Shown: positions 1 to 64,000 of the stretch, one piece after another | Position numbering within the stretch: the stretch's first letter is position 1 | Layout: each line of letters starts with the position of its first letter | From: Acetobacteraceae bacterium | GTDB taxonomy: Bacteria; Pseudomonadota; Alphaproteobacteria; Acetobacterales; Acetobacteraceae | Reading direction: 5' to 3' | Assembly (NCBI GenBank): GCA_003164135.1 | Contig: PLSD01000001.1 | Span: 1-64,000 of the forward strand | DNA length: 64,000 nucleotides | Notes under the pieces: generated by a model | Database searches by the model: none | The model's input: the letters and a program-made list of their open reading frames with translations, nothing else | What the model was told of the DNA's origin: nothing | Position numbers and translations under genes: made by a program

Positions 1-115
1 CAGTCTTGGTGACGAAGGCGTCGCCATGGGAGGTTTCTAGATCGCAATAGGTCGGAAGCGCCTGTTTCAGCAGCAGGGAGAGACTCGCCAGGCCCTTTTC
101 GATGAACGAGATCAT
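1..115 (-). CDS. icmB: IcmB/DotO-like type IVB secretion ATPase, N-terminal fragment (cut by window edge)
   Basis: Only the first 38 codons lie in the window, starting at ATG 115-113 and reading MISFIEKGLASLSLLLKQAL and on to a YCDLETSHGDAFVTKT stretch. The pattern 'YC-x-LET-x-GD-x-VTK' resembles the start of IcmB/DotO (TraU in IncI plasmids), the VirB4-like cytoplasmic ATPase of type IVB systems. It begins one base after the icmJ stop codon, as expected from the conserved icmJ-icmB order. The ATPase motifs lie outside the window, so the call rests on the N-terminus and gene order. Confidence 0.7.
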   Translation of the reverse strand, partial: MISFIEKGLASLSLLLKQALPTYCDLETSHGDAFVTKT

Positions 116-116
116 G

Positions 117-719
117 TCATGCGACCTCCTGCATCAATGTTTTGCTTTTCCCGCGCCAGCTACTGACGGTTTCGTCGTAAACATTGACGCCGCCGACATA
201 GAAGCGGCCCGTTGGAAACCCGCGCAGACCACCCCAGGGCAGATTTTGGAGGCCGACATGCCGGTCCGCCAAAGCCGTCAACGCATCGGCCAGGTCACTC
301 GCACGCGATGAACCAAGCCGCTCTGCGATCGTTTCATGCCGCTCCCGCAATATGCGCTGGGCCGTATATAAAGCCGGCCGCATGCCTTCGGAACTTTTCG
401 GCGTGTCATCGCAATAGACGGATTCGCCGAGTTCCTGCAGGTCGATATGAATCTGCCGGACGAGCACATTCAACGCCGGCTGGCTCATCTCGGGAAGCCA
501 GATCAATCGGAGTTCTTCGTCGATCGAGGTGCGATGCAGGGATTGGACCAATCCGCATAATACGCAGGAAAATGCGTTGCCGATCCTCATCGCATGTAAA
601 CCGGCGGGCTGGCCGCAAAAGCAACATAGATTGCCGGTGTTTGCGTCAAGCACAGCTACATCCGGCGCGTGGTGCGGCGCCGGGTCATTGATACCAAATT
701 TTAGGGTCTCCAATCTCAT
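117..719 (-). CDS. icmJ: IcmJ/DotN-like zinc-binding protein of the type IVB coupling complex
   Basis: A 200-residue protein with two CxxC pairs (CCFCG near residue 33, CVLCG near residue 54) followed by an LIWLPEMSQPALN segment. Legionella IcmJ/DotN has the same four-cysteine zinc site and a very similar LIYLPEISQADLN stretch; there it belongs to the DotL (VirD4-like) coupling complex that recruits substrates. I place the start at ATG 719-717, which overlaps the upstream stop as ATGA and implies translational coupling; an in-frame ATG seven codons earlier (740) is possible. It is followed directly by icmB. Confidence 0.8.
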   Translation of the reverse strand: MRLETLKFGINDPAPHHAPDVAVLDANTGNLCCFCGQPAGLHAMRIGNAFSCVLCGLVQSLHRTSIDEELRLIWLPEMSQPALNVLVRQIHIDLQELGESVYCDDTPKSSEGMRPALYTAQRILRERHETIAERLGSSRASDLADALTALADRHVGLQNLPWGGLRGFPTGRFYVGGVNVYDETVSSWRGKSKTLMQEVA

Positions 720-1066
720 TGGAAGACCGCGGCTGCCCACGCGGCCAGGATCAGCCCAACGCCGAATACACCAAGGTTTCGCAGCAATCTCCGTGTCGCC
801 TTGCTCTGCAGATGCCGCTCAGACCAGATAAAAATGAAGCCGATCAACGCCGGTGATATCGCGATAACGAAAAGCTCCAATGGAAACCAGACCGACTGCG
901 GCGATCCGGGCGCCTGAGCTGCGCTCACATGCCGCGCATGAGCAGCGGCGGCGAGATAGGTCAATGCAAGGACGCTGAGGCCGACGCCCGAGATGAGTGG
1001 CCAATCCTTGTGATGGCTCTGTGATCCTCCGGGTGGTCTGGTTTGGTTTGAGATAATATCTGCCAC
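716..1066 (-). CDS. small three-helix membrane protein between icmD and icmJ, unknown function
   Basis: A 116-residue protein with about three hydrophobic segments: GVGLSVLALTYLAAAAHA, FPLELFVIAISPALIGFIFIW and NLGVFGVGLILAAWAAAVF. It starts with GTG at 1066, preceded by a GGGGG stretch 8 bases upstream. It lies in the icmD-icmJ-icmB transcription unit and overlaps icmJ by four bases, so it is probably an inner-membrane accessory of the secretion system. The Legionella order has no gene at this place, and I do not recognise the family. Confidence 0.6.
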   Translation of the reverse strand: MADIISNQTRPPGGSQSHHKDWPLISGVGLSVLALTYLAAAAHARHVSAAQAPGSPQSVWFPLELFVIAISPALIGFIFIWSERHLQSKATRRLLRNLGVFGVGLILAAWAAAVFQ

Positions 1067-1135
1067 GATGCATCCCCCAAAAAGAGGGGCCTGTCTGCCT
1101 TCGCCGGAGCGACCGCGGACAGGCCCTTGAGTGCG

Positions 1136-1630
1136 TTAGCCGCCGGCCCCGAACTGAACCATCTGCGGCGTGGTGTTGATGGTCGAAGCACCGCCGGATG
1201 CGGAGATGGACGCTTTGTTGATCCACACGCCAGCCGTGGCGAACAGACCGCAAAGCACCAGGCCGGCGATACCCCGGCCGACATAGCCAGTTTCCCGGTT
1301 CTGCGGTTGCCGGGACTGCCACAGCGCCCAGACGCCGAAGCCAAAGCAGAGCGCGGCGGCCAGATAGCAGCCCGTGCCGAAGAGCAAGCTGCCGGCATTC
1401 AAGCCTTCGCTGCTCATCGTGTTGACTTGTGCGCCAAGACCACCGGCCGGCGACGTCGCCTGCGCCATCGCGTGACCGGCCATACCGAGCAGCGCGGTTG
1501 CGCCAAACGGCACGGCGAGCGCCGCTCGCTCCAGAAAGGTCATGGGACGGCGCTTGACATTTGCCTCCCCTTGACCAGCGGAGCGGCGCTTGAAGACGGC
1601 GCTCCGCTGTATGATGTGTTGAATCTTCAC
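1136..1630 (-). CDS. icmD: IcmD/DotP-like small membrane protein
   Basis: A 164-residue protein with a signal-peptide-like stretch ending GHAMAQA, then two hydrophobic segments (SLLFGTGCYLAAALCFGFGVWALW and GIAGLVLCGLFATAGVWI). This layout, with an N-terminal export signal and two membrane helices, and the position between icmC and icmJ fit IcmD/DotP. GTG 1630 is chosen because AGGAG lies 6 bases upstream; the longer open frame beginning further upstream overlaps icmC and has no such signal. A CCATTCGCAT box lies 60 nt upstream. Confidence 0.65.
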   Translation of the reverse strand: MKIQHIIQRSAVFKRRSAGQGEANVKRRPMTFLERAALAVPFGATALLGMAGHAMAQATSPAGGLGAQVNTMSSEGLNAGSLLFGTGCYLAAALCFGFGVWALWQSRQPQNRETGYVGRGIAGLVLCGLFATAGVWINKASISASGGASTINTTPQMVQFGAGG

Positions 1631-1690
1631 TCGAAGTCTCCTGTGTGATACGAGGGAACATCCCCTCACACTTGACCCTGCCGTGCCAAA

Positions 1691-1700
1691 ATGCGAATGG
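1691..1700 (-). promoter_or_regulatory. CCATTCGCAT box upstream of icmD
   Basis: Perfect copy of the 10-bp box, in gene-sense orientation, 60 nt before the icmD start. This is the longest box-to-start distance in the set. Confidence 0.6.
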
Positions 1701-1716
1701 CCGCAAAAAGTTTTCT

Positions 1717-2268
1717 TTAACCTCCAGTCTGAAAGAAATTCACGACGCCGGTAGCGATGGTCACGATGTTTACGCACATCACGCCAAAGACGAATTGAAT
1801 CGCGCAGGACGTCGGTGAACCATTGACGCGGCCGTTCACCATGCCGCGCCAGCGCATGATCGCCCAAAACACGCAGGCAGCACCAAACGCCTCGAAAAAA
1901 TATTGAAACATCGTCACCACATCAACCACACTTGCTTGTGGTGTTGCGCCGAGGCCGTTCGCCGCGTTCGGAGGTGTTGTCGGCGCGTAGCTGGTTAGCC
2001 CGATCACCAAATTGGTTCCCGCGCTGACATTCGCCATGCTGAGGAATTTCGGAAAACTCGCAAAGACACCACATAGTATCAGCGATACGAACGGAACCCA
2101 GGGCTGGCCGATATGCCGATGGTTATAGCGCGAATGTGGCTCCGACCATGTCCACAACGTCCAGGCAAAAAAGATGAAACAGCCGCAGGCCGCGAGATAG
2201 CAAAGCGTCGGCAGGATGACGGAAATGCAATCCGCGAGCGCCGTGGTAAAATCGACCAGACCTTGCAT
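1717..2268 (-). CDS. icmC: IcmC/DotE-like membrane protein
   Basis: A 183-residue protein with four hydrophobic segments (around VILPTLCYLAACGCFIFFAW, PWVPFVSLILCGVFASFPKF, FEAFGAACVFWAIM and IQFVFGVMCVNIVTIATGV). The topology and the position between icmG and icmD match IcmC/DotE, an inner-membrane component of type IVB systems related to IcmD. Start ATG 2268 has GAGGAG 7 bases upstream. It follows icmG by 21 nt and is probably co-transcribed with it. Confidence 0.65.
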   Translation of the reverse strand: MQGLVDFTTALADCISVILPTLCYLAACGCFIFFAWTLWTWSEPHSRYNHRHIGQPWVPFVSLILCGVFASFPKFLSMANVSAGTNLVIGLTSYAPTTPPNAANGLGATPQASVVDVVTMFQYFFEAFGAACVFWAIMRWRGMVNGRVNGSPTSCAIQFVFGVMCVNIVTIATGVVNFFQTGG

Positions 2269-2289
2269 GGCAGACTCCTCGGGCGATGA

Positions 2290-3696
2290 TTACTCGATGT
2301 TTCCGCTCTGCGTTTGCACGATCCAAGAATCACCTTGCTGGACGACGGCAAGAACCTTCCCATAGCCGGGGATGATATCTCCAACTTGGACCTCCAGTGG
2401 CGAACCGTCTCCGCCCACGACAGACAACATCGCCAAGCCAGGCGATGCCGCCTGCACATGGTACTGAGCAGCAACCGTGGGAGCGGTTGCTGGCAAGACA
2501 GTTGACGTTGGCGTGGTGGCCTTTGCCGGTGTTGCTTGCGGCGGCGATACGCCGGGGCTGGAGGAGTTCGCGGGGGCCGGTACGGGCACTACGGGAGCGG
2601 GAGCAATCGCTGCCTCGACGGCGCTACTTGAACCCACCTGCTCTGCTCCTGAGACTGCCGTCTGCGCCTCAAGCATCGATAAGCGCCGGTCATAGTCCTG
2701 TAGCTTGTTGGTGGTCAGCGCTGATAGCTGCTCAACGTCTGCTGTCAGGACAGCCTGCTTGATGCGATCATCCCGTTCCATGGTCGCCAGTTCCGTGACC
2801 AGCTGAAGCAACTGGGTCTGTTGCGCTGGCGAAAGCGCGCCCGCTTGCGCCGCCGCCAAAGTCGCGGCGCTGGTCTGTATCGGCGGAACCCCCGGTGCGG
2901 GGGCAGCTTGTGGGGCCGTTGTGGCGCCGTATTTCGCCAGCACCGAAACCTGACCACCTGGAGCGATGGCCGTCGGGGTGACAACCGGCGTAGGTGGCTT
3001 CGGAGGCAAGTTACTCGCCAGTTTGAGAGGGCTTCCGGCGAAGGCGGTAGCGGAGTTTGCGCCCAGGTTGGGCGTTGCGCCTTGCTTGTGAGGCGCCAGA
3101 AGGCCGGTGGGGGCCGCCTCCGCTGTTGAGCCGGTAATTGCGGTTGGCGGCGGATAGGGTTCTTGCGGGGCACCCTGCACACCGGGAGACGAAAGACCCT
3201 GCGGTGGGATGATGCCGCGATTGCTCGGCGGCATGCCAAGACGAAAACTATCGAGTTCGCTCAGCTCTACAGAAAGTGGTTGCGATACGTATTTTTGATG
3301 TAGAATGGCTGGCGGCGACTTCGGCAGCGGCACATTCGCCAGGGATGCCGAGGGCGCCAGAGGTGCGATGGCCCTGGGCGGCACTCCCGCCAGGTGTACT
3401 GTACTCGTCTGCGTTGCTTGTAATGGATGATGCGATCTTGCCGAGTGGACAAGGACGTAACCAGCCGCCATCAGCAGTGCCACCACCCCAACCCCAGCGT
3501 AGAGCGGGAAGTTATTTTTGCCGGATGCGCGCGATCGCCCGTCCGGCGCCGCAAACAATCCATCGGTTCCGGGCGCCGCCGTTTTTTCGCGGGCTTCATC
3601 AGATCCAGTGTAATCCAACGCCTCGCCGGGCAGACGAGCTACCTCATGTGCTTCTGAATCAGTGCCGTAAACGGAATCCACAGTAACGGAACTCAT
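2290..3696 (-). CDS. icmG: IcmG/DotF-like core-complex protein
   Basis: A 468-residue protein: a short acidic cytoplasmic N-terminus, one membrane helix (LYAGVGVVALLMAAGYVLV), a long Pro/Ala-rich periplasmic region, a coiled stretch (LQLVTELATMERDDRIKQAV) and a compact C-terminal domain containing VGDIIPGYGKVLAVVQQGD. The 'GD-IPGYG-V' motif is typical of the C-terminus of IcmG/DotF and IncI TraP. It is longer than Legionella IcmG (about 270 residues), mainly in the linker. ATG 3696 is preferred over the upstream start at 3738 because of GAGG about 6 bases upstream and the box at 3743-3752. Confidence 0.65.
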   Translation of the reverse strand: MSSVTVDSVYGTDSEAHEVARLPGEALDYTGSDEAREKTAAPGTDGLFAAPDGRSRASGKNNFPLYAGVGVVALLMAAGYVLVHSARSHHPLQATQTSTVHLAGVPPRAIAPLAPSASLANVPLPKSPPAILHQKYVSQPLSVELSELDSFRLGMPPSNRGIIPPQGLSSPGVQGAPQEPYPPPTAITGSTAEAAPTGLLAPHKQGATPNLGANSATAFAGSPLKLASNLPPKPPTPVVTPTAIAPGGQVSVLAKYGATTAPQAAPAPGVPPIQTSAATLAAAQAGALSPAQQTQLLQLVTELATMERDDRIKQAVLTADVEQLSALTTNKLQDYDRRLSMLEAQTAVSGAEQVGSSSAVEAAIAPAPVVPVPAPANSSSPGVSPPQATPAKATTPTSTVLPATAPTVAAQYHVQAASPGLAMLSVVGGDGSPLEVQVGDIIPGYGKVLAVVQQGDSWIVQTQSGNIE

Positions 3697-3742
3697 GATG
3701 ACCTCATCAAAAAAGGGCGACGCACAATCATCACGCACCTAT

Positions 3743-3752
3743 TTGCGAATGG
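3743..3752 (-). promoter_or_regulatory. CCATTCGCAA box upstream of icmG
   Basis: Sense-orientation copy of the 10-bp box in the 69-bp gap between icmE and icmG, 46 nt before the icmG start. It implies a separate promoter for icmG-icmC inside the icm cluster. Confidence 0.6.
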
Positions 3753-3765
3753 CCTTAAAAAAGAC

Positions 3766-5064
3766 TCAACTTCCGTAAGGCGCTTTTACATCCGAGATGA
3801 ACATCACACCGACCGCGACATTTGCATCGAGCGTAATCGTGGGGCCTTTCGGCGCATCCTGATCGAGCGTGCTGCCGATTTGCCCCGCCGCTGCGCCGGC
3901 CGCGACGCCAAGCTGTTGATGAAAATTCAAGTCTGTGCTGGACGTGGCGCCGCCCAGCGGACTGAGGACTTGCGTCGTATTCGAAGTCGTCGCCAGCGCA
4001 TTGCCCAGGCCTTGAACAAAAGCCGCAGCGGCCGGGAGAAGAAAGCGGGCGATATAGTGCTGATCCACGCCGGAGGCGACGGCCGCCTGCATCGTATCTG
4101 GTGCAATCACGACACCGGAACACGCAATCGGCTGACCATTATGGATGATCTGGTACACATTGATAATGAGCCGGTCATTCTCGCGCGAAAAATTGCCGAT
4201 CATGCGATCTCCGGCAATCGGCCCGCTATCTGCCTGCAACACCACCGGGCTGGTCTCGTCCGAGCTCAACGCCAGAATCGGATGCGCGAAAATCCCCCGC
4301 CCGGCCGGAATGATGACATGCGTGGCTGAGGCTACAGGATCTGGGTCGGCTGCGACACTCGGCGCCGCGCTTGATCCGGTTTGTCCAGCCGAGCCCGCAT
4401 TTGAAGCCGTACCCGTCGATGCCGGATCGCTTTGCGGCGGCGGCAACACCACGTCGGTCGTGGGCGGCCGGCCATTCCATTGGTTGAATAGCCCGTTAAT
4501 TGCGGACGTGTAGGAAGTTTGCTGCTGTGGATCACCGCCGCTATCCGCGGTTTGCACGCCTTGGGGCTGCGGGTCGGAAGTCCCAGGCAGCGGAGGTGGA
4601 AACACGGGAGCATCCACCTGTTGAACCACCGGAGGGGCCGGGGGAGGGGGAGGCGCCGGTTGGACAAAATGCTGCGCCGGCAAAGGTGCGGCACTTGCCG
4701 CAGATGGCGGAAATACTGGCGCATCAACGGCAACTGGCACGCTGGCCGCGAGAGGCGGCGTATATGAAGCTCCCTTTCTCAAGGCGGTATTTGCAGCTGC
4801 GTCGTTGGCGTTTAATGCCAACGCATTTTGCTCCTGATCGCTGTTCAGGCCGGCGGGATTGGCATCAACTGCCTGCATCCGCGCGTCATAGGAGACAAGC
4901 GGCTTGCTTTTGCCATCCAGGGTAATGGCGACCAGCCCTGCCACCAGCGCCAGGCCTGAAACGCTGATAATCAACAGCCGGCGCGGGCCAGCGCGCCCAG
5001 CGCCGCTCCACATGCCCCGCTTTGAAAAAACAGATGGTTTTTTCGGAATTGCCGCGTCTGACAT
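3766..5064 (-). CDS. icmE: IcmE/DotG-like TrbI/VirB10-type core channel protein
   Basis: A 432-residue protein with an N-terminal cytoplasmic tail, one membrane helix (LLIISVSGLALVAGLVAI), a Pro-rich linker (QPAPPPPPAPPVVQQ) and a C-terminal TrbI/VirB10-like domain with VIIPAGRGIFAHPILALSSD, then GDRMIGNFSREND and an Ala/Gly-rich antenna-like stretch. Its size is close to IncI TraO (about 430) and far below Legionella DotG (about 1050), whose pentapeptide repeats are absent here. The start is ATG 5064, overlapping the icmK stop as TGATG; the longer frame running into icmK is not credible. Confidence 0.8.
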   Translation of the reverse strand: MSDAAIPKKPSVFSKRGMWSGAGRAGPRRLLIISVSGLALVAGLVAITLDGKSKPLVSYDARMQAVDANPAGLNSDQEQNALALNANDAAANTALRKGASYTPPLAASVPVAVDAPVFPPSAASAAPLPAQHFVQPAPPPPPAPPVVQQVDAPVFPPPLPGTSDPQPQGVQTADSGGDPQQQTSYTSAINGLFNQWNGRPPTTDVVLPPPQSDPASTGTASNAGSAGQTGSSAAPSVAADPDPVASATHVIIPAGRGIFAHPILALSSDETSPVVLQADSGPIAGDRMIGNFSRENDRLIINVYQIIHNGQPIACSGVVIAPDTMQAAVASGVDQHYIARFLLPAAAAFVQGLGNALATTSNTTQVLSPLGGATSSTDLNFHQQLGVAAGAAAGQIGSTLDQDAPKGPTITLDANVAVGVMFISDVKAPYGS

Positions 5065-6056
5065 CACTGCCCCTCCTTCAACTCTGCGGAAACCGTCCGG
5101 CCGTCCACCGAAAGGAGGACAACAGGTGTATCGGGCACTGCATAAACCGTGGTGCCCGCCTCGGCTTCTGAAGCCGTCCATTCAGGCGAGAGCAGCGTGT
5201 CGCTGGTCCGCAAATAAACATTCCCGCCAAGCTTCCAGGCGCGCAGATCCTCGGGTGACACGCCTTCAACCGAAAGCGGGGTGGCATCGGCCGGCGGAAC
5301 ACCCTCCAACATGCCGGTGAGATATGGAGCGCCTGTATCAGGCGCGTCCTGCTCCGGCGGCACCGTTGCCACCAGCGCATTCGGCCCCGGCCCGGCAACA
5401 TGGATCGACAGATCAGCGTCATAGCTGCTGGCGCCCGACATCAATAAAAATGTCAGCGGCTTTGGCGCACCCTGCAGCGAAACCACAAGGCCACCACGAG
5501 GTGCGAGCGACATCGGCGTGATTTCCAGGACGTTACTGCCCTTTGCCGGGGTGCAAACCAAAAACCCGATCGCCTCTACTGATGGTCCGCCGCCACCGCC
5601 ATTTTGCTGCACATTGCAGTCGCTTCCCGTCGCCACCGACGCCGGATCGGAATTGGTGTCCCATTCCACGGGCCAAGGCTGACCAGTGCTGTCGAAGAAA
5701 CTGACCGCGCTGGGATAACCCTTAACCGTGCTTATGATGCTGATGGCAACGCCAGGCGCGAAAGAAACATTCACCTCCCGGCTTTGCGGCTCGGCCAGGG
5801 CCGTCCCTGCTTGTTCCGCCGCCTGCTGGTTTGCCTGATAGCGCTGCGCGAGCTGCGTGATCATGGCCGGCGTCAGAGGAATCGCAGATTGCACGGCTTG
5901 TTCCTGAGCGGAGGCATTGCCATTTTGGCTTGAGCCGCCCGCTGTTTGGCCGAAGGCAAGTCCGCCCCACAAAAGCCCCCCAGTCAGTGTGGCGGCGCAA
6001 ACCGATGCCATCATTTGTGGTCGCGTTCTGGTATATCTCATGACAAATCCGTTCAT
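5064..6056 (-). CDS. icmK: IcmK/DotH-like outer-membrane core protein
   Basis: A 330-residue secreted protein with a signal peptide (MMASVCAATLTGGLLWGGLAFGQ), then REVNVSFAPGVAISIISTVKGYPSAVSFFDSTGQPW, the recognisable core of IcmK/DotH (TraN in IncI), and a C-terminal domain comparable to VirB9. With IcmE/DotG and lipoproteins DotC/DotD it forms the envelope-spanning channel. It overlaps icmL by ATGA and icmE by TGATG, so the three genes are translationally coupled. Confidence 0.8.
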   Translation of the reverse strand: MNGFVMRYTRTRPQMMASVCAATLTGGLLWGGLAFGQTAGGSSQNGNASAQEQAVQSAIPLTPAMITQLAQRYQANQQAAEQAGTALAEPQSREVNVSFAPGVAISIISTVKGYPSAVSFFDSTGQPWPVEWDTNSDPASVATGSDCNVQQNGGGGGPSVEAIGFLVCTPAKGSNVLEITPMSLAPRGGLVVSLQGAPKPLTFLLMSGASSYDADLSIHVAGPGPNALVATVPPEQDAPDTGAPYLTGMLEGVPPADATPLSVEGVSPEDLRAWKLGGNVYLRTSDTLLSPEWTASEAEAGTTVYAVPDTPVVLLSVDGRTVSAELKEGQ

Positions 6057-6682
6057 CGCTGCGCCGCCACCAACTGATCGATTGCTAAGCCTTTGGGATA
6101 ATTCGAGTCGTTTGTGCGAATGACGAGCGCGGAAATCATGTAGTTATTCGTGCTCGTCTGGTTGACGTTTTCGCAGGTCTGCGAGATCGGAACCTGTACC
6201 TGATAGGCCAGGGCGCCATTGTCGAAGATCGTCTGCACGATCAGCGCCGCGCGCTGCGTTTGCGCATGACAAAGCAAGCGCGCGGATTTCAGCTCATTGA
6301 AGTTTCCAGAGCTGATAAAGGAATTGGCGAACGTATTCCAACCTCGTAACGTGAACTGATGGGAAGCCCCGCTGAGCTCTGTGGGATAATTATAATAGTC
6401 CAGATTATATGGGGCCAGGATTGCGGACACGGTCCAGTTAAGCAAATCGGTGTCGCCCATCACGGGACCGGTCAGCGGTTGTATTGGAATAGGATTGTTC
6501 AACTCATCAACGCTGAAATATTTTGATGGCTCAGGATGTGTCCATATCCAGCTGTCATGGATGGCGAACGCTATATTCAGACCCATCGAGATCATCAGCG
6601 CCGTTAAGACCCGATTGACCAACGAGCCGGCAAAATCAGGATCAGTAATCCGACGCGCGACGGCCGCTTGCTGATTACGCAT
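6053..6682 (-). CDS. icmL: IcmL/DotI-like VirB8-type inner-membrane protein
   Basis: A 209-residue protein with one N-terminal membrane helix (VLTALMISMGLNIAFAI) followed by a VirB8-like periplasmic domain containing YFSVDELNNPIPIQPLTGP and a WNTFANSFISSGNF segment, characteristic of IcmL/DotI (TraM in IncI). ATG 6682 is chosen because GGAG lies 8 bases upstream and only eight bases then overlap the preceding gene; a TTG at 6724 would add 14 residues without a ribosome site. First gene of the coupled icmL-icmK-icmE set. Confidence 0.85.
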   Translation of the reverse strand: MRNQQAAVARRITDPDFAGSLVNRVLTALMISMGLNIAFAIHDSWIWTHPEPSKYFSVDELNNPIPIQPLTGPVMGDTDLLNWTVSAILAPYNLDYYNYPTELSGASHQFTLRGWNTFANSFISSGNFNELKSARLLCHAQTQRAALIVQTIFDNGALAYQVQVPISQTCENVNQTSTNNYMISALVIRTNDSNYPKGLAIDQLVAAQR

Positions 6683-7964
6683 GGGCTGCACTCCAAGAGT
6701 TGCTGCTGCAGCCGTTTCTGCCAACGTCTTTTGCGAATGGCAGCATTATTTCGCGCGGGGATGGCTTCACGTAGTGGCCTTTTAGAATTGATATTTTATT
6801 GTATCGCCCCTCGATCTGATGGATACGTTTGCGGTTTTTTGGCGAGAAACGAATCTTATTTGCGTCAGTCTTATGCACCCAGAACCAGTCACCTTTTCCA
6901 TCGGGCGTTTCGCTCGCGGTTTTGCAATGTTGTAGCACGTAGCCAGCCTGCGCGAACGTCGCGCGAGCGCAACGCTCATCAAAGATGTCACCGAATTTTC
7001 TGCGATCTTCATCAACAGGAATACCGCAGTTCGTGCGGAAGGTGCGAAACGCCCCTTTCTTCATGCCGACGCGCTTGGCAGCCTCTTGATACTTTAAGCC
7101 GCCCATCATCAGCATGCCGCAAATCCATACGATGAGTTTGTTCGTGAGTGGGCGGCGCGTTTTACCAATCCATCCTAGGTCGGCGCCGAAATCAACGTCT
7201 GCCTCGGTCTTCGGAATGACGAATTCGGGAGCTGAGAGAGCAAGTTGAGCGATTTCCGGTTGATTTTGCTTGAGACCAAGCTTCGCTGGTTGGCGATCCG
7301 TCCCGCCAACCACACCGAAAAGCGGCAGCTCGCGCTGTCCGATGGAGCCGCCAAAAAACCCGGTGGTTTTTACGCCGCCCGCCTCATTTTCGCGTTGTGA
7401 AAATGCTTCCGCGGCCTCGCGACCACGATAGGTAATGACGCCAGCAACCCGGCCGCACGCTGCTTCCGGTGTGGCCGGCACGGGTGATTGCATTGAATTC
7501 CGCCAAACAAAACCCGGCTCTGGATCGCGCAGTGTTTTCGGATCGGGCTTGTGCAACAATTTGCGCGGCGGTGGCCGAAGCCCCAAACGCCGCGCTTTCG
7601 AGCGCACCGCTCCAGCCGATCTCCCCCCAAGCCTTTCTCCAATGATTTCAGGGTGTACCCCCGCAATACGCCAAGCGATCAGCCTTATCGTGTCCAGGAC
7701 CGACCAGCCGTGAGCCCGCGCCTTGAGTAAGGGACGATCATGCGGCGTGGTCAGTGCGAGCCGCGCCAGGTGGTCGTCTAGAAGTGATCGCGTTAACCCC
7801 AGATACAGACAAAGCGCCTCAATCCCCTGACCGGCCGCGACCATCCCGCGGAGGACCTCATCAAAGGGAAACAGCACAACCGCCGCGAGAGAGCGCAACA
7901 CGGGTGGGACGCCCGAAGGCCCCGGCGGTCTACGCTCCTCAGCTTTGGCTAATGCACCTGACAC
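6675..7964 (-). CDS. putative DNA-binding regulator with GcrA-like helix-turn-helix segment
   Basis: A 429-residue soluble protein that I cannot name. Around residues 75-130 the sequence includes IGERLGGRSAGAVRSKARRL, close in pattern to the DNA-binding part of GcrA-like proteins (W/I-A-xxLGG-xxx-AVxxKxxRLGL). A second possible HTH is YQEAAKRVGMKKGAFRTFRT near residue 300. The start is GTG 7964 with GGAG 6 bases upstream; TTG 7976 is an alternative. Its 3' end overlaps icmL by eight bases. Its position ahead of the icm genes suggests a regulator of transfer genes, which is inference. Confidence 0.5.
   Translation of the reverse strand: MSGALAKAEERRPPGPSGVPPVLRSLAAVVLFPFDEVLRGMVAAGQGIEALCLYLGLTRSLLDDHLARLALTTPHDRPLLKARAHGWSVLDTIRLIAWRIAGVHPEIIGERLGGRSAGAVRSKARRLGLRPPPRKLLHKPDPKTLRDPEPGFVWRNSMQSPVPATPEAACGRVAGVITYRGREAAEAFSQRENEAGGVKTTGFFGGSIGQRELPLFGVVGGTDRQPAKLGLKQNQPEIAQLALSAPEFVIPKTEADVDFGADLGWIGKTRRPLTNKLIVWICGMLMMGGLKYQEAAKRVGMKKGAFRTFRTNCGIPVDEDRRKFGDIFDERCARATFAQAGYVLQHCKTASETPDGKGDWFWVHKTDANKIRFSPKNRKRIHQIEGRYNKISILKGHYVKPSPREIMLPFAKDVGRNGCSSNSWSAAHA
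6731..6740 (-). promoter_or_regulatory. CCATTCGCAA box upstream of icmL
   Basis: Sense-orientation copy of the box, 48 nt before the icmL start, lying inside the 3' end of the upstream coding sequence. The cluster icmL-icmK-icmE may therefore have its own promoter within that gene. Confidence 0.6.
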
Positions 7965-8091
7965 CCGCGTCTCCAAGGGAAAGACGGGGCGAAAGGTAAT
8001 TCTATTATAACTTAATTGTCCAGAATAAACTGCACTGATTTGTGTGTTAACGTGTAAATTCTACCGTACTTTGGACTAAACCACTACAAAA

Positions 8092-8580
8092 TTAGGGCTT
8101 TTTCGTCGCCGTTTGAGCGTCTATTAGCTTCCCAAGTTTCTCTCGAAGATCTTTGTAAGCCCCGATTTCACCAAGCAGTGTCTCGTTGTGCTGAGCCCGC
8201 CGCGCCAACTCTCTTTCATTCAGGCGCTGCTCCTCCGCCAAGTTGGTGGTAACGCAAGCCACAAGCGTATCGAGCGTGCGATATAAAATCTCTAAGTCAG
8301 CGCCGGATGGTGTTGCCAGGGGATGGCCAGGGATCAAGTCGCGGATATCAACATCCAGCGCTTTTGCCATTTTATCCAACGTTCGGATTGAGATGTTGGT
8401 GGTCCCGTATTCTAACTCATAGATATAATTTTGCGTCACGCCTGCCCGCTCTCCCAGTTGGGTCTGGGTCAAGCCCGCACGCTTTCTAGCTTCCTGCAAC
8501 CTCTGCGCGATGATCCTTGCGATGTCGTTGGGATCTTCTACACCAACATTTTGTTCGTTACTTTTCGATGTCCGTGCCAT
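8092..8580 (-). CDS. XRE-family transcriptional regulator
   Basis: A 162-residue protein with a clear Cro/CI helix-turn-helix at about residues 24-80 (RLQEARKRAGLTQTQLGERA, then GVTQNYIYELEYGTTNISIRTL) and a C-terminal coiled-coil stretch (AEEQRLNERELARRAQHNE). It probably binds DNA as a dimer and represses or activates transfer genes. ATG 8580 is preferred; the frame continues upstream to 8688 but that extension is Cys/Arg-rich and covers the divergent promoter. A degenerate copy of the CCATTCGCAW box lies 34 nt upstream, so it may belong to the regulon it controls. Confidence 0.8.
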   Translation of the reverse strand: MARTSKSNEQNVGVEDPNDIARIIAQRLQEARKRAGLTQTQLGERAGVTQNYIYELEYGTTNISIRTLDKMAKALDVDIRDLIPGHPLATPSGADLEILYRTLDTLVACVTTNLAEEQRLNERELARRAQHNETLLGEIGAYKDLREKLGKLIDAQTATKKP

Positions 8581-8614
8581 TTCTCGCCTACCAAATACAT
8601 CTAGCCAACAAGCC

Positions 8615-8624
8615 ACGCGAATGG
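8615..8624 (-). promoter_or_regulatory. degenerate box CCATTCGCGT upstream of the XRE regulator gene
   Basis: Matches the box at eight of ten positions with A or T allowed last, in sense orientation, 34 nt before the start at 8580. Confidence 0.4.
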
Positions 8625-8667
8625 CCCGGCTAGAATCCTTTCGAAATACATGACACTTATAGCATTG

Positions 8668-8677
8668 CCGTTCGTAT
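8668..8677 (+). promoter_or_regulatory. degenerate box CCGTTCGTAT upstream of the N0/TcpQ-like gene
   Basis: Two mismatches to CCATTCGCAT, but the same orientation and the same 45-nt distance to the start at 8723 as in the perfect copies. Confidence 0.4.
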
Positions 8678-8722
8678 TTGCGCGACACTAGAACACGGCC
8701 GTAAATAAAAAAGGAGAGTTTT

Positions 8723-9133
8723 ATGATACGCGCACTGCCTTGTATAATGGCGTCTGCTTTGTTGTTTGACCTCTCCCCGGCCTATGCGAATTTTCTTGTT
8801 CAATCTCCGCCGGGTGATACTGGTCCAGAAATTGTTGATTCAAATGCGGCGGGTAACCCAACGCCATCTGGTACAGACAATTCCAGCCAGCCCGTTCACT
8901 GGAAAATGGCCTACGGTTTCGGGAACAGCGTTCCACTTGCTTTTGCCTGCCGCCAGATCGTGCCCCCGGCCGTGAAGGTGACTTATGGCCCTGGCGTCAA
9001 TCCATCGGCCCCCGTGAACTGGAAAGGCGGCGACACGTGGAACCACGTGCTCCGCGACAGTATTAAGCTGCTGGGGCTGAGTCTGCAGATGACCTATATG
9101 GCGGTCGCAATCGTGAAAGCCCCGGCCGGATAA
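8723..9133 (+). CDS. exported protein with N0/TcpQ-like domain
   Basis: A 136-residue protein with a signal peptide (MIRALPCIMASALLFDLSPAYA) and one small domain: WKMAYGFGNSVPLAFACRQI, then VNWKGGDTWNHVLRDSIKLLGL. This pattern (hydrophobic strand, helix ending in I-P, W-x-G-x-W, helix) resembles TcpQ or secretin N0 domains. DotD of type IVB systems also has an N0-like fold, so it may play that role, but it has no lipobox. The start follows AAGGAGAG at a spacing of 5. First gene of the plus-strand arm, possibly transcribed from the degenerate box at 8668. Confidence 0.55.
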   Translation: MIRALPCIMASALLFDLSPAYANFLVQSPPGDTGPEIVDSNAAGNPTPSGTDNSSQPVHWKMAYGFGNSVPLAFACRQIVPPAVKVTYGPGVNPSAPVNWKGGDTWNHVLRDSIKLLGLSLQMTYMAVAIVKAPAG

Positions 9134-9143
9134 ATTTTTGCGG

Positions 9144-9153
9144 CCATTCGCAT
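9144..9153 (+). promoter_or_regulatory. CCATTCGCAT box upstream of the 9198 operon
   Basis: Perfect sense-orientation copy of the box, 44 nt before the start at 9198 and just after the preceding stop codon. Confidence 0.6.
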
Positions 9154-9170
9154 TTGACCTCGACAATCTG

Positions 9171-9189
9171 ACTCCGGAACTTCCGGAGT
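9171..9189 (+). promoter_or_regulatory. perfect palindrome covering the ribosome binding site of the 9198 gene
   Basis: ACTCCGGAA-C-TTCCGGAGT can fold as a 7-bp stem with a 5-base loop. The GGAG at 9185-9188 is the likely ribosome binding site of the gene at 9198, so the stem would hide it. It could act as a translational switch, an operator for a dimeric protein, or neither. Confidence 0.45.
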
Positions 9190-9197
9190 GAGTTTGA

Positions 9198-9668
9198 ATG
9201 CTCGATTTCACAGAGGCTGACGTTGTCGCCTGGTTCTCGCCGATACGTCCGCCCACCCGTCAAAACAACTGGCCACCGGTTATCCGGGCAATCGAGCGGG
9301 GACGCAGCGTAGAACCCCTGCTCCACGAGTTGGGCACCGTCCTATCCGAACTTGCCATCCAGGCCCCAGCCATTCTCCCGAAAGCCCTCCTGGGCGATCC
9401 TGTCCAGCATGACCTTCAAACAGTGATAGCCCAGCTAGGAGCGGCGCGGCTCCTTCGGCTCGTCGACTGGTTTTCCGGCACCCTGCCCGGCGCCCCGCAG
9501 CTCCTCGCCCAGCTCTCTCAAGGCAGAACGGCGAATGCTCAAGCGATAAATTCATCGCTCCGCGCCCTTACGGCGCGCGACACGCTTACCCGGATGTTCG
9601 GCCCCGATCGCGTGGCCTGGCTCCAATCCTGCGCCGAGGCCGCGACCAACCCCCAGGAGAACTCCTAA
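9198..9668 (+). CDS. cytoplasmic hypothetical protein of the transfer region
   Basis: A 156-residue soluble, helix-rich protein with no signal peptide or membrane segment and no family I recognise. It begins MLDFTEADVVAWFSPIRPPT and has a Leu-rich middle. It heads a likely operon with the exported proteins at 9668 and 10232 (TAATG overlap with the next gene) and carries the transfer-region box and a palindrome over its ribosome site. Small acidic chaperone-like or adaptor proteins (IcmS/IcmW-like) are common in type IVB clusters, but nothing in the sequence proves that role. Confidence 0.5.
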   Translation: MLDFTEADVVAWFSPIRPPTRQNNWPPVIRAIERGRSVEPLLHELGTVLSELAIQAPAILPKALLGDPVQHDLQTVIAQLGAARLLRLVDWFSGTLPGAPQLLAQLSQGRTANAQAINSSLRALTARDTLTRMFGPDRVAWLQSCAEAATNPQENS

Positions 9669-10219
9669 TGCTACGACACAAACTCGCGCTGGCTGTCCTA
9701 ATTACGGCGGCACCGCCGGCCGCTGGGGCACTCGCTCAAACCACCACCACGGGAAGCGTCGGTTGTACCACCATCGTGCAAGCCGCAGCGAATGGCATGA
9801 CCGCGAGGATGGCTGCCGATAATCAAACCATCAGCCAGCCCACCAGCGTCACGCAATTGTCCTGCTTGAACAATTTCTTCAATGGCGTTGGCCTTAATCT
9901 CGTAACCAACCTGCTGAACCCCGCAAATCTGCTGCAAACCGTCGAAGGCCAGCTTTGCAACGCGGTTACCAGCACCTGGAATTCCTGGCTGGGCCACGTG
10001 CAATGCGGTCTGACTGTAACAGGGTTCAATTTTGGTTTCGGCGGGCTTGGAGGCGGATTGTCCTGTCCGAAACTCACCTTCGGCGGCGGTGGGCCTCCAA
10101 TCGGTTCAATCGGGCTTGGGGTCGGTACAAATGGGTCGGGGAACGGTCTCTACATCAACGGCAATGGCCTAACGCCGCCAGGCTACACATTACCGCAAAC
10201 CCCTGTCGGCAGCTACTAA
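9668..10219 (+). CDS. exported Gly-rich protein of the transfer region
   Basis: A 183-residue protein with a signal peptide (MLRHKLALAVLITAAPPAAGALAQ). The mature part has four cysteines, in SVGCTTI, LSCLNNF, QLCNAV and VQCGL, followed by one more in LSCPKL and a Gly/Asn-rich tail (IGLGVGTNGSGNGLYINGNG). It overlaps the preceding gene by TAATG and is followed after 12 nt by another exported protein. Probably a periplasmic or surface component of the transfer apparatus; family not recognised. Confidence 0.5.
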   Translation: MLRHKLALAVLITAAPPAAGALAQTTTTGSVGCTTIVQAAANGMTARMAADNQTISQPTSVTQLSCLNNFFNGVGLNLVTNLLNPANLLQTVEGQLCNAVTSTWNSWLGHVQCGLTVTGFNFGFGGLGGGLSCPKLTFGGGGPPIGSIGLGVGTNGSGNGLYINGNGLTPPGYTLPQTPVGSY

Positions 10220-10231
10220 GGGAGAACACTC

Positions 10232-11425
10232 ATGCGCCGGAACAGATTTTTAGGTCTGACCGCTCTGGGAATAGCAGTCGGCGGCGTGTTCGTAGGTGCG
10301 AAACCCGCTTATGCAGACCTTCCCGTTATCGACCCCGCCTCGATCATCCAAGAAATCAAGCAAATCAACGTCCTTGGCACGATCGAAAGCGCTCTCACCA
10401 GCTTGCTGGGTAAATCTGGACCGTTGGCGACCCTCATGGGCGACAACACATACGGTACGGTCCAGCAATTGCTGCAGGAAGGATTCACCCAGCAAGCCAA
10501 TTATTCCAAAGCCTCGATCGGCGCGATGGAAAACATCACCGATGCCTCCAACGAAGCGATGGCACAATACGACCTCCAGCTGCGTGATGCACAAATCAGG
10601 GACGAGCAAACGGCAAGCCCCACAGCCTGCACCGGCCTCGACAACGGCGTCAGTACACAAGCAGCCGCCATTCAAGGAGATGCGGTCGGATTTACCCTCG
10701 GACAGATCGAGGATGTCCGCGACGAGTCAGGTCCCACGTCTCCCTCCTATTACGGTCAGGCCCAGGGTGTTGCATCAGAAAACGCGGAGCATCTGAACTA
10801 CTATTGCGATCCAAACGATGTCGCCGCTGGACTTTGCGCTAACTCCACTACCGCAACAGCGGATGCAGACCAGCGCTTCTCCAGCCTGTTTGGAAGCGGC
10901 ACCTATGCCAACCAAACAGCGGTCACCACCGCAAAGGATTATGCGATCAACCTGATCGAACCCGTCGCGCCGGCGGCATTGCGCGGCGATCAGTTGAACT
11001 CAATTGCCGGGCAAGATGCTGCCGTACAGCGCCGCAGCTACAATGCAAGAATATCACTTGCGCAGAACGTCATCGATTACATCGTCGGCATGCAATCCCC
11101 GTCCGTCCCGCTGACGTCTCAGCAACAAACCTATTTGACGAATATGGGGCTCCCGCAGCAGACCACCGGCTCCTGGCTGCAAGTTCTCCAAATCAATGCG
11201 GAAAGCCGGATCAGTGACATCAACTGGAACGCCCAACTGCAGAGCATGCCGCCGGCAGCAGTCAACCGCGAAATCGCGCTTGAACTGGCACTCAACAACT
11301 ATCTGGAATTCCAGATTTTCTCGATTGATTTGAAAAATGCCGCGGTGAACGCAACCACTCTGGCGCAAATCGCCCAGCATGATTTCCAGCCCGAAGTGCA
11401 AATGCCAACACCGAATATCAACTAA
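10232..11425 (+). CDS. exported helical protein, possibly a pilus-associated VirB5/TrbJ-like subunit
   Basis: A 397-residue protein with a signal peptide (RFLGLTALGIAVGGVFVGAKPAYA), then a long helical region starting with VIDPASIIQEIKQINVLGTI. The DP-x-x-I-x-x-x-x-x-QIN opening is reminiscent of TrbJ/VirB5-type minor pilins, but the similarity is weak. Two close cysteines (YYCDP and GLCANS) could form a disulfide, perhaps needing the DsbC-like protein encoded at 20832. Ribosome site GGGAGA lies upstream. Same operon as the two genes before it. Confidence 0.45.
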   Translation: MRRNRFLGLTALGIAVGGVFVGAKPAYADLPVIDPASIIQEIKQINVLGTIESALTSLLGKSGPLATLMGDNTYGTVQQLLQEGFTQQANYSKASIGAMENITDASNEAMAQYDLQLRDAQIRDEQTASPTACTGLDNGVSTQAAAIQGDAVGFTLGQIEDVRDESGPTSPSYYGQAQGVASENAEHLNYYCDPNDVAAGLCANSTTATADADQRFSSLFGSGTYANQTAVTTAKDYAINLIEPVAPAALRGDQLNSIAGQDAAVQRRSYNARISLAQNVIDYIVGMQSPSVPLTSQQQTYLTNMGLPQQTTGSWLQVLQINAESRISDINWNAQLQSMPPAAVNREIALELALNNYLEFQIFSIDLKNAAVNATTLAQIAQHDFQPEVQMPTPNIN

Positions 11426-11457
11426 CCCATCCTTCCAATTCTTCAGGGGAGACTCGA

Positions 11458-13083
11458 ATGTCTGACTCAAATCAACCGACACCGAACGACACACCCGCAG
11501 CCACAGCACCAAAAACCGACGGGCCGATGCGGGAAGTTCTCGCCAAGTTGTTGGAGAGCGCTAACCATCTCTCGGAAACCGATAAGCAGCTTAGTGGCAG
11601 GATTCGGGATTTGGGGCTGGCGGCAAAAGACCCTCTCCAGTTTAATGATACCTCTGTACAGCATCAGATCGCAGCTACAGTCGCAGATTTTGAAAAAGCT
11701 ACAGGAAAACAGTTTGACCTTTCCGCCGCGCAGCGCGCCGAGGTGACGAAATTAACCGCACCAAGTGGGGCGCCAGATGTATCCGCGCTGCATACGCCAC
11801 CTGATCCGATCCGGGATGTACTCTCAAAACTCGTTGCTAGAATTGATCAATTGCCGGATTCCGCGAAAAATCTAGGCCGTAAAATTCAGGAACTCGACAA
11901 CGATGCACGAGAGCCGGTCCGCTTCAACCAAAAATCCGTTCAGCACGATGTTGCGTATGCCGTCCAGGATTTTGAAAAGGCCACGGGCCGGCAGCTTGAC
12001 CTGAATCCTGCACAGCGGGCCGAGGCCACGAGGCTGGCGGCGAGCGCGCCTGGCCTTGAGAACGGCCGAATGATTGCATTGCTGGGAACGACACCGCAAA
12101 TCAATGATAGCGGTGTCGTTCGTGAAATTCGTCGAAGTGCCGCGGAAATTGGACGCCAAGCTAACCAGTCAACACCGGGTACAGAATCGCTCATCGATAA
12201 TCTCGAAAATAAAATACGCTTGGCAACTCGGCTCCCTGAAGCCGTGAATGACGCCCACTCGGGCGTTTCTTCTGGGCAAGCAGAACAGTCGAGCGCCAAC
12301 GCCGACACAACCAACACATCAAGCAGCCCCCGAGGGGACCAGCCGCAGCGGAATGATCCCACACCACGCGGCACTCGCAATGCCCCGAGCTCCCAGGAAC
12401 CGCCGCCGGTGCAGACCGCAGTGCTTCGTGGCGGCATTCTCGACACGCTGACGGCAGCACTTCGCGGCAATGGAAATATCGAAAATGCGCCATGGACCCC
12501 GCAAGCGACACCATTCGCCGATCGGCTTCGGTCGTTCGAAGCAAAGGTTGCTGGCCGTGACCAGGACAGCGTCATCGGCCGCGTCCAGAAATCCGCCCGC
12601 GCCGCAGTCGAGGCGCTGGATGGTTTTCGGAATACCGAAGGTGCAGCTGTTATGAACCGCATTCAGAGCGCCGCACGTGCCGAACCAGGCGGAATGGCAA
12701 GCGTCCTATCAGAGATGCGCGAAGGGGGGAGATTCAGCGACTTGCGCCAGGCGTTCAATACAGCGCTCAACGACGATAAGGGCTTCACGCAAGCCTATGA
12801 CAAAGCAGCATCTGCGCTGGCGCGCTATGGCGAGGGACGGCAACAAGTCGAACAGATCATCGCCAAACGGCCGGACGCCTCCAATCTGACCGCAAAATTC
12901 GACCAACTCGACAGTCAGATCGGCGAGCGCGCGAGCAGTACACCCTCGCGCAACGAAGGGAAAAATATGCTCGACGATATCTCGAAAACAATCGCCGAGA
13001 TTATCCAAAGTGCCGCCGAAAAGGTACGCGCCATGTTCTCGCGCGCACCATCTGCAGGGGCGGGTCCCGCTCCCGCCGCCTAA
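11458..13083 (+). CDS. large cytoplasmic protein with an internal duplication, candidate secreted substrate
   Basis: A 541-residue hydrophilic protein without signal peptide or membrane segments. Two copies of an approximately 75-residue unit lie near residues 24-100 and 118-195; compare VQHQIAATVADFEKATGKQF with VQHDVAYAVQDFEKATGRQL, each followed by (S/N)AAQRAE or NPAQRAE. The middle is Ser/Asn/Pro-rich and low in complexity; the C-terminus has coiled helices and an Ala/Pro tail. It is encoded at the end of an operon of exported transfer proteins, directly before dotA. A transferred effector or a DNA-processing accessory are both possible. Confidence 0.5.
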   Translation: MSDSNQPTPNDTPAATAPKTDGPMREVLAKLLESANHLSETDKQLSGRIRDLGLAAKDPLQFNDTSVQHQIAATVADFEKATGKQFDLSAAQRAEVTKLTAPSGAPDVSALHTPPDPIRDVLSKLVARIDQLPDSAKNLGRKIQELDNDAREPVRFNQKSVQHDVAYAVQDFEKATGRQLDLNPAQRAEATRLAASAPGLENGRMIALLGTTPQINDSGVVREIRRSAAEIGRQANQSTPGTESLIDNLENKIRLATRLPEAVNDAHSGVSSGQAEQSSANADTTNTSSSPRGDQPQRNDPTPRGTRNAPSSQEPPPVQTAVLRGGILDTLTAALRGNGNIENAPWTPQATPFADRLRSFEAKVAGRDQDSVIGRVQKSARAAVEALDGFRNTEGAAVMNRIQSAARAEPGGMASVLSEMREGGRFSDLRQAFNTALNDDKGFTQAYDKAASALARYGEGRQQVEQIIAKRPDASNLTAKFDQLDSQIGERASSTPSRNEGKNMLDDISKTIAEIIQSAAEKVRAMFSRAPSAGAGPAPAA

Positions 13084-13099
13084 ACAAAACCCGGTCCCG

Positions 13100-13109
13100 C
13101 CATTCGCAT
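13100..13109 (+). promoter_or_regulatory. CCATTCGCAT box upstream of dotA
   Basis: Perfect sense-orientation copy, 44 nt before the dotA start, in the 70-bp gap after the preceding gene. Confidence 0.65.
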
Positions 13110-13153
13110 CATACTGTGGGACCCTGTCGCTGTAGCCAAGCAGAGGTCCCCCA

Positions 13154-15517
13154 ATGCGTAAGCCAAATGCAGTATCTCTCATTCTCGCGGTAGGCTTCGT
13201 GGCCATTGCGGGACCCGCGTTTGCCCAGGCCACCAACCCCTATAATGTCAGCTGGTCTTCGCTCAATCCGCAGGGTGATTGGTCAGCAACTGTTCTCCAG
13301 TCGCTGTTTCCGATTCCGGGCTTCACCCAAGGCGTATCGACGGGCAATGAAGCGACGGTGATCGGCCAATTGGTCGGACAGTTCACCGGCTTTGTCGCGG
13401 CGATCGCCTGCGCCTTCGTCTCCTACAACATCATCATGAACATTCACCGCGCAGCCGAGAGCTCGCAAGTGCTCGGGAGCGGCCAGACCTGGATGGCGGC
13501 TGTTCGGATCGGCTTCGCCGCCATCATGATGTTTCCCCTCGGAGGCGGGTTCTGCGCCGGTCAAGAAATGGTCATGCAGGGAGCCATGTGGGGGGTCGGC
13601 ATGGCGAAATCACTTTACACCAATGCCATCCAGGCCGTGGGACCGGACGCGGTCGTGATTGCTACGCCACAGATCCCGGGGACAAGCAACATTGTCGCCA
13701 ACCTGATCAACGACCAGCTTTGCATGGACCTGGTCAATCTTGCCGGAAACGGTTCGGGAACCGGAACCCCATTGATTCCCGCACCGCAGCCTTTGTCCGT
13801 CAACGATGGCCAGGGAAGCGGTTTCGTGACCTGGAGCTATTCTCTGGCCACGGGTGATGGCACCGGTAATCCCGTTTGCGGATCGGTCACCGTCCGCGAA
13901 GCCGCCTCGAATGCGACGACCATTGCCGGCGTAAACGTCGATATGGCAGCAACCCAGCAAGCAATCCTTACCAACGTGATCAACGGCGATCTGCAATCCC
14001 AGGTCCAAAGCGTCGCACAAAATCTTTGGCTCAATAAAACGGCTGCTTCGCTGGCACCCCTTCAGGGGATCTACGATTCTGCCGTCGCCGATTACACCAA
14101 TCTGCTGACAACGGCAGCCACCGGCGTTCAAAGTCAAATTAATACCGCAATTCAGGGCAATGCGACCGCTGCCCGCAACGGTAATCTCGATCTTCTCAAC
14201 AGCGAACAGCAGCAATCCACGCTAGGTTGGACCGCCGCCGGCGCCTATTATCTGGAAATCGCCCGCCTGAATGCCGAAACGCTCTCGGTGATGAATGCCA
14301 CCCCGGATGTTACGACACCAACCTATGACGGCCTAGGCCCATCTCTCTCCGATGACCTGGCACCAGTCAAATCCGCGGCCGACTCCTACATGCAGGCATT
14401 ACTTGAGACCGCCACCACCGCCGATGGCTCAAATCCGCCGAGCGGGATTCCAACGACGCTGGCCTCCGCGACCGACGCTGCAAAAGGCCAGACTGTGCTG
14501 GCGCAGCTTTTCAACTCCATTGGACTGAACGATTGGTTCCTCAATAAAATAACAGCCTTCCTTTTGCCGCCCACCCAGGTTTGGACTGACCCCTTTGGTG
14601 GTTTGATGTCCCTTGGCCAAGTCCTGATGAATGTCTCTTTGGCGGCGTTCGCTGCCGCTGGCATCCTCGCCTCCGGCACCGGCACCGCCGCAACAACGGT
14701 TTGGAACGTGCTGACCGGCAATTGGGCTGCGGCCGCAGCCACGGTCGCCATCCATCCGCTCATATCGTTTCTTTCCATCCCTATTTTCATGCTTCTGACG
14801 TCGATCCTCGTGCCCGGCATGATGATCTCTTACGTCCTACCGATGGTACCCTATGTCATGTGGATGGCCGGAGTGTGCGGCTGGATCATCCTGGTCTGTG
14901 AGGCCATGATTGCTGTGCCGCTCTGGATGCTCGCACATATGACGATAGGCGGAGATGGGCTCCATGGCCGGGCAATTGAAGGCTGGGGCTTGTTGTTCAA
15001 TGTCATGTTCCGCCCGGTCTTGATGATCATCGGCCTCTTTCTCAGCTACTTCGTGTTTGATTGCATGTCCTGGCTGATCCGGGAAAGCTTCGGGATCGCC
15101 GTCGGTTTCATCTTGGCCAATGGGTGGTTCGTCACGAACCTCATTGGCATCGTGGTCCTGCTGAATATCTTCGTGATGCTGCAAGTCACGACCGCCATCA
15201 TGTCATTCCGGATGATCGCCTTGTTACCTCACCACCTTCCCAGGCTTCTCGGTTTTACCGCTGCCAACCGGGTCGATATCGAGGCCTTCCAACAGCAGGC
15301 AGCCTGGGGTGCCGGGCAGGGTGTGGCCGGTGGCACAAAACAAGCGCTCGGAGAAGGGTTCCGAGCAGTCAAAAACGTTGCTGATAATAGAAAAAACTTG
15401 CCCAGCGGCCCCTCAAAGCTTATTTCTGGACAGGCAACCAGTGGTGGCGAAGAAAGCCTGGATTCCACGTTGCAAGCCACTACCAATCAAGGTGATCAAG
15501 GCACAGACGATGTTTAA
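13154..15517 (+). CDS. dotA: DotA/TraY-family polytopic membrane protein
   Basis: A 787-residue protein with a cleavable signal peptide ending GPAFAQA, a membrane segment at about 70-95, a conserved region with GQTWMAAVRIGFAAIMMFPL and GGGFCAGQEMVMQGAMWGVGM, a long periplasmic domain (about 150-440), and a C-terminal block of several hydrophobic helices (for example LISFLSIPIFMLLTSILVPG and MFRPVLMIIGLFLSYFVF). This layout defines DotA/TraY. The length is close to IncI TraY (about 745) and shorter than Legionella DotA (about 1050). Own promoter box upstream; the next gene overlaps its 3' end by eight bases. Confidence 0.9.
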   Translation: MRKPNAVSLILAVGFVAIAGPAFAQATNPYNVSWSSLNPQGDWSATVLQSLFPIPGFTQGVSTGNEATVIGQLVGQFTGFVAAIACAFVSYNIIMNIHRAAESSQVLGSGQTWMAAVRIGFAAIMMFPLGGGFCAGQEMVMQGAMWGVGMAKSLYTNAIQAVGPDAVVIATPQIPGTSNIVANLINDQLCMDLVNLAGNGSGTGTPLIPAPQPLSVNDGQGSGFVTWSYSLATGDGTGNPVCGSVTVREAASNATTIAGVNVDMAATQQAILTNVINGDLQSQVQSVAQNLWLNKTAASLAPLQGIYDSAVADYTNLLTTAATGVQSQINTAIQGNATAARNGNLDLLNSEQQQSTLGWTAAGAYYLEIARLNAETLSVMNATPDVTTPTYDGLGPSLSDDLAPVKSAADSYMQALLETATTADGSNPPSGIPTTLASATDAAKGQTVLAQLFNSIGLNDWFLNKITAFLLPPTQVWTDPFGGLMSLGQVLMNVSLAAFAAAGILASGTGTAATTVWNVLTGNWAAAAATVAIHPLISFLSIPIFMLLTSILVPGMMISYVLPMVPYVMWMAGVCGWIILVCEAMIAVPLWMLAHMTIGGDGLHGRAIEGWGLLFNVMFRPVLMIIGLFLSYFVFDCMSWLIRESFGIAVGFILANGWFVTNLIGIVVLLNIFVMLQVTTAIMSFRMIALLPHHLPRLLGFTAANRVDIEAFQQQAAWGAGQGVAGGTKQALGEGFRAVKNVADNRKNLPSGPSKLISGQATSGGEESLDSTLQATTNQGDQGTDDV

Positions 15518-15944
15518 TTTTGACGGTCAACTTGTAGCCGACGCGCTTTTCATCCAGCGGATGGGAGATACGCTTCAGGGCGTGCGCGACCATCGGGCAG
15601 CAATAAAAGCTGAAGAGATGCAACAACTGCAACTTTTCGCTGACGAGCAGCGCTACGCGTGGCTCGTCGCTCAATATAATAATTTAGCGGATCGGTATAA
15701 TGGCGTCCTTGCGGACAACAAAAAGGTCGATGCCGCCTATGCCGATGCGCTTGCGGAAAAAGACAGACAAATTGCCCGGCTGATGGCCGAAAAAGCAGAC
15801 CTCGCCGCCGAAAAGGAAGAGTTTCGCCTCATAGGGTACGAGACCTGTGGAAAGCTATCTTATGCCCTAGAGGAAATTCAGCGCCTCAAAATCAAGGCGG
15901 GCGAACTGTCGCCACCTAAACTCAAACCTGATGCTGATCTCTAA
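15510..15944 (+). CDS. coiled-coil protein coupled to dotA
   Basis: A 144-residue soluble protein, mostly one long coiled coil (ADALAEKDRQIARLMAEKAD and neighbours). The start is ATG 15510, within the last codons of dotA, so translation is probably coupled; the longer frame that opens inside dotA is an artefact of overlap. No family is recognised. Position suggests a cytoplasmic partner of the transfer machinery. Confidence 0.6.
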   Translation: MFNFDGQLVADALFIQRMGDTLQGVRDHRAAIKAEEMQQLQLFADEQRYAWLVAQYNNLADRYNGVLADNKKVDAAYADALAEKDRQIARLMAEKADLAAEKEEFRLIGYETCGKLSYALEEIQRLKIKAGELSPPKLKPDADL

Positions 15945-15959
15945 CAAATGGATTACGCT

Positions 15960-15969
15960 CCATTCGCAT
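15960..15969 (+). promoter_or_regulatory. CCATTCGCAT box upstream of the 16012 lipoprotein gene
   Basis: Perfect sense-orientation copy, 42 nt before the start at 16012. Confidence 0.6.
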
Positions 15970-16011
15970 TTTGATGCCGCATAGCTTGGCCCGCAACCAC
16001 GGAGCCAAGTC

Positions 16012-16317
16012 ATGCGCAAATCATTTCTCATTCTCGCCGGTCTCCTAGCCCTTTCGGCGTGCGACCATGGCAATGTTAAACCGGTCGCGAGTTACTCGGC
16101 GCCGCCGGCCCCCCCGATACGAAACCCGACCTTCAATCCGTATGCACCCTACGGTGATGCCAATGCGACCTGGGAGCCGCCAACCGTCAATCAGGATGGC
16201 ACAGTAGTAAAACCGTCGGAGCCATCCAGCCAAGCCAGCAGGCCGCCTTATGAATTCGCACCATGGGCTACTGGAGCAGCGGGCGGCAGCCAAAATGCGC
16301 CGCCGGGCACATTCTAA
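16012..16317 (+). CDS. small Pro-rich lipoprotein
   Basis: A 101-residue protein with a lipoprotein signal (MRKSFLILAGLLALSAC, lipobox LSAC) and a Pro/Tyr/Asn-rich mature part (NPTFNPYAPYGDANATWEPP). It has no folded domain that I recognise. Its own promoter box ties it to the transfer regulon; small outer-membrane lipoproteins (DotC, DotD, TraH-like) are part of the type IVB outer core, but the sequence does not identify it as one of these. Confidence 0.6.
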   Translation: MRKSFLILAGLLALSACDHGNVKPVASYSAPPAPPIRNPTFNPYAPYGDANATWEPPTVNQDGTVVKPSEPSSQASRPPYEFAPWATGAAGGSQNAPPGTF

Positions 16318-16375
16318 TACGAACAAACCCGCTTCATCGTGCCAGGATCTATTGCTGACGACAGTTACCCACGGC

Positions 16376-17020
16376 ATGCTCGGCGCCATGCTCAATCCCT
16401 TTGATCCCGACGCTTTCTACATTCGCCTGGATGCGCACATCATCGGCATCGAGCCGAGGATCGCCCGCAGCCTCGAACTCCCCGTTGGGCTCAATTTCGC
16501 CCAATTGCACGAAATACTACAGGCTACGTTCGGTTGGACCGATAGCCACCTCCACCAGTTCATGGTCGGCGGACTCACCGTCGGCGCGCCAGAGTTCGAT
16601 GAGGATGCGCTGCTCGACGTGCGCACGTTTGAAGCATCCGAAATACGCCTTCAGGATCTGACGTTTCCATACGAAGAAGACCCACCCCTCACGATCGTCT
16701 ACACATACGATTTTGGCGATAATTGGCGCCATCAGTTGATCCTGCGGCGTGCCTCGCGCGAAGAAGATGTTAAATATCCTCGATGCATCGCAGGAACCCG
16801 TTCATGCCCTCCTGAAGACGTCGGCGGCTACTCGGGCTACGTCGACTTTCTCGATGCTTGGCTCGATTCTGACCACGAAGAGCACAAAAACATGCGTCAA
16901 TGGGTTGGCCGCAAATTCCACCCGGAGCACTTCGATCTTGAAGCAACGAACAAAGCTATCGCTCGGGCCATCCGGGCATCAAAGGGAGGGTACCGATTCA
17001 GGCTCCTTCGGATGGCATAA
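16376..17020 (+). CDS. plasmid pRiA4b ORF-3 family protein
   Basis: A 214-residue protein with the family signature of pRiA4b ORF-3 (also called IS1096 TnpR-like): a core with FAQLHEILQATFGWTDSHLH, then YTYDFGDNWRHQLIL and a Cys pair region RCIAGTRSCPPEDVGGYSGY. The function of the family is unknown; it is common on plasmids and mobile elements. The start could be ATG 16376 or 16388, neither with a good ribosome site; the frame opens as early as 16250 inside the lipoprotein gene. It has no transfer box, so it may be a passenger. Confidence 0.75.
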   Translation: MLGAMLNPFDPDAFYIRLDAHIIGIEPRIARSLELPVGLNFAQLHEILQATFGWTDSHLHQFMVGGLTVGAPEFDEDALLDVRTFEASEIRLQDLTFPYEEDPPLTIVYTYDFGDNWRHQLILRRASREEDVKYPRCIAGTRSCPPEDVGGYSGYVDFLDAWLDSDHEEHKNMRQWVGRKFHPEHFDLEATNKAIARAIRASKGGYRFRLLRMA

Positions 17021-17231
17021 TCGACTGTTATCGGAGAGAATTATCGTCGTTGCATTGTGGGCACAGCGATAGCACTGGCGCCACAAGGGCAATCGGTTTG
17101 GTGCTTTATTGGGAAGGAGGCCTATTCCACCGGGCCTCCCCGCCCAACTGAAGTTTCGCCGCGAACATACCGGCACAGCCCCAATTTCGCGCCCGCGCCT
17201 TTCCCGCTTTATCCAAACAAAAATAATCCAA

Positions 17232-17241
17232 CGATTCGCAA
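17232..17241 (+). promoter_or_regulatory. near-match box CGATTCGCAA upstream of the 17288 gene
   Basis: One internal mismatch to CCATTCGCAA, same orientation, 46 nt before the start at 17288. Confidence 0.45.
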
Positions 17242-17287
17242 ATGTATCCGTCACGCTGACTCCAATCCAGCGAGAGGGGTTATTAAC

Positions 17288-18097
17288 ATGGAATTTCGTC
17301 CATTTTGGTTTCGAACGATAGGGCACGGGCCGCTCATCTTTCGCGCGGCAATACTGCTTTTTCCGTTTGCACCTGGTTGGGCATTTGCCCAGGTCTCAGC
17401 GACATTAAATGGGGCGCCCGTCCAAGTTACCCCCTATCTGCCAGAGCCGGGTGTGCCTACCATCGCGATCCCGCAAGGTACGTTGAACACCGTTCCAACC
17501 GGCTCAGGTACTGGGGCCGGCGGAGCTTCCGGTTCATCCGGCAGTGACGCGCTCGATACGCTGCTCGCCCAAAGCTGGGGATCGTCCGCAATCGCCAATG
17601 CTGAGGCCCTGGGGCTCAATCCATCTGCACTTGCGGCAACCTGCGTCATCGAGAGCGGTTGTGGAGCTAATCTCGGAAGTGGTAGTGGAGCTCAAGGAGA
17701 CTTCCAAATGTATCCCGCAGCTTTCCAGGAGGGGTTGCAAACTGCGCTGGCGGCTGATCCTTCTTTGGCGTCGGAAATTGTGCAGGGCGATGCAGGCATG
17801 AATGACCCAACCACAGAAGCTATTGCCGCATCGGGATATTTGATGCAGGCCAACACTGCCCTGGAGAGTGCGGGTATTTCTGATCCCACGGTTCTTGATG
17901 CGCGGAGTTACTACAATTACGGTCCAACCGCCGGTACCCAGATCGCTCAAGCATCCGACGGCGACTTGATGAGCGAGTACGTAAGTTCGACGGCCATGCA
18001 AGCTAACAATATTCCCTCAAACGAAACTGTGGGTCAGTGGAAATCGTCGGTGTCGTCGATCGTAGGTAACGCGGCCAACCAGTCTGTCTTGTCGTAA
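17288..18097 (+). CDS. lytic-transglycosylase-like exported protein
   Basis: A 269-residue protein with a signal peptide (around FRAAILLFPFAPGWAFAQV), a Gly/Ser-rich linker (GSGTGAGGASGSSGSD) and a C-terminal domain with LNPSALAATCVIESGCGANL, GDFQMYPAAFQEGL and a YYNYGPTAGTQ segment. The order 'ALA-x-x-x-x-ESGC', 'G-x-FQM' and 'YNYGP' matches SLT-type lytic transglycosylases; the Glu in VIESG would be catalytic. Such enzymes open peptidoglycan for secretion channels (VirB1-like). ATG 17288 is used because it is followed at once by the signal peptide and preceded by GAGAGGGG. Confidence 0.65.
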   Translation: MEFRPFWFRTIGHGPLIFRAAILLFPFAPGWAFAQVSATLNGAPVQVTPYLPEPGVPTIAIPQGTLNTVPTGSGTGAGGASGSSGSDALDTLLAQSWGSSAIANAEALGLNPSALAATCVIESGCGANLGSGSGAQGDFQMYPAAFQEGLQTALAADPSLASEIVQGDAGMNDPTTEAIAASGYLMQANTALESAGISDPTVLDARSYYNYGPTAGTQIAQASDGDLMSEYVSSTAMQANNIPSNETVGQWKSSVSSIVGNAANQSVLS

Positions 18098-18109
18098 AGG
18101 AGAATGAGC

Positions 18110-18523
18110 ATGAAGTTACAATTTAATCTTGGGGCGTTTACCCTCGCAGCGTTTACATTTGTCGTGACGATAACACTTGGTCCCTCAATCGCTAGCGCAC
18201 TTACTGCTGTTCAACCCGCGCCGGGGCTGGCGTGCATGTCGCTGGACAGTCAGGCGTTGCAGACAATGCAACAGAGCGACTTGCCCCCTGTTCTCGCAGC
18301 ACCCAACCCTTCGGCGGCGCGCCTTGGCTACCCGAGCGCAATTGTCTTCGTTAAATGGCCTCTCGTGCAACAAAGTGGTTATACGGAGATGGAGCGGCTC
18401 AACGGCCAAACAGGCTGGATTGCCACAGACCACCTTACAACATGGTACCCTCTCAATGGTGGAAATGCCAAGTGCGTCCCGTCGATTATGTCAGATGGAC
18501 AACTAGGCACGTCGATTCATTGA
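18110..18523 (+). CDS. exported SH3-like protein
   Basis: A 137-residue protein with a signal peptide (around FTLAAFTFVVTITLGPSIASA) and a small domain ending GYTEMERLNGQTGWIATDHL, typical of bacterial SH3-like folds that bind cell-wall peptides. ATG 18110 has AAGGAG 7 bases upstream, so it fits better than ATG 18104. It follows the transglycosylase-like gene by 12 nt and probably acts with it in the periplasm. A similar SH3-like lipoprotein is encoded at 19806-20249. Confidence 0.55.
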   Translation: MKLQFNLGAFTLAAFTFVVTITLGPSIASALTAVQPAPGLACMSLDSQALQTMQQSDLPPVLAAPNPSAARLGYPSAIVFVKWPLVQQSGYTEMERLNGQTGWIATDHLTTWYPLNGGNAKCVPSIMSDGQLGTSIH

Positions 18524-18526
18524 TCC

Positions 18527-18552
18527 CTACGCGCTGGCCGGTCAGCGTGTAG
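18527..18552 (+). terminator. hairpin after the 18110 gene
   Basis: CTACGCGCTG and CAGCGTGTAG form a 10-bp stem with one G-T pair and a 6-base loop, four bases after the stop codon. No T-run follows, so it would be an imperfect or bidirectional terminator, or an mRNA-stabilising hairpin. Confidence 0.35.
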
Positions 18553-18577
18553 GTTTAGGGACTTTTGGGGTATTCCC

Positions 18578-19693
18578 ATGTCGCAAATGTTTTCAGTTAT
18601 CATTTCAATCGTCGGCCTCTTCTTCCTCGCGAATTCTCTAATTCTTGTCCACGAGTTTGGGCATTATGCCGTGGCCAGGATTGCCGGCGTAACAGCGCGC
18701 CGGTTCGCCCTGGGTTTTGGCCCGCGCGTTGTTGAGTGGACTGACCGGCGGGGCACCGTCTGGAGTTTTTCGCTACTTCCTATGGGCGGGTACGTTTCCT
18801 TTCCGGGTGAACACGACGCCAATGAAAAAGGCGGTTATCTAAACCAGCCGCCCCTTGCACGGATGGCCATCATCGCAGCTGGCCCTCTTGCAAATATTTT
18901 TGTTGCGATTACCATCTATGCCGGGATTTTCATGATGCAGGGAATGCCGATTTTTCTGCCCATCGCCAGCTCGGTCATTCCAGGCTCCCCGGCCGCCCGC
19001 GCGGGATTTTATGCCGGCGATCGCATAATTGGCGTAAACAACATTGCGGTCTCTAGCTTCGATACGCTCAGGCCTATTTTGGAGGGTAATCCCGGAAAAT
19101 CTATGGAATTCAGCGTCAACCGGCATGGCACAATCCTGGTTCTTTCGGCCGCCCTAACCAGTGAGCCGGCGGGCGGCCGGGAAGTGGGCTATCTCGGCAT
19201 TTGGAGCAACGTCGCCTCTCGCGAAAAAATGGGTCCTGGTCGGGCCATTTTCACTGCATCGGAGCGGACCTGGCAAGTTATAACGCAAACCTTCCAAGGA
19301 ATTAGCCGCGCGCTCACCACCGGCCAGGGCGCCGGGAATTTCCGGGGCGTTATTGGGGTCGCGCACCTGGCAGGCCAAGCCGCGGAAGCCGGCGGAGACA
19401 CGCTTCTTACATTGATGGCAGTGTTGTCGATCAACCTGGCGCTGATGAACCTCCTACCGATCCCCGTTTTGGACGGCGGCGCATTTCTGTTCTGCTTCTT
19501 TGAGTGGGTACGTGGCCGGCCAGCGCCCGACCGCTTCCAGGATTTCGCAACCCGCGGCGGCGTTGCCATAATCATGGCCCTTTTCCTTTACACGACCGCT
19601 CACGATCTGGCGGGGCTGGGTGTTTTCGACTGGCTCCCAGGTATTGCACATGCGGCAACGGGAGCACATGGAGCACATATCGTACCGAATTGA
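18578..19693 (+). CDS. M50 site-2 protease, RseP-like
   Basis: A 371-residue membrane metalloprotease. The zinc motif HEFGH (residues 25-29) lies in the first helix, a GGYVSFPGE segment follows, a PDZ-like region (about 130-210, AGFYAGDRIIGVNNIAV) comes next, and the third ligand is in NLLPIPVLDGGAF. The family cleaves transmembrane anti-sigma factors or leftover signal peptides. A plasmid copy beside secretion genes is unusual: it could clear signal peptides of the many exported transfer proteins or release a regulator. No transfer box precedes it. Confidence 0.85.
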   Translation: MSQMFSVIISIVGLFFLANSLILVHEFGHYAVARIAGVTARRFALGFGPRVVEWTDRRGTVWSFSLLPMGGYVSFPGEHDANEKGGYLNQPPLARMAIIAAGPLANIFVAITIYAGIFMMQGMPIFLPIASSVIPGSPAARAGFYAGDRIIGVNNIAVSSFDTLRPILEGNPGKSMEFSVNRHGTILVLSAALTSEPAGGREVGYLGIWSNVASREKMGPGRAIFTASERTWQVITQTFQGISRALTTGQGAGNFRGVIGVAHLAGQAAEAGGDTLLTLMAVLSINLALMNLLPIPVLDGGAFLFCFFEWVRGRPAPDRFQDFATRGGVAIIMALFLYTTAHDLAGLGVFDWLPGIAHAATGAHGAHIVPN

Positions 19694-19805
19694 ACGAACT
19701 TATAGGACATTTAGACGGGTTGGCAGGTAATTCTGGCTTTATCGCAGCGATTGTATATCGCATGTCCCTCTTCGATCATCTCGCGCAGTTCACCGAGGCA
19801 GCGGA

Positions 19806-20249
19806 CTAAAACGAGCCGTGAACGAATTGATAATCGAACACAATCCGCCCCTGGGCATCCTGATGCACATGGCACCATTGGCCCGGATTCACCTGCTCAT
19901 ATGATTCCTCATGCGGATTATCAAGCCAGGCGAACTCGCCAGTATGGGTGACCACCAAAAGCCAGTCGCCACGCCTGTTGCCCATTGTGGCGACAGGCGC
20001 GGTCGTGATCCCAAGGCGTGGGTAGCCAAGTGGATCGCCCGGAATACCGAACAGCGTGATGGCGGCAGGGGTCCCAACACAGTGAAACGGCGTATTCGGC
20101 GGCGGATTATAGACCGGTACAACCGAGCCTATCGTTGTGTATTCGGGCGCTACGGACACCGGTTGATTTGTTGGAACCATGGTGCAGCCGGCAAGCCCGA
20201 AAAGGGCCGCCGCTGCGATCGCCACTAGCCGCGTTCCTTCATTTTTCAT
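19806..20249 (-). CDS. SH3-like lipoprotein
   Basis: A 147-residue lipoprotein (MKNEGTRLVAIAAAALFGLAGC, lipobox LAGC) whose C-terminal part contains NRRGDWLLVVTHTGEFAWLD, an SH3-like pattern. ATG 20249 overlaps the icmV stop as ATGA. It is the last gene of the operon that starts with the DsbC-like gene at 21875 and may be an outer-membrane, wall-binding component of the transfer channel. Confidence 0.55.
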   Translation of the reverse strand: MKNEGTRLVAIAAAALFGLAGCTMVPTNQPVSVAPEYTTIGSVVPVYNPPPNTPFHCVGTPAAITLFGIPGDPLGYPRLGITTAPVATMGNRRGDWLLVVTHTGEFAWLDNPHEESYEQVNPGQWCHVHQDAQGRIVFDYQFVHGSF

Positions 20250-20827
20250 CGTGGGAAAAACCCCTCCTCGGTTGACAGAAACTCGCGCCAGCCAGCAGAG
20301 CGTCGAACCCTGATTTGAAAATTCAACAGCGCGTTGTAAAAGGCCACCAGCAAAAATAGGCTGAGGAAAGGCAGGAACTCCCAAACCATCATCACGCGAG
20401 CGAATGTGTAAGGCTCATCGATTGCTGAATGAACCCAGAAGATGACGCCGAGAAGAGCAACAAACAACGCTCCATAGGATATCGTGAATGTCATGCGACG
20501 GCGTTGCTCCAGACGTTGCTCCAGAGCTTGCGCTGACATGCCGTAGGAGAACGCAGTGGCGGCAAGATCAAAGCCACCGGCTTCATCGACCTTGAAGCGG
20601 CTATCGCGTTGCGGGGCACTTCTTGTCTGCTGCCAGAGCTTACCAATCAGACCCGCGCCAGATCTGACGCTCTTTCGGCCGAACCAATCCGCAGGGCCGC
20701 CTGCCAGCCACCCAATGCGCCGCATCGTGCGGCCGATGAAGGAGCGCTTCCGCTTGGCCGGCTTGCTGTCTGGTTGCCCCTTGGCGGTTTGGTCGTTGGT
20801 AACGCCTTGGTTCTCTTGGGCGTCCAT
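20246..20827 (-). CDS. icmV: IcmV/TraX-like membrane protein
   Basis: A 193-residue protein with a basic N-terminus, a conserved lead-in (FDLAATAFSYGMSAQALEQR) and two close membrane helices (ISYGALFVALLGVIFWV and FLPFLSLFLLVAFYNALLNF) followed by QIRVRRSAGWREFL. IcmV and IncI TraX show the same 'F-x-x-A-x-x-x-x-xLS-x-x-x-L' helix, paired helices and 'FQI-x-x-R' end. ATG 20827 has GGAG 9 bases upstream and avoids overlap with the preceding gene. In Legionella icmV lies next to dotA; here it is on the other strand, 4.7 kb away. Confidence 0.6.
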   Translation of the reverse strand: MDAQENQGVTNDQTAKGQPDSKPAKRKRSFIGRTMRRIGWLAGGPADWFGRKSVRSGAGLIGKLWQQTRSAPQRDSRFKVDEAGGFDLAATAFSYGMSAQALEQRLEQRRRMTFTISYGALFVALLGVIFWVHSAIDEPYTFARVMMVWEFLPFLSLFLLVAFYNALLNFQIRVRRSAGWREFLSTEEGFFPR

Positions 20828-20831
20828 CCGT

Positions 20832-21875
20832 TCAGCTCCCAATCGCATCAACAAAAGCTTGAACATTCTGCGGGACACCGACAAGCTGCCCCTCAGTTCC
20901 GTCCAGCTTGCGCCATACAAATGTGGGCGTGGCCTTCAAACCGATCGCTTGCGCGATCAGCATGTTCTGCTTCAGATTGTCCTGAGCCTGGCCCGAGGGT
21001 TGATTGCCTTCGCTGCCAGATTGCCATGCACCGACGATTTGATCCGGCGGATCGCTTAATAGAGCCATCGCGCTTTTTGTGCTCTGACCGCCATCTTCGC
21101 CATCCAAGATCGTCAATGGAATGACGGAAATTTCGATCTGGTTTTGCTCCGCGAAAGGCTTTAGCATCTGAAATGCACGGATGGAGTAGATGCATTGCGG
21201 GTCGATCAGCATATATAAATGTTTCGCGGGATTGTTGCCGATCGTCCCGAAAGTCGCGTTCTGAACCAATGGCAATACCGCCGCGGGCGCTGCTTGCGGA
21301 CCATCTGGCCCGTTGACTTCGACAGTTGGGATGGCCCCAGGAATATTGGCAACCTCCGTTTTGGTGATGTTTTTCCCGGCGGCATCCCACAACACGCCAG
21401 GAATCACCCGCTGATTATCCGGTGTTGCGTAGAAGACCTGGAACATCGAACCGCTTCGAACGAAATAGCCTTCCAGGCCATGAACCGACCCGATATCGGT
21501 GATATTGCCGGCGGCAACCGTTTTGAGTTGCGCTAACGTCATCTCGATTGGAACCCCTGACACCGCCGCATTTCCATCCGGGGCCACGTCGAAGAGCATG
21601 AATTGATTGCCGCTCCGGGCGGCGATCTGGTGCATGCCGTCTGCCGTACCGAGATCGGTAATTGTGGCGCCCGCGCTTGCGATGTGCATAACGAACGGAG
21701 TGCCCGTCAACGAGGCTGGGGGCGAAGTTGGCGTGACGGGCGCAAGCGATGGAGCCCCCGGCACCCGCGGTGTGTTGCTTGTAAACGCTATCGGCCCGGC
21801 CGTGGCGCAATGAGGATTGGCTGCAGCAACAGCCGGAAAGAAAACAACGGATGCGAGGCTGAGTAGAAGGGAACG
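20832..21875 (-). CDS. DsbC/DsbG-like exported thioredoxin-fold protein with a single active-site cysteine
   Basis: A 347-residue protein with a signal peptide (MRSLLLSLASVVFFPAVAAA) and a C-terminal thioredoxin-like domain: LYMLIDPQCIYSIRAFQMLK, then a helical insert and ATPTFVWRKLDG with the cis-proline typical of the fold. The place of the CxxC motif reads C-I-Y-S, so only one active-site cysteine remains; it might isomerise or hold disulfides rather than oxidise. Two earlier segments (DLGTADGMHQIAARSGNQFM and DIGSVHGLEGYFVRSGSMFQ) look like an internal repeat. Box 44 nt upstream of ATG 21875; first gene of the icmV operon. Confidence 0.65.
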   Translation of the reverse strand, partial: RSLLLSLASVVFFPAVAAANPHCATAGPIAFTSNTPRVPGAPSLAPVTPTSPPASLTGTPFVMHIASAGATITDLGTADGMHQIAARSGNQFMLFDVAPDGNAAVSGVPIEMTLAQLKTVAAGNITDIGSVHGLEGYFVRSGSMFQVFYATPDNQRVIPGVLWDAAGKNITKTEVANIPGAIPTVEVNGPDGPQAAPAAVLPLVQNATFGTIGNNPAKHLYMLIDPQCIYSIRAFQMLKPFAEQNQIEISVIPLTILDGEDGGQSTKSAMALLSDPPDQIVGAWQSGSEGNQPSGQAQDNLKQNMLIAQAIGLKATPTFVWRKLDGTEGQLVGVPQNVQAFVDAIGS

Positions 21876-21919
21876 CATGGCTAACTCCTCTGTGATGGAG
21901 AGGAGCATCCGCTCTACAA

Positions 21920-21929
21920 ATGCGAATGG
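21920..21929 (-). promoter_or_regulatory. CCATTCGCAT box upstream of the DsbC-like gene
   Basis: Perfect sense-orientation copy, 44 nt before the start at 21875. Confidence 0.6.
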
Positions 21930-21935
21930 CAGGGT

Positions 21936-22427
21936 TTAATGATTAAAAATCCCGAACATATTGTGGAGATTAGATCGCCAACTCCTTTTATCCTCGGCGC
22001 CCTTCGTCACATTGACGCCGGGCAAAGCGGTGATCGAGTGGGAGAATTTATCGCTGCAATTCCCAAGAAAAAGCGAATTGTAGTTTTCAATGAGATTCAA
22101 CGAAAATTCTACAACCATTTCGTCCTCTCCCGCTTTCCAGCGCACCATTTCTCGCAAAACTTTACCTTTTTCGATCAGGCTGGGTATTCCCGTTGGTGTG
22201 AGAGTCTTGATGGTGACAAGTATTTTATCGCGCTGCACAGCCAGGCGCCAATGGTCTTCCGCACACTGAGATGTGGATTCCGATAAAGCTCCCTCCGGAT
22301 TGGCCTCGGTCCAAATCTTGTTGATTCGGAAAAACTCTTCGCAAGCTTCTAGGAGCGGATCGTTACCAGCCGAGGGCTTCCTCTCCTTTACGGCATCGCC
22401 ATGGACCACGTTTTGATTTAGATCCAT
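21936..22427 (-). CDS. hypothetical protein
   Basis: A 163-residue soluble protein with no family I recognise. It has an acidic helical N-terminal half (DPLLEACEEFFRINKIWTEA) and a more mixed C-terminal half. The start at 22427 has GGAGG 8 bases upstream. It ends seven bases before the box of the DsbC-like operon. It is lower in GC than the transfer genes and followed upstream by an AT-rich gap, so it may be a later insertion. Confidence 0.5.
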   Translation of the reverse strand: MDLNQNVVHGDAVKERKPSAGNDPLLEACEEFFRINKIWTEANPEGALSESTSQCAEDHWRLAVQRDKILVTIKTLTPTGIPSLIEKGKVLREMVRWKAGEDEMVVEFSLNLIENYNSLFLGNCSDKFSHSITALPGVNVTKGAEDKRSWRSNLHNMFGIFNH

Positions 22428-23155
22428 CCTTCATGCCTCCGACCCCGGTTAGCGATCCCACGTCGATGGTGGCTCGTGGTTGGTTCCGAATTCCCCGTCC
22501 AAACAGGTGAGACCACAAATACCATGACGCTGACCAAAATTAAGTTTAATCCACAGCCGAGCTAAAACGATGCCAGTCCGATATAGTTTACCGCCGCATA
22601 AGTCTATTTGATTTTATCTTATTTTGATTTTTTCTTATCAAGTGCATTAAATGCGTGCCCACGAGATCAACCTCTACCGATTCATGGAGAGCGCTCGCAT
22701 TGTAGGAGGCCATTGATAGCAGCCAAATGAGGACGCGGGAATCTTTTTTTCCCAGGGCAGTCGAGCATTTACGTTTCTTAATCTAATGCGGATACATCGC
22801 TGTCTTTTATGACAGTTTAGTGTCGACAAGCTGAGAAGGTTGCTATATCGCGCGGAAAGTCTCACTCCAAAATTGTCGCGGTTGTTGGGAGGCGTAGAGT
22901 TTTTTTATGCATATTTCCGGTTTGCAAAAATTTCCTTTCCATCTCTGCGTATAAATTAGGCACAGATTCATTGTAGTTCTCAATAATTCTTCATAATAAA
23001 ATGTAAATTACTTGGCCACTGAGGACGTTGTCGTGTTCGTTTGTGGTTACAAATAATTTAATACCGAAATCGAATCGTAGCATTCCCTTCGCTTACATAA
23101 TATTTGTCGATAATTTAGGCGCAGATGAACAATCGGCGCTGTGCTTTTAGGCGAT
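22428..23155. other. AT-rich gene-free stretch
   Basis: About 730 bases with no convincing gene. The only open frame (22674-22865, minus, 63 codons) has no plausible ribosome site and unusual composition. The stretch is far richer in A/T than the rest, with runs such as ATTTTATCTTATTTTGATTT near 22611. I see no iterons, clear repeats or RNA gene; it could contain promoters or an insertion scar. Confidence 0.4.
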
Positions 23156-24844
23156 TTAGTGCAAACCATATCGCGGTTCTAAATTTGCAGCGTCAACAAC
23201 ACGCCAGTTCCTTAAGATCACATCGATCTTTTCGAACACCGCTTTCACATCCTGCAACTCACGTTCAAGCCGTTCCCCATTTGATAAATGGGCGTGAGAT
23301 AATTCTCCGGATAGCAAACGTGCCCCCGCCGAAATCCGTAATGCCCCGTATGGTTTAGCTCCATTTTTGTTCGGCAGTGAAATCGGCTGACCAATATGGC
23401 ATATTCTCGATGCGGCTAGCCGCTCATGTGGCAGAATCCCAGATAGGTCCGTGTTCAGCCAACGATAAAGCGCGTGCATTTTCTCAAATTCCAGAAAATG
23501 CTGACCAGACTGCGGATCGATAATAGCAAATACGAAAATGGATATCATCCGCTCCCATGCTTCTTCGCGGATATCACGGATCGGTTGCGGTGTGGGCAAT
23601 AATGCAAAACGCGGCCGCGCTGAAATGGCCGCTCTCGCCGTTTGCCCGAAACTTTCGAGAATTTCGGCACGGTTCTCAGCCGGGACTTCGAAAAAGGCCT
23701 GCATCTCGGCAAGAGCTGCATGCCAGCGCAGAGCCAGGCCAATATTGCCGCCGGGCTGAAGCATGGTTGCGGCTGGGCAGCCAGGGAAGAAATCATCTTG
23801 CGAAAAATAGGCATTTAGGCCAGCAGGAATTTTATTCCTGACGAGACGCCGTGCGATCCTGCTTGGAATTAGCACCGCACCAGAGAATGGAGGTCCAGTA
23901 AAAAACTTCGATCCGGTGATCAGCACGGCGGCATCCAGTGCAAGGTATCGAGCGATCGAGGACGGAGATAGCCTTGTCTGGCAAGCATCGACGACGATAT
24001 CGAATTTGCTTCCATATCTCCGGCGCAGCTCACCAAGAAGACTTGGCCGGGGCGCCAGTATTCCCGTTTTTGAGAGGTCAAGCGCATGAAGGAGAACGCG
24101 TTCTCCGCGCTCTATGGCGCCTTTCACGGCATCGCGGATGTCCGCCTCGATCCCGTCAATGGGTTTCAGTTGTGCGTCACCGTTCCGAACGGCGATGGTG
24201 CAAAGCCTTGTGTCTGGCCGGAAGCCGTCGATCAAGGTTCCGGGCTCCACCTTTGCTCCCAACGCGGTATCAACTGCAAAGTGAAGTCCGCGGGCGGCGA
24301 GGGGCACACCCCGGCCGGTTTCTTCCGGCGCGATCAGAATATTGCAGATCGGCGCGTCCTCATTGCCGCCGATATGGGTCAGCGCCAGCGCCAGGAGCTC
24401 GGCGTCCGTGCCGGAGGCTGAAAGTACGATTTCTGTCCCGGCTTCCAGGCGCAATAGCCGCGCCAATTTCTCGCGCACCTCGCCCAAGCAGGTTTTTATA
24501 GCCGCTCTTTCATCACGCTCAGCCAGCGCCGATCTTCTCGCGCGCAGCCGTGCCGCATCGGCTGCCATATAACCTCGCTCGGAGACAGACGATGCAGTGG
24601 AGGAGGCGAAGGTAATTGCCCAGGGTCTCGGCCGATGGCTACATCCGTACCCATTCAGTAAGGTCTCCGGGTCAGTCCGCAGGCGGATATCGCCCCCGGT
24701 CGCCATCAACGCGTGAGTCGGCAGAGACAAACTCAGACTCTCACCCCGCGTTGGCTGCGTCTTTGTCAGGGAGAAAGGATCGTTTCTCCCGCGCGGACCG
24801 TGCAATTCTGCGCTTCCGGCTTCATGTGCATGCCAAACCACCAT
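23156..24844 (-). CDS. PLP-dependent aminotransferase-fold enzyme (class V-like) under transfer-box control
   Basis: A 562-residue protein with a fold-type I PLP layout: LVLSASGTDAELLALAL-type phosphate-binding region (VLSASGTDAELLALALTHIG near residue 140), the aspartate in FDIVVDACQTRLSPSS, and the probable Schiff-base lysine in ITGSKFFTGPPFSGAVL. Members include cysteine desulfurases and SelA-like enzymes, but the N-terminal 100 residues and the low overall similarity give no substrate. ATG 24844 has GGAGG 6 bases upstream, and a CCATTCGCAA box lies 36 nt before it, so it is probably expressed with the transfer genes. Confidence 0.7.
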   Translation of the reverse strand: MVVWHAHEAGSAELHGPRGRNDPFSLTKTQPTRGESLSLSLPTHALMATGGDIRLRTDPETLLNGYGCSHRPRPWAITFASSTASSVSERGYMAADAARLRARRSALAERDERAAIKTCLGEVREKLARLLRLEAGTEIVLSASGTDAELLALALTHIGGNEDAPICNILIAPEETGRGVPLAARGLHFAVDTALGAKVEPGTLIDGFRPDTRLCTIAVRNGDAQLKPIDGIEADIRDAVKGAIERGERVLLHALDLSKTGILAPRPSLLGELRRRYGSKFDIVVDACQTRLSPSSIARYLALDAAVLITGSKFFTGPPFSGAVLIPSRIARRLVRNKIPAGLNAYFSQDDFFPGCPAATMLQPGGNIGLALRWHAALAEMQAFFEVPAENRAEILESFGQTARAAISARPRFALLPTPQPIRDIREEAWERMISIFVFAIIDPQSGQHFLEFEKMHALYRWLNTDLSGILPHERLAASRICHIGQPISLPNKNGAKPYGALRISAGARLLSGELSHAHLSNGERLERELQDVKAVFEKIDVILRNWRVVDAANLEPRYGLH

Positions 24845-24880
24845 ATCACCCTCCGTTTGTAGGCAGGGTCACACCGTATT

Positions 24881-24890
24881 TTGCGAATGG
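24881..24890 (-). promoter_or_regulatory. CCATTCGCAA box upstream of the PLP enzyme gene
   Basis: Sense-orientation copy, 36 nt before the start at 24844. It is the only copy attached to a gene with no obvious secretion role. Confidence 0.55.
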
Positions 24891-24987
24891 CGACAGATTT
24901 GGGAGAAAATAGCGGACGTCAGGGGGCGAAGAGCCACGCGGGGCTCTGCCGGCTGGCCATGGCCGAGCGGATAAGGCGGTCGGGGCG

Positions 24988-25293
24988 TTAACTCACGGGC
25001 GGGCAGAGTTCGGGGCTGTAGCCACGGCAGATACCATAATCCACATATCCCCTCCTGCGCTTCTTTCGCACCAGCCGTTCGAGGCTTTCCGCCGCCGCCA
25101 CAACATCACTGTGCAGTTCCTCTCGCTGCCTACCACCGGCACCGATCCGGCCCCAATTGCGCATGAGCACGATATTGCCAAACAAATCGACGGTCACCGC
25201 AAGGGCATAAAAGCGGCGCTCGTTATGCTCTGGCCGAATGCGCCTCAGCATTATCGGCTCCGATGAACCCCACAACTTGGCCCCGTTATGCAT
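24988..25293 (-). CDS. WGR-domain protein
   Basis: A 101-residue protein consisting almost entirely of a WGR domain: IRPEHNERRFYALAVTVDLF, then NIVLMRNWGRIGAGGRQREE with the defining W-G-R. The domain is known from PARP enzymes and some bacterial ligase-associated or MolR-like proteins and is thought to bind nucleic acid. Single-domain versions are common on alphaproteobacterial plasmids. ATG 25293 with AAGGA 9 bases upstream is preferred over TTG 25329. Confidence 0.75.
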   Translation of the reverse strand: MHNGAKLWGSSEPIMLRRIRPEHNERRFYALAVTVDLFGNIVLMRNWGRIGAGGRQREELHSDVVAAAESLERLVRKKRRRGYVDYGICRGYSPELCPPVS

Positions 25294-25575
25294 CCATTCT
25301 GTTCCTTTTCGTGGAATTGACAGGTGCAACCGTACGCCGGTTCAACTGGCGTCAGCCGAGTCGATTGGGAATCGCCGCGATTCCCAAATTGCATGGCTTA
25401 CCTGACGTCGAAGCGGTAGATCGGTAACCGCATCATCAGCCAGAATGGCGCTAAATCGCGTCTGTTTCCCCGATGCGGTAAGTTGGCCCGTGTCAGCAGA
25501 AGGAAATTTGCCTATTTTGGCGCCCATTTTTTCGATGCCGAGGCGGCCGTTTTGTGATAAAGCCTTGAGACGGAA

Positions 25576-25839
25576 ATGAACGCGGCGAATTCTGTGATGG
25601 CGATACGTACTACAAACCGGCACGATAACGTCGAACCCTATGCCCGAGCGATCTGCGCGCGGGAGCTTAGCGGTCTGCCAGACACATCGATTGCGACGCT
25701 ATCTGCCCTTGTTGACCGTTTTTGGCCCGTGATCGCCGCCGAGCTCACCGCGGGATTACGCAATGACGACGGTGACCTAATCCCGCATTCCGCGGTTAGC
25801 GGCATTGAAGCGTGGGAGGATTGGCTCGATCGCGCGTGA
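25576..25839 (+). CDS. small plasmid-type hypothetical protein
   Basis: An 87-residue protein, HDNVEPYARAICARELSGLP followed by LSALVDRFWPVIAAELTAGL. The even codon use and the helix-rich content suggest a real gene; a competing minus-strand frame at 25342-25623 looks like a shadow. ATG 25576 is preceded by GAGACGGA. I do not recognise the family. Confidence 0.45.
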   Translation: MNAANSVMAIRTTNRHDNVEPYARAICARELSGLPDTSIATLSALVDRFWPVIAAELTAGLRNDDGDLIPHSAVSGIEAWEDWLDRA

Positions 25840-26035
25840 AAAAGGGGAGCATAACTCGGTCCCGCAAGGCTCTTGTCGGTCCAAGAAAGTGAAACTCTTT
25901 GAGACCGATGCGCCGACCATTTGATACTGCCGAGTGACGGGGCGCCTGAAGCGCCCGACGATACCAGAATGGCCGATGCAGTCTAAATTTTGACTACGCC
26001 GGCCAGCATATTTGTCGGGCCTAATCCGCGGTGGT

Positions 26036-26470
26036 TTAAGCCTCTGCGGAAACTGAATCGGCAATTTCCGTGACGGCGTCGGATTCTGTTTTTACAGCAG
26101 CCTTGCGGCCTGGCTTCTTGGCAGGTTTTGCTGCCGTGGGAGCTGGGCTCGTGAGTTTTGCCTTTACGGCCGGCGTCTTTTCGAGTTGAGCTACCTTGGC
26201 CTCCAACTCGGCAATCTGTGCTGCCGACGCTTTAGCCGCACGAACAGCTTCACGGCTCTTGATGCGCAATGTGTCGATCGTCTTTAATGCCTTGTCCAGC
26301 TGAATGCGGAGCTCGTCTTTGCTGAGCACCGGGGCCTTTACGGCGGCTGGCTTTTTCACGGTAGCGGCGGCTTTGACAACCTTGGTCGTCTTCGCGGCGG
26401 CAGGACGACGGCCCGGTTTTGCAGCCTTGGCCGCAGGTTTGACGGGTTTTTTCGGTGCGGCTTTCGCCAT
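26036..26470 (-). CDS. histone H1-like Lys/Ala/Pro-rich protein
   Basis: A 144-residue protein with basic N- and C-terminal tails made of KPAAKAAKPGRR-type repeats and a central coiled-coil segment (LRIQLDKALKTIDTLRIKSR to AQIAELEAKVAQLEK). The tails resemble bacterial H1-like (Hc1/Hc2, AlgP-type) nucleoid proteins, which bind DNA through their charge. An acidic end (TESDAVTEIADSVSAEA) differs from simple H1-like proteins. A plasmid copy may silence or compact incoming DNA. The 217-bp gap to dnaE2 holds no gene. Confidence 0.65.
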   Translation of the reverse strand: MAKAAPKKPVKPAAKAAKPGRRPAAAKTTKVVKAAATVKKPAAVKAPVLSKDELRIQLDKALKTIDTLRIKSREAVRAAKASAAQIAELEAKVAQLEKTPAVKAKLTSPAPTAAKPAKKPGRKAAVKTESDAVTEIADSVSAEA

Positions 26471-26687
26471 GTTTTGGCAATCCTTTATTAAAAAGCTGTT
26501 CGCGTGTCAGCCAAACATTTGAAGTGGACTGGTGACAAACGCAGTTCATACAGGAAGTAAGATTGGTTGAAAACCATACGGCCGCTTCCCGGTGAGATCA
26601 TCGACTAGACGTCACGGGGATTCCGTAAACGCATGACTTGCGGCGTAGGCGAGAGGTTGCGCGCCGACACGAGCACGGCTCAGGGGA

Positions 26688-29600
26688 TTATCGAAAATCC
26701 CTCGTCTTTACCTTGATCCGATCGGTCTGGTGGTCGGGGACATGAATGTCACTTGACCGACGGCCCAGCGTCTCGCTGGGGTCCGGGCCCCCACCAGCCT
26801 TCGCATGGTCGCCGCCCCCCTGCGGCACGGGAAACGCAACATCACGCTCCCCGACGCTTGCCAGTTCGGCCGATAAATCGGTGAGCCGGTGCGCGATGAG
26901 ATGCACAACATCTCCTTCCCGCTGCACCCGGCCATAGACGGCCACCATGCCCGATGAGAGGATAATCCGGCGCTGCTTCTCATAGAGGTCAGGCCATACC
27001 ACCAGATTGGCGATGCCGGTTTCATCCTCGATGGTGATGAACATAACGCCCTTGGCCGAGCCAGGTTTCTGCCGCACGAGCACGATCCCAGCAATCTCCA
27101 GCCATTTATTATCGGGCGCGCGCATAGCCTGGTCGCAGGTGACAATTTTCCGGCGGCGAAATTCCTCCCGAAAAAAGCTCACGGGGTGCGCCCGCAGGCT
27201 GAGGCCCATATGGGCGTAATCCTCCACCACCTCCCGCCCGCCGGTCATCGGCCGCAATGCCATTTCCGGCTCCGCCTGTTCGACGAGCGCAGCCTCATCG
27301 GCTTCACGCGCCGCGGCCGCCGCAAATAAAGCCAAGGGCTCGTCGCGCAGGCCTTTGAGCGCCCACAGCGCCTCTCGCCGCGCCTGGTGCAGGCTGGGGC
27401 GGAAACCGTCCGCCTCGGCGATCTGTACCAGCGCCGCCGCGGGCACGCCGGCCCGGCGCCAGACATCGTCCACCGAAACAAACGGCCGGTCACCGCGCGT
27501 GGTTATCAGCGTCGCGGCATGGACGTTGGCAAGCCCCTTTACCATCCGAAGGCCCAGCCGGATGGCAAAACGATCCTCCTGCCGCGCCGGTTCCATCGTG
27601 CAGTCCCAACGCGAGGCATTGACGCAAATCGGACGGATTTCGACGCCGTGGTTCGCCGCGTCCCGCACAATCTGCGCTGGGGCATAGAAACCCATCGGTT
27701 GGGCATTGAGCAGCGCCGCGCAAAACACATCCGGATGATGGCATTTCAGCCAGGAGGAAGCGTAGGCGATCAGCGCGAAGGAGGCGGCATGGCTTTCAGG
27801 GAAGCCGTAACTCCCGAAGCCTTCGAGCTGTTTGAAGGTGTTCTCGGCGAAGATCTGGTCATAGCCATTGGCAACCATGCCATTCACCAGCTTGTCCCGG
27901 AAATGGCTCACGCCGCCGGTATTCTTGAAGGTTGCCATCGAGCGGCGCAGCTGATCTGCCTCGCTCGCAGTAAACCCGGCGCATTCAATCGCCACCCGCA
28001 TCGCCTGCTCCTGGAACAGCGGCACGCCTAATGTTTTGCCGAGCACTTTTTCCAGTTCGGGTTTTGGATAAATGACCTCCTCCTTGCCCTCGCGCCGGCG
28101 CAGATAGGGATGCACCATATCGCCCTGGATCGGGCCGGGCCGCACGATCGCCACCTCAATGACAAGATCGTAGAATGTGCGCGGCTTGATCCGCGGCAGC
28201 ATCGCCATCTGCGCCCGGCTTTCGATCTGAAACGTGCCCAGCGTGTCGGCCTTGCGGATCATCGCATAAGTTTGTGGGTCCTCGGCCGGAATGGTGGCGA
28301 GATCGAGCGCGATGCCTTTGTGCTCTTTGAGTAAGTCAAAACCCCGCTTCATGCAGGACAGCATGCCAAGGGCCAGGCAATCCACCTTCATGAATTTCAG
28401 AACGTCGATATCATCCTTGTCCCATTCGATGACCTGGCGGTTTTCCATGGCTGCGGGCTCGATCGGCACCAGCTCGTCGAGCCGGTCACGCGTCAGCACA
28501 AATCCACCCGGATGCTGCGACAGATGCCGCGGCGTGCCGATCAACTCTCGCGCCAGGTCGATCGCCAGTTTCAGGCGCCGGTCTTCGCGGTTGAGGTTGA
28601 GCTCTTTCGCGTGCTCCGGCTCGATACCCTCTTCCGACCAGCCCCAGACCTGGGCGTTGAGGAGCGAAATCACATCCTCCGACAGCCCCAGCACCTTGCC
28701 AACATCGCGCAGAGCGCCTTTGGTCCGGTAGCGAATCACCGTGGAGCAGAGCGCCGCGTGATCGCGGCCATAGGTCTCGAATACCCATTGCATGACGATC
28801 TCGCGCCGCTCGTGCTCGAAATCGACATCGATGTCGGGCGGCTCACGCCGCTCCTCAGACACAAAACGCTCGAACAATAGATCATTGCGTTCCGGGTCGA
28901 TCGAGGTGATGCCCAGCACATAGCATACCGCGCTATTGGCGGCCGAACCTCTGCCCTGGCAAAGAATCTCCTGGCTGCGGGCGAAGCGCACGATCGAGTT
29001 CACCGTCAGAAAATACGGCGCGTATTGCAGCTTTTCGATCAGTTTCAGCTCGTGCTTGAGGATGGCGATCACCTCCGGCGGTACGCCATCGGGATAGCGC
29101 TGCTTTGCGCCCTCCCAGGTGAGCTCGGCCAAAGCCTGCTGGGCCGTCAGGCCGGGGATCAGGGCTTCTTCCGGGTATTGATAGCTCAGCTCGTCCAGAG
29201 AGAATTTGCAGCGTTCCATGATTTCGTGGGTGCGGTCGAGGGCTTCCGGGAAGCGTTGGAAAAGACGGCGCATTTCCTCTGGCGGCTTCAGGTAGCGGTC
29301 GGCATAGCGTTCGCGCTTAAAACCGGCATCGTCGATGGTGCAGCCGTGCCGGATGCAGGTGACGACATCCTGCAATATGCGGCGCTCGCGCGCGTGGAAC
29401 AGCACATCATTTGTCACCACGCTGCGCACACCATGGCGCGCCGCCAGATTGGCGAGATCATACAGGCGGAGCTGGTCATGGGGACGGCGCCGCAGAGTCA
29501 GTGCAATATAGGCACGATCACCAAAACCATCCTTCAACCGGCGCAGATGAAATACACAGCTCTCGTCCGCTTCGTCGGGCAGCAGGACGGCGATCAGCCC

Positions 29601-29972
29601 CTCGGCATAGGCCACGACATCCGGCCAGGTGAGCTGGCACTTCGCCTTTCCCCCGCGCTTTTTGCCCAGAGACAGCAAGCGGCAAAGCCGCGCATAGGCC
29701 GGGCGATCGGTGGGGTAGACCAGGAGTGACATCCCATCGGTCAGATCCAGCCGACAGCCGACGATGAGGCGGATGCCTGCAGTCTTTGCCGCCTCATGAG
29801 CACGGATGATGCCGGCGAGCGAATTGCGATCGGTGATCGCCAAAGCCTCGATGCCCAGATACGCTGCCTGCGCGAACAACTCCTCACAGGAGCTGGCGCC
29901 GCGTAGAAACGAAAAATGCGAGGTCACCTGCAGCTCGGCATAGCGCGGCCGCGCGGTGTCGACGCCACTCAT
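26688..29972 (-). CDS. dnaE2: error-prone DNA polymerase DnaE2 (ImuC)
   Basis: A 1094-residue C-family polymerase. The N-terminal PHP domain begins [20 protein letters not shown]; the catalytic core includes [20 protein letters not shown] and [20 protein letters not shown]; an OB-type region ([20 protein letters not shown]) lies near the end. Length and lack of tau-binding tail fit DnaE2, the translesion polymerase of the SOS mutasome. It overlaps imuB by ATGA and is the last gene of imuA-imuB-dnaE2. It probably performs mutagenic bypass with ImuB linking it to the beta clamp. Confidence 0.95.
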
Positions 29973-31510
29973 CCGAATATCCCGTGCAAATACCAGGATT
30001 GCGCACCGGTTTCCGGATGCTCGCCATCACCAGCTCGGAAAATCCAGAAACGCTCGCCCTGTTCATCCTCGACCTGAAAATAATCGCGCACGGCATCATT
30101 TTCCGCATCACGCTTCCACCATTCGCCGAAAATCCGCTCCGGCCCATCGGCGCGCTTCACCCGGCGGCGCACGCCCCGCCAGGAGAAGCTGACCGGCGGA
30201 TGGTCCGGCAAAAGTGCCATAGTCTCGATCAACTCCGGCTTGCGCAGGAGACGCACCGGCCGCGGCTGGCGCAGCGGCCAGGTTTTTCCGGTAGAGGCAG
30301 ATGCCGGTGCAATCCGGGCGACCGAGCGCTCCGGCACATCGCTCTCCACTGGGGCAAAGCGATAGAGCTTTTCACCGCCGACACGATTGGCGAGAATGTC
30401 GACCAGACTGGAAACGTCGGCATCCGGCGCCTCATCCAGCAGGGAATTGCGCACCTGCCTGGTCTCGAAATTCTCGACCAGTGTCGCGCACAAGCTCATC
30501 GCCTCTACCCCAAACCCGGGATCGATGGTTTCCAATTTGTCGCAGAGCAGCCGGGTCAGGCGCTTTGCGTCGCGGTTGGGCCTGGCCGTGCCGATGCGGA
30601 TCGCCTGTACCTCGCTATCAACGCGATGAAACAACAGATCCAGCCGGCGTATACCCACGCTTTTAGCGACCAGCATCTCGCACAGTGCCGCCGCCAGTTT
30701 TCCCGTGTAGCGCGCCAATGTTTCCGACGCGCCGATAGGTTCGGCGAATTGCCGCCTTGCCTCGATCAATTCCAGCGCGCGGATCGGTTCGATCGGCTCA
30801 CGCAGCCGCCCGAACGCCTGGTCCAGCCGCTGATGCAATTGTGGGCCAAAACGCTGTGTGAGTGGCGCACGCGGTTGGCTGGCGATATCCGTGACCCGTT
30901 CGAAGCCGAGGCGGCGCAGCTGCTCCACCATGTCCCTGGGGACGCGAAGGAAGGCAATTGGAAGCCGTTGGAGCAGGGCAGGGCCCTCTCCTGGCGGAAC
31001 GACGAGGACCGGCCTGGAAGAGGCCCGCGCGAAGGCATGTGCGGCGCCCCAGCTATCCGCCATCGCCGCCCTGGCATTGATGCTTAAGGCAGCCAGGCGC
31101 GCCACCATATCGGCGAGCATAGCATCCTCGCCACCATGGAGATGCGCCGCCCCGCTCGTATCGATCACCAGGCCATCCGGCGCATCGACCGCGACCAAAG
31201 GCGAATAGAGCCGCAGCGCCCATAGCCCGAGTTTTTCCAGCGCCGCCGCGTCTGCCTCAACCTCCGCATCCCGAATGCCCAACTCAGGAACCAAGGCTTG
31301 CGCCTGGGCCACGGCTATGCCGGGTTTCAGCCCGGCGGCGCGCGCCGCCCCATTTGCCGCGTAGACCAGGCGGCGATTGCCAATGCGCTGGACAAGGACG
31401 AGAGGGCCGTCCAGCGAAATCTCCGCTGCGCGCCCTTCAGGCGCGGTGCCTTGCGCCCGCCGCAGCCGGTCGATCGGCCAATCTGGCAGAAAGAGCGAGA
31501 CGACCCTCAT
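29969..31510 (-). CDS. imuB: ImuB, Y-family polymerase-like mutasome protein
   Basis: A 513-residue protein starting [20 protein letters not shown], the usual ImuB opening, with Y-family palm and finger regions but without the full acidic catalytic set expected of an active polymerase (the family is regarded as inactive). It bridges DnaE2 and the beta clamp. The start at ATG 31510 lies 74 bases inside imuA, as often in these operons; the frame continues upstream but that part is shadow sequence. Confidence 0.9.
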
Positions 31511-32180
31511 GATCACAGCCCTCCACCTCAAAATCCGCACTCTCCCCCGCCCGGCAGCGAATGAGCTCCACCAGCCAGCGGGTCCGGCCGATCCCCGGCA
31601 CCGCCAGCGGTGCCGATGGCAGCATCGATACACGCCACCTCGTCACCGCCGCGGTCGGCTGCCCAAAATCCGCGGTATCCCTCTGCCGCCGCCACCGGCG
31701 GATCACGATACCCAGCGTCCCGGAGCTCTCGGCGGCGAGCTGCAATCGGCGTGAATTCGTCATCGACAGCCGGCCGATCTCCGCCACGACCCCGGCCAGC
31801 CCGCCATGGCGCAACCCTTCCTCAAAGCAGGCCAAAGCTGTCTGCTCATCTCCGGCTTCGACATAGATTACCCGGTCCGCCGACAACCCCGCCGCTTCCA
31901 GCCCGGGCGCAAACAGATCCTGGTCCCGTATGCACCACAGGATCTGGCCCTTGGTGCGCGCCATGATACCGGCAGCAAACAAAGCTGCCGCTGCACCATC
32001 CAGCGCGCCATTGCCGGCACCGGCGACCTCATGCAGGGCGCCGAGGGCGAGACCGCCGCCAGGCAGACGCGCATCCATCTCCGGCAGCCCAAACGGCAGA
32101 ACACCGCTCAAGCGGCGATCGGCCGCCTCAAGGCGACGGATTTTTTCGCGCAGAAGATCGATGGCGGGTGATGACCCCAC
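31437..32180 (-). CDS. imuA: ImuA, RecA/SulA-like mutasome protein
   Basis: A 247-residue protein with the ImuA pattern: LPFGLPEMDARLPGGGLALG near residue 28, ILWCIRDQDLFAPGLEAAGL and a C-terminal strand-rich region with TRWLVELIRCRAGESADFEV. ImuA is required for DnaE2-dependent mutagenesis and resembles RecA. Start is GTG 32180. A LexA box lies 33 nt upstream, so the operon should be SOS-induced. Confidence 0.9.
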   Translation of the reverse strand: MGSSPAIDLLREKIRRLEAADRRLSGVLPFGLPEMDARLPGGGLALGALHEVAGAGNGALDGAAAALFAAGIMARTKGQILWCIRDQDLFAPGLEAAGLSADRVIYVEAGDEQTALACFEEGLRHGGLAGVVAEIGRLSMTNSRRLQLAAESSGTLGIVIRRWRRQRDTADFGQPTAAVTRWRVSMLPSAPLAVPGIGRTRWLVELIRCRAGESADFEVEGCDHEGRLALSARLADRPAAAGARHRA

Positions 32181-32212
32181 TTTGCCTGGTATCCTTCGGA
32201 AATTTGTTGAAT

Positions 32213-32227
32213 GTTCTATTTTTGTTC
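32213..32227. promoter_or_regulatory. LexA box of the alphaproteobacterial type
   Basis: GTTC-TATTTTT-GTTC fits the alphaproteobacterial SOS operator GTTC-N7-GTTC exactly. It lies 33 nt before imuA and 144 nt before the divergent helicase gene. A weaker partial match (GAAC-N7-GAAA) lies near 32318, closer to the helicase gene. Confidence 0.8.
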
Positions 32228-32371
32228 TATAGACTCAAAAAAGAGTCAAGCAGGGAATCGGGAACAGATCTCTCGTTTGGCTGTCGCTTTAGGTGAAGAC
32301 CGCCCGCAAACCCTTGCGAACAAAACGAGAAACCAGGATGCTGGGCATCCGCATTTTTTTGGAAGTTTTAC

Positions 32372-34471
32372 GTGACGGCGAGCCTGGAGCACCTTTCCAA
32401 ACTCAATCCTGAGCAGCGCCAGGCGGCCGAGCATGGCGTGGGGCGGGGGCCGGGTATTGAAGCTGGGCCACTGCTGGTCATTGCCGGTGCCGGCTCGGGC
32501 AAAACCAACACGCTCGCCCATCGTGTCGCCCATCTAATCATCAACGGCGCCGATCCGCGCCGTATCCTGCTGATGACCTTCACGCGCCGGGCCGCGGCCG
32601 AGATGACGCGGCGGGCCGAGCGCATCTGTACCCAGGCATTGGGCGACAAGGCCGGCATCCTGGCCGCGGGCATGCCCTGGGCCGGGACGTTTCACGCCAT
32701 TGGTGCGAAATTGCTGCGCGACTACGCCGTGCAGATCGGGCTCGACCCCGCCTTTACCATCCATGACCGGGAGGATTCCGCGGACCTGATGAATCTAGTG
32801 CGGCATGAGCTGGGGTTTTCCAAGACGGCGAAGCGCTTCCCAACGAAGGGAACTTGTCTGCAAATCTATTCCCGCTGCGTGAACACCGAACTGCCGCTCG
32901 ATGATATCCTGCCCGCGAGCTTTCCCTGGTGCGCCGGCTGGGAGGCGGAACTCCAGCAGCTCTTCGGTGCCTATGTCGAGGCCAAGCAGTGGCAGAACGT
33001 GCTCGATTACGATGATCTGCTGCTCTATTGGGCGCAGATGGTCTCCGACCCGGACCTGGCGGCCGAGATCGGCGGTAATTTCGACCATGTGCTGGTTGAT
33101 GAGTACCAGGATAGCAACCGGCTGCAGGCGTCCATTCTGCTGGGCATGAAGCCCGACGGCGCCGGCTTGGCGGTGGTTGGGGATGACGCACAATCGATCT
33201 ATGCCTTCCGCGGCGCCAACGTCCGCAACATTCTCGACTATCCGGCTCAGTTCTCGCCCGCAGCCGAGATCATCACGCTGGAGCGCAATTACCGCTCCAC
33301 CCAGGCCATCCTCGCCGCCGCCAATGGCGTCATCGGCCTCGCCAAGGAGAGGTTCACCAAGAACCTGTGGAGTGACCGTGACGCCGGCACCCGCCCGCTC
33401 CTGGTCAACGTTCGCGACGAGGCCGGCCAGGCGAATTACATCGTCGAGCGCATTCTGGAGAACCGCGAGGCGGGCACGTTGCTGAAGCATCAAGCCGTCC
33501 TGTTCCGGACCTCGCATCACAGCGGCGCGCTGGAGGTCGAGTTGACCCGGCGCAATATCCCCTTCGTGAAATTCGGCGGCCTGAAATTCCTGGAAGCCGC
33601 GCATATCAAAGACCTTCTCTCGGTGTTGCGCTGGGCGGAAAACCCGCGCGACCGGGCGGCCGGCTTCCGGGTGATGCAGTTGCTGGAGGGCGTGGGGCCA
33701 ACCTCTGCCGCGCGGGTGCTGGATTACATTGCTCCAGCCGCCGATCCGATCGTGGCACTGGCCGAGGCCCCCGCCCCGGCCCGCGCAGGGGATACTTGGG
33801 ACGGTTTCGTCAAGACCGTGCAATCGCTGCGCGCCGGGCGCTCCGGGTGGCCGGCGGAGATGGGCCAGGCCCGACTCTGGTATGAGCCGCACCTGGAGCG
33901 CATGCATGAGGATGCCATGCTGCGCCGGGCCGACCTGTTGCAGCTTGAACAGATCGCCGCCGGCTATCCTTCCCGCGAGCGGTTTCTGACCGAACTGACG
34001 CTCGACCCTCCGGAGGCAACCAGCGATCAGGCGGGCGTGCCGTTCCTGGATGAGGATTATCTCAACCTCTCGACCATCCATTCGGCCAAAGGCCAGGAAT
34101 TCAAATCGGTCTTCGTGCTCAATGTGGTCGATGGCTGCATGCCCTCGGATTTGGGCACCGGCCAATCGCATGAGATCGAGGAGGAACGACGGCTGCTTCA
34201 TGTTGCGATGACACGGGCCAAGGACGAACTGCATCTGATGTTGCCGCAGCGTTTCTTCACGCATGGGCAAAACCGCCTAGGCGACCGGCACGTCTATGCA
34301 GCTCGCTCGCGTTTCATCCCGGATGAGCTGCTCAACCTGTTCCAAAACATAGCCTGGCCAATAGCCGGATTGGATGACGACGTCAGAACCCCTACAGGCC
34401 AAGCGCCGCGTATCGACGTTGCCGCAAAGATGCGCGGCATGTGGGGCAATAAGGATATTGCGAATGTGTAA
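32372..34471 (+). CDS. UvrD/Rep-like superfamily 1A helicase
   Basis: A 699-residue helicase: Walker A GAGSGKTNTL (about residue 38-47), motif II VDEYQDSNRL, motif III VGDDAQSIYAFRGA, motif IV/V STIHSAKGQEFKSVF and motif VI HVAMTRAKDELH. It translocates 3' to 5' on single-stranded DNA and belongs to UvrD/Rep/PcrA. The start is GTG 32372. It is divergent from imuA and shares the SOS promoter region; downstream are SRAP and dinB, so the block is a repair and mutagenesis module. Confidence 0.9.
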   Translation: MTASLEHLSKLNPEQRQAAEHGVGRGPGIEAGPLLVIAGAGSGKTNTLAHRVAHLIINGADPRRILLMTFTRRAAAEMTRRAERICTQALGDKAGILAAGMPWAGTFHAIGAKLLRDYAVQIGLDPAFTIHDREDSADLMNLVRHELGFSKTAKRFPTKGTCLQIYSRCVNTELPLDDILPASFPWCAGWEAELQQLFGAYVEAKQWQNVLDYDDLLLYWAQMVSDPDLAAEIGGNFDHVLVDEYQDSNRLQASILLGMKPDGAGLAVVGDDAQSIYAFRGANVRNILDYPAQFSPAAEIITLERNYRSTQAILAAANGVIGLAKERFTKNLWSDRDAGTRPLLVNVRDEAGQANYIVERILENREAGTLLKHQAVLFRTSHHSGALEVELTRRNIPFVKFGGLKFLEAAHIKDLLSVLRWAENPRDRAAGFRVMQLLEGVGPTSAARVLDYIAPAADPIVALAEAPAPARAGDTWDGFVKTVQSLRAGRSGWPAEMGQARLWYEPHLERMHEDAMLRRADLLQLEQIAAGYPSRERFLTELTLDPPEATSDQAGVPFLDEDYLNLSTIHSAKGQEFKSVFVLNVVDGCMPSDLGTGQSHEIEEERRLLHVAMTRAKDELHLMLPQRFFTHGQNRLGDRHVYAARSRFIPDELLNLFQNIAWPIAGLDDDVRTPTGQAPRIDVAAKMRGMWGNKDIANV

Positions 34472-35129
34472 TATCTATTCGCTGACCAAAGGACAAGCCG
34501 CGATTCGGGAATTAACCGGAGCTATGACGGACGACACCGGCAATCTTCCGCCGTTGCCGGGCATTTTTCCGGACTATGCCGCTCCAATCGTTCGCAACCA
34601 GACCGGTGGACGTGAGCTGATGATGGCACGCTGGGGAATGCCATCGCCCGCGTTCGCATTAAAGGGCCGAGTTTCTGACTCGGGCGTGACAAACATACGA
34701 AACACCGCATCACCACATTGGCGGCGTTGGTTCGGCGTCGAGCATCGCTGCATTGTGCCCTTCACCAGCTTCTCAGAAAATGAGCATCTGACGGACAGTA
34801 CAAAGCCCCCCGTCTGGTTCGCTCTCGACGAGACGCGACCGCTGGCCTGCTTCGCCGGCATCTGGACGCGCTGGAGTTCGGTGCGGAAGGTGAAAGAAGG
34901 TGAGACGACGAATGATGTTTTTGGGTTTCTGACCACCGAACCTAATCGGGAGGTAGGCGCAATCCACCCGAAAGCCATGCCGGTTATCTTGAGGACGCGC
35001 AACGAAATTGATTTATGGATGACCGCTCCTGCCTCGGAAGCGCTCCAGCTTCAGCGGCCTTTGCCAGACGATGCACTCCTGATCGTCGCGCGCGGCCAGA
35101 AACACGATGCCGGCGGGCTCGCGGAATAG
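34464..35129 (+). CDS. SRAP-domain protein (YedK/HMCES-like)
   Basis: A 221-residue protein starting MCN, whose Cys2 becomes the catalytic residue that crosslinks to abasic sites in single-stranded DNA. Other conserved residues are in VTNIRNTASPHWR (Asn), SFSENEH (Glu) and AIHPKAMPVIL (His). The usual FYEW pattern reads FSEN here. ATG 34464 overlaps the helicase gene by eight bases. It shields abasic sites produced during SOS repair. A fragment of a second, related gene lies at 44860-44985. Confidence 0.9.
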   Translation: MCNIYSLTKGQAAIRELTGAMTDDTGNLPPLPGIFPDYAAPIVRNQTGGRELMMARWGMPSPAFALKGRVSDSGVTNIRNTASPHWRRWFGVEHRCIVPFTSFSENEHLTDSTKPPVWFALDETRPLACFAGIWTRWSSVRKVKEGETTNDVFGFLTTEPNREVGAIHPKAMPVILRTRNEIDLWMTAPASEALQLQRPLPDDALLIVARGQKHDAGGLAE

Positions 35130-35131
35130 TC

Positions 35132-36325
35132 ATGCTCCTGCCGCTCCAAACCATCCCAGACCAAACAATAGGCACGCCAGGGCAACCGGGGGATGATGCA
35201 CATCGAGTGGGCACATGCCAACGCAAAATCATTCACATCGACATGGATGCCTTCTACGCATCCGTGGAACAGCGCGATAATCCGGAACTCCGGGGTAAGC
35301 CGGTCGCGGTCGGGTACGGACAAGCGCGTGGTGTCGTCGCTGCAGCGAGCTACGAGGCAAGGAAATTCGGCGTGTATTCCGCGCTGCCATCTGTCACCGC
35401 TAGACGAAAATGTCCTGAGCTTATTTTTGTTCCGCCGCGATTCGATGTTTACAAATCCGTGTCCCGGCAAATTCACGAGATCTTTGCCCTCCACACGAAA
35501 TTAATCGAGCCGCTATCGCTTGATGAAGCCTATCTCGATGTCACGGAAAATTTGCAGGAGATATCTTCGGCAACCCACATCGCCGAAGATATCCGCCTAA
35601 AAATCCGTGAACAGACGGGGCTCACAGCATCCGCGGGAATCTCATACAACAAATTCCTTGCTAAACTCGCTTCCGATCATCGGAAGCCAGACGGACTATT
35701 TGTAATTACGCCGACAATGGGCCCGCTATTCGTCGAGCCGTTACCGACCAAGAAATTTCATGGCGTCGGCCCTGCCACAGCCGGCAAGATGCAGAGTCTC
35801 GGCATCGAGACAGGCCTCGATCTCAGAGCGCAAACGCTCCCCTTCCTCCAGCGTCATTTTGGCAAAGCTGGAAAATATTATTATTGGGTCGCGCGAGGCA
35901 TCGATGAGCGTGAAGTTTCACCCAATCGCGCCCGAAAGTCGATCGGCGCCGAGACTACCTTCGCTCAGGATATTCGCGATCTGGAATCCGCAACCCATGA
36001 GCTACAACCGCTCATCGAGAAGTTGTGGCGGTATTGTGAGAACACGGGCATACGGGGGAAGACGCTGACCTTGAAGGTCAAGTATGCAGACTTTCAGCAG
36101 ATGACGCGGAGCCGGACAAGCAAAGTACCACTATCAAGGCAGCGAAATCTGGATCAAGTAGGCGCTGAGCTACTCAACACTGTTTTTCCATCGGCCAAGG
36201 ATGTGCGGCTGCTCGGTGTTTCCCTGTCGTTGCTCAGCGACAATGGGTCGCAGACAAACCGCCAAAACATGTACCCTTCTGACCTCCATCAATTATTACT
36301 TTTTGAAACGCCCGGTGAGTCGTGA
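35132..36325 (+). CDS. dinB: DNA polymerase IV (DinB)
   Basis: A 397-residue Y-family polymerase with catalytic acids in IIHIDMDAFYASVEQRDNPE and SLDEAYLDVT, the steric-gate region, HhH motif (KFHGVGPATAGKMQSLGI) and little-finger domain; a C-terminal QLLLFE looks like a beta-clamp-binding motif (QLxLF). About 30 extra residues precede the core, assuming ATG 35132, which follows the SRAP stop by two bases. Part of the SOS module; together with ImuABC it gives two mutagenic polymerases on one element. Confidence 0.95.
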   Translation: MLLPLQTIPDQTIGTPGQPGDDAHRVGTCQRKIIHIDMDAFYASVEQRDNPELRGKPVAVGYGQARGVVAAASYEARKFGVYSALPSVTARRKCPELIFVPPRFDVYKSVSRQIHEIFALHTKLIEPLSLDEAYLDVTENLQEISSATHIAEDIRLKIREQTGLTASAGISYNKFLAKLASDHRKPDGLFVITPTMGPLFVEPLPTKKFHGVGPATAGKMQSLGIETGLDLRAQTLPFLQRHFGKAGKYYYWVARGIDEREVSPNRARKSIGAETTFAQDIRDLESATHELQPLIEKLWRYCENTGIRGKTLTLKVKYADFQQMTRSRTSKVPLSRQRNLDQVGAELLNTVFPSAKDVRLLGVSLSLLSDNGSQTNRQNMYPSDLHQLLLFETPGES

Positions 36326-36372
36326 GGCAAGTGGGGTAAGGTTGTCATCGGTGGACGCTGAGCGTGATCCTT

Positions 36373-37413
36373 TCAGCTGCGGATAGAGGAGAGCGCATAC
36401 ATATAGGCCATCGGATGCTCGGCCATCACCTCGCGTTGCTTCCGCCCGAATGAAAGTCCGCCGTCGAAGAAGTCACCCACCGCTTTCGCAATCTCCTTGG
36501 GATCGGCTCCGCCGACCGCGCCAAGGCCGAACAGGACGGCAGCGGAAGCGCCGCTATGATCGATCAGCATCGACGCTGCAGCGGCGACCGTCGCAACGAC
36601 GACGGGCTTCAGGAACAAGTCGGACTTATTCGCCCCTAGATCTTTGCGTAGGTCCTTGAGGTCGATTTCCATATCCTCCCGGAACTTGCGGTTGATCTCC
36701 TGATAGTCGTTGAGGGTGCGCGCCGACGACAGTGCGGTTATCTGGCTCTGAATACGATCCGAATAAGCGTGGCGAAACTTGGTATAGTCGCTCCCCCCGC
36801 GCTCCTTCGCCTCGCGCTTGCGCAGATCTAGCAGTCGTCGTAGCGGAATCGCCGAAGCGTCGATTAGATCGAGCGTGATTGGCACAACCTCGGCATCACT
36901 CGCCAGACGACCGCCGCCAGCACCCACCATGCCATAGGCCATCAGTCGGTCCGTCACCCTAGCGAACTGCTCGCCCGCGCAGACATCGGCAAGCTTCGCC
37001 ATTACCAGCAAGCCGCCTTCCTGCGTGAACGGATAGTCACCGTTAGGCAGTGGTGCTCCCGCCATCTTGCTCTCCTGGAGCATGTTCAAGGTCTCGATCG
37101 CGAGTTTCTGAGGGTAAACCTCATAGGGATCGGCCGGCTGATCGATCTGCCCGAGATACCACATATTCTGGGGCACACCGTCGCGGATCACCTCGGCGAT
37201 CGCATCGTGGGCAAGGTCCTTAAGACGCGCGTCAGGAACGAGTTTTCGACCGATCAACTCCCAGGCTTCGGCCATCTCTGCATCACCACCGTACTCCGGC
37301 TGATAGCCATGCTCGGGTACAATCGTGTGAAGCTCGTCCCATAACAATAGCGAGGACTGCATCAGCGGCCGGCTGTGCACTTCGGTTCTCGGATAATAGA
37401 CCGCCGATCGCAT
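36373..37413 (-). CDS. hypothetical protein, DUF6236-like
   Basis: A 346-residue protein opening MRSAVYYPRTEVHSRPLMQS and SLLLWDELHTIVP, a pattern I associate with DUF6236 proteins of unknown function. A late hydrophobic segment (FLKPVVVATVAAAASMLI) may touch a membrane. ATG 37413 has AAGGA about 9 bases upstream. It is the most distal of six minus-strand genes that share a repeated leader, here at 37458-37473. Confidence 0.5.
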   Translation of the reverse strand: MRSAVYYPRTEVHSRPLMQSSLLLWDELHTIVPEHGYQPEYGGDAEMAEAWELIGRKLVPDARLKDLAHDAIAEVIRDGVPQNMWYLGQIDQPADPYEVYPQKLAIETLNMLQESKMAGAPLPNGDYPFTQEGGLLVMAKLADVCAGEQFARVTDRLMAYGMVGAGGGRLASDAEVVPITLDLIDASAIPLRRLLDLRKREAKERGGSDYTKFRHAYSDRIQSQITALSSARTLNDYQEINRKFREDMEIDLKDLRKDLGANKSDLFLKPVVVATVAAAASMLIDHSGASAAVLFGLGAVGGADPKEIAKAVGDFFDGGLSFGRKQREVMAEHPMAYMYALSSIRS

Positions 37414-37457
37414 CGTCACATCGTCCTTCCGAAATGGTGTCTCCGCTCTTGGTCACA

Positions 37458-37473
37458 CCGGGGTTTGATTGAC
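37458..37473 (-). repeat. repeated leader m6 (GTCAATCAAACCCCGG)
   Basis: Sense-strand copy of the array leader between the stop of the 37474 gene and the start of the DUF6236-like gene. The closest relative is m5, with one mismatch (T to A) in the shared 16 bases. Confidence 0.6.
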
Positions 37474-37971
37474 TCAATGTCCAGGGGATGCTTTGGGGAC
37501 CAGAGTGCCCCAAAGATCAACTTCTCCTGAGCAAGTCGTGCTTGATGGGATTCCATTTACAACAAGGCCAAAACCGTGCTGAGGCTCAACCCAAATTCCG
37601 GGCTGTATCGATCCAGAAAAGTCTATGTGCCCTGTCGTTCCACCGGGAGGTAGGTACGGTGCAGGCGTCAAAGTTATCGATTGCTCCAGCTCAAACCTAC
37701 CGGCATAGTAGGAAATTTTAGCGTTTGTTCCTGTAACGCAGTTCTTCAGTCCAACAGATATAAGGGTAATATCGAAAGTTCCCGCCATGGCTGGAAGCAC
37801 AAAATCCTCGGTGCTGGTCGATGCGATCCACGTTGCAGAAAACTCTGCCCTGTCACCGGACGATGACAGAATCTCGTTCAACTGAACAGTGTTAGCGGAT
37901 GACTTCAGCGGAATTGCCGCTGTGGAGACTACGACAGCCAAACCCATGATTATTGCGCGAGTGTCGAACAT
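37474..37971 (-). CDS. exported hypothetical protein
   Basis: A 165-residue protein with a signal peptide (MFDTRAIIMGLAVVVSTAAIPLKSSANT is cut around SSA-NT) and a beta-rich mature part with two cysteines (LKNCVTG and STTCSGE). No family recognised. Preceded by leader m5, with GGAGA as ribosome site. Confidence 0.5.
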   Translation of the reverse strand: MFDTRAIIMGLAVVVSTAAIPLKSSANTVQLNEILSSSGDRAEFSATWIASTSTEDFVLPAMAGTFDITLISVGLKNCVTGTNAKISYYAGRFELEQSITLTPAPYLPPGGTTGHIDFSGSIQPGIWVEPQHGFGLVVNGIPSSTTCSGEVDLWGTLVPKASPGH

Positions 37972-37977
37972 GGCGTT

Positions 37978-37995
37978 CTCCGGGGTTAGATTGAC
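37978..37995 (-). repeat. repeated leader m5 (GTCAATCTAACCCCGGAG)
   Basis: Sense-strand array leader, six nt before the start at 37971. Its GGAG serves as the ribosome binding site. Confidence 0.65.
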
Positions 37996-38002
37996 GTACC
38001 GC

Positions 38003-38365
38003 CTAGCCTTGGAGAATAACGGTATCTCCTACGACACCACTGAACTCAAAAGCTTTCGTTGCAGTCTTCGTTGTTTCTGGCCTGATGTCTCCACGCCTCA
38101 TGACCTTAGACATCTCGACTTGTAACGTTTCAGGCGCGCCATATAACGGCCCGGTGGCCATGGCGTCTAATTCGTCGCCATACTTTTCGATGAACTCGTG
38201 CCCCCACGCAAGTCTTGGGAAATTCGCAACCCACTTGATTTTCACAAGTATATCCACATCCACACAGTCCCATGCGTTAGGGAATCTCTTTAGAGCATAA
38301 TTGATGCTATCTCGAAGATTGCCAACAGTCGTCAACCCTCTTGTGGGTAAGTATTCGCGCCTCAT
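38003..38365 (-). CDS. hypothetical protein
   Basis: A 120-residue soluble protein (MRREYLPTRGLTTVGNLRDS, later VDVDILVKIKWVANFPRLAW) with no family I recognise. Located in the array of small genes with repeated leaders; its leader is m4. Confidence 0.5.
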   Translation of the reverse strand: MRREYLPTRGLTTVGNLRDSINYALKRFPNAWDCVDVDILVKIKWVANFPRLAWGHEFIEKYGDELDAMATGPLYGAPETLQVEMSKVMRRGDIRPETTKTATKAFEFSGVVGDTVILQG

Positions 38366-38389
38366 CGCTTTTCTCTTTTCGGCTCTTTT

Positions 38390-38403
38390 GGGGTTAGGTT
38401 GAT
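38390..38403 (-). repeat. repeated leader m4 (ATCAACCTAACCCC)
   Basis: Sense-strand array leader, 24 nt before the start at 38365. Unlike the others it is followed by an AG-rich stretch (AAAAGAGCCGAAAAGAGAAA) instead of CCGGAG. Confidence 0.6.
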
Positions 38404-38417
38404 TTGTTTTACTGAGG

Positions 38418-38582
38418 CTATCTTTCCCGAACCTTCTGCACGTCAGTGATCCGCCGCCCGGGGAATTGTTTCTGTGCCAACTCCCTAGCCTCCTTTACAT
38501 CCTTCGCCCTCTCGACAGTAGACACCCCAGTCTTTTGTAATGCCTTTGGGTCGTCAGCAAATAGCACTTCAAAATACGGCAT
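38418..38582 (-). CDS. very small hypothetical protein
   Basis: A 54-residue protein, MPYFEVLFADDPKALQKTGV, then VERAKDVKEARELAQKQFPG, ending in a basic tail. Start ATG 38582 is preceded by leader m3 with CGGAG. The frame extends upstream into the next gene but without a ribosome site. No family recognised. Confidence 0.45.
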   Translation of the reverse strand: MPYFEVLFADDPKALQKTGVSTVERAKDVKEARELAQKQFPGRRITDVQKVRER

Positions 38583-38588
38583 GAAAAT

Positions 38589-38608
38589 CTCCGGGGGGTT
38601 AAGTTGAC
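38589..38608 (-). repeat. repeated leader m3 (GTCAACTTAACCCCCCGGAG)
   Basis: Sense-strand array leader, six nt before the start at 38582; GGAG is the ribosome site. Confidence 0.65.
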
Positions 38609-38623
38609 AGCACGCGGCCGTGA

Positions 38624-39100
38624 CTAACGGAACCAGCGCCCGCGGCCGAGGGAGGTTCCGATAGCTGCCCAAATATCGGGGGTCGCCAGAACCAAATCGT
38701 TCTCACGGCGCAAAACGACTGCTCCAGCATCGCTGAGGTCGTTCCGAAGAGAAGCGTTCTTATCTGAAGTGGAGGTGAGCATTTTATCCATCGTATTCAG
38801 AAAACCTTGATCAGGATTTTTGTGCGCAGCGATCAAGAGTCTCAGTTTATGATATGGCACCCGTTGAGCGCTGTTTAGCCTAACCATGGTTTCTTCATGG
38901 ATAGGGTTATCCGAAGAATATTTCCCACAGAAAAGAACAAATTCATCGTACGCAGCCAAGAGGGTGGCCAAATTTTCCCTGAACTCTCGGATCCATGCTT
39001 CACGGGCGCTTATTCCATTTGCTCGCGCCGCAATCGCCCATGAAATAACTGGGCCTAAAAATACCGCCAAAATGGCGATGATCAAGGAAAGGTAAGCCAT
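38624..39100 (-). CDS. hypothetical protein with one N-terminal membrane helix
   Basis: A 158-residue protein with a single N-terminal membrane helix (YLSLIIAILAVFLGPVISWA) and a helical cytoplasmic part containing a basic/acidic mix (AREAWIREFRENLATLLAAY). No family recognised. Two start codons stand in a row; the second (39100) has better spacing to GGAGG. Leader m2 overlaps the stop codon of the preceding gene. Confidence 0.5.
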   Translation of the reverse strand: MAYLSLIIAILAVFLGPVISWAIAARANGISAREAWIREFRENLATLLAAYDEFVLFCGKYSSDNPIHEETMVRLNSAQRVPYHKLRLLIAAHKNPDQGFLNTMDKMLTSTSDKNASLRNDLSDAGAVVLRRENDLVLATPDIWAAIGTSLGRGRWFR

Positions 39101-39106
39101 CATGGC

Positions 39107-39125
39107 CTCCGGAGGTTAGGTTGCC
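39107..39125 (-). repeat. repeated leader m2 (GGCAACCTAACCTCCGGAG)
   Basis: Sense-strand array leader. Its TAA is at the same time the stop codon of the 39116 gene, and its GGAG is the ribosome site for the next gene. Its GGCAACC links the minus-strand set to the plus-strand repeat. Confidence 0.65.
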
Positions 39126-39406
39126 GGCTTTTGTATCAGCGTTGCCACCGCGACTTTATAGTTTTCCCAGTGATCATTCAGGACAGCGTCTTTGGCAGTC
39201 GCCTGTAAATCTGTAATTAGGCTGATGCCTTTCACCATGCGCGCATCAAGTTCCGTGAGCATCTCAACGCTAAAATTGTATCCGTCACATCTGTTCCCAC
39301 CAGCGAAACGGCACCAGACATTATACCGACCTGCGTTCGCTTCGAGGCAGACTTCATAATCGGCGCCTTTGTGTTGGAACCTTTCGAGAACTAGCGGGTC
39401 CTGCAC
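39116..39406 (-). CDS. hypothetical protein
   Basis: A 96-residue protein starting with GTG (MQDPLVLERFQHKGADYEVC) chosen because leader m1 with CGGAG sits 7 bases upstream. It contains CRFAGGNRCDGYNFSVEML. First gene of the minus-strand arm of the array; no family recognised. Confidence 0.45.
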   Translation of the reverse strand: MQDPLVLERFQHKGADYEVCLEANAGRYNVWCRFAGGNRCDGYNFSVEMLTELDARMVKGISLITDLQATAKDAVLNDHWENYKVAVATLIQKPAT

Positions 39407-39413
39407 TTGAATT

Positions 39414-39436
39414 CTCCGGTGGGGGTTAAAGTTGCC
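39414..39436 (-). repeat. repeated leader m1 (GGCAACTTTAACCCCC, then ACCGGAG)
   Basis: Sense-strand array leader with a few inserted bases relative to m2-m5, seven nt before the start at 39406. Confidence 0.55.
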
Positions 39437-39482
39437 CCGGCCAGAATGGGTCGAGGTACAAAAAATCGGTTCTTGCACACAA

Positions 39483-39533
39483 TATAATTCCTGTTGTAAT
39501 CTTACAAGACCCAAACACGCAACAGGAATTATA
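39483..39533. promoter_or_regulatory. 14-bp perfect inverted repeat between the array arms
   Basis: TATAATTCCTGTTG (39483-39496) and CAACAGGAATTATA (39520-39533) are perfect inverted repeats with a 23-base spacer. They lie in the divergent promoter region and the right arm overlaps the ribosome site (AGGA) of the recombinase-like gene. Likely an operator or a recombination/resolution site; too far apart and too AT-rich for a typical terminator. Confidence 0.6.
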
Positions 39534-39536
39534 AAG

Positions 39537-40172
39537 TTGTTAGCGGACCAAGCGGATCGAGCATACGTCAGGAACGGAGTGGTGGGCTGGCCGGTTGAAC
39601 GCCAGCGCCAAGCCCTCTCCGAAGCCGGATTTGACGGGCCGATCTATGAGGACGTTCTGACCCGCGCGCACCTGCGCGGGCGAAATGTTATGGCCCTCCC
39701 CCAGCGGGCCGAAATGCTGCGGCCAACGTCCCGCTTGACGTCGGAGGTCATTTTGGTGGCCAATATCCGCGTTTTGGCGTTGAACCCGGTGGACCTCATC
39801 GCCGCCCTCGCTGCCGCTGTGGCACGTCACGCGACCGTGCACGTGCTCGACACTGGCCTGAAGATTGGCCCAGATGCCGGGGCGGCCGAGATTGCGGTTG
39901 CTACTGCTGCCTGGGACAGAGCGCGACGGAACGATCAAACACGCGACGGGCGGGCCAAGGGTAACGCAGCTGCCGTAGAGCGCGCCGAGAAGAGGCGCCA
40001 AACGGCGCTGGCCATTGCCCGTCCCCTTTGGGGGCTGCCCTCCGACGATATGAGTGTAGAGGCGATAGCAGAGCGCGCGGGCGTCTCAGTAGGGACGCTA
40101 TACACGCACCTAGGACGGCGCACACCGGCACAGCGCCGGGCAAAGCGAAATGGAGAGAGCGATGAGCAGTGA
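39537..40172 (+). CDS. serine-recombinase-like protein lacking the catalytic serine region
   Basis: A 211-residue protein that follows the layout of small resolvases: ADRAYVRNGVVGWPVERQRQ, then ALSEAGFDGPIYEDVL, a VDLIAALAAAVARHATVHVLD segment, and a C-terminal helix-turn-helix (VEAIAERAGVSVGTLYTHLG). Resolvases have YxRVSt-x-x-Q at the start; here the serine position reads YVRNGV, so strand cleavage by the normal mechanism is doubtful. TTG 39537 is proposed as start (AGGA 9 bases upstream, overlapping the inverted repeat). It may be a resolvase-derived regulator of the array. Confidence 0.5.
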   Translation: MLADQADRAYVRNGVVGWPVERQRQALSEAGFDGPIYEDVLTRAHLRGRNVMALPQRAEMLRPTSRLTSEVILVANIRVLALNPVDLIAALAAAVARHATVHVLDTGLKIGPDAGAAEIAVATAAWDRARRNDQTRDGRAKGNAAAVERAEKRRQTALAIARPLWGLPSDDMSVEAIAERAGVSVGTLYTHLGRRTPAQRRAKRNGESDEQ

Positions 40173-40212
40173 CCGCAACCAGACCGCCGGGAGCGGGCTC
40201 GATGAGCCGTAG
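40162..40212 (+). CDS. short leader ORF p1 (16 residues) with array repeat
   Basis: Encodes MSSDRNQTAGSGLDEP. It overlaps the stop of the recombinase-like gene and the start of the next gene (ATG 40202), suiting translational coupling. It contains the repeat GACCGCAACCAGACCGCCGG (40171-40190) and shares the N-Q-T motif with p2 and p3. Confidence 0.35.
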   Translation: MSSDRNQTAGSGLDEP

Positions 40213-40477
40213 CATCAAGGATCACCCCTTTTACCCGAGGCTCGCAGTAGTGCCGGCAGGAGAGGCGGCAAGCTGGGTGCTCGGTGCCACCCCGATTGAA
40301 GAAGCCGGGAAAAAGGATCGAATGACTGCCTTTCGGCGTATTGCGAAACGCATAATGGGCGGGCGAGAGGAGCGCGCAAAGTATGGCTTCAATTCAGACA
40401 CCAACGGAGAAATCGCGCGGGCCATGGAGTGGGCTTTTCAAGCGGGTCAGAAGTCAGTGAAGAACGGGGGCACATAG
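40202..40477 (+). CDS. hypothetical protein
   Basis: A 91-residue protein (MSRSIKDHPFYPRLAVVPAG, ending AMEWAFQAGQKSVKNGG) with a basic middle (RIAKRIMGGREERAKYG). No family recognised. ATG 40202 lies in leader ORF p1; GTG 40169 would be an in-frame alternative. Confidence 0.45.
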   Translation: MSRSIKDHPFYPRLAVVPAGEAASWVLGATPIEEAGKKDRMTAFRRIAKRIMGGREERAKYGFNSDTNGEIARAMEWAFQAGQKSVKNGGT

Positions 40478-40479
40478 TC

Positions 40480-40536
40480 ATGACCGGCAACCAAACGAGC
40501 CAGATAGTCGAAGGAGAAGTCATGTGCCGAAAATGA
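40480..40536 (+). CDS. short leader ORF p2 (18 residues) with array repeat
   Basis: Encodes MTGNQTSQIVEGEVMCRK. Its stop overlaps the next start as ATGA (40533-40536), and GGAG lies inside it. The first 15 bases after ATGACC (GGCAACCAAACGAGC) are the array repeat. Confidence 0.4.
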   Translation: MTGNQTSQIVEGEVMCRK

Positions 40537-40979
40537 AACCGATACAGGAATGGATCTGCGATAGCTGTGGTCAAACGGTAACGCCCGAGAACGGTTATCT
40601 CGAATGGCTATCACCTGACAGTGGGCCACATTCATTCAACGTCGTGCACAATAAACAGAGATGCTTTCAGCACGACAATCATTTTGACCGGTCTGATAAT
40701 CCGCTGGACGTCTTCCTTGGTGCCAAGGGCCTTCAGCAATTTCTTGCTATGTTGGACCTCGGCCGAGTGCTTGATCCAGTCGGTCGGCATATGCCCGGAA
40801 CGCCGGAACTACGTTCGTTTGTCGATGTGATCCGTCGGTTGCATATTCCTTACTACGAGGAGGCCAGACTCTATTTCGAAGCAGCAGTGTCTGAGGGTTA
40901 CTTTTCCGATCAAAATGAAGTGTCGATCTTCGTGCCTGAGACGTGCAAGGCAATTATAGAACGATACGAGAACACTTAA
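40533..40979 (+). CDS. hypothetical protein with N-terminal zinc-ribbon-like pair
   Basis: A 148-residue protein starting MKPIQEWICDSCGQTVTPEN, with a CxxC pair, later histidines (GPHSFNVVHNKQRCFQHDNH) that could complete a zinc site, and a helical C-terminal half. No family recognised. Coupled to leader ORF p2 by ATGA; GTG 40524 is less likely. Confidence 0.5.
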   Translation: MKPIQEWICDSCGQTVTPENGYLEWLSPDSGPHSFNVVHNKQRCFQHDNHFDRSDNPLDVFLGAKGLQQFLAMLDLGRVLDPVGRHMPGTPELRSFVDVIRRLHIPYYEEARLYFEAAVSEGYFSDQNEVSIFVPETCKAIIERYENT

Positions 40980-40980
40980 A

Positions 40981-41031
40981 ATGACAGGCAACCAAACGGC
41001 CCAACATTATAACCACATAATGGGTGGATAG
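40981..41031 (+). CDS. short leader ORF p3 (16 residues) with array repeat
   Basis: Encodes MTGNQTAQHYNHIMGG. It starts two bases after the previous stop and ends five bases before the next start at 41037. Contains GGCAACCAAACGGCCCA. Confidence 0.4.
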   Translation: MTGNQTAQHYNHIMGG

Positions 41032-41036
41032 AATTG

Positions 41037-41553
41037 ATGGCTAATCCTCCCCAGAATCGGCCACTTCACAGGACGCACAATGTTGCCACATCGGTAGAAA
41101 TGAGGACGCCAATAGGGTTTGCCCGAATGGTATCGCCGGAAGAAAGATCGTGGTGCGAGACCCACAGTTTGGGACATGAATTCTTGTTGGCCGCCAACTA
41201 CCTGAATTCTGATAGTCGGCCTTCGCATCTCGCGCCTACCTTCGTCTTGTATATTCATGCAATCGAAATGGCACTAAAGAGCTATACTTTTACGCAAGGG
41301 TTTGACCAAGCACCAATTACAACGAATATCTCACAATATTCGGACGTTACTAGATAATTCACGCGCTGAGGGACTTGTAACGTCCGATCCCGACACAGAC
41401 GGTATTGTTGATCGTCTGACTCAAGCAACCAGAGGGGCCTCCATCAGATACGATATGCCATTTGAAATGCCACTTAGAAAAGACGTTAGGGATATCGCAG
41501 AGGCTATTTTGACGGATACCCAGCCGAGAACTCCAATGCCAGGAGATGACTGA
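41037..41553 (+). pseudogene. frameshifted HEPN-like gene
   Basis: Two overlapping frames make one protein: the first carries LAPTFVLYIHAIEMALKSYT, the second continues with THQLQRISHNIRTLLDNSRA-like sequence (TKHQLQRISHNIRTLL) and GIVDRLTQATRGASIRYDMP. The join is near 41298-41304 (AAGGGTTTGACC); removing one base from GGGTTT restores a continuous frame reading TQGLTKHQLQRISHN. The layout (helix with A-x-E-x-xLK, then H-N-I/L-x-x-LL) resembles HEPN-type proteins of defence and toxin systems. Either a genuine mutation, a sequencing error or programmed slippage. Confidence 0.5.
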
Positions 41554-42077
41554 GATGCCATGCAACCGAACGGCCGGCCAACCACACCCTACCCTGGTTC
41601 AGAATTGTTGAAGCCATTCAAAATGATCCGACAGCCGCTTTCCAAATTCCTCCAGAAAAGTGGGAAGAAATCATAGCGGGAGCCTATTCGCTTGAAGGAT
41701 TCGACGAGGTCACCCTGACCCCGCGCAGTGGTGACGCCGGCAGGGATATAATTGCAGTGAAAAAGGGGTTTGGAAGCGTCCGAATTCTCGACCAGGTCAA
41801 GGCTTACCGACCCAATCATCTTGTGACAGCTGATGATGCGAGGGCGCTGTTCGGCGTGGTTGAAATGGATAAGGCAGCAAAGGGTTTTCTCACTACGACT
41901 TCAGATTTTGCGTCGCGGATTCTGACTGATCCACTTTTGGCTAAAGTGATACCATCGCGGATTGGTCTTGTGAACGGAGAAAAATTGCGGGAAAATCTGG
42001 AAAATTTGTATCCCTCCGGCGGCGGGCACCTCCTCGGATTTGAAGATTTGTGTGAGGATCCTGGCATCGTAACTTAA
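41550..42077 (+). CDS. Mrr-like restriction endonuclease, start codon not found
   Basis: The frame encodes PWFRIVEAIQNDPTAAFQIP, PPEKWEEIIAGAYSLEGFDE and then the nuclease core VTLTPRSGDAGRDIIAVKKG with VRILDQVKAYRPNHL. G-F-D-x-V-x-L-T-P-x-xGD-x-GxDI-(x)n-QVK is the Mrr-type PD-(D/E)xK motif. No ATG, GTG or TTG lies in frame before 41604, although homology-like sequence clearly extends upstream; GTG 41757 would cut the core. An indel in the leader, as in the preceding gene, or loss of the start is likely. The stop lies at the putative left end of IS66. Confidence 0.55.
   Translation: MRCHATERPANHTLPWFRIVEAIQNDPTAAFQIPPEKWEEIIAGAYSLEGFDEVTLTPRSGDAGRDIIAVKKGFGSVRILDQVKAYRPNHLVTADDARALFGVVEMDKAAKGFLTTTSDFASRILTDPLLAKVIPSRIGLVNGEKLRENLENLYPSGGGHLLGFEDLCEDPGIVT
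41555..41611 (+). CDS. short leader ORF p4 (18 residues) with array repeat
   Basis: Encodes MPCNRTAGQPHPTLVQNC. Repeat core GCAACCGAACGGCCGG is present, but the peptide is less like p2 and p3. It overlaps the open frame of the Mrr-like gene in another phase. Confidence 0.35.
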   Translation: MPCNRTAGQPHPTLVQNC

Positions 42078-42086
42078 GGGTGGAAA

Positions 42087-42476
42087 GTGTCCACAACTGA
42101 GATAATGGACACAAGTTTGCGGGCGAAGCGCCGGCACAAAGTGTGGCCTGAACCGCTGAAGCGCGAGATTGTGGCGGCCTGCCTGGTGCCGGGAGCGTCG
42201 GTATCGGTGGTCGCGCGGCAATACGACGTGAACACCAACATGGTTTTTACTTGGCGCAAGCTCTATGGCGGCGTGCCGGAGAGGGTAGCGCCGCAGCTTT
42301 TACCGGTAGTTGTGACGCCGGACCCGCCGGTAGGTGCTCCACCGGCGCCGTCAGCCGGTGTGCACTCGGCCGGCCTGATAGAGATCGAGCTGCCGGGCGG
42401 CTACCGTGTGCGGATCGGCAGCAACATCAAGGCCGCGGCGTTACGCGTTGTGCTGGATGCGTTGGAGCGGCGATGA
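42087..42476 (+). CDS. tnpA: IS66 accessory protein TnpA
   Basis: A 129-residue protein with a transposase-8/TnpA type helix-turn-helix: KREIVAACLVPGASVSVVAR, then QYDVNTNMVFTWRKLYGG. It is needed with TnpB and TnpC for transposition in IS66 elements. GTG 42087 or ATG 42105 may be the start. The C-terminus overlaps tnpB by four bases (ATGA). Confidence 0.9.
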   Translation: MSTTEIMDTSLRAKRRHKVWPEPLKREIVAACLVPGASVSVVARQYDVNTNMVFTWRKLYGGVPERVAPQLLPVVVTPDPPVGAPPAPSAGVHSAGLIEIELPGGYRVRIGSNIKAAALRVVLDALERR

Positions 42477-42820
42477 TTGCCTTTCCGTCGAGCGTGCGCG
42501 TATGGTTGGCGGTCGGGCGGACTGATATGCGTCGCGGGATGACGGGCCTTGCATTGCAGGTGCAGCAATCGCTCGGGCGGGACCCTCACGCGGGCGACCT
42601 TTACGTGTTCAGAGGCGCGCGCGGGGATCTGATAAAAATCCTCTGGCACGATGGCATCGGGATGTCGTTATATGCAAAACGGCTGGAGAAATCCCGCTTC
42701 ATCTGGCCATCGCCAAGTGACGGCGTGCTGGCCATTTCGGCGGCGCAGCTGGGCTATATGCTTGACGGAATCGACTGGCGAAATCCGCGTCACACCTGGC
42801 GCCCGACGAGTGCCGGATAA
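42473..42820 (+). CDS. tnpB: IS66 accessory protein TnpB
   Basis: A 115-residue protein with the well-conserved IS66 Orf2/TnpB sequence: [40 protein letters not shown] and [13 protein letters not shown]. Start ATG 42473 overlaps tnpA. Full length and intact. Confidence 0.95.
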
Positions 42821-42843
42821 CATCTGACAACGCAATTTTGGTG

Positions 42844-44553
42844 ATGCCAACGGACAGGATTTGTGATTCTATCGCGGGCATGGACGCCGATCTTGCAGCC
42901 CTGCCGGATGACGTAGATGCCCTGAAAGCGGCGCTCATGATCGAGCGCGCCCGGATGCGGGAGGTGGCAGCCGAACGTGACGTGCGGGGGGCGGAACTCG
43001 CCGTGGCACGGGCCAAGGCGTCAGAGGATTTGGCCTTGATTGCCCATCAAAAGCTCCGGATCGCCAAGTTGGAGCGCCAAATCTATGGCCCTCGGTCGGA
43101 GCGGTCATCTTTGCTCATCGAGCAGATGGCGCTGGAGTTCGAGGAACTTGCGGCCAGCGCCACGGAGGATGAACTGGCCGCCGAAATTGCCGTCGCCGAT
43201 GTCACCTCGGTCGCGGGCTTTACCCGCCAGCGTCCCGAGCGAAACACCTTCCCCGAGCACCTCCCCCGCGAGCGTGTCGTGATCGATCCGCCGGCGGTTT
43301 GTAATTGCTGTGGTGGCAACCGGCTTCGCAAGATGGGCGAGGACGTCACGAAGACGCTGGAATCGATCCCCCGTAAATGGAAGGTGATTGAGACCGTGAG
43401 GGAGAAATTTACCTGCCGGGATTGTGAGAAGATCAGCCAGGCGCCGGCCCCCTTCCACGTCATCGCCAGAGGCTGGGCTGGGCCGAGCCTTCTGGCGATG
43501 ATCCTGTTTGAGAAATTCGGTCAGCATCAGCCGCTCAACCGCCAGGCCGAGCGCTATGCGCGTGAAGGCGTGCCGATCAGCCTCTCCACCATGGCCGACG
43601 CCGTGGGGTCGGCTTGCACGGCGCTGGCGCCATTGAGTCGGCGGCTTGAGTCTCATGTCCTGGCGGCAGAACGCCTGCATGGCGATGATACGACGGTTCC
43701 GGTTTTGGCCAAAGGTAAGACCGACACCGCCCGATGTTGGGTTTATGTCCGTGACGATCGGCCATTCGGTGGAACATCTCCGCCTGCGGCGATGTTTTAT
43801 TACTCTCGCGATCGCAAGGGCGAACATCCACGGCTCCATCTGGCCGGCTATAGCGGGTTGTTCCAGGCTGATGCCTTTGACGGGTATCGCCATCTTTACG
43901 CGCCGGACCGCAGCCCCGGACGCATCCTGGAAGCAGCTTGTTGGGTTCACGCCAGGCGTCCGTTCTTCGCCATGGCCGATCTTGATGAAAATGCGCGGCG
44001 CAAAGCGTCTGGTAAAAAGGAGATCCCCCTCTCCCCCATCGCGATCGAAATCGTGCGCCGTATCGACGTGTTGTTCGAGATCGAGCGGCCCATAAACGGT
44101 AAAACGCCTGATGAACGCAGGGCTATGCGCCAGATGCTGAGTAAGCCGCTCGTGGAGGAACTACAGCTCTATATGCGCGAGCAGCGCGCCAAACTCGCCC
44201 GCGGCCACGACCTTGCCAAGGCCATCGATTATATCATCAAGCGTTGGGACGCCTTCACTTTGTTCCTGGATGACGGCCGCGTCTGCCTATCGAACAATGC
44301 CGCCGAGCGGGCGTTGCGCGGCATCGCATTGGGCAGAAAATCATGGATGTTCTGCGGCTCCGACCGCGGTGGTCAGCGTGCCGCCGCCATGTATAGCCTC
44401 ATCGTCAGTGCCAAAATGAACGGCGTCGACCCGCAAGCGTGGCTGGCCGACGTCCTGGCGCGGATTGCCGCTCATCCAGAACATCGCCTTGATGAACTAT
44501 TGCCGTGGAACTGGACGGCGCCAGCCGCCGCGGTTGCCGACGTCGCGGCCTGA
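42844..44553 (+). CDS. tnpC: IS66 transposase TnpC
   Basis: A 569-residue DDE transposase. N-terminal coiled coil and [13 protein letters not shown] segment, zinc-finger part ([20 protein letters not shown]), catalytic region with [11 protein letters not shown] (first Asp), [10 protein letters not shown] (second Asp) and [20 protein letters not shown] (Glu). Intact, so the element may be active. Start ATG 42844 or 42880. Confidence 0.95.
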
Positions 44554-44555
44554 TC

Positions 44556-44810
44556 ATGTCATCGCAGACCAATAAGGAACACCACGTCCATACCATCGCA
44601 CGCGTCGCCGAGATGCTGGGTGAAGACGAACACTGGCTGGGAGACATTGCCAACGAAATGGACCGGGAGGATGGCCTCATCTGGGTCTATGGAACTGGTG
44701 ATGAAGGAGTCATGGCATTCACCGATTTTGGAATCGAGACGCTGCAGAACTTGATCGAAATCTACAAGGAAGACCCTGACCTGCTCAAGCGCTCGACAGA
44801 TCCGCTATAG
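44556..44810 (+). CDS. small IS66-associated protein
   Basis: An 84-residue acidic protein (VAEMLGEDEHWLGDIANEMD, ending LIEIYKEDPDLLKRSTDPL) encoded two bases after tnpC and before the right IS end. Similar small genes accompany tnpC in many alphaproteobacterial IS66 elements; function unknown. Confidence 0.65.
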   Translation: MSSQTNKEHHVHTIARVAEMLGEDEHWLGDIANEMDREDGLIWVYGTGDEGVMAFTDFGIETLQNLIEIYKEDPDLLKRSTDPL

Positions 44811-44859
44811 CCCTGCGGCCCACGCCGAATGCTTACGAAAATTTGTATAATAGGCATAG

Positions 44860-44985
44860 AGGAAAGATGCCTTGAGAGACAACAAAGCGATGGAGGCTCC
44901 TACCTCCGAGCCATCAAAGCTGCGGAAGCCTCTTCCTGACGGCACGCTCATCGTTGTCGCTAAGGGCGAAAAGCAGGACTTCTAA
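44860..44985 (+). pseudogene. 3' remnant of an SRAP (YedK-like) gene
   Basis: The frame ends APTSEPSKLRKPLPDGTLIV followed by VAKGEKQDF. This aligns with the C-terminus of the intact SRAP protein at 34464-35129 (APASEALQLQRPLPDDALLIVARGQKHD), about half identical. No upstream part of the gene is present: it is cut 24 bases from the right end of IS66. A remnant, not a functional gene. Confidence 0.65.
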
Positions 44986-45040
44986 ACGCGACCCAAAAAC
45001 GCCATCTCGGGCGGTCTGTATACTTTCCTGGTCGCATCGA

Positions 45041-48000
45041 TCAGCCACCGATCGTCCCAATGACCCGAGCATTCAACTCGATCGCGGCATGACTGCCCCG
45101 AGCGACCAAGATGGTGATCATCGTGAGAAACAACGGCCGCAGTGTTTCCTCCCGCGCAATCCGACGGCCTTCCTGTTGCCAGCAGGCGTGAAGGAACTCG
45201 ATCATGTTTTCTTCCACTCCATACTTCCAATCGTACGCGTCGAAGCTCCCGGTTACCAGGGACGCCCACCGCAGCACCGGGATCAGGAGATGCCTCGATC
45301 CAGGCTGGATGGCGAACACCACAAGTCCGCTAATGATTTTCGGGCTTCTGCCCCACCGCAGAATCGCCCGCTCGAAAATGTCTTCTATCGTCGCGATGAT
45401 CTGCGCATTGTCGTCGGTGCGAACAATCATGTTCCAACGGATATCGAAACACAAAAGTTCTACGACGATCCCGTCAAGTTCGTGCGAGATCATGCTCGCT
45501 GGACTCCACGCCGGATGTTCGAGGGTATAAAGGATCATCTCCCGCCAAATCCTGACGAACTCTATCACTGATGAAGACGTTGCGAGACCGTCGGTGAACC
45601 AGTGCCAAAAGAAGCGTTCGACCCATTGATGAGCGGGGGCGCCGCGGTCAAGAATTGGTTGCCACAACAGTTCGGGGCTTTCGGTCGGCGTCAGACAGGG
45701 AATCGTTCGCGCCACAAGCCTGAACGCCCAGTCGTCAAAATCGCTTGGTAGACCGTCAATTTCTTCCGTTATTGGTGCTTCGACCGTGGGGAGGGACCGG
45801 AGAACGATCCCGAGTATCTCCCTGACGAGGCCTAGCCATGCGAGCCGCTCTCCAGTCGTTTGCGCAAGGCGAAGGTCGAGCCACCGGAAGCCGGCCTCCA
45901 TTACGTTCGGGTCGAGGCCGAGCTGTTCCTGGTACAGAACCTCGCGAGATCGCGTCGAGGAGCTCCCTCCACGGGTGCTCCGTTGCCTGGCGGCCAGTCT
46001 TGGAAATCGCTTCTCGGAGATCGCCTCATACTTTGACCGTGCCTCGGCATTCACCTTTGCGAGGTCGGCGGTGACCGAAGGAGAGCTACCGTCGACGAAT
46101 CCCTTAAGCAGCTCGCGCTTTCCTGCAAGAAAGCGATCCCGGTCCTCTGCCAGCAGAGGATCGTCCTGTCGAACTTGGAGGGGTCGCAGCGCCGCCCAAT
46201 GGATGACGAACGCAACCATCTGCGGAAAGGCGTTGCCCAATTGGCTACGGGCTGTTGCGGCGCGAAGCATCGTAAGCGCGGTGGTGTTGTAATTGAAGGC
46301 GACTAAACCAGCACCGGCCAACTGTCTCGCAAGAGTATCGGCGGGATTCACGGCGAGGAGAAGCACGCCGCACTCCGCCGCGAAGCAATCCCAACGCTCG
46401 TTGCCGACCGAGAGTTCGGAGTCGAAGCGCCGCGGCTCGGGCGGATTGTCGATGACTGCCTGCAATCTGCGGCGGCACCACTCCATGCGACTGCTATCCT
46501 CCAAGAGCCAGTCTCGGCTTGTCGACAGCAAGACCGCGATCCCAGCGCAAAATATGTCCTCGAGGTGGAGCAGCGGTCCGCTGGAATCGCTAGGTAGCTC
46601 GGGCGGTTTCGCCTCTACGGTTTGGAGGAAATCCCAAAGCCAATGCAATTGGTTGCTTGGGAGAGGAGAGCCGGTGTCCAGGAATTTACGGCAGTTCCAC
46701 GGCAACTGGCTGATGGTCTGGCGATCGGCAAGTTTGCGAAGATCCTCTTCGTTCTTCCGCGCAATTGCGTCTGGCCAATTGAAGTCGACCGGCACAATTT
46801 CGTTGCCCTGCTCCTCAAATTTATAGTTGTTTGGGTTGAGCCGCTCGATGAGCAGGCGCAAATGCTCAGATTCGTTCCCCTTTGGAAGCGCATTCTTCCA
46901 GGCAGTACGGACCTCTTCGAAAAAAGCGGCGAATTGCAGATGCCCCAGCATAGCGCGTGGGATCGCGCCACCAGGCCAAAGGAGTGCTTCCGAGCGGTGC
47001 GGGAGTCGATGCCAGTCTTGCGCTAGCTTGAAAAGTCTCGGATCTTGGCGACCCCAATAACCTGGCGGCTGCCGTTCGGATTGACGAAGCGTCGCGAGTT
47101 CGAAATCCCAACTCCAAAGGTTCCAAGTGAAGAATAGCGGCGCGAGAACCGTGCAGAACAATTCTGGGGCACGCTTTCCGACCTCTAACAGCATGCCTGC
47201 GAACGCCAGCGATTCGCTCTCCGCCACAATGCGGGCGACCCACGGTTCGACCGCAATGCCATTGTCGATCTGTTCATAGAGCCATTGCTCAAGCGCCATG
47301 AGAGCCGACTGGATTTGCGAACCACGTGATAGCGGCCAGTCGTGATGCCAACGGAACACATTCGAATCGCCGTACCAACGCCGAGATTCGCCATCAACTT
47401 TCACATCAAGCCAGACGCGATCCTCGGCATAACGGTGGGTGCCGAAATTCGTGAGTCTGATCACGAATGACAGCGCTTGGTTCGGTGCAAGACGAAAGAA
47501 CTGGAGGAACGGCCCACGAAAATAGGCCGGTGGATCACCTTCCGGCCAAAAGGACAGTCCGCACTCAGGCAAGCTCGAACGTGTGAACTCTTCGTGTTGC
47601 GGCTCCTCAATGCTGACAGCGAGGAGGACTTCGAGTGCGGCATCAGGATTGGCCTTGATCAGCCCTGTTACGGGAGCTCCAGCCAGACAGGCTTCCACAA
47701 ATTCGCGGTCGACTTTCTGGCGGGGCCCGTCAGGCCATGCAGGGCGCAGCCGTCCGCGCGGTATGCCAATGGGTGGGGGCGCCTTGCTGCGCGCTCCCCC
47801 TTCCAATTCCTGTATGGCGCGCACCTCTTGTCGCTTTCGGCGTGCCTCAGTCACGCGGTCGGCGATTTGGAGTGACACGTCTTTTCTGCCGGCCAGCTCG
47901 AGGCACAGGCTGGCTGCCGCTTCGGGGAACAGTGGCGCCGCATAGAGAGCAGCTTCGTAGACTTCTCTATCGTTGCCGGCAGAGAAGTAGTGGCCCTCCG

Positions 48001-50395
48001 CATTGCGTGCCTGAATTTCGCGCGCGATATCGAGAGCCAGTTCCGCGGCTTGCGTTCGCCACGGCATGGGTTGAAGTGGCCCCAGCTCGTCCGGCGTCGT
48101 CCGAAGCCAAAGTGCACAGACCCGCGCCGCACCGTAGGGCGCCAGCCGGGCGACATCGCCACGGCGCGCATGTAGAACCGTTAGGAGTGGTCCCCAGTAT
48201 GGCCAGAATGGTATACGAAGAAGGTGCTGAAGGCGTGCCATCTGTTCCTGGTCATCCGCTAGAGCCGCCATACGAGGATCGGGAAGACTCGCGACGATTA
48301 GGAATCTATCCAGCAATCGGCGCAGCAGTGTTCCATTGGCCGCCGTAAGGGTATCCCAGGTTTGATTCAGGAGTTCGACTGCGTTGGTGGCCTGAAACAG
48401 CGCATCAAGGAAGAGGTCGCGGAGAAGTCCTGCCGGCGCAGGAGCTGCGCTCACTGTTTCGACCGAGTGGCGCCACCTCGCTTGCCCCTCCGTGGAGGTT
48501 TCCAGGAGGCGTTGACCAAAAAGGCGGATCGCCTGTTGCCAGCGTGGGGATGCCGCGCGATTCTCGGTGCTGGACGACGTGGCGTCCTCGGCGACCAGTA
48601 CCATCAGCCGCGCCCAATCGCCCAGGAGGTCGTGTGCGAAGGAGACGCGGTGGTCACGAATGCGGATAAGACCAGACTGTTCGAGGCCCCGCAGCGTGTG
48701 TTGTTGGGCGTGGCCCAACTGCGTTCGTGGCACTCCATTTGAGAGGGTCTCTGCCTCGGCCATTGCAAGTTGCATGAGAAGGTCCGATCGTGCCAGGCCG
48801 TCGGTGGGGCTCTCGGTCCAAATCTGCCAAAGCTGGTCAATAACCGCAGTAATTCCGATATATTGCCGGTTGGCTCCCGGCTGCGATGTGGACGGGGTGC
48901 GCGCGAACCAATCTAAGACTTTTAGGTTGGTGAGCAGTGGCCGAAGTTGCGGCAGCAAGGCAAGCCATTGAAGATCAGGAAAAGAGGAGAGAAGTTCCTG
49001 TATCTGGCTTGGGTCAGGGCGGCCAATTGGGGTAACGTCAAGCGAGGCCTGCGGCATCCCGAAGGCCGCTAGCTGCCTCGTGCTTCTATCGGCTGATTGG
49101 AATTGAAGAGTGAGCAGCAGGTGGACGTGAGTGGCGCCAGAAGAAAATAGGTCACTCGCGATCCGTGCTGTCAGGCGCAGAGCCCGTTCGGCGTAGGATT
49201 CTAGTCCGTCGAAAACGAGCAGGCATCGAGTAGGAGCAGCACACAAGACGTCTATTAGCGGATGACGCAATCCTATGGCGCGCTCAAAGTCCAGCAGAGT
49301 TTCGTGGTCGAGAACATTGGCCGTAAGCCATATCGTCCGCGGATAGTCGGCGAGCGATATTTCCTTCGCAAGGGCGGACTTGCCGCTTCCGGACTCGCCT
49401 ACGAGGACGCATACCCCCGCAGACGCGAGTTTCTGCTCAATAGAAGCACGTTCACTGGCTCTCGGGAGATAAGCAAGGGTAGCGATGCGGGTCTCAACGT
49501 CAGCCAACGCGTCGCCCGCTCTGCGAAGGAGCGTCTCCCAATCCGCTCGGAAGTCCGGATGAGCATGGAAACGGAATCGATCACGCAATGAGGCTAGCAG
49601 TTCACGCAAATCGAGCGATCCGCCCACGGGGCGCTTCTCATCAGCGATACCAACTAGGCGATCCCAAAGTTCTCGTGCTTCGCCAAGATCGCCCGAGGTC
49701 AGAATGCTCTGGCAATCTTGAAGTGCGTGCACCTGGCTTTGGGATGTCGAGCTGCTAAAATCGAAATCAGAGAGCCTAACGTCGTGTAAAAGACGGATGG
49801 TTTCCGTAGCATCTGTCGGATGCTCGTAACGCCCCGGACATGCGAAGCCGGCGGCAATTGCGCGCTGCAAGGCGGAAGCCTGGGAACCTTCAAGGGGGCC
49901 GGAGCTCAAGCGCGCAACAATGCGATCGGGCGGCCCCGCCAGAATTTCGGAGAGGAACGCCGTCCAGTCGGACTTCACGTTGCTCGGGAGTTCGGCCGTC
50001 ACGAGAACAATTGCGTCTCTTCCTCTTTGAAAGACCCTGCTGGTACCGCGACCGAGCCACTGTCCCCAGGCAAGATCCACGAAGTCAGATGGGAACCCTC
50101 GCGTGTTGACCTGTTGATCGCTCTTTATGGAGATGCCGATCGAGCGCCTCTCATCCGCAAATGGCTCGCACGTGAGGGCCAAGTCATCGGCAAGCCATCC
50201 TGCATCACGCACTTGCCAATCGATCCGTGTGATCCTGCCGAAGTCCGAACCGAGGCCGTTTAATCCTGCAAGCATGTCCAGCAGAAAACGTGCCGCGACA
50301 GAATTTTCGTATCGCGTACCCGAGCCCCCAGTGAGCCGCACAGGGGCCTTTTGTCGCGCCGACGCGCTATGTCTCGGTCTCAAGGTGCGGCTCAT
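45041..50395 (-). CDS. STAND-like NTPase with N-terminal nuclease-like domain (Avs-type candidate)
   Basis: A 1784-residue protein. Residues 25-100 show a PD-(D/E)xK-like pattern: GTRYENSVAARFLLDMLAGL, LADDLALTC and SIGISIKSDQQV, close to DUF4297/Cap4-type nuclease domains. A P-loop follows at about 332-340 (LVGESGSGKSALAKEISLAD) with Walker B-like CLLVFDGLESY, then about 1300 residues of helical, repeat-like sequence without membrane segments. This nuclease-NTPase-long sensor layout is that of Avs/STAND antiphage proteins. It is the last gene of the defence operon, 91 bp after the GHKL gene, or a separate unit. GC and codon use are normal for the region. Confidence 0.6.
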   Translation of the reverse strand: MSRTLRPRHSASARQKAPVRLTGGSGTRYENSVAARFLLDMLAGLNGLGSDFGRITRIDWQVRDAGWLADDLALTCEPFADERRSIGISIKSDQQVNTRGFPSDFVDLAWGQWLGRGTSRVFQRGRDAIVLVTAELPSNVKSDWTAFLSEILAGPPDRIVARLSSGPLEGSQASALQRAIAAGFACPGRYEHPTDATETIRLLHDVRLSDFDFSSSTSQSQVHALQDCQSILTSGDLGEARELWDRLVGIADEKRPVGGSLDLRELLASLRDRFRFHAHPDFRADWETLLRRAGDALADVETRIATLAYLPRASERASIEQKLASAGVCVLVGESGSGKSALAKEISLADYPRTIWLTANVLDHETLLDFERAIGLRHPLIDVLCAAPTRCLLVFDGLESYAERALRLTARIASDLFSSGATHVHLLLTLQFQSADRSTRQLAAFGMPQASLDVTPIGRPDPSQIQELLSSFPDLQWLALLPQLRPLLTNLKVLDWFARTPSTSQPGANRQYIGITAVIDQLWQIWTESPTDGLARSDLLMQLAMAEAETLSNGVPRTQLGHAQQHTLRGLEQSGLIRIRDHRVSFAHDLLGDWARLMVLVAEDATSSSTENRAASPRWQQAIRLFGQRLLETSTEGQARWRHSVETVSAAPAPAGLLRDLFLDALFQATNAVELLNQTWDTLTAANGTLLRRLLDRFLIVASLPDPRMAALADDQEQMARLQHLLRIPFWPYWGPLLTVLHARRGDVARLAPYGAARVCALWLRTTPDELGPLQPMPWRTQAAELALDIAREIQARNAEGHYFSAGNDREVYEAALYAAPLFPEAAASLCLELAGRKDVSLQIADRVTEARRKRQEVRAIQELEGGARSKAPPPIGIPRGRLRPAWPDGPRQKVDREFVEACLAGAPVTGLIKANPDAALEVLLAVSIEEPQHEEFTRSSLPECGLSFWPEGDPPAYFRGPFLQFFRLAPNQALSFVIRLTNFGTHRYAEDRVWLDVKVDGESRRWYGDSNVFRWHHDWPLSRGSQIQSALMALEQWLYEQIDNGIAVEPWVARIVAESESLAFAGMLLEVGKRAPELFCTVLAPLFFTWNLWSWDFELATLRQSERQPPGYWGRQDPRLFKLAQDWHRLPHRSEALLWPGGAIPRAMLGHLQFAAFFEEVRTAWKNALPKGNESEHLRLLIERLNPNNYKFEEQGNEIVPVDFNWPDAIARKNEEDLRKLADRQTISQLPWNCRKFLDTGSPLPSNQLHWLWDFLQTVEAKPPELPSDSSGPLLHLEDIFCAGIAVLLSTSRDWLLEDSSRMEWCRRRLQAVIDNPPEPRRFDSELSVGNERWDCFAAECGVLLLAVNPADTLARQLAGAGLVAFNYNTTALTMLRAATARSQLGNAFPQMVAFVIHWAALRPLQVRQDDPLLAEDRDRFLAGKRELLKGFVDGSSPSVTADLAKVNAEARSKYEAISEKRFPRLAARQRSTRGGSSSTRSREVLYQEQLGLDPNVMEAGFRWLDLRLAQTTGERLAWLGLVREILGIVLRSLPTVEAPITEEIDGLPSDFDDWAFRLVARTIPCLTPTESPELLWQPILDRGAPAHQWVERFFWHWFTDGLATSSSVIEFVRIWREMILYTLEHPAWSPASMISHELDGIVVELLCFDIRWNMIVRTDDNAQIIATIEDIFERAILRWGRSPKIISGLVVFAIQPGSRHLLIPVLRWASLVTGSFDAYDWKYGVEENMIEFLHACWQQEGRRIAREETLRPLFLTMITILVARGSHAAIELNARVIGTIGG

Positions 50396-50486
50396 CTCTC
50401 GACTGCGACTAAAGGCGGAGATCGGCTCACGCTTACTCTACGATCACGAAGCATGTTGGTCGAATTTCCTTCAGTTTCGTTGAATG

Positions 50487-52484
50487 TTAGATGCCAAGCT
50501 GTTTGAAGAAAACTTTGTTTCTCATTCCTGCATCACGCAATACTTTTTCCCAGCCCAACACTTCGATGTAGAGTTTGATATTTCCGAACCATTGGAAGTA
50601 TCCGAGTCCATCTGGCATAGGAGTAAAATTCTTTGTTCGTTCCAGCCAATCTTTGATTTTTTTCGGTAGGTCGCAGACTACGTAGCCGTAGAACGGTGTG
50701 TTTTCCGTCACGAGAATATCTCTGCCCTTTGGGGTCCTATATTTGCCATCCCGAATCTCATTTACATATCGGATTATTTGATCGACAGGATCTTCATCGG
50801 AAGATTGATTGGCAAAATCGTGGCGTTGAGGTCTCTTGAACTCAAAGATCGTGATTGGATTGCTGGGCTCATTGTCTCCACGAAATGCGATGCGTCGATT
50901 GAAGATCGTAATATCTGTACGATCGCTCCCAGCTCCGTCAATATTTTTGTCAGAGGTGACATAGTCTGCGAAGTTCAGACGTTCATCTAATATCCAGAGA
51001 TTGTGCTGGTCATAATTGAGCTCAATACTGTCTCTTTTCCGAGGCATTATGATGTCGTGAACTTCGCCCTCTGACGAATAGACTCCATTTTCATCTACCT
51101 CGAGTGCCTTCTCAAACAAATCAAGAACGCATTTTCTCATCGATACATAGTGTATCAGGTCGTTTTGGCTGGCTTGCGATATACTACCAACTAGCTCCAC
51201 GACTCTGTCTGCCAGCTCAGCCCTGTTGTTGCTTGCCAACACTTGAGCTACCGCAGCGCGAGTCTTAATTTCACGTTGGATCTTTTCCTTCTGGAGGTGC
51301 ATTTCAATTTCTTGAGGTGAGGGCCTCATAGGAAGTGATGAAAAATCAGCTTCTCGACTCAAGTTCCGATGCCATGGAGCTTCTCGTTCGATATATTCAT
51401 GAATTCGCTCTTGCTTATGTGTTTGACGAGCAGTGATCTCTTGTCCAACGGACTTACTTGCAATCACCGCGGCAGCTTCTTCGATTTGGGTCTGAGAAAT
51501 GCCAAGCAAGACATCGTTGTCCTTCTGAAAGACAAATCCGCCGCGCTCCACTGAGACGTTGTCGTCGAGGTAGGACCCAAACACATACGCCTTGAGAATA
51601 AAGTTCCGATCGCGTGTATCCCCATTATGCGCTGGTTCATAAAACTCATCTGCAAATTCCGGAACGTACGTTTGAATCGTGACGTCAGTGACTTCACGCT
51701 GATGAGCCACAAGGCTAATCTTGCTTTTATTGCTCTTCGGTGAGTAGAATTTAAACACTCGAACGGAGAAATTTTCAGGCATTTCCTGCCGCGGCAATAC
51801 AATGTCGCCGCTATCAATCGATAGCTCAGTAATTTGGCGCTCTTCCTTAGAAAGGTAATCATTCAAAACCGAAGGAGTGCCAGTAATACCGTCACGGATT
51901 ATTATACGCGGGCATTCGGAATTAGGGTTAATAAAATAGGGCAACAATTTTTCTACGAGAATTCTCGAAACGACATCGATTCCCTTTTCAGGGAACTTAA
52001 CGCCTTTGATACCTGATATCGTGACCTCGCTTCCCGTTCGCGCTTGATCTGCGTCGGAAACCTCTTCGCCAGTTATAATATCTTTGCCGGTTCCGAGCGC
52101 AAATGTCCTTTGCTTTAGGCAAAGGCCATCATTGAAGACGCTCTTTACTGCAAAATGATCAAAATACTTCAGACACGTGAAACGGCCAAATCCTTTTCCG
52201 CCATCTGGCGCTTTGAGTTCGGTATAGAGTGTGTCGAATGAGTCACGATTCTCGAGGTTGAAGCCGATACCATCATCTTTCACAATGAAGCCCTCGATAG
52301 GTGATAATCTATCCAGGAGATCAACTTCACTGCCTCTCAGCACGGTGACATCGACTAGACCACCGGTCTTACTGACAGCACGAATAGCCTGAATAGCATT
52401 CACAATGAGTTCGACAACGGGTGTGTATACCGTTGTCCCAAAGCGAATATTCTCTACGGCGCGTCTGATGTTGATGTTACTCAT
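50487..52484 (-). CDS. GHKL ATPase (MutL/Hsp90-like) of a defence operon
   Basis: A 665-residue protein with the three Bergerat-fold motifs at the N-terminus: VVELIVNAIQAI (Glu25, Asn29), FIVKDDGIGF (about residue 67-76) and DGGKGFGRFTCLKYF (about 94-108). The rest is helical, with a C-terminal domain containing ITIFEFKRPQR, a possible E-x-K nuclease core. Codons are AT-richer than those of the neighbouring genes. It overlaps the GIY-YIG gene by ATGA, so it belongs to the methyltransferase-helicase operon. Confidence 0.75.
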   Translation of the reverse strand: MSNINIRRAVENIRFGTTVYTPVVELIVNAIQAIRAVSKTGGLVDVTVLRGSEVDLLDRLSPIEGFIVKDDGIGFNLENRDSFDTLYTELKAPDGGKGFGRFTCLKYFDHFAVKSVFNDGLCLKQRTFALGTGKDIITGEEVSDADQARTGSEVTISGIKGVKFPEKGIDVVSRILVEKLLPYFINPNSECPRIIIRDGITGTPSVLNDYLSKEERQITELSIDSGDIVLPRQEMPENFSVRVFKFYSPKSNKSKISLVAHQREVTDVTIQTYVPEFADEFYEPAHNGDTRDRNFILKAYVFGSYLDDNVSVERGGFVFQKDNDVLLGISQTQIEEAAAVIASKSVGQEITARQTHKQERIHEYIEREAPWHRNLSREADFSSLPMRPSPQEIEMHLQKEKIQREIKTRAAVAQVLASNNRAELADRVVELVGSISQASQNDLIHYVSMRKCVLDLFEKALEVDENGVYSSEGEVHDIIMPRKRDSIELNYDQHNLWILDERLNFADYVTSDKNIDGAGSDRTDITIFNRRIAFRGDNEPSNPITIFEFKRPQRHDFANQSSDEDPVDQIIRYVNEIRDGKYRTPKGRDILVTENTPFYGYVVCDLPKKIKDWLERTKNFTPMPDGLGYFQWFGNIKLYIEVLGWEKVLRDAGMRNKVFFKQLGI

Positions 52485-53683
52485 GTGTCGCCACCTGGCA
52501 CACGTTTGAGCGATGCAGTACCGGGATCATATACGTAGCCCGTTATTGAACCGTCCTTGATCATGTTAACAGCCTGGTCGATCACGAATAACGGGACCAG
52601 AAACCATTCCTGAGGAACGACTGGATTGCCAAATCGATCTTTAATTTTGATGTCGGCTTGGGCGGCGCCAAAAACTCGATGGATCACATTTTCCAGCTTC
52701 GTGCGGTTAATATTATAGAGCTGGTAGGTGGCCTTAATGTCGACGTTTGCCATCAAGAAGGTTGGATCGAGTTTTGCGTTGGCGATCCGCTTTTCGACGC
52801 TGCTGCCGGTGACCCCGATCTTGTGCAAGATTTCCCGGTGAGCCGCCACATCTGGATGATCAGATTCGCTTCTCAAAACATAGATGGTCCCACTCGCCAG
52901 ATCACCATCCTCGCTCTGACCAGCGAAGAGGGGGCCCACAACAGGATCTGTAATTCGGCGGCCGGCCTCATCTTTGTGCAGCGCGCGCTGCAGCGATCGC
53001 ATAAGCAGATTGCTTTCGGTGCCATTGTCGAACACCACGCGGAGGCGGGCGTCCGTTCGGCCCTGCGCATTGGAGAAGATCTCTCCCATGTCAGCGACAT
53101 ACGCTTTCTGGCCACCAACAATAAACCAACTACCTGGCCTGATTTCGGCCTTCTGCTCAAAGGCCCTAGTTTGCCTGATGCCTGATGCCAGTTCAGCTTG
53201 CACCTGGTCGAATAACGGCCTGAATGTCTCGAAATCCTCACACTTCTCGCGATTGGCAATTTCTTCTGCCGCTCGCTTATCGGCGGCAGAACGAACATGC
53301 CGGAGTTCGGTCACATCGTCTGGTGCCGAGGTTTCCACGCCGAGTTGGGCCAGCAGCTCGTCATCATCGAGATCCTCTGTGGCAATAGCAGGCGATGCTG
53401 AGACCCCAGACAGCAATCCCTTGTGATCCAGTGGCTTCAATAATTTCTGGCAATCAGCCAGCTCACGGAAGCGATCGAGGCGCGTAGCGTACAGTCGTTC
53501 GAAAATGTCCTTGTCTTCACCATGCCTCGGCGGATGGCCGTGCTGTTCAACGAACCGCTGTATTTCTTCAAATCCGGCAATGATACGTTCCTCGCGCGGT
53601 GTGTGGCCGAACTCCTTCTTGGTCTCGACCTCGACCCCAAGCTCTCCAAGAAGCGCATCATCTTCATCCGTGAATTTAGACAC
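52481..53683 (-). CDS. GIY-YIG nuclease-family protein (T5orf172/YeeC-like)
   Basis: A 400-residue protein with a C-terminal GIY-YIG domain at about residues 265-345: GTIYVLRSESDHPDV, HKIGVTGSSVEKRIANAKLD and LENVIHRVFGAAQADIKI. GTIYVL and KIGVT are the two signature strands. The N-terminal 260 residues hold an acidic helical part and a small beta domain. B. subtilis YeeC has a similar layout beside YeeA and YeeB, so it is likely the nuclease of this system. The start overlaps the helicase gene by eight bases. Confidence 0.75.
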   Translation of the reverse strand: MSKFTDEDDALLGELGVEVETKKEFGHTPREERIIAGFEEIQRFVEQHGHPPRHGEDKDIFERLYATRLDRFRELADCQKLLKPLDHKGLLSGVSASPAIATEDLDDDELLAQLGVETSAPDDVTELRHVRSAADKRAAEEIANREKCEDFETFRPLFDQVQAELASGIRQTRAFEQKAEIRPGSWFIVGGQKAYVADMGEIFSNAQGRTDARLRVVFDNGTESNLLMRSLQRALHKDEAGRRITDPVVGPLFAGQSEDGDLASGTIYVLRSESDHPDVAAHREILHKIGVTGSSVEKRIANAKLDPTFLMANVDIKATYQLYNINRTKLENVIHRVFGAAQADIKIKDRFGNPVVPQEWFLVPLFVIDQAVNMIKDGSITGYVYDPGTASLKRVPGGDT

Positions 53684-55724
53684 GAGTTGCCTCCGCCTTC
53701 ATACGGGCCAAGAATGCTACGCCTTCTGCCATACGTTTTTCCCATGGGTCGGGCGATGTGATATCGGGCAGCCGGCCACGCTCCTGTTTGAATTTCAAGG
53801 CTCGCTTGGCCAAGTCACGGGCTTCCTCGATCGTCAAATTGATGCGTTTACCTGCGATCGCTGCCGCAACCTGTCTTAGGCTTTCTTCGCTCATGGCCTT
53901 GGCAAGGATGGCATAAGCCTCGCCAAACGGATTGATGCGATCGATTAGATCAATGTCTAGGTCGCGCACGTTCATTGCGTATCGCCGGACCCCGTCGACA
54001 AATGCCGTATTGCCACTCTCCTCGGTATCATCCCCGCCCGTGGCGATTTCCTTGGCCTTCTGGGTTAGGTTCAGGGCAGCGATGGCATGCTGCCGTACAG
54101 TCTCTTGGTCCTCGTCATCCAGCTCGGGATATTTTTCTTTGATGATCTTGCCCATTTTAACCTGCGTCAATTCTTCAGGAACAAGCTCGGAATCAAACAA
54201 TCCGCGTTCGATCACCTGTTTGTCCTGAACAAAAGCGGCAATCACCTCATTCAAATCTTGCTGACAAATTCGCGTGGCTTCTGGGCTTTTTGGCGTCGCC
54301 AACCCTTTTATCTCGATCTGGAATTTGCCCGTTTCCTCGCTGAAACCGACATTGCACTTTTCAGGATCATACCCTCCTTCGCCGTAATCAAAGCCAGGGG
54401 TCGGTGTGTTGTTGGGGTTTTTTGGTTTGAATTCGAAACGCGGCGCGAGAACCTGTTCCATCAACAGGCATGCGGCGATCGCCTTCAGAGTATCATTGAC
54501 GGCCTCGGTCACGGCCTCGTTCGATGCATCAGGTTCTGCGATCAGGTTGCTGAAGCGGGCACGGGCCTTGCCGGGGGCGTCACGGGTTGCCCGGCCGATG
54601 ATCTGCACAATCTCGGTAAGGCTGGACCGGTATCCTACCGTCAGGGCGTGTTCACACCAGATCCAGTCGAACCCTTCTTTCGCCATACCGAGCGCGATGA
54701 TGATGTCCACATAATCGCGATTTCTCTTTTGTGAGGAATCTTTCAGGGCTCCAGCAACCCGATCACGTTTTGCCGGATCATCTTCCACCAGGTCGGCGAT
54801 CCGGATCACCCGGCCATCAGGTGTTTTGACTAACTGGAAGCCGGTTGCCGGGTCCGTCCCTTGCCATTCACCCAGAGCCTCGATGATATGGTCAACCTCT
54901 TTGATCTTGTCCTTGGTGCTTTCCCGCGAATTGACGCTAGGAATATGGATGATCGTCTTCTCCGCCGGGTCGAGCACTTTCAGGATATCGTCGGCATAGG
55001 AGCCGGCATAAAAGAAATAGCCGATGTCCAACTGCTTCAGGTACTGGTAGCCGTTCAACTGCTCATAATAAGTGTATGTGACGGTATCGAACTTCGACTC
55101 ATCCTCCGGCATCAGCACGGCTTCCGCATCACCGCGGAAATAGGAGCCCGTCATGGCGACAATATGAACCCGGCCGCGACCAATAAATTCGGCCAAATGC
55201 GCGCCGAGCTTATTATCTGGGTTAGCCGAGACATGGTGAAATTCATCGACGGCGATCAGGCGGTCATCGAAAGCCTGGGCGCCGAAGCGGTCAACGGCGA
55301 ACCGGAATGTCGCATGGGTGCAGACCAGCACCTTGTCACTGCTCTCCAGGAAGGCGGCAACGGAATTGACCTTCCCACCATTGTCGGAGCCCGGCGCGTC
55401 ACACAAATTCCACTTTGGCGCGACCGTCCAATCCGCCCAAAAACCATACTTGCTCAGCGGTTCATCATGGAAGCTCGCGCCGATGGACTTCTCCGGCACC
55501 ACAATGATTGCCTGCCGTAGGCCCTGGTTATGGAGCTTGTCCAAGGCGACAAACATAAGCGCGCGGCTCTTGCCCGAGGCCGGCGGTGACTTGATGAGCA
55601 GATATTGTTCGCCTCGCTTCTCGTACACCCGTTCCTGCATCGGCCGCATGCCAAGCTCGTTGGCTTTGGTCGAACTGCCGTTATGGGCATATTGAACCGA
55701 GACAGTGGGAATGCCGAGCGTCAT
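53676..55724 (-). CDS. DEAD/DEAH-type helicase (YeeB-like)
   Basis: A 682-residue superfamily 2 helicase. Walker A is SPPASGKSRAL (residues 46-56), motif II is AVDEFHHV (about 158-165), motif III MTGSYF, and the second RecA domain has MAKEGFDWIWCEHAL and VQIIGRATRDAPGK. It resembles helicases of type III-like and YeeB restriction systems and would move along DNA to couple recognition to cleavage. It follows the methyltransferase gene by 64 nt. Confidence 0.85.
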   Translation of the reverse strand: MTLGIPTVSVQYAHNGSSTKANELGMRPMQERVYEKRGEQYLLIKSPPASGKSRALMFVALDKLHNQGLRQAIIVVPEKSIGASFHDEPLSKYGFWADWTVAPKWNLCDAPGSDNGGKVNSVAAFLESSDKVLVCTHATFRFAVDRFGAQAFDDRLIAVDEFHHVSANPDNKLGAHLAEFIGRGRVHIVAMTGSYFRGDAEAVLMPEDESKFDTVTYTYYEQLNGYQYLKQLDIGYFFYAGSYADDILKVLDPAEKTIIHIPSVNSRESTKDKIKEVDHIIEALGEWQGTDPATGFQLVKTPDGRVIRIADLVEDDPAKRDRVAGALKDSSQKRNRDYVDIIIALGMAKEGFDWIWCEHALTVGYRSSLTEIVQIIGRATRDAPGKARARFSNLIAEPDASNEAVTEAVNDTLKAIAACLLMEQVLAPRFEFKPKNPNNTPTPGFDYGEGGYDPEKCNVGFSEETGKFQIEIKGLATPKSPEATRICQQDLNEVIAAFVQDKQVIERGLFDSELVPEELTQVKMGKIIKEKYPELDDEDQETVRQHAIAALNLTQKAKEIATGGDDTEESGNTAFVDGVRRYAMNVRDLDIDLIDRINPFGEAYAILAKAMSEESLRQVAAAIAGKRINLTIEEARDLAKRALKFKQERGRLPDITSPDPWEKRMAEGVAFLARMKAEATRV

Positions 55725-55788
55725 TGGTGTACCTTATATTCCGTTAGAATTTGGGTGGTCCATTTTTGATGATGTTGGAAGGGTGCAT

Positions 55789-58551
55789 TCAAGCACGTTT
55801 CTTTGCCGCCCCCTTGCCAACCATTTTTGTGTACATGTCGAACAGCTTTTCCAGACGCTCGGTATCATTTTTAAACCGCCGGCCGATGTAGATGCGCTCA
55901 AGTACCTCGTCGTTATGATCATGAGCGGCACGCAAATCAGCGGGCATGGTCTCAGGGTCATACAGATCGGCGATGGTCGCCGGGAAATGGGCCTCTCTGG
56001 CCAGAAGGATATTCTTGGCGCACTGGGTCAGGTCGGCCTTGTTTTTTTCAGTCAGCGCCGGAACAGGAAAAGTGTTCCAGCCAAGGGTGTTGGAATAGCG
56101 GAAGTCAGTCTTCATCTTGCCGCATACGGTGCCAATCCAGACTAGGTGCAAGCGAGAGGCAATTAGCGCCATGTTCCAGAGCGGGGCATCATATATGGCG
56201 AAGGCGAGGTTGCTGATGATGGTGCCACTCGGTGCATAACCCACAGGCAGAAATTCTCTTCGTTCGGATGAAACGCTGGGGACGATAATTACGGCCTCGC
56301 TTCCGTCCTGACGGACCTCCCCGAAGCGGTATGGCGTTGTTGCCGATTCGACCGTCGCTGCCTTTGGGCTAGCCAGCCGCATCGCTCGGACAGCATCTAC
56401 ACGCTGACTGAGTGATGGAATTGACAATGCCTCATCGACTTCGGTGTCTTTAATCCAAATGCTATATCGTGATAGGCCACGGATGAATTCGGCAGAACCG
56501 TAGATGCTACGGATAAAACGAGATTTTTGAGCCATGGTGAGATTCAAAGCTTCGACCTCGTCCACATTGAGAAGCAGGTGACCGCCGTCGACCGGTTTAT
56601 TTCCAAAACTCATGTCATTAAGGAACCCCAACGGTTTTGCCCGTTTTTCAACGACAAGATCGGCTCCGGACACTAAATAAGCATTGATATGCTCAGACTC
56701 AGTCTGAAGGATACCGTCATTGTCAGATATGGAAAACAGCCGTCGAGATGTACCTGCGTGATTTGATATCCCAACAATTACGACGGTGACGCCGGCATTG
56801 TTGCTAGCTAGATTTGTCCACTTAAAGGACGTGTGGGCAAACGCAATTCGATGCCCCGTCGCGAATATCATTGGCCAGAGGATTGGTACCTGCTGACCCT
56901 GGCAAATTGAATTTGTTGACACAAAGGCTGATACGGCGCGAGTGTGGGTACCGTAATCTGCTGCTTTCATGAACCATCCGGCAACATAGTCCAGAGATTT
57001 CCAGCTCTTCGTGCGCCCCTCGAAAATTCGCTCCAATTCTTCTTTTTGTTCTGCAGATTGCCATGTCGAACCAAGGTAAGGTGGATTACCACAAATGTAT
57101 GTCTCTCCACCTTCATTCTGAAAGTCGATTTGGGCCTGATCGAGCGGCGTATGAAACAGATCATCAGCATGATGTTTCACGCTCGTTCCTGTGGGTGGGC
57201 AAATACTGAGCCAGTCCAGCCGCAAGGCATTGCCACAGGTGATCCAGTTCTCTGCATCGAGAGGTAAGAAATCAGCCAAAGCCTCTTTCTGGCCACGATA
57301 AAGTACGTCGCACTGATATTCCGCTATGATCAAAGCCAGGCGAGCGATCTCGGCCGGAAAATCGCGTAGCTCAATGCCGCGGTAGTTGGTTAATGGTATC
57401 TCGCTGGCTCGGATCTCTTCACCACGGCGCTGGTTGATCTCTGCCTCGATCGCCCGCATCTCTTTGTAAGCGATGACCAAGAAGTTGCCGGAGCCACATG
57501 CCGGGTCAAAAACCCTGATGCGAGATATGCGCTTGCGCAGATTCAGCAGCATGCGAGGGTTGTCCCCGGCCTCATGAATCTTGCCCCGCAGATCATCTAG
57601 GAAAAGTGGATTAAGAACCTTCAAGATGTTCGGCACGCTGGTGTAATGCATGCCAAGCGATCCACGTTCATCATCATCAGCGACAGCCTGGATCATGGAC
57701 CCGAAAATATCGGGATTGATCTTCTTCCAGTCCAAGTTGCCGATATGAAGCAAATAGGACCGAGCAATCTTGCTGAAGCGAGGAACATCCGTGCTGCCGG
57801 AGAACAGCCCACCGTTGACGTAAGGGAAGACATCCGCCCACCGCGGAATGCCGGCGGCAGCCCGCTCCGCCACCTTGGTGTTCATGGCGCGGAACAGATC
57901 GCTGATCACGTCATGAGTGTTCAATGAGTCCTTGGCGCTCATCCGGTCGATGGTCGTCGTGAACGCAGCAGCGCCGATAAATATATCAGTATCCTCGGCA
58001 AAGAAGCAGAAGATCAGCCGGGCCATAAAATGGTTCATGTCATGGCGACGATCTGCGGTGCCCCAATCCGCGTTGTCCTTCAGAAGCTCGATATATAGCT
58101 TGTTCAGTCGGCCGGTAGCCCTGATGTCAAACGAACTCTCACGGATCTGTTTGACCGTGCTGATACCTGCGAGGGGCAGGAAGAAGCCAAAATGGTTCGG
58201 GAAGTCTGTATATTCACAGGCGACGGTTTCACCTGAGCTCAGATCCTCGGCCTCGAATGCGGCGCCGTCTGTAGCGAGTATGAATTTTGCCCTGCCGCGT
58301 GTTGTCGCCGAGCTGGTTTTCAGCGCCCCAAGGGTTTTGGTAACAGTCCCGTTGGGGCATGTGGCGATGTGGATGTTGTTCGTCTGCAGGACGCCACCAA
58401 GGTCGGATTTGTTCGATTCGCCCTTGCGAAGGCGCCTGATCGTGGTTTGCTTGTTCCCGAAGGCTTCAAGGAACGCATACGGGAACTCAGCCGCATCAAA
58501 GGGCTGCTCGGCCAGGGCGGATATCGCTTGTTCAATCTCGACGGCGTTCAT
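55789..58551 (-). CDS. MmeI/YeeA-like DNA methyltransferase
   Basis: A 920-residue class I SAM-dependent methyltransferase for adenine in DNA: motif I VFDPACGSGNFLVIAY (about 347-362), motif IV ICGNPPYLGS (about 486-496). The arrangement of an N-terminal domain, a helical spacer, MTase, target recognition domain and a final LYDPETMPADLRAAHDHNDE segment matches MmeI-type proteins. I do not see the D-(x)n-E-x-K nuclease motif in the N-terminal domain, as in YeeA, so cleavage would come from partners. First gene of the operon, start ATG 58551. Confidence 0.85.
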   Translation of the reverse strand: MNAVEIEQAISALAEQPFDAAEFPYAFLEAFGNKQTTIRRLRKGESNKSDLGGVLQTNNIHIATCPNGTVTKTLGALKTSSATTRGRAKFILATDGAAFEAEDLSSGETVACEYTDFPNHFGFFLPLAGISTVKQIRESSFDIRATGRLNKLYIELLKDNADWGTADRRHDMNHFMARLIFCFFAEDTDIFIGAAAFTTTIDRMSAKDSLNTHDVISDLFRAMNTKVAERAAAGIPRWADVFPYVNGGLFSGSTDVPRFSKIARSYLLHIGNLDWKKINPDIFGSMIQAVADDDERGSLGMHYTSVPNILKVLNPLFLDDLRGKIHEAGDNPRMLLNLRKRISRIRVFDPACGSGNFLVIAYKEMRAIEAEINQRRGEEIRASEIPLTNYRGIELRDFPAEIARLALIIAEYQCDVLYRGQKEALADFLPLDAENWITCGNALRLDWLSICPPTGTSVKHHADDLFHTPLDQAQIDFQNEGGETYICGNPPYLGSTWQSAEQKEELERIFEGRTKSWKSLDYVAGWFMKAADYGTHTRAVSAFVSTNSICQGQQVPILWPMIFATGHRIAFAHTSFKWTNLASNNAGVTVVIVGISNHAGTSRRLFSISDNDGILQTESEHINAYLVSGADLVVEKRAKPLGFLNDMSFGNKPVDGGHLLLNVDEVEALNLTMAQKSRFIRSIYGSAEFIRGLSRYSIWIKDTEVDEALSIPSLSQRVDAVRAMRLASPKAATVESATTPYRFGEVRQDGSEAVIIVPSVSSERREFLPVGYAPSGTIISNLAFAIYDAPLWNMALIASRLHLVWIGTVCGKMKTDFRYSNTLGWNTFPVPALTEKNKADLTQCAKNILLAREAHFPATIADLYDPETMPADLRAAHDHNDEVLERIYIGRRFKNDTERLEKLFDMYTKMVGKGAAKKRA

Positions 58552-58690
58552 GCCGGCCTTCCTGGTCTATAAAAATTGGTCAGTTTTGGTTACTCAACCG
58601 ACGGTAGCCGGCACGTCAAGCGGGATTTCTGGAACGGTTAAAGGGGCAAAAGGACAAGTCTATGAAGCCGGCTTATGCGGGTGTCCTTGC

Positions 58691-59299
58691 TTAGAGCAGG
58701 GCGACGAAGAAGTCATCGAGGACATTGGGTAACCCGGCTGCACGCTTCAAATCTTGTTCACGCAATAGTTCGAGATTCCCGATAGCGCGGCCGTAGATCG
58801 CCAGATTAGTCTCCCCGTTCAGCCGGGAGGGATAGACGATCCCGTCCGGCTGCTGCGGGTGCTCATGAAACGCCACCGACCATTTGCGCGCGAGACCCTG
58901 GCGGCGGCCGCGCGCGACATCGCTTGGAATGCCCATGCGGACAGGCCCATCCCCGGTTAGGTCTACTAGCCGAAGCGCCCGGCGGACCCGGATTTCGGCA
59001 TAACGCCGATCGTCCAGTTCGGTTTCCGTGATCTCGATCTGGCCGACGATGCCATCGCGATCGTCCCGTAGCATGGTCTCCAGAAAACAGACTTTGAGCG
59101 ACGAGCCAAGGTAAAGCACGCCGAACCGATTGTCTTCGGTTCGGCGGCGCGGATCGCTGAATCGCGACGGATTTTTCCCGAACCCGAGAGGACCAGGAAA
59201 TGTCTTTAGATGGATGCGCCCGAACTTCGCCCCCACTGGGACGGTCATGAGATCGAGGGCAACGCCATCGAATGCGAGCGTCGGTGGAAGGCTTGGCAC
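58691..59299 (-). CDS. RES-domain toxin
   Basis: A 202-residue RES protein: FGRIHLKTFPGPLGFGKNPS, SRFSDPRRRTEDNRFGVLYL and KVCFLETMLRD, then DLTGDGPVRMGIPSDVARG. RES toxins of RES-Xre modules degrade NAD+; R, Y and E in the above stretches correspond to the conserved active-site set. GTG 59299 overlaps the antitoxin stop as TAGTG, so the pair is translationally coupled with the antitoxin first. Confidence 0.85.
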   Translation of the reverse strand: MPSLPPTLAFDGVALDLMTVPVGAKFGRIHLKTFPGPLGFGKNPSRFSDPRRRTEDNRFGVLYLGSSLKVCFLETMLRDDRDGIVGQIEITETELDDRRYAEIRVRRALRLVDLTGDGPVRMGIPSDVARGRRQGLARKWSVAFHEHPQQPDGIVYPSRLNGETNLAIYGRAIGNLELLREQDLKRAAGLPNVLDDFFVALL

Positions 59300-60030
59300 T
59301 AGGCAAAGTCACCCTGCGCCAAGCTTTCGGCGGCCTGAAGGACCTGCGTCTTCTTCCCCTGGCGCAGAGCATCCTTGGCCGAGCTGCCCTCCAGGGCGGA
59401 ATGCCGCTGGGTGAGGAATCGATAGACCGTCCATGCGTTGCTGCCCAGCATATCGAACAGCTTCGGAAGTGCGTCGAATGCTTTCCCGTCGTCATCCACC
59501 TGCCACGCTGGGAACCGGAAGCCACGCTTGGCGCCATCCAGACCGAGCAACTCGTGCTTCTGACGGCGCGCATTCACCGTCATGCGCGAGACACCCAGCC
59601 GTTCGGCGAATTGTTCAGCTGTGAGCATGTCGCTCTGATCGAGGATTTGCGCAGCGCGCAGGCGGCCGCGCGTGCGCGCCGCTTCGAGGGATGCTTCAAT
59701 GCGTCCATCCTCCGTCGTCGCGGGGCCGGGCGCATCGCGTTGCGGCAAGGGGCCGAATTTCGCGTTTCCCTTGGCATCGATCATGACGGTGAAGCCTCGC
59801 GCCTGGCCGCTTTCTTTCGTCCTCGCCACTACGTGCCCAAACTGTTCCACAAGGCTCCTGAGCGTCGACGGCCGGGCCGACAAGGCTTTGAGCACTGCGG
59901 GATCGACGGGCACGGCGAATTCCCTTGCAGCAGCGGCAGAGCCACTCGAGAAGCGGAGTGTGGCCGCACCGGCTACCCGGTTCGCTGTCACTGCACTGCT
60001 TTTAGTCGTAACTGTCGAATGTCGGGCCAT
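59299..60030 (-). CDS. Xre/MbcA-ParS-like antitoxin of the RES module
   Basis: A 243-residue protein with a helix-turn-helix (LTAEQFAERLGVSRMTVNAR) and a C-terminal ParS/MbcA-like toxin-binding part (FDALPKLFDMLGSNAWTVYR). It is longer than usual antitoxins because of an about 100-residue Ala/Ser-rich N-terminus. ATG 60030 is preferred over 60051. It should neutralise the RES toxin and repress the operon. Confidence 0.75.
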   Translation of the reverse strand: MARHSTVTTKSSAVTANRVAGAATLRFSSGSAAAAREFAVPVDPAVLKALSARPSTLRSLVEQFGHVVARTKESGQARGFTVMIDAKGNAKFGPLPQRDAPGPATTEDGRIEASLEAARTRGRLRAAQILDQSDMLTAEQFAERLGVSRMTVNARRQKHELLGLDGAKRGFRFPAWQVDDDGKAFDALPKLFDMLGSNAWTVYRFLTQRHSALEGSSAKDALRQGKKTQVLQAAESLAQGDFA

Positions 60031-60226
60031 GGCTCTCTCCTTGCCGGGCAAGATGACACGGTTCCGTTACTTGGTCAAGTTTGTAAAGTTAGTAAATCAA
60101 CGCCTGCCGGATGTGACGCTTAAGTCAGAAGACGCCGCCGAGGATATCTCTTGGCTTGTGAAGACAAGAAATGAAGCTCAGATTTTAGCGAGCCGGGGCA
60201 TGATTCGGTAGTCGCAGGGAGGGACC

Positions 60227-61561
60227 GTGGAACAGGCTCAATACGGCAGGGAGGTTGGGCTTCTTCGGGCGCTTGTCCCCGGCGTCGAACTTTTGCTGCC
60301 CGTGCCGCCGCATCAGTTTACGCAAGAGTTCCTGCGGACAGAGCGAATCGCGATCGCTCAACCGGACGTCGATAGGCTGATTGTCGTCCGGACGCCATCG
60401 GCTGAGGCGTTCTTTGGATTTCTGGACAATTTGGTTGGCCGATCGCCAGCGATGGAGCGGGGCGCGATCTATGCGGATGTCCGCAAGGAGCTGATGAAGG
60501 CGCTGGCGGCGTATGTGGGGCGAGATGCCGCTTCGATCGGGGGCGGCGACGTGAGGGCTTTGCACGCGTATTTTGAAGATTGGTTTGGCAAACTTTCTGC
60601 CCCACGCCGGGTATTTGTGCCTTGCATGCTTACACCTTGGGCCGCCCCTCGATTTTCAGTCGGACCCGCTGACTTTGTTTTTATTGATGACCTTGTGAGA
60701 AGCGATTTTTACCCGCCCGCCCGCGACACTCTGGGTACACACAGCTTTAACCAAATGCTTGAGTTTATGAAGGAGAATGGCGCTAATTGGTTGGCACGCA
60801 TTTCCGTTGAGGGGTGTGAGCGGCACCGCGCAGAGGAAATCGCGGCTCTGTCAACCGATTTAGCAATCGTCGCGCTGCAGGTTGTTATTCCCCTGTCCTG
60901 GGGCTCGCGAACAATGAAAAGGATTGACGCCCGTCGCGGAGGAACACAGAGACAGGTCATTACCGAAATAGAGGGATGGTACCTTGGAAGTTGGTCCAAT
61001 GTACAAGCTGGTATGGCGATTGGAACCGGCACACTAGCGGACCAACTCCAGAACACCGCACCGGTAATTGCTGCCGTCGGCAGACTCGTAAAATCGTTCG
61101 CGACAGGTCAGTACCGGCTCCCAAAACTGGAACAAGCGTGGTGTGACGCTGCTTATTGGCTTCACGAAGCTCTGGCGGAAAATATTGATTCGATCTCAGC
61201 GGTTAAACTTGAAACGGCTTTGGAGGTGTTAATGTGGGCCGGCAGCACCTCGGGAAGCCAGGCCCGGTTGGAAGCAATACTTGCCGCGTTTTATGGTTTG
61301 AACCCAGACGATCCCATCAGGAGTGAGTCCTCCATGACCGCTAAGCAGTTCGCAAAAAGAATCGTCAGCGATCGGTCGCAAATCCTCCATGGCACACGGT
61401 CAACCTTAAATTGGCGCTCAGCGATGAACCGCAGTGGCGACGAAGGATTTGTTATTGAGGTGGTCCGGCGCACCGCCATTGAGCTTGAGGCGTACGCAAG
61501 TTCGCCGTCGCCTAAAGATGATTTGGACGCTTTTCTGGTATGGGTAAGGGGCAAACAATGA
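60227..61561 (+). CDS. HEPN-domain protein, ApeA-like candidate
   Basis: A 444-residue soluble protein. The C-terminal part (about 325-430) contains KLETALEVLMWAGSTSGSQA and KQFAKRIVSDRSQILHGTRS; R-SQIL-H fits the R-x4-6-H motif of HEPN ribonucleases. The N-terminal 300 residues are not recognised. HEPN proteins with large sensor parts, such as ApeA, act in abortive infection. GTG 60227 is used as start. Divergent from the toxin-antitoxin pair and coupled to the next gene by ATGA. Confidence 0.55.
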   Translation: MEQAQYGREVGLLRALVPGVELLLPVPPHQFTQEFLRTERIAIAQPDVDRLIVVRTPSAEAFFGFLDNLVGRSPAMERGAIYADVRKELMKALAAYVGRDAASIGGGDVRALHAYFEDWFGKLSAPRRVFVPCMLTPWAAPRFSVGPADFVFIDDLVRSDFYPPARDTLGTHSFNQMLEFMKENGANWLARISVEGCERHRAEEIAALSTDLAIVALQVVIPLSWGSRTMKRIDARRGGTQRQVITEIEGWYLGSWSNVQAGMAIGTGTLADQLQNTAPVIAAVGRLVKSFATGQYRLPKLEQAWCDAAYWLHEALAENIDSISAVKLETALEVLMWAGSTSGSQARLEAILAAFYGLNPDDPIRSESSMTAKQFAKRIVSDRSQILHGTRSTLNWRSAMNRSGDEGFVIEVVRRTAIELEAYASSPSPKDDLDAFLVWVRGKQ

Positions 61562-61752
61562 CGTCTATCACACTCTCGGCCACAGCCCAGGGCAACGGCT
61601 ATCACGCTACGGTCACTTTTCCTGACGGCATATCTATTAGCTCGGCCGAGACGTATCCGACCGTCAGCTTAGCCGTCGGCGCCGCCGCTACGAAGCTGCT
61701 GGACATGCCCGGACGCTTAGCCGCACTCGATCGGCCACCAAAACCCCAATGA
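61558..61752 (+). CDS. small protein coupled to the HEPN gene
   Basis: A 64-residue protein (MTSITLSATAQGNGYHATVT, then FPDGISISSAETYPTVSLAV) that looks like a small beta-sheet fold. ATG 61558 overlaps the HEPN stop as ATGA. It could be an antitoxin or modulator of the HEPN protein, by analogy with coupled small genes; no family is recognised. Confidence 0.5.
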   Translation: MTSITLSATAQGNGYHATVTFPDGISISSAETYPTVSLAVGAAATKLLDMPGRLAALDRPPKPQ

Positions 61753-61793
61753 AACGGGGGGAGAGTCTAACTCTGATAACGATCAGGCGGGGT

Positions 61794-62945
61794 CTACAAA
61801 TCATCTCCGACAATTTGCATACCATGCAGAGCTTGTCGTGAATTCCGCACCACGGCATCGAGATGCGCCATCGCCTCCTCCAGCGCATGATATTCAAAAG
61901 CGTGGCGCTCGAGCGGCGCGAGAGGTTGCGGTGGCACATGCGTGGCGTCCGCAAAATCCTCTTCGACCTCGTGGCGGGGCTGGCCGCGGCCGCGATTTGG
62001 ATCGGGCCGATAGGGCGGCCGCACAATGTCGCGCAACGGTGCCAGCCCCTGCAGGGCGAACAGGCGCCGCTTGGCGCGGTACGTGACCTCGAGGACGATG
62101 CCGGCGGCGACCAGTTCGTTGAGCAGGCGGATGGCGCTTTTCAGGGCAATGCCGAGTACGCTGGCCACCGTCGTCGCCGAGATCACCGGTGCCACGGCGA
62201 GGACATCAACTACGGCGGCGGCGTGAGAATCCTTGCGCCGGCCGGCGCTGGCGCGCCGTGCCGCGAACCAGGCCCGCTCCATCGTATAGAGCAGGTCCAG
62301 CCCGTCCGCCGCTTCCCGCTCGATCGCCGCCAGAAACGCCGGCAGCCAAAGCTCGCGGTCCCAGGACTGCCCGGCGTGCAGTGCCGCTGCCCCGGTCAGC
62401 GGCACGGGCAGGCGCATCAGCTGGCGCTGTCGCCAGAGACGTACCATGGCGGCGCGCATCGGCGGCCGTGTCTCGCCGGCATTGATCCAGTCGCGCAAGC
62501 CCTGCGCCGCCGTCAGGAGCGGATGCAAAGCGGCGGGCTGCCGGCGGAGCAAAATCTCGGCGCGCTGGACCTCGCCTTCCTGATCGAAATCCGGCTCGAC
62601 GAGCCACTGATGCAAAGTGAGGGCGGTACGGGCCTTCTCCAGAATATCGGCGCGGTCGATGATGCGCAGGTAAGGGTCCATGCGCAGCCGCAGCCCTTCG
62701 ACGGTGGCGGCGAGGTGCCAGGGGTCGATCAGCGCGCCATCGGCGGCGGCCTGGTGCCGGACCGCGGTGAGGCGCATGCGGTAGAGAAAGGCCTGGGCCA
62801 GCGGATGCCCCGCCAGGGCTTGGTCGAGCCGGGCGATGGACGCGGCGGCGGCGGCGAGGCTGGTGGCGAGCGCCAGCGGGTCGGATGCGGCGATCCGGGT
62901 CAGGAGGTCGAGCGGTGCTCCCGCAAAACCGTCGGCCGGGGTCAT
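61794..62945 (-). CDS. DUF1612-like (RHE_PE00001 family) plasmid HTH protein
   Basis: A 383-residue helical protein with a winged-helix part near the C-terminus (VDVLAVAPVISATTVASVLG, then IALKSAIRLLNELVAAGIVL) and FEYHALEEAMAHLDAVVRNS at the end. The pattern matches RHE_PE00001/DUF1612 proteins, common on rhizobial and acetic-acid-bacterial plasmids, function unknown, perhaps DNA binding. ATG 62945 is preferred over 63005. Confidence 0.65.
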   Translation of the reverse strand: MTPADGFAGAPLDLLTRIAASDPLALATSLAAAAASIARLDQALAGHPLAQAFLYRMRLTAVRHQAAADGALIDPWHLAATVEGLRLRMDPYLRIIDRADILEKARTALTLHQWLVEPDFDQEGEVQRAEILLRRQPAALHPLLTAAQGLRDWINAGETRPPMRAAMVRLWRQRQLMRLPVPLTGAAALHAGQSWDRELWLPAFLAAIEREAADGLDLLYTMERAWFAARRASAGRRKDSHAAAVVDVLAVAPVISATTVASVLGIALKSAIRLLNELVAAGIVLEVTYRAKRRLFALQGLAPLRDIVRPPYRPDPNRGRGQPRHEVEEDFADATHVPPQPLAPLERHAFEYHALEEAMAHLDAVVRNSRQALHGMQIVGDDL

Positions 62946-63215
62946 GGCAGCTTCCGCCAAATGCTGGGTAGATCGGGGTTCGCGACGGCCACGAAAACAC
63001 TCCATATTATCAAGCGAGTAAACGCAGAGTGACGGATATTGGCATGATCTGTCAAATGACAGTTTTTCTTTTTTACGCCCCCTGCCCCGCCGGTTGTCCC
63101 GTATCTACTTCCGATAAATTGTCTTGTCGGAAGTAGATTGCTAAGAAGCGAAAACCGTGCAAAGTTACGCTCAAGGCGGGCTTGGCCGCCGATTTTCGCC
63201 GCCAAAGGCCCCGCA
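62946..63215. other. divergent intergenic region
   Basis: About 270 bases between the DUF1612-like gene and the plus-strand gene at 63216. It holds no gene. An interrupted inverted repeat, CTACTTCCGATAAATTGTCTTG TCGG with TCGGAAGTAG following, lies near 63106-63136: CTACTTCCGA (63106-63115) pairs with TCGGAAGTAG (63127-63136), a perfect 10-bp repeat with an 11-base spacer. It could be an operator or a recombinase site. Confidence 0.45.
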
Positions 63216-63533
63216 ATGACCGTGCTCGACATCGATCCACCGCTTGCCGCCCTCAACCGCCTCCTCGCCATCGCCCAGAGCGATACCGGCCAATCGAAGC
63301 GCGTCGCCGACTTCCTGCTGGCCTGGTGGAATGCCGACGATTGCGGCCGGTTCGATTTCCGAGACCTCTGGATGGTCGACAAGGCGATCTCCGACGATAT
63401 TTTAGCCGTCCTGCGCCTGATCGCGCTGCGGCAAGCCTACCCTGATGCCTATGGCCTCCGCGAGCCATTCGAGCAGCTGGTCAAGGACTGGCGGCCCCAG
63501 CTGGTCGCGCCACAGGAACCAGGTCGTGATTGA
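63216..63533 (+). CDS. hypothetical protein, DUF7673-like
   Basis: A 105-residue protein (LLAIAQSDTGQSKRVADFLL, AWWNADDCGRFDFRDLWMVD, AVLRLIALRQAYPDAYGLRE), a pattern seen in small plasmid proteins of Alphaproteobacteria, probably DUF7673. Start ATG 63216; the frame opens earlier at 63138 without a ribosome site. Confidence 0.5.
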   Translation: MTVLDIDPPLAALNRLLAIAQSDTGQSKRVADFLLAWWNADDCGRFDFRDLWMVDKAISDDILAVLRLIALRQAYPDAYGLREPFEQLVKDWRPQLVAPQEPGRD

Positions 63534-63598
63534 CACGCACCTCAGCCGCGGATTCTTGCTCCTGCCCGCGCCCATGTGGCGGGATGAAATGGCCGCAA

Positions 63599-64000
63599 AT
63601 GGCGGCTGATGATGACTTCGATTGGGACGGGCACCCGGAAGGGGACGAGAATCATATGAGTTCTGCCCTTGCCCAGCTGCCGGCCACCCTAACCCTCCCG
63701 GATGCCCCGATCGGTGGCAGTGCGGTTGCGGTCCGGGTCTGGTTCGACGATACGGTCGACGCCATTGAGCCCGTGATGGATGGCACGCTAGCCGCCGAGC
63801 GCGACGCGGCAAAAGTGTTCCAGCGCATGGCGAAGGCCGAAAATACCCGCATTGCCTATCGCGCCGCGGTGCGCGCCTGGTGCGCTTGGTGCGACCAACG
63901 CAACCTCCCTGCCCTGCCCGCTTGCGGCGCCGATGTCGCCACTTTTTTAGCCGCCGAGCGCCGCCGCGGCCTGGCGCCCAACACCATCGATCTGCGCCGC
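63599..64000 (+). CDS. tyrosine recombinase, N-terminal fragment (cut by window edge)
   Basis: 134 codons to the window end. After an acidic start the sequence AENTRIAYRAAVRAWCAWCD and LPALPACGADVATFLAAERR is the SAM-like core-binding domain of phage-integrase/XerD recombinases. The catalytic domain lies beyond the window. ATG 63599 or 63656 may be the start. It may mark the edge of the defence island or be a plasmid resolution enzyme. Confidence 0.7.
   Translation, partial: MAADDDFDWDGHPEGDENHMSSALAQLPATLTLPDAPIGGSAVAVRVWFDDTVDAIEPVMDGTLAAERDAAKVFQRMAKAENTRIAYRAAVRAWCAWCDQRNLPALPACGADVATFLAAERRRGLAPNTIDLRR

Follow-up and report, generated by a model that had tools for sequence, protein, structure and literature searches.

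A candidate activator-dependent promoter nested in a predicted ribosome-blocking hairpin ahead of type IVB transfer genes on alphaproteobacterial plasmids

In the cited portion of PMC3014915, the ribosome-binding sites of the phage T4 genes e, soc, 49 and I-TevI are described as shut in longer read-through RNA, and the late promoters just upstream of gene e as yielding a well-translated RNA from which the 5' part of the helix is missing. For sigG of Bacillus subtilis, a hairpin has been proposed to block the translation of read-through RNA, and this hairpin cannot form in the RNA begun at the gene's own promoter (PMC5942855, section cited). At the level of transcription, the middle promoters of T4 are described as substituting a MotA box centred near -30 for the -35 element, beside a sigma70 -10 element that is required to be a good one (PMC6755090, section cited). 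Finally, the extended motif of the regulator GcrA in Caulobacter is given as TGATTCG or YGAKTCK, and the same section of PMC7987155 reports no preference for the extended motif in Brevundimonas.

The DNA analyzed here, referred to as the window, comprises 64,000 nt of Acetobacteraceae bacterium GCA_003164135.1 (contig PLSD01000001.1, positions 1-64,000). A first-pass annotation had proposed that a 10-bp box stands at constant spacing before type IVB transfer genes and serves a special sigma factor or an activator as core promoter element. Our main reading, to which we assign a probability of about 0.68, is that the box belongs to an activator-dependent plasmid promoter that is nested in a ribosome-blocking hairpin, with the protein encoded upstream of icmL (protein X) as the likely activator.

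Box copies and a -10-like element at fixed distance

The eight exact copies of the box were recovered at the coordinates originally given, against 0.72 expected (mean of 100 dinucleotide shuffles; maximum 3, none reaching 8), and all eight lie in sense orientation, their ends 21-60 nt from a candidate start of an open frame of at least 100 aa. In six of the eight, the stop codon of the upstream frame is located 6-16 nt ahead of the box. Among the gene names attached to these boxes, icmL (Pfam T4BSS_DotI_IcmL) and dotA (TIGR04346) were confirmed, the icmG match is weak and far below cut-off, and icmD found no support among the frames scanned. Genome-wide, 37 exact copies of the box are present, versus 12 for a reversed control.

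Sites from related type IVB plasmids were aligned on the core TTCGC. Since k-mer enrichment ahead of starts recovered the box in the window's own loci and some relatives and missed it in several others, the relatives were inspected visually, using box patterns set for each plasmid. The box sequence changes in concert within each plasmid. In this first set, an A is present at +18 in 83 of 90 sites and a T at +22 in 79 of 90. Because these 90 sites were selected by box and start, a hold-out of 67 further loci carries more weight. There, A18 and T22 occur together in 92 of 114 core-plus-start pairs, versus 424 of 3,993 cores at large (a background that contains the 114 hold-out sites) and 315 of 3,862 cores other than the 114; the next best of 34 offsets tried accounts for 12 sites, versus 92 for the -10-like [CG]A...T hexamer. 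The hold-out is partly dependent on the first set, as the core was defined on the latter and the same species or near kin are included (Acidocella aquatica, which is close to the window, Methylocella tundrae, Roseomonas mucosa and Komagataeibacter europaeus). Removal of near-duplicates, both internal and relative to the first set, leaves both bases in 62 of 80 pairs, or in 67 of 85 and 54 of 72 at other levels of strictness. When each core position was freed in turn and offsets 16-20 were compared, the motif stood out at offset 18 only, and the freed first core position was T in 119 cases, G in 30, A in 5 and C in 2.

The same pattern separates the box copies within the genome of the window. 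On the four contigs with transfer genes (C5, C54, C35 and C89), A is found at +18 in 19 of 19 exact copies and both -10 bases in 13. Adding three copies on C102, a contig grouped with these solely for its boxes, brings the counts to 22 of 22 and 15, with T22 absent in 7 of 22; on the remaining contigs both bases are present in 1 of 15. A further copy on the contig of the window, beyond its end (C5:65584), has A18 and lacks T22.

With their spacing of four bases, the A and T resemble bases -11 and -7 of a sigma70 -10 element, and the A and T kept here are the main sigma70 contacts. If they are so assigned, the box would lie at -32 to -24, in the position of a -35 element. The hexamer departs from TATAAT at -12, -9 and -8. 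A slight preference for a purine at the inferred start in the first set (60%) is not seen in the hold-out (A 0.29, G 0.17), and an A/T-rich block upstream of the core in both sets was not used as evidence because it is also seen in core-plus-start pairs without the -10 bases. The fixed -10-like bases lend support to the proposed core promoter role of the box, with a special sigma factor or an activator as its reader, and they suggest the fixed relation to the transcription start that such a role implies, the hexamer standing at one distance from the box. The constant spacing to the start codon, however, was overstated: the constant distance is that from box to -10. From box end to start the copies show, in coordinate order, 60, 46, 48, 34, 45, 44, 44, 42, 46, 41 and 36 nt, at the first site (60 nt, GTG) an ATG at 29 nt and a GTG at 21 nt are likewise open, and from core to start the distance ranges over 36-67 nt across 88 box sites. 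A constant start-codon distance was rejected. Of the three degenerate copies originally listed, the one at 17232 is supported, with both -10 bases and a hairpin, and it includes GATTC, a true GANTC. Those at 8615 (without A18) and 8668 (without both bases) were rejected as members of the box set for their incomplete or absent -10 bases and weak hairpins (6.0 and 3.8 kcal/mol, versus a mean of 8.7 at other starts).

Predicted hairpins over the ribosome-binding sites

In read-through RNA, the predicted cost of opening the ribosome-binding site averages 13.1 kcal/mol at 88 box sites (the 90 sites minus 2 without a start), versus 8.7 at 263 other starts in the same loci (P = 4e-10) and 8.8 for shuffled leaders. 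In RNA begun at the inferred start, the cost is 5.8 at box sites and 6.9 at other starts (P = 0.02). It drops as the 5' end of the RNA moves from -16 to -1, and the loop is centred at +4 to +5; the modelled folds would thus place the inferred start point within the hairpin and leave the RNA begun there open. At some sites, including icmL in the window, nothing is gained from starting inside the hairpin, and at 1691 the hairpin is only partly removed because it begins at the inferred start. The hold-out repeats the result: its 114 pairs were reduced to 95 after near-duplicates were dropped, and the 76 with both -10 bases require 14.2 kcal/mol, versus 9.4 when shuffled (P = 1e-7), with 10.9 for the 19 without these bases.

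Comparison of dotA leaders provides a second line of evidence. The alignment holds 28 of 29 leaders (L044 is identical to the window), those from the hold-out having been pre-selected for A18 and T22, both of which are located in the helix. In these 28 sequences the dotA helix, drawn by eye on the very sequences scored, is 81.8% paired, versus at most 48.6% when slid, and its covariation is 0.294 versus 0.147 for shuffled alignments, a value reached in 0 of 500 shuffles. Pairs changed on both sides do not exceed shuffles (7 versus 5.5, the observed count being attained in 93 of 500), and the dotA leader of the window itself does not fall in register with the helix. Predicted folds and covariation both point to a helix that, in read-through RNA, encloses the Shine-Dalgarno sequence or the start codon. 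The first-pass annotation had overlooked the hairpin, the -10 element and the plasmid-specific change of the box.

Table. Box sites, putative promoter elements and candidate regulators in the window, with predicted costs of opening the ribosome-binding site
Feature	Position	Strand	Elements and genes	Opening cost, read-through / own transcript (kcal/mol)
Box CCATTCGCAT	1691..1700	-	-10 bases 1680-1675; inferred start 1668; hairpin 1652-1667	11.2 / 6.8
Gene behind 1691 box	ends 819, starts 1630 (GTG) or 1661 (ATG)	-		
Box CCATTCGCAA	3743..3752	-	-10 3732-3727; inferred start 3720; hairpin arms within 3696-3733	10.2 / 6.0
Gene behind 3743 box	2290-3696	-	weak IcmG/DotF match	
Box CCATTCGCAA	6731..6740	-	before icmL (6053-6682); A18 yes, T22 no; hairpin not relieved in own transcript	9.0 / 11.0
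Protein X	6675..7976	-	three predicted helix-turn-helix units; candidate box-binding sigma70 cofactor	
XRE-type helix-turn-helix regulator	8092..8580	-	less favoured as box reader	
Degenerate box of first-pass annotation, not supported	8615..8624	-		
Degenerate box of first-pass annotation, not supported	8668..8677	+		
Box CCATTCGCAT	9144..9153	+	-10 9164-9169 (CAATCT); inferred start 9176; hairpin 9172-9188; gene 9198-9668	18.9 / 8.7
Box CCATTCGCAT	13100..13109	+	-10 13120-13125; inferred start 13132; hairpin 13118-13150; dotA 13154-15517; weak effect	8.4 / 6.4
Box CCATTCGCAT	15960..15969	+	A18 yes, T22 no; hairpin 15985-16009; gene 16012-16317	21.2 / 3.5
Degenerate box CGATTCGCAA	17232..17241	+	-10 17252-17257; hairpin 17254-17272; gene from 17288	12.3 / 7.3
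Box CCATTCGCAT	21920..21929	-	-10 21909-21904; inferred start 21897; hairpin 21885-21905	11.4 / 5.8
Gene behind 21920 box	20832-21878	-	DsbG-like, below cut-off	
Box CCATTCGCAA	24881..24890	-	-10 24870-24865; inferred start 24858; hairpin 24848-24869; gene 23156-24844	14.6 / 3.3

Candidate readers of the box and alternative explanations

Two proteins had been put forward as binders of the box, the XRE-type regulator and protein X (originally delimited as 6675-7964), and of these X fares better, though the margin is not wide. The middle unit of X matches GcrA in PDB 7ye1 (7ye1_G) by family profile (E 1.1e-6), and Pfam GcrA is detected in 4 of 11 members of the X family (E up to 1; best 5.9e-6), with no Pfam GcrA match at E 1 for the window's X alone. 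By family profile, then, X carries a GcrA-type helix-turn-helix, as its middle and not its N-terminal unit. These profile matches take in the helix-turn-helix and extend only a little beyond it, and no counterpart of the sigma-binding half of GcrA was recognised in X. A Foldseek search returned no match for X at E 0.001 and was uninformative. The box in turn resembles the GcrA motif YGAKTCK minus its methylatable G: Y[CG]RKTCK is found in 96 of 149 composites and YGAKTCK in 1 of 149. True GANTC sites are present in 6 of 92 hold-out promoters, and by sequence these promoters do not share the methylated GANTC of GcrA targets. The link to the GcrA motif rests on resemblance, because GANTC and YGAKTCK are rare in these promoters.

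In 63 of 67 loci X is encoded upstream of icmL; the remaining four contigs are cut close to or inside icmL. Of the 28 proteins behind the X model, 27 come from these very loci, where they had been picked as the open frame preceding icmL, so that its matches there are partly by construction; alignment rows L101 and L102 proved to hold another protein and were left out, and X was then located further upstream in both. The box was flagged ahead of 2 of 32 X genes, a pattern that a master regulator might show. An arrangement in which box and -10 form the promoter and the XRE protein, instead of X, is the activator appears unlikely, even if it survives better than the other alternatives. The XRE gene accompanies X in the region ahead of icmL, in the same 63 of 67 loci, and once five GTCGC loci are set aside its helix-turn-helix tracks the box about as well as the second unit of X (partial r 0.18, versus 0.12, 0.19 and 0.32 for units 1-3 of X). 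Over all 35 loci, however, the distance test gives a partial r of 0.33 for the first unit of X, 0.12 for the GcrA-like second unit and 0.07 for the XRE helix-turn-helix, and taken together the distance tests lean weakly to X. The box is not an inverted repeat, the kind of site usually bound by XRE-type regulators; the GcrA-like unit in X and the resemblance of the box to the GcrA motif also argue against the XRE protein.

A box acting in RNA, as a leader site at which a small RNA or an RNA-binding protein would open the hairpin, with no promoter involved, is slightly less probable. It would accord with the hairpins, the position of six exact boxes just behind an upstream stop codon, the concerted change of the box per plasmid, as required of a trans-acting RNA, and the presence of ProQ/FinO genes in one relative. 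It is opposed by A18 and T22, which keep a fixed distance to the box even as the spacing to the start differs by over 20 nt between sites, by the retention of A18 at 9144, where the hairpin begins further downstream, and by an Rfam scan of the window that gave no match up to E 1. A purely RNA-level element, the initial idea drawn from the hairpins, was rejected, as the fixed -10-like bases speak against it. A search of the window for an antisense partner returned GCGAATGG at 9788, 12511 and 30119, besides complements of box sites.

Reading of both elements by a plasmid-encoded alternative sigma factor is very improbable. The departures from TATAAT would suit it, and X contains a weak Sigma70_r4_2 match (E 0.25 for the window's X, and 0.024 at best within the family), as does, for region 4, a resolvase-like frame at 39432-40172 (E 0.008, below cut-off). 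No other sigma region was matched in X, no sigma factor was found among the 40 window frames scanned with Pfam, and the GC-rich -10 positions are explicable by pairing with the Shine-Dalgarno arm. An activator working with host sigma70 is favoured over a special sigma factor because the -10 keeps the A and T contacted by sigma70 and the window frames lack a sigma factor. Separately, the annotation of one plasmid includes a sigma-70 family gene close to a TonB receptor gene. Hairpins arising as an accident of GC-rich leaders with a conserved Shine-Dalgarno sequence, suggested by the pairing that shuffled leaders and pairs without the -10 bases also reach, can be largely dismissed in view of the excess over shuffled leaders and other starts in the same loci, the hold-out repeat and the dotA covariation.

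Proposed mechanism and relation to known systems

In the activator-dependent account, the box would supply the upstream half of a plasmid-specific promoter of the form YCRKTCGC-N13-A-N3-T, with fixed distances, read by host RNA polymerase with the housekeeping sigma70 and a plasmid activator bound at -32 to -24. This activator would likely be X, reading a GcrA-type site that is not open to methylation. The -10 region would double as the 5' arm of the hairpin, with the start point in the loop, and the 3' arm would carry the Shine-Dalgarno sequence and sometimes the start codon as well. Read-through RNA from the upstream gene would fold and not be translated, and RNA begun at the box promoter, without the 5' arm, would be translated. 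If only its own RNA is translatable, each transfer unit would therefore be expressed solely when its own activator-dependent promoter fires, and the units would be deaf to read-through. A stronger version, for which we see slightly less than an even chance, holds that the conjugation regulon is locked twice: because the -10 would also be the anti-Shine-Dalgarno arm, transcription driven by a plasmid-borne, methylation-independent GcrA relative would be the sole route to translatable transfer mRNA.

If true, type IVB plasmids in several alphaproteobacterial families would have made a host cell-cycle activator into a private key. The account offers a testable explanation for the silencing and joint switch-on of the transfer machine in a large, little-studied class of conjugative plasmids, and a compact example of the same bases serving the control of both transcription and translation. 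The pattern YCRKTCGC-N13-A-N3-T before a start could be used to annotate transfer genes and promoters.

No description of this element was found in the open-licence literature searched. Compared with the sections of the sources cited, the likeness to the T4 gene e leader lies in a ribosome-binding site closed in read-through RNA and open in its own RNA, as predicted here; it differs in that the arrangement recurs here before many units of the conjugation regulon on many plasmids, with a plasmid box and a sigma70-like -10. The sigG leader of B. subtilis shares a hairpin against read-through translation that is missing from the own-promoter RNA, but there it concerns one gene with an unrelated regulator. 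The putative promoters described here, with their presumed start and candidate activator, show by sequence the spacing of T4 middle promoters; the box is a different one, centred near -28, and the -10 is weak. GcrA, a sigma70 cofactor of Alphaproteobacteria (PMC7403470, PMC7987155), is approached by the family-profile match of the X middle unit to its DNA-binding domain and by the resemblance of the box to YGAKTCK; unlike GcrA, X has three helix-turn-helix units and no recognised sigma-interacting domain, and its candidate site lacks a methylatable GANTC.

Transfer boxes and their fixed companion bases

The eight exact copies of CCATTCGCAW that the first-pass annotation had located in the window were recovered at the same coordinates, against 0.72 expected, and, as it had described, all are in sense orientation and each precedes an open frame. 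Across the whole genome the exact box occurs 37 times, versus 12 for the reversed word. With offsets counted from the T of its core, TTCGC (GTCGC in some relatives), the box is followed by A at +18 in 19/19 copies on contigs with transfer genes, and also by T at +22 in 13 of these; on other contigs both bases are present in 1/15, and the three copies on contig C102 are intermediate (A at +18 in all three, both bases in two). The genome contains a related second set of type IVB transfer genes, on contigs C54 and C35, with a DotH that is 95% identical and one adjacent protein that is 81% identical. This second set is divided among loci L011 (C54), L012 (C35), L026 (C89) and L014 (C102).

Relatives on alphaproteobacterial plasmids were collected by DotH searches, and share the gene order dotA unit, XRE regulator, protein X, icmL, dotH, dotG, with the exception of the pOB3b1 copy (L033), which is fragmented and lacks icmL, X and XRE. 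Boxes vary between plasmids and are mostly uniform inside one plasmid: CC[AG]TTCGCACC in Roseomonas, TCATTCGCGC in Methylosinus and GTCGCAT[CG]AT in Kozakia and Acetobacter. That boxes shift together within a plasmid suggests that their reader acts in trans and is carried by that plasmid. Leaders of a 101-103-codon gene near dotA present, in several plasmids, a second kept word after the box, at the -10 element (GCATGATG or GCATGGTG), resembling the Acetobacter-type box.

Aligned on the core, 90 box sites picked by eye from box and start have A at +18 in 83 cases and T at +22 in 79 cases. In the sigma70 -10 element, bases -11 and -7 are the ones matched by this spacing; in that register, transcription would begin at roughly +29 and the box would span -32 to -24. 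A hold-out was assembled from 67 loci retrieved via icmL, taking all TTCGC or GTCGCAT instances 45-60 nt upstream of a start and ignoring the -10 in the choice. Both bases were present in 92 of its 114 core-plus-start pairs versus 424 of 3993 cores at large, with no remaining offset above 12; the hold-out includes near kin of the 90 sites, and after removal of near-duplicates both bases were found in 62/80 (next offset, 8). Cores outside the 114 pairs presented them in 315 of 3862 cases. When core bases were freed one by one, the signal persisted solely at offset 18 among the five compared.

Predicted hairpins over the ribosome-binding site

For each site, predicted folds were scored by how much energy it takes to expose the stretch from the Shine-Dalgarno sequence to the start codon. 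When the RNA is read-through, running in from an upstream gene, the 88 box sites require 13.1 kcal/mol, versus 8.7 for 263 other starts in these loci and 8.8 at box sites with the leader shuffled. In RNA starting at +29 the cost is 5.8 kcal/mol at box sites versus 6.9 at other starts; it drops between -16 and -1, and the loop has its centre at +32.75 relative to the core, with quartiles of 30.5 and 34.6, just downstream of the inferred start. Hold-out hairpins score 14.2 versus 9.4 when shuffled, and 10.9 at the 19 pairs without the -10 bases. Upstream of dotA, a 13-pair helix is kept across 28 distinct leaders, with 81.8% of cells paired and at most 48.6% when slid; its covariation score exceeds all 500 shuffles, and its seven pairs changed on both sides are unexceptional, being reached in 93 of 500 shuffles. 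In most relatives' dotA leaders the -10 is CATCCT, which is also the arm pairing with the Shine-Dalgarno sequence. The pattern is not universal: in the window, the dotA site gains little from its own start (read-through 8.4, own RNA 6.4) and the icmL site gains nothing (9.0 and 11.0).

Candidate readers of the box

X and XRE each lie upstream of icmL in 63/67 loci, the other four being contigs cut near or within icmL. Structure models of X predict three helix-turn-helix units (pLDDT 83 and 73, pTM 0.50 and 0.46), the middle one matching GcrA (PDB profile hit 7ye1, E 1.1e-6). Pfam GcrA is found in 4/11 X-family members; window X is not one of the matches shown. A survey sampled 289 genomes of the class and scored no more than six candidates per genome: full-length X was matched in the window's own genome only, and in fifteen others the match is confined to the middle unit and lies in open frames 119-241 codons long.

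GcrA is described, in excerpts of PMC7403470, as a sigma70 cofactor, and GcrA-activated Caulobacter sites are thought to be TGATTCG or YGAKTCK, with no such extended-motif preference in Brevundimonas (excerpts of PMC7987155). Written Y-C-R-K-T-C-G-C, the box agrees with YGAKTCK except at the G of GANTC and, in many cases, at the A that follows; both share the T-or-G choice at K, where the box position, when freed, gives T 119, G 30, A 5, C 2. This likeness is taken as the best clue for X as candidate reader. Distance tests lean weakly to X, not via its middle unit specifically.

X genes are themselves mostly boxless, a box being flagged before 2/32. Regions upstream of X genes in the window and in seven relatives (L037, L045, L048, L050, L054, L072, L074) are A/T-rich, some with TTGAC-like words, and by eye the X genes of these seven have their own Shine-Dalgarno hairpins, so X may be nested likewise under an ordinary promoter.

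Coordinates of regulators, box-related features and neighbouring genes
Location	Replicon	Feature
6675-7976 (-)	window	X
8092-8580 (-)	window	XRE
26688-32180 and 32372-36325	window	DNA polymerase III alpha-like beside impB-like (a pair we take to be a mutagenesis cassette), then UvrD-like, SRAP, second impB-like
45041-50395	window	1784-codon frame; weak NACHT/STAND ATPase matches, below cut-off
L026:983	C89	box preceding DotD-like lipoprotein gene (match below model's cut-off)
L034:1769-2514	Methylosinus C49 plasmid with related transfer genes	two adjoining ProQ/FinO-family genes (annotation)
L034:8933-8979	Methylosinus C49 plasmid	second kept word
L034:39587-40879	Methylosinus C49 plasmid	RtcB-family RNA ligase gene adjoining prfH
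L036:7856-7904		second kept word
L042:37437-40864	Acetobacter plasmid	effector genes of a type I-F CRISPR system, annotated as csy1-3 and cas3f, adjoining transfer genes

A proposed promoter set nested in hairpins

The most likely reading is that X, together with sigma70, would fire multiple promoters, every one of them lying inside a hairpin that would silence RNA arriving from upstream; we infer the start, the use of sigma70, binding by X and the translation block from sequence. Searches of literature listings returned no published description of nested hairpin and box combined, conjugation-wide, with a GcrA-like reader. The same kind of promoter-in-hairpin nesting is, according to portions of the respective sources, known for phage T4 gene e (PMC3014915) and proposed for sigG (PMC5942855), and T4 middle promoters, as outlined in part of PMC6755090, have an activator box near -30.
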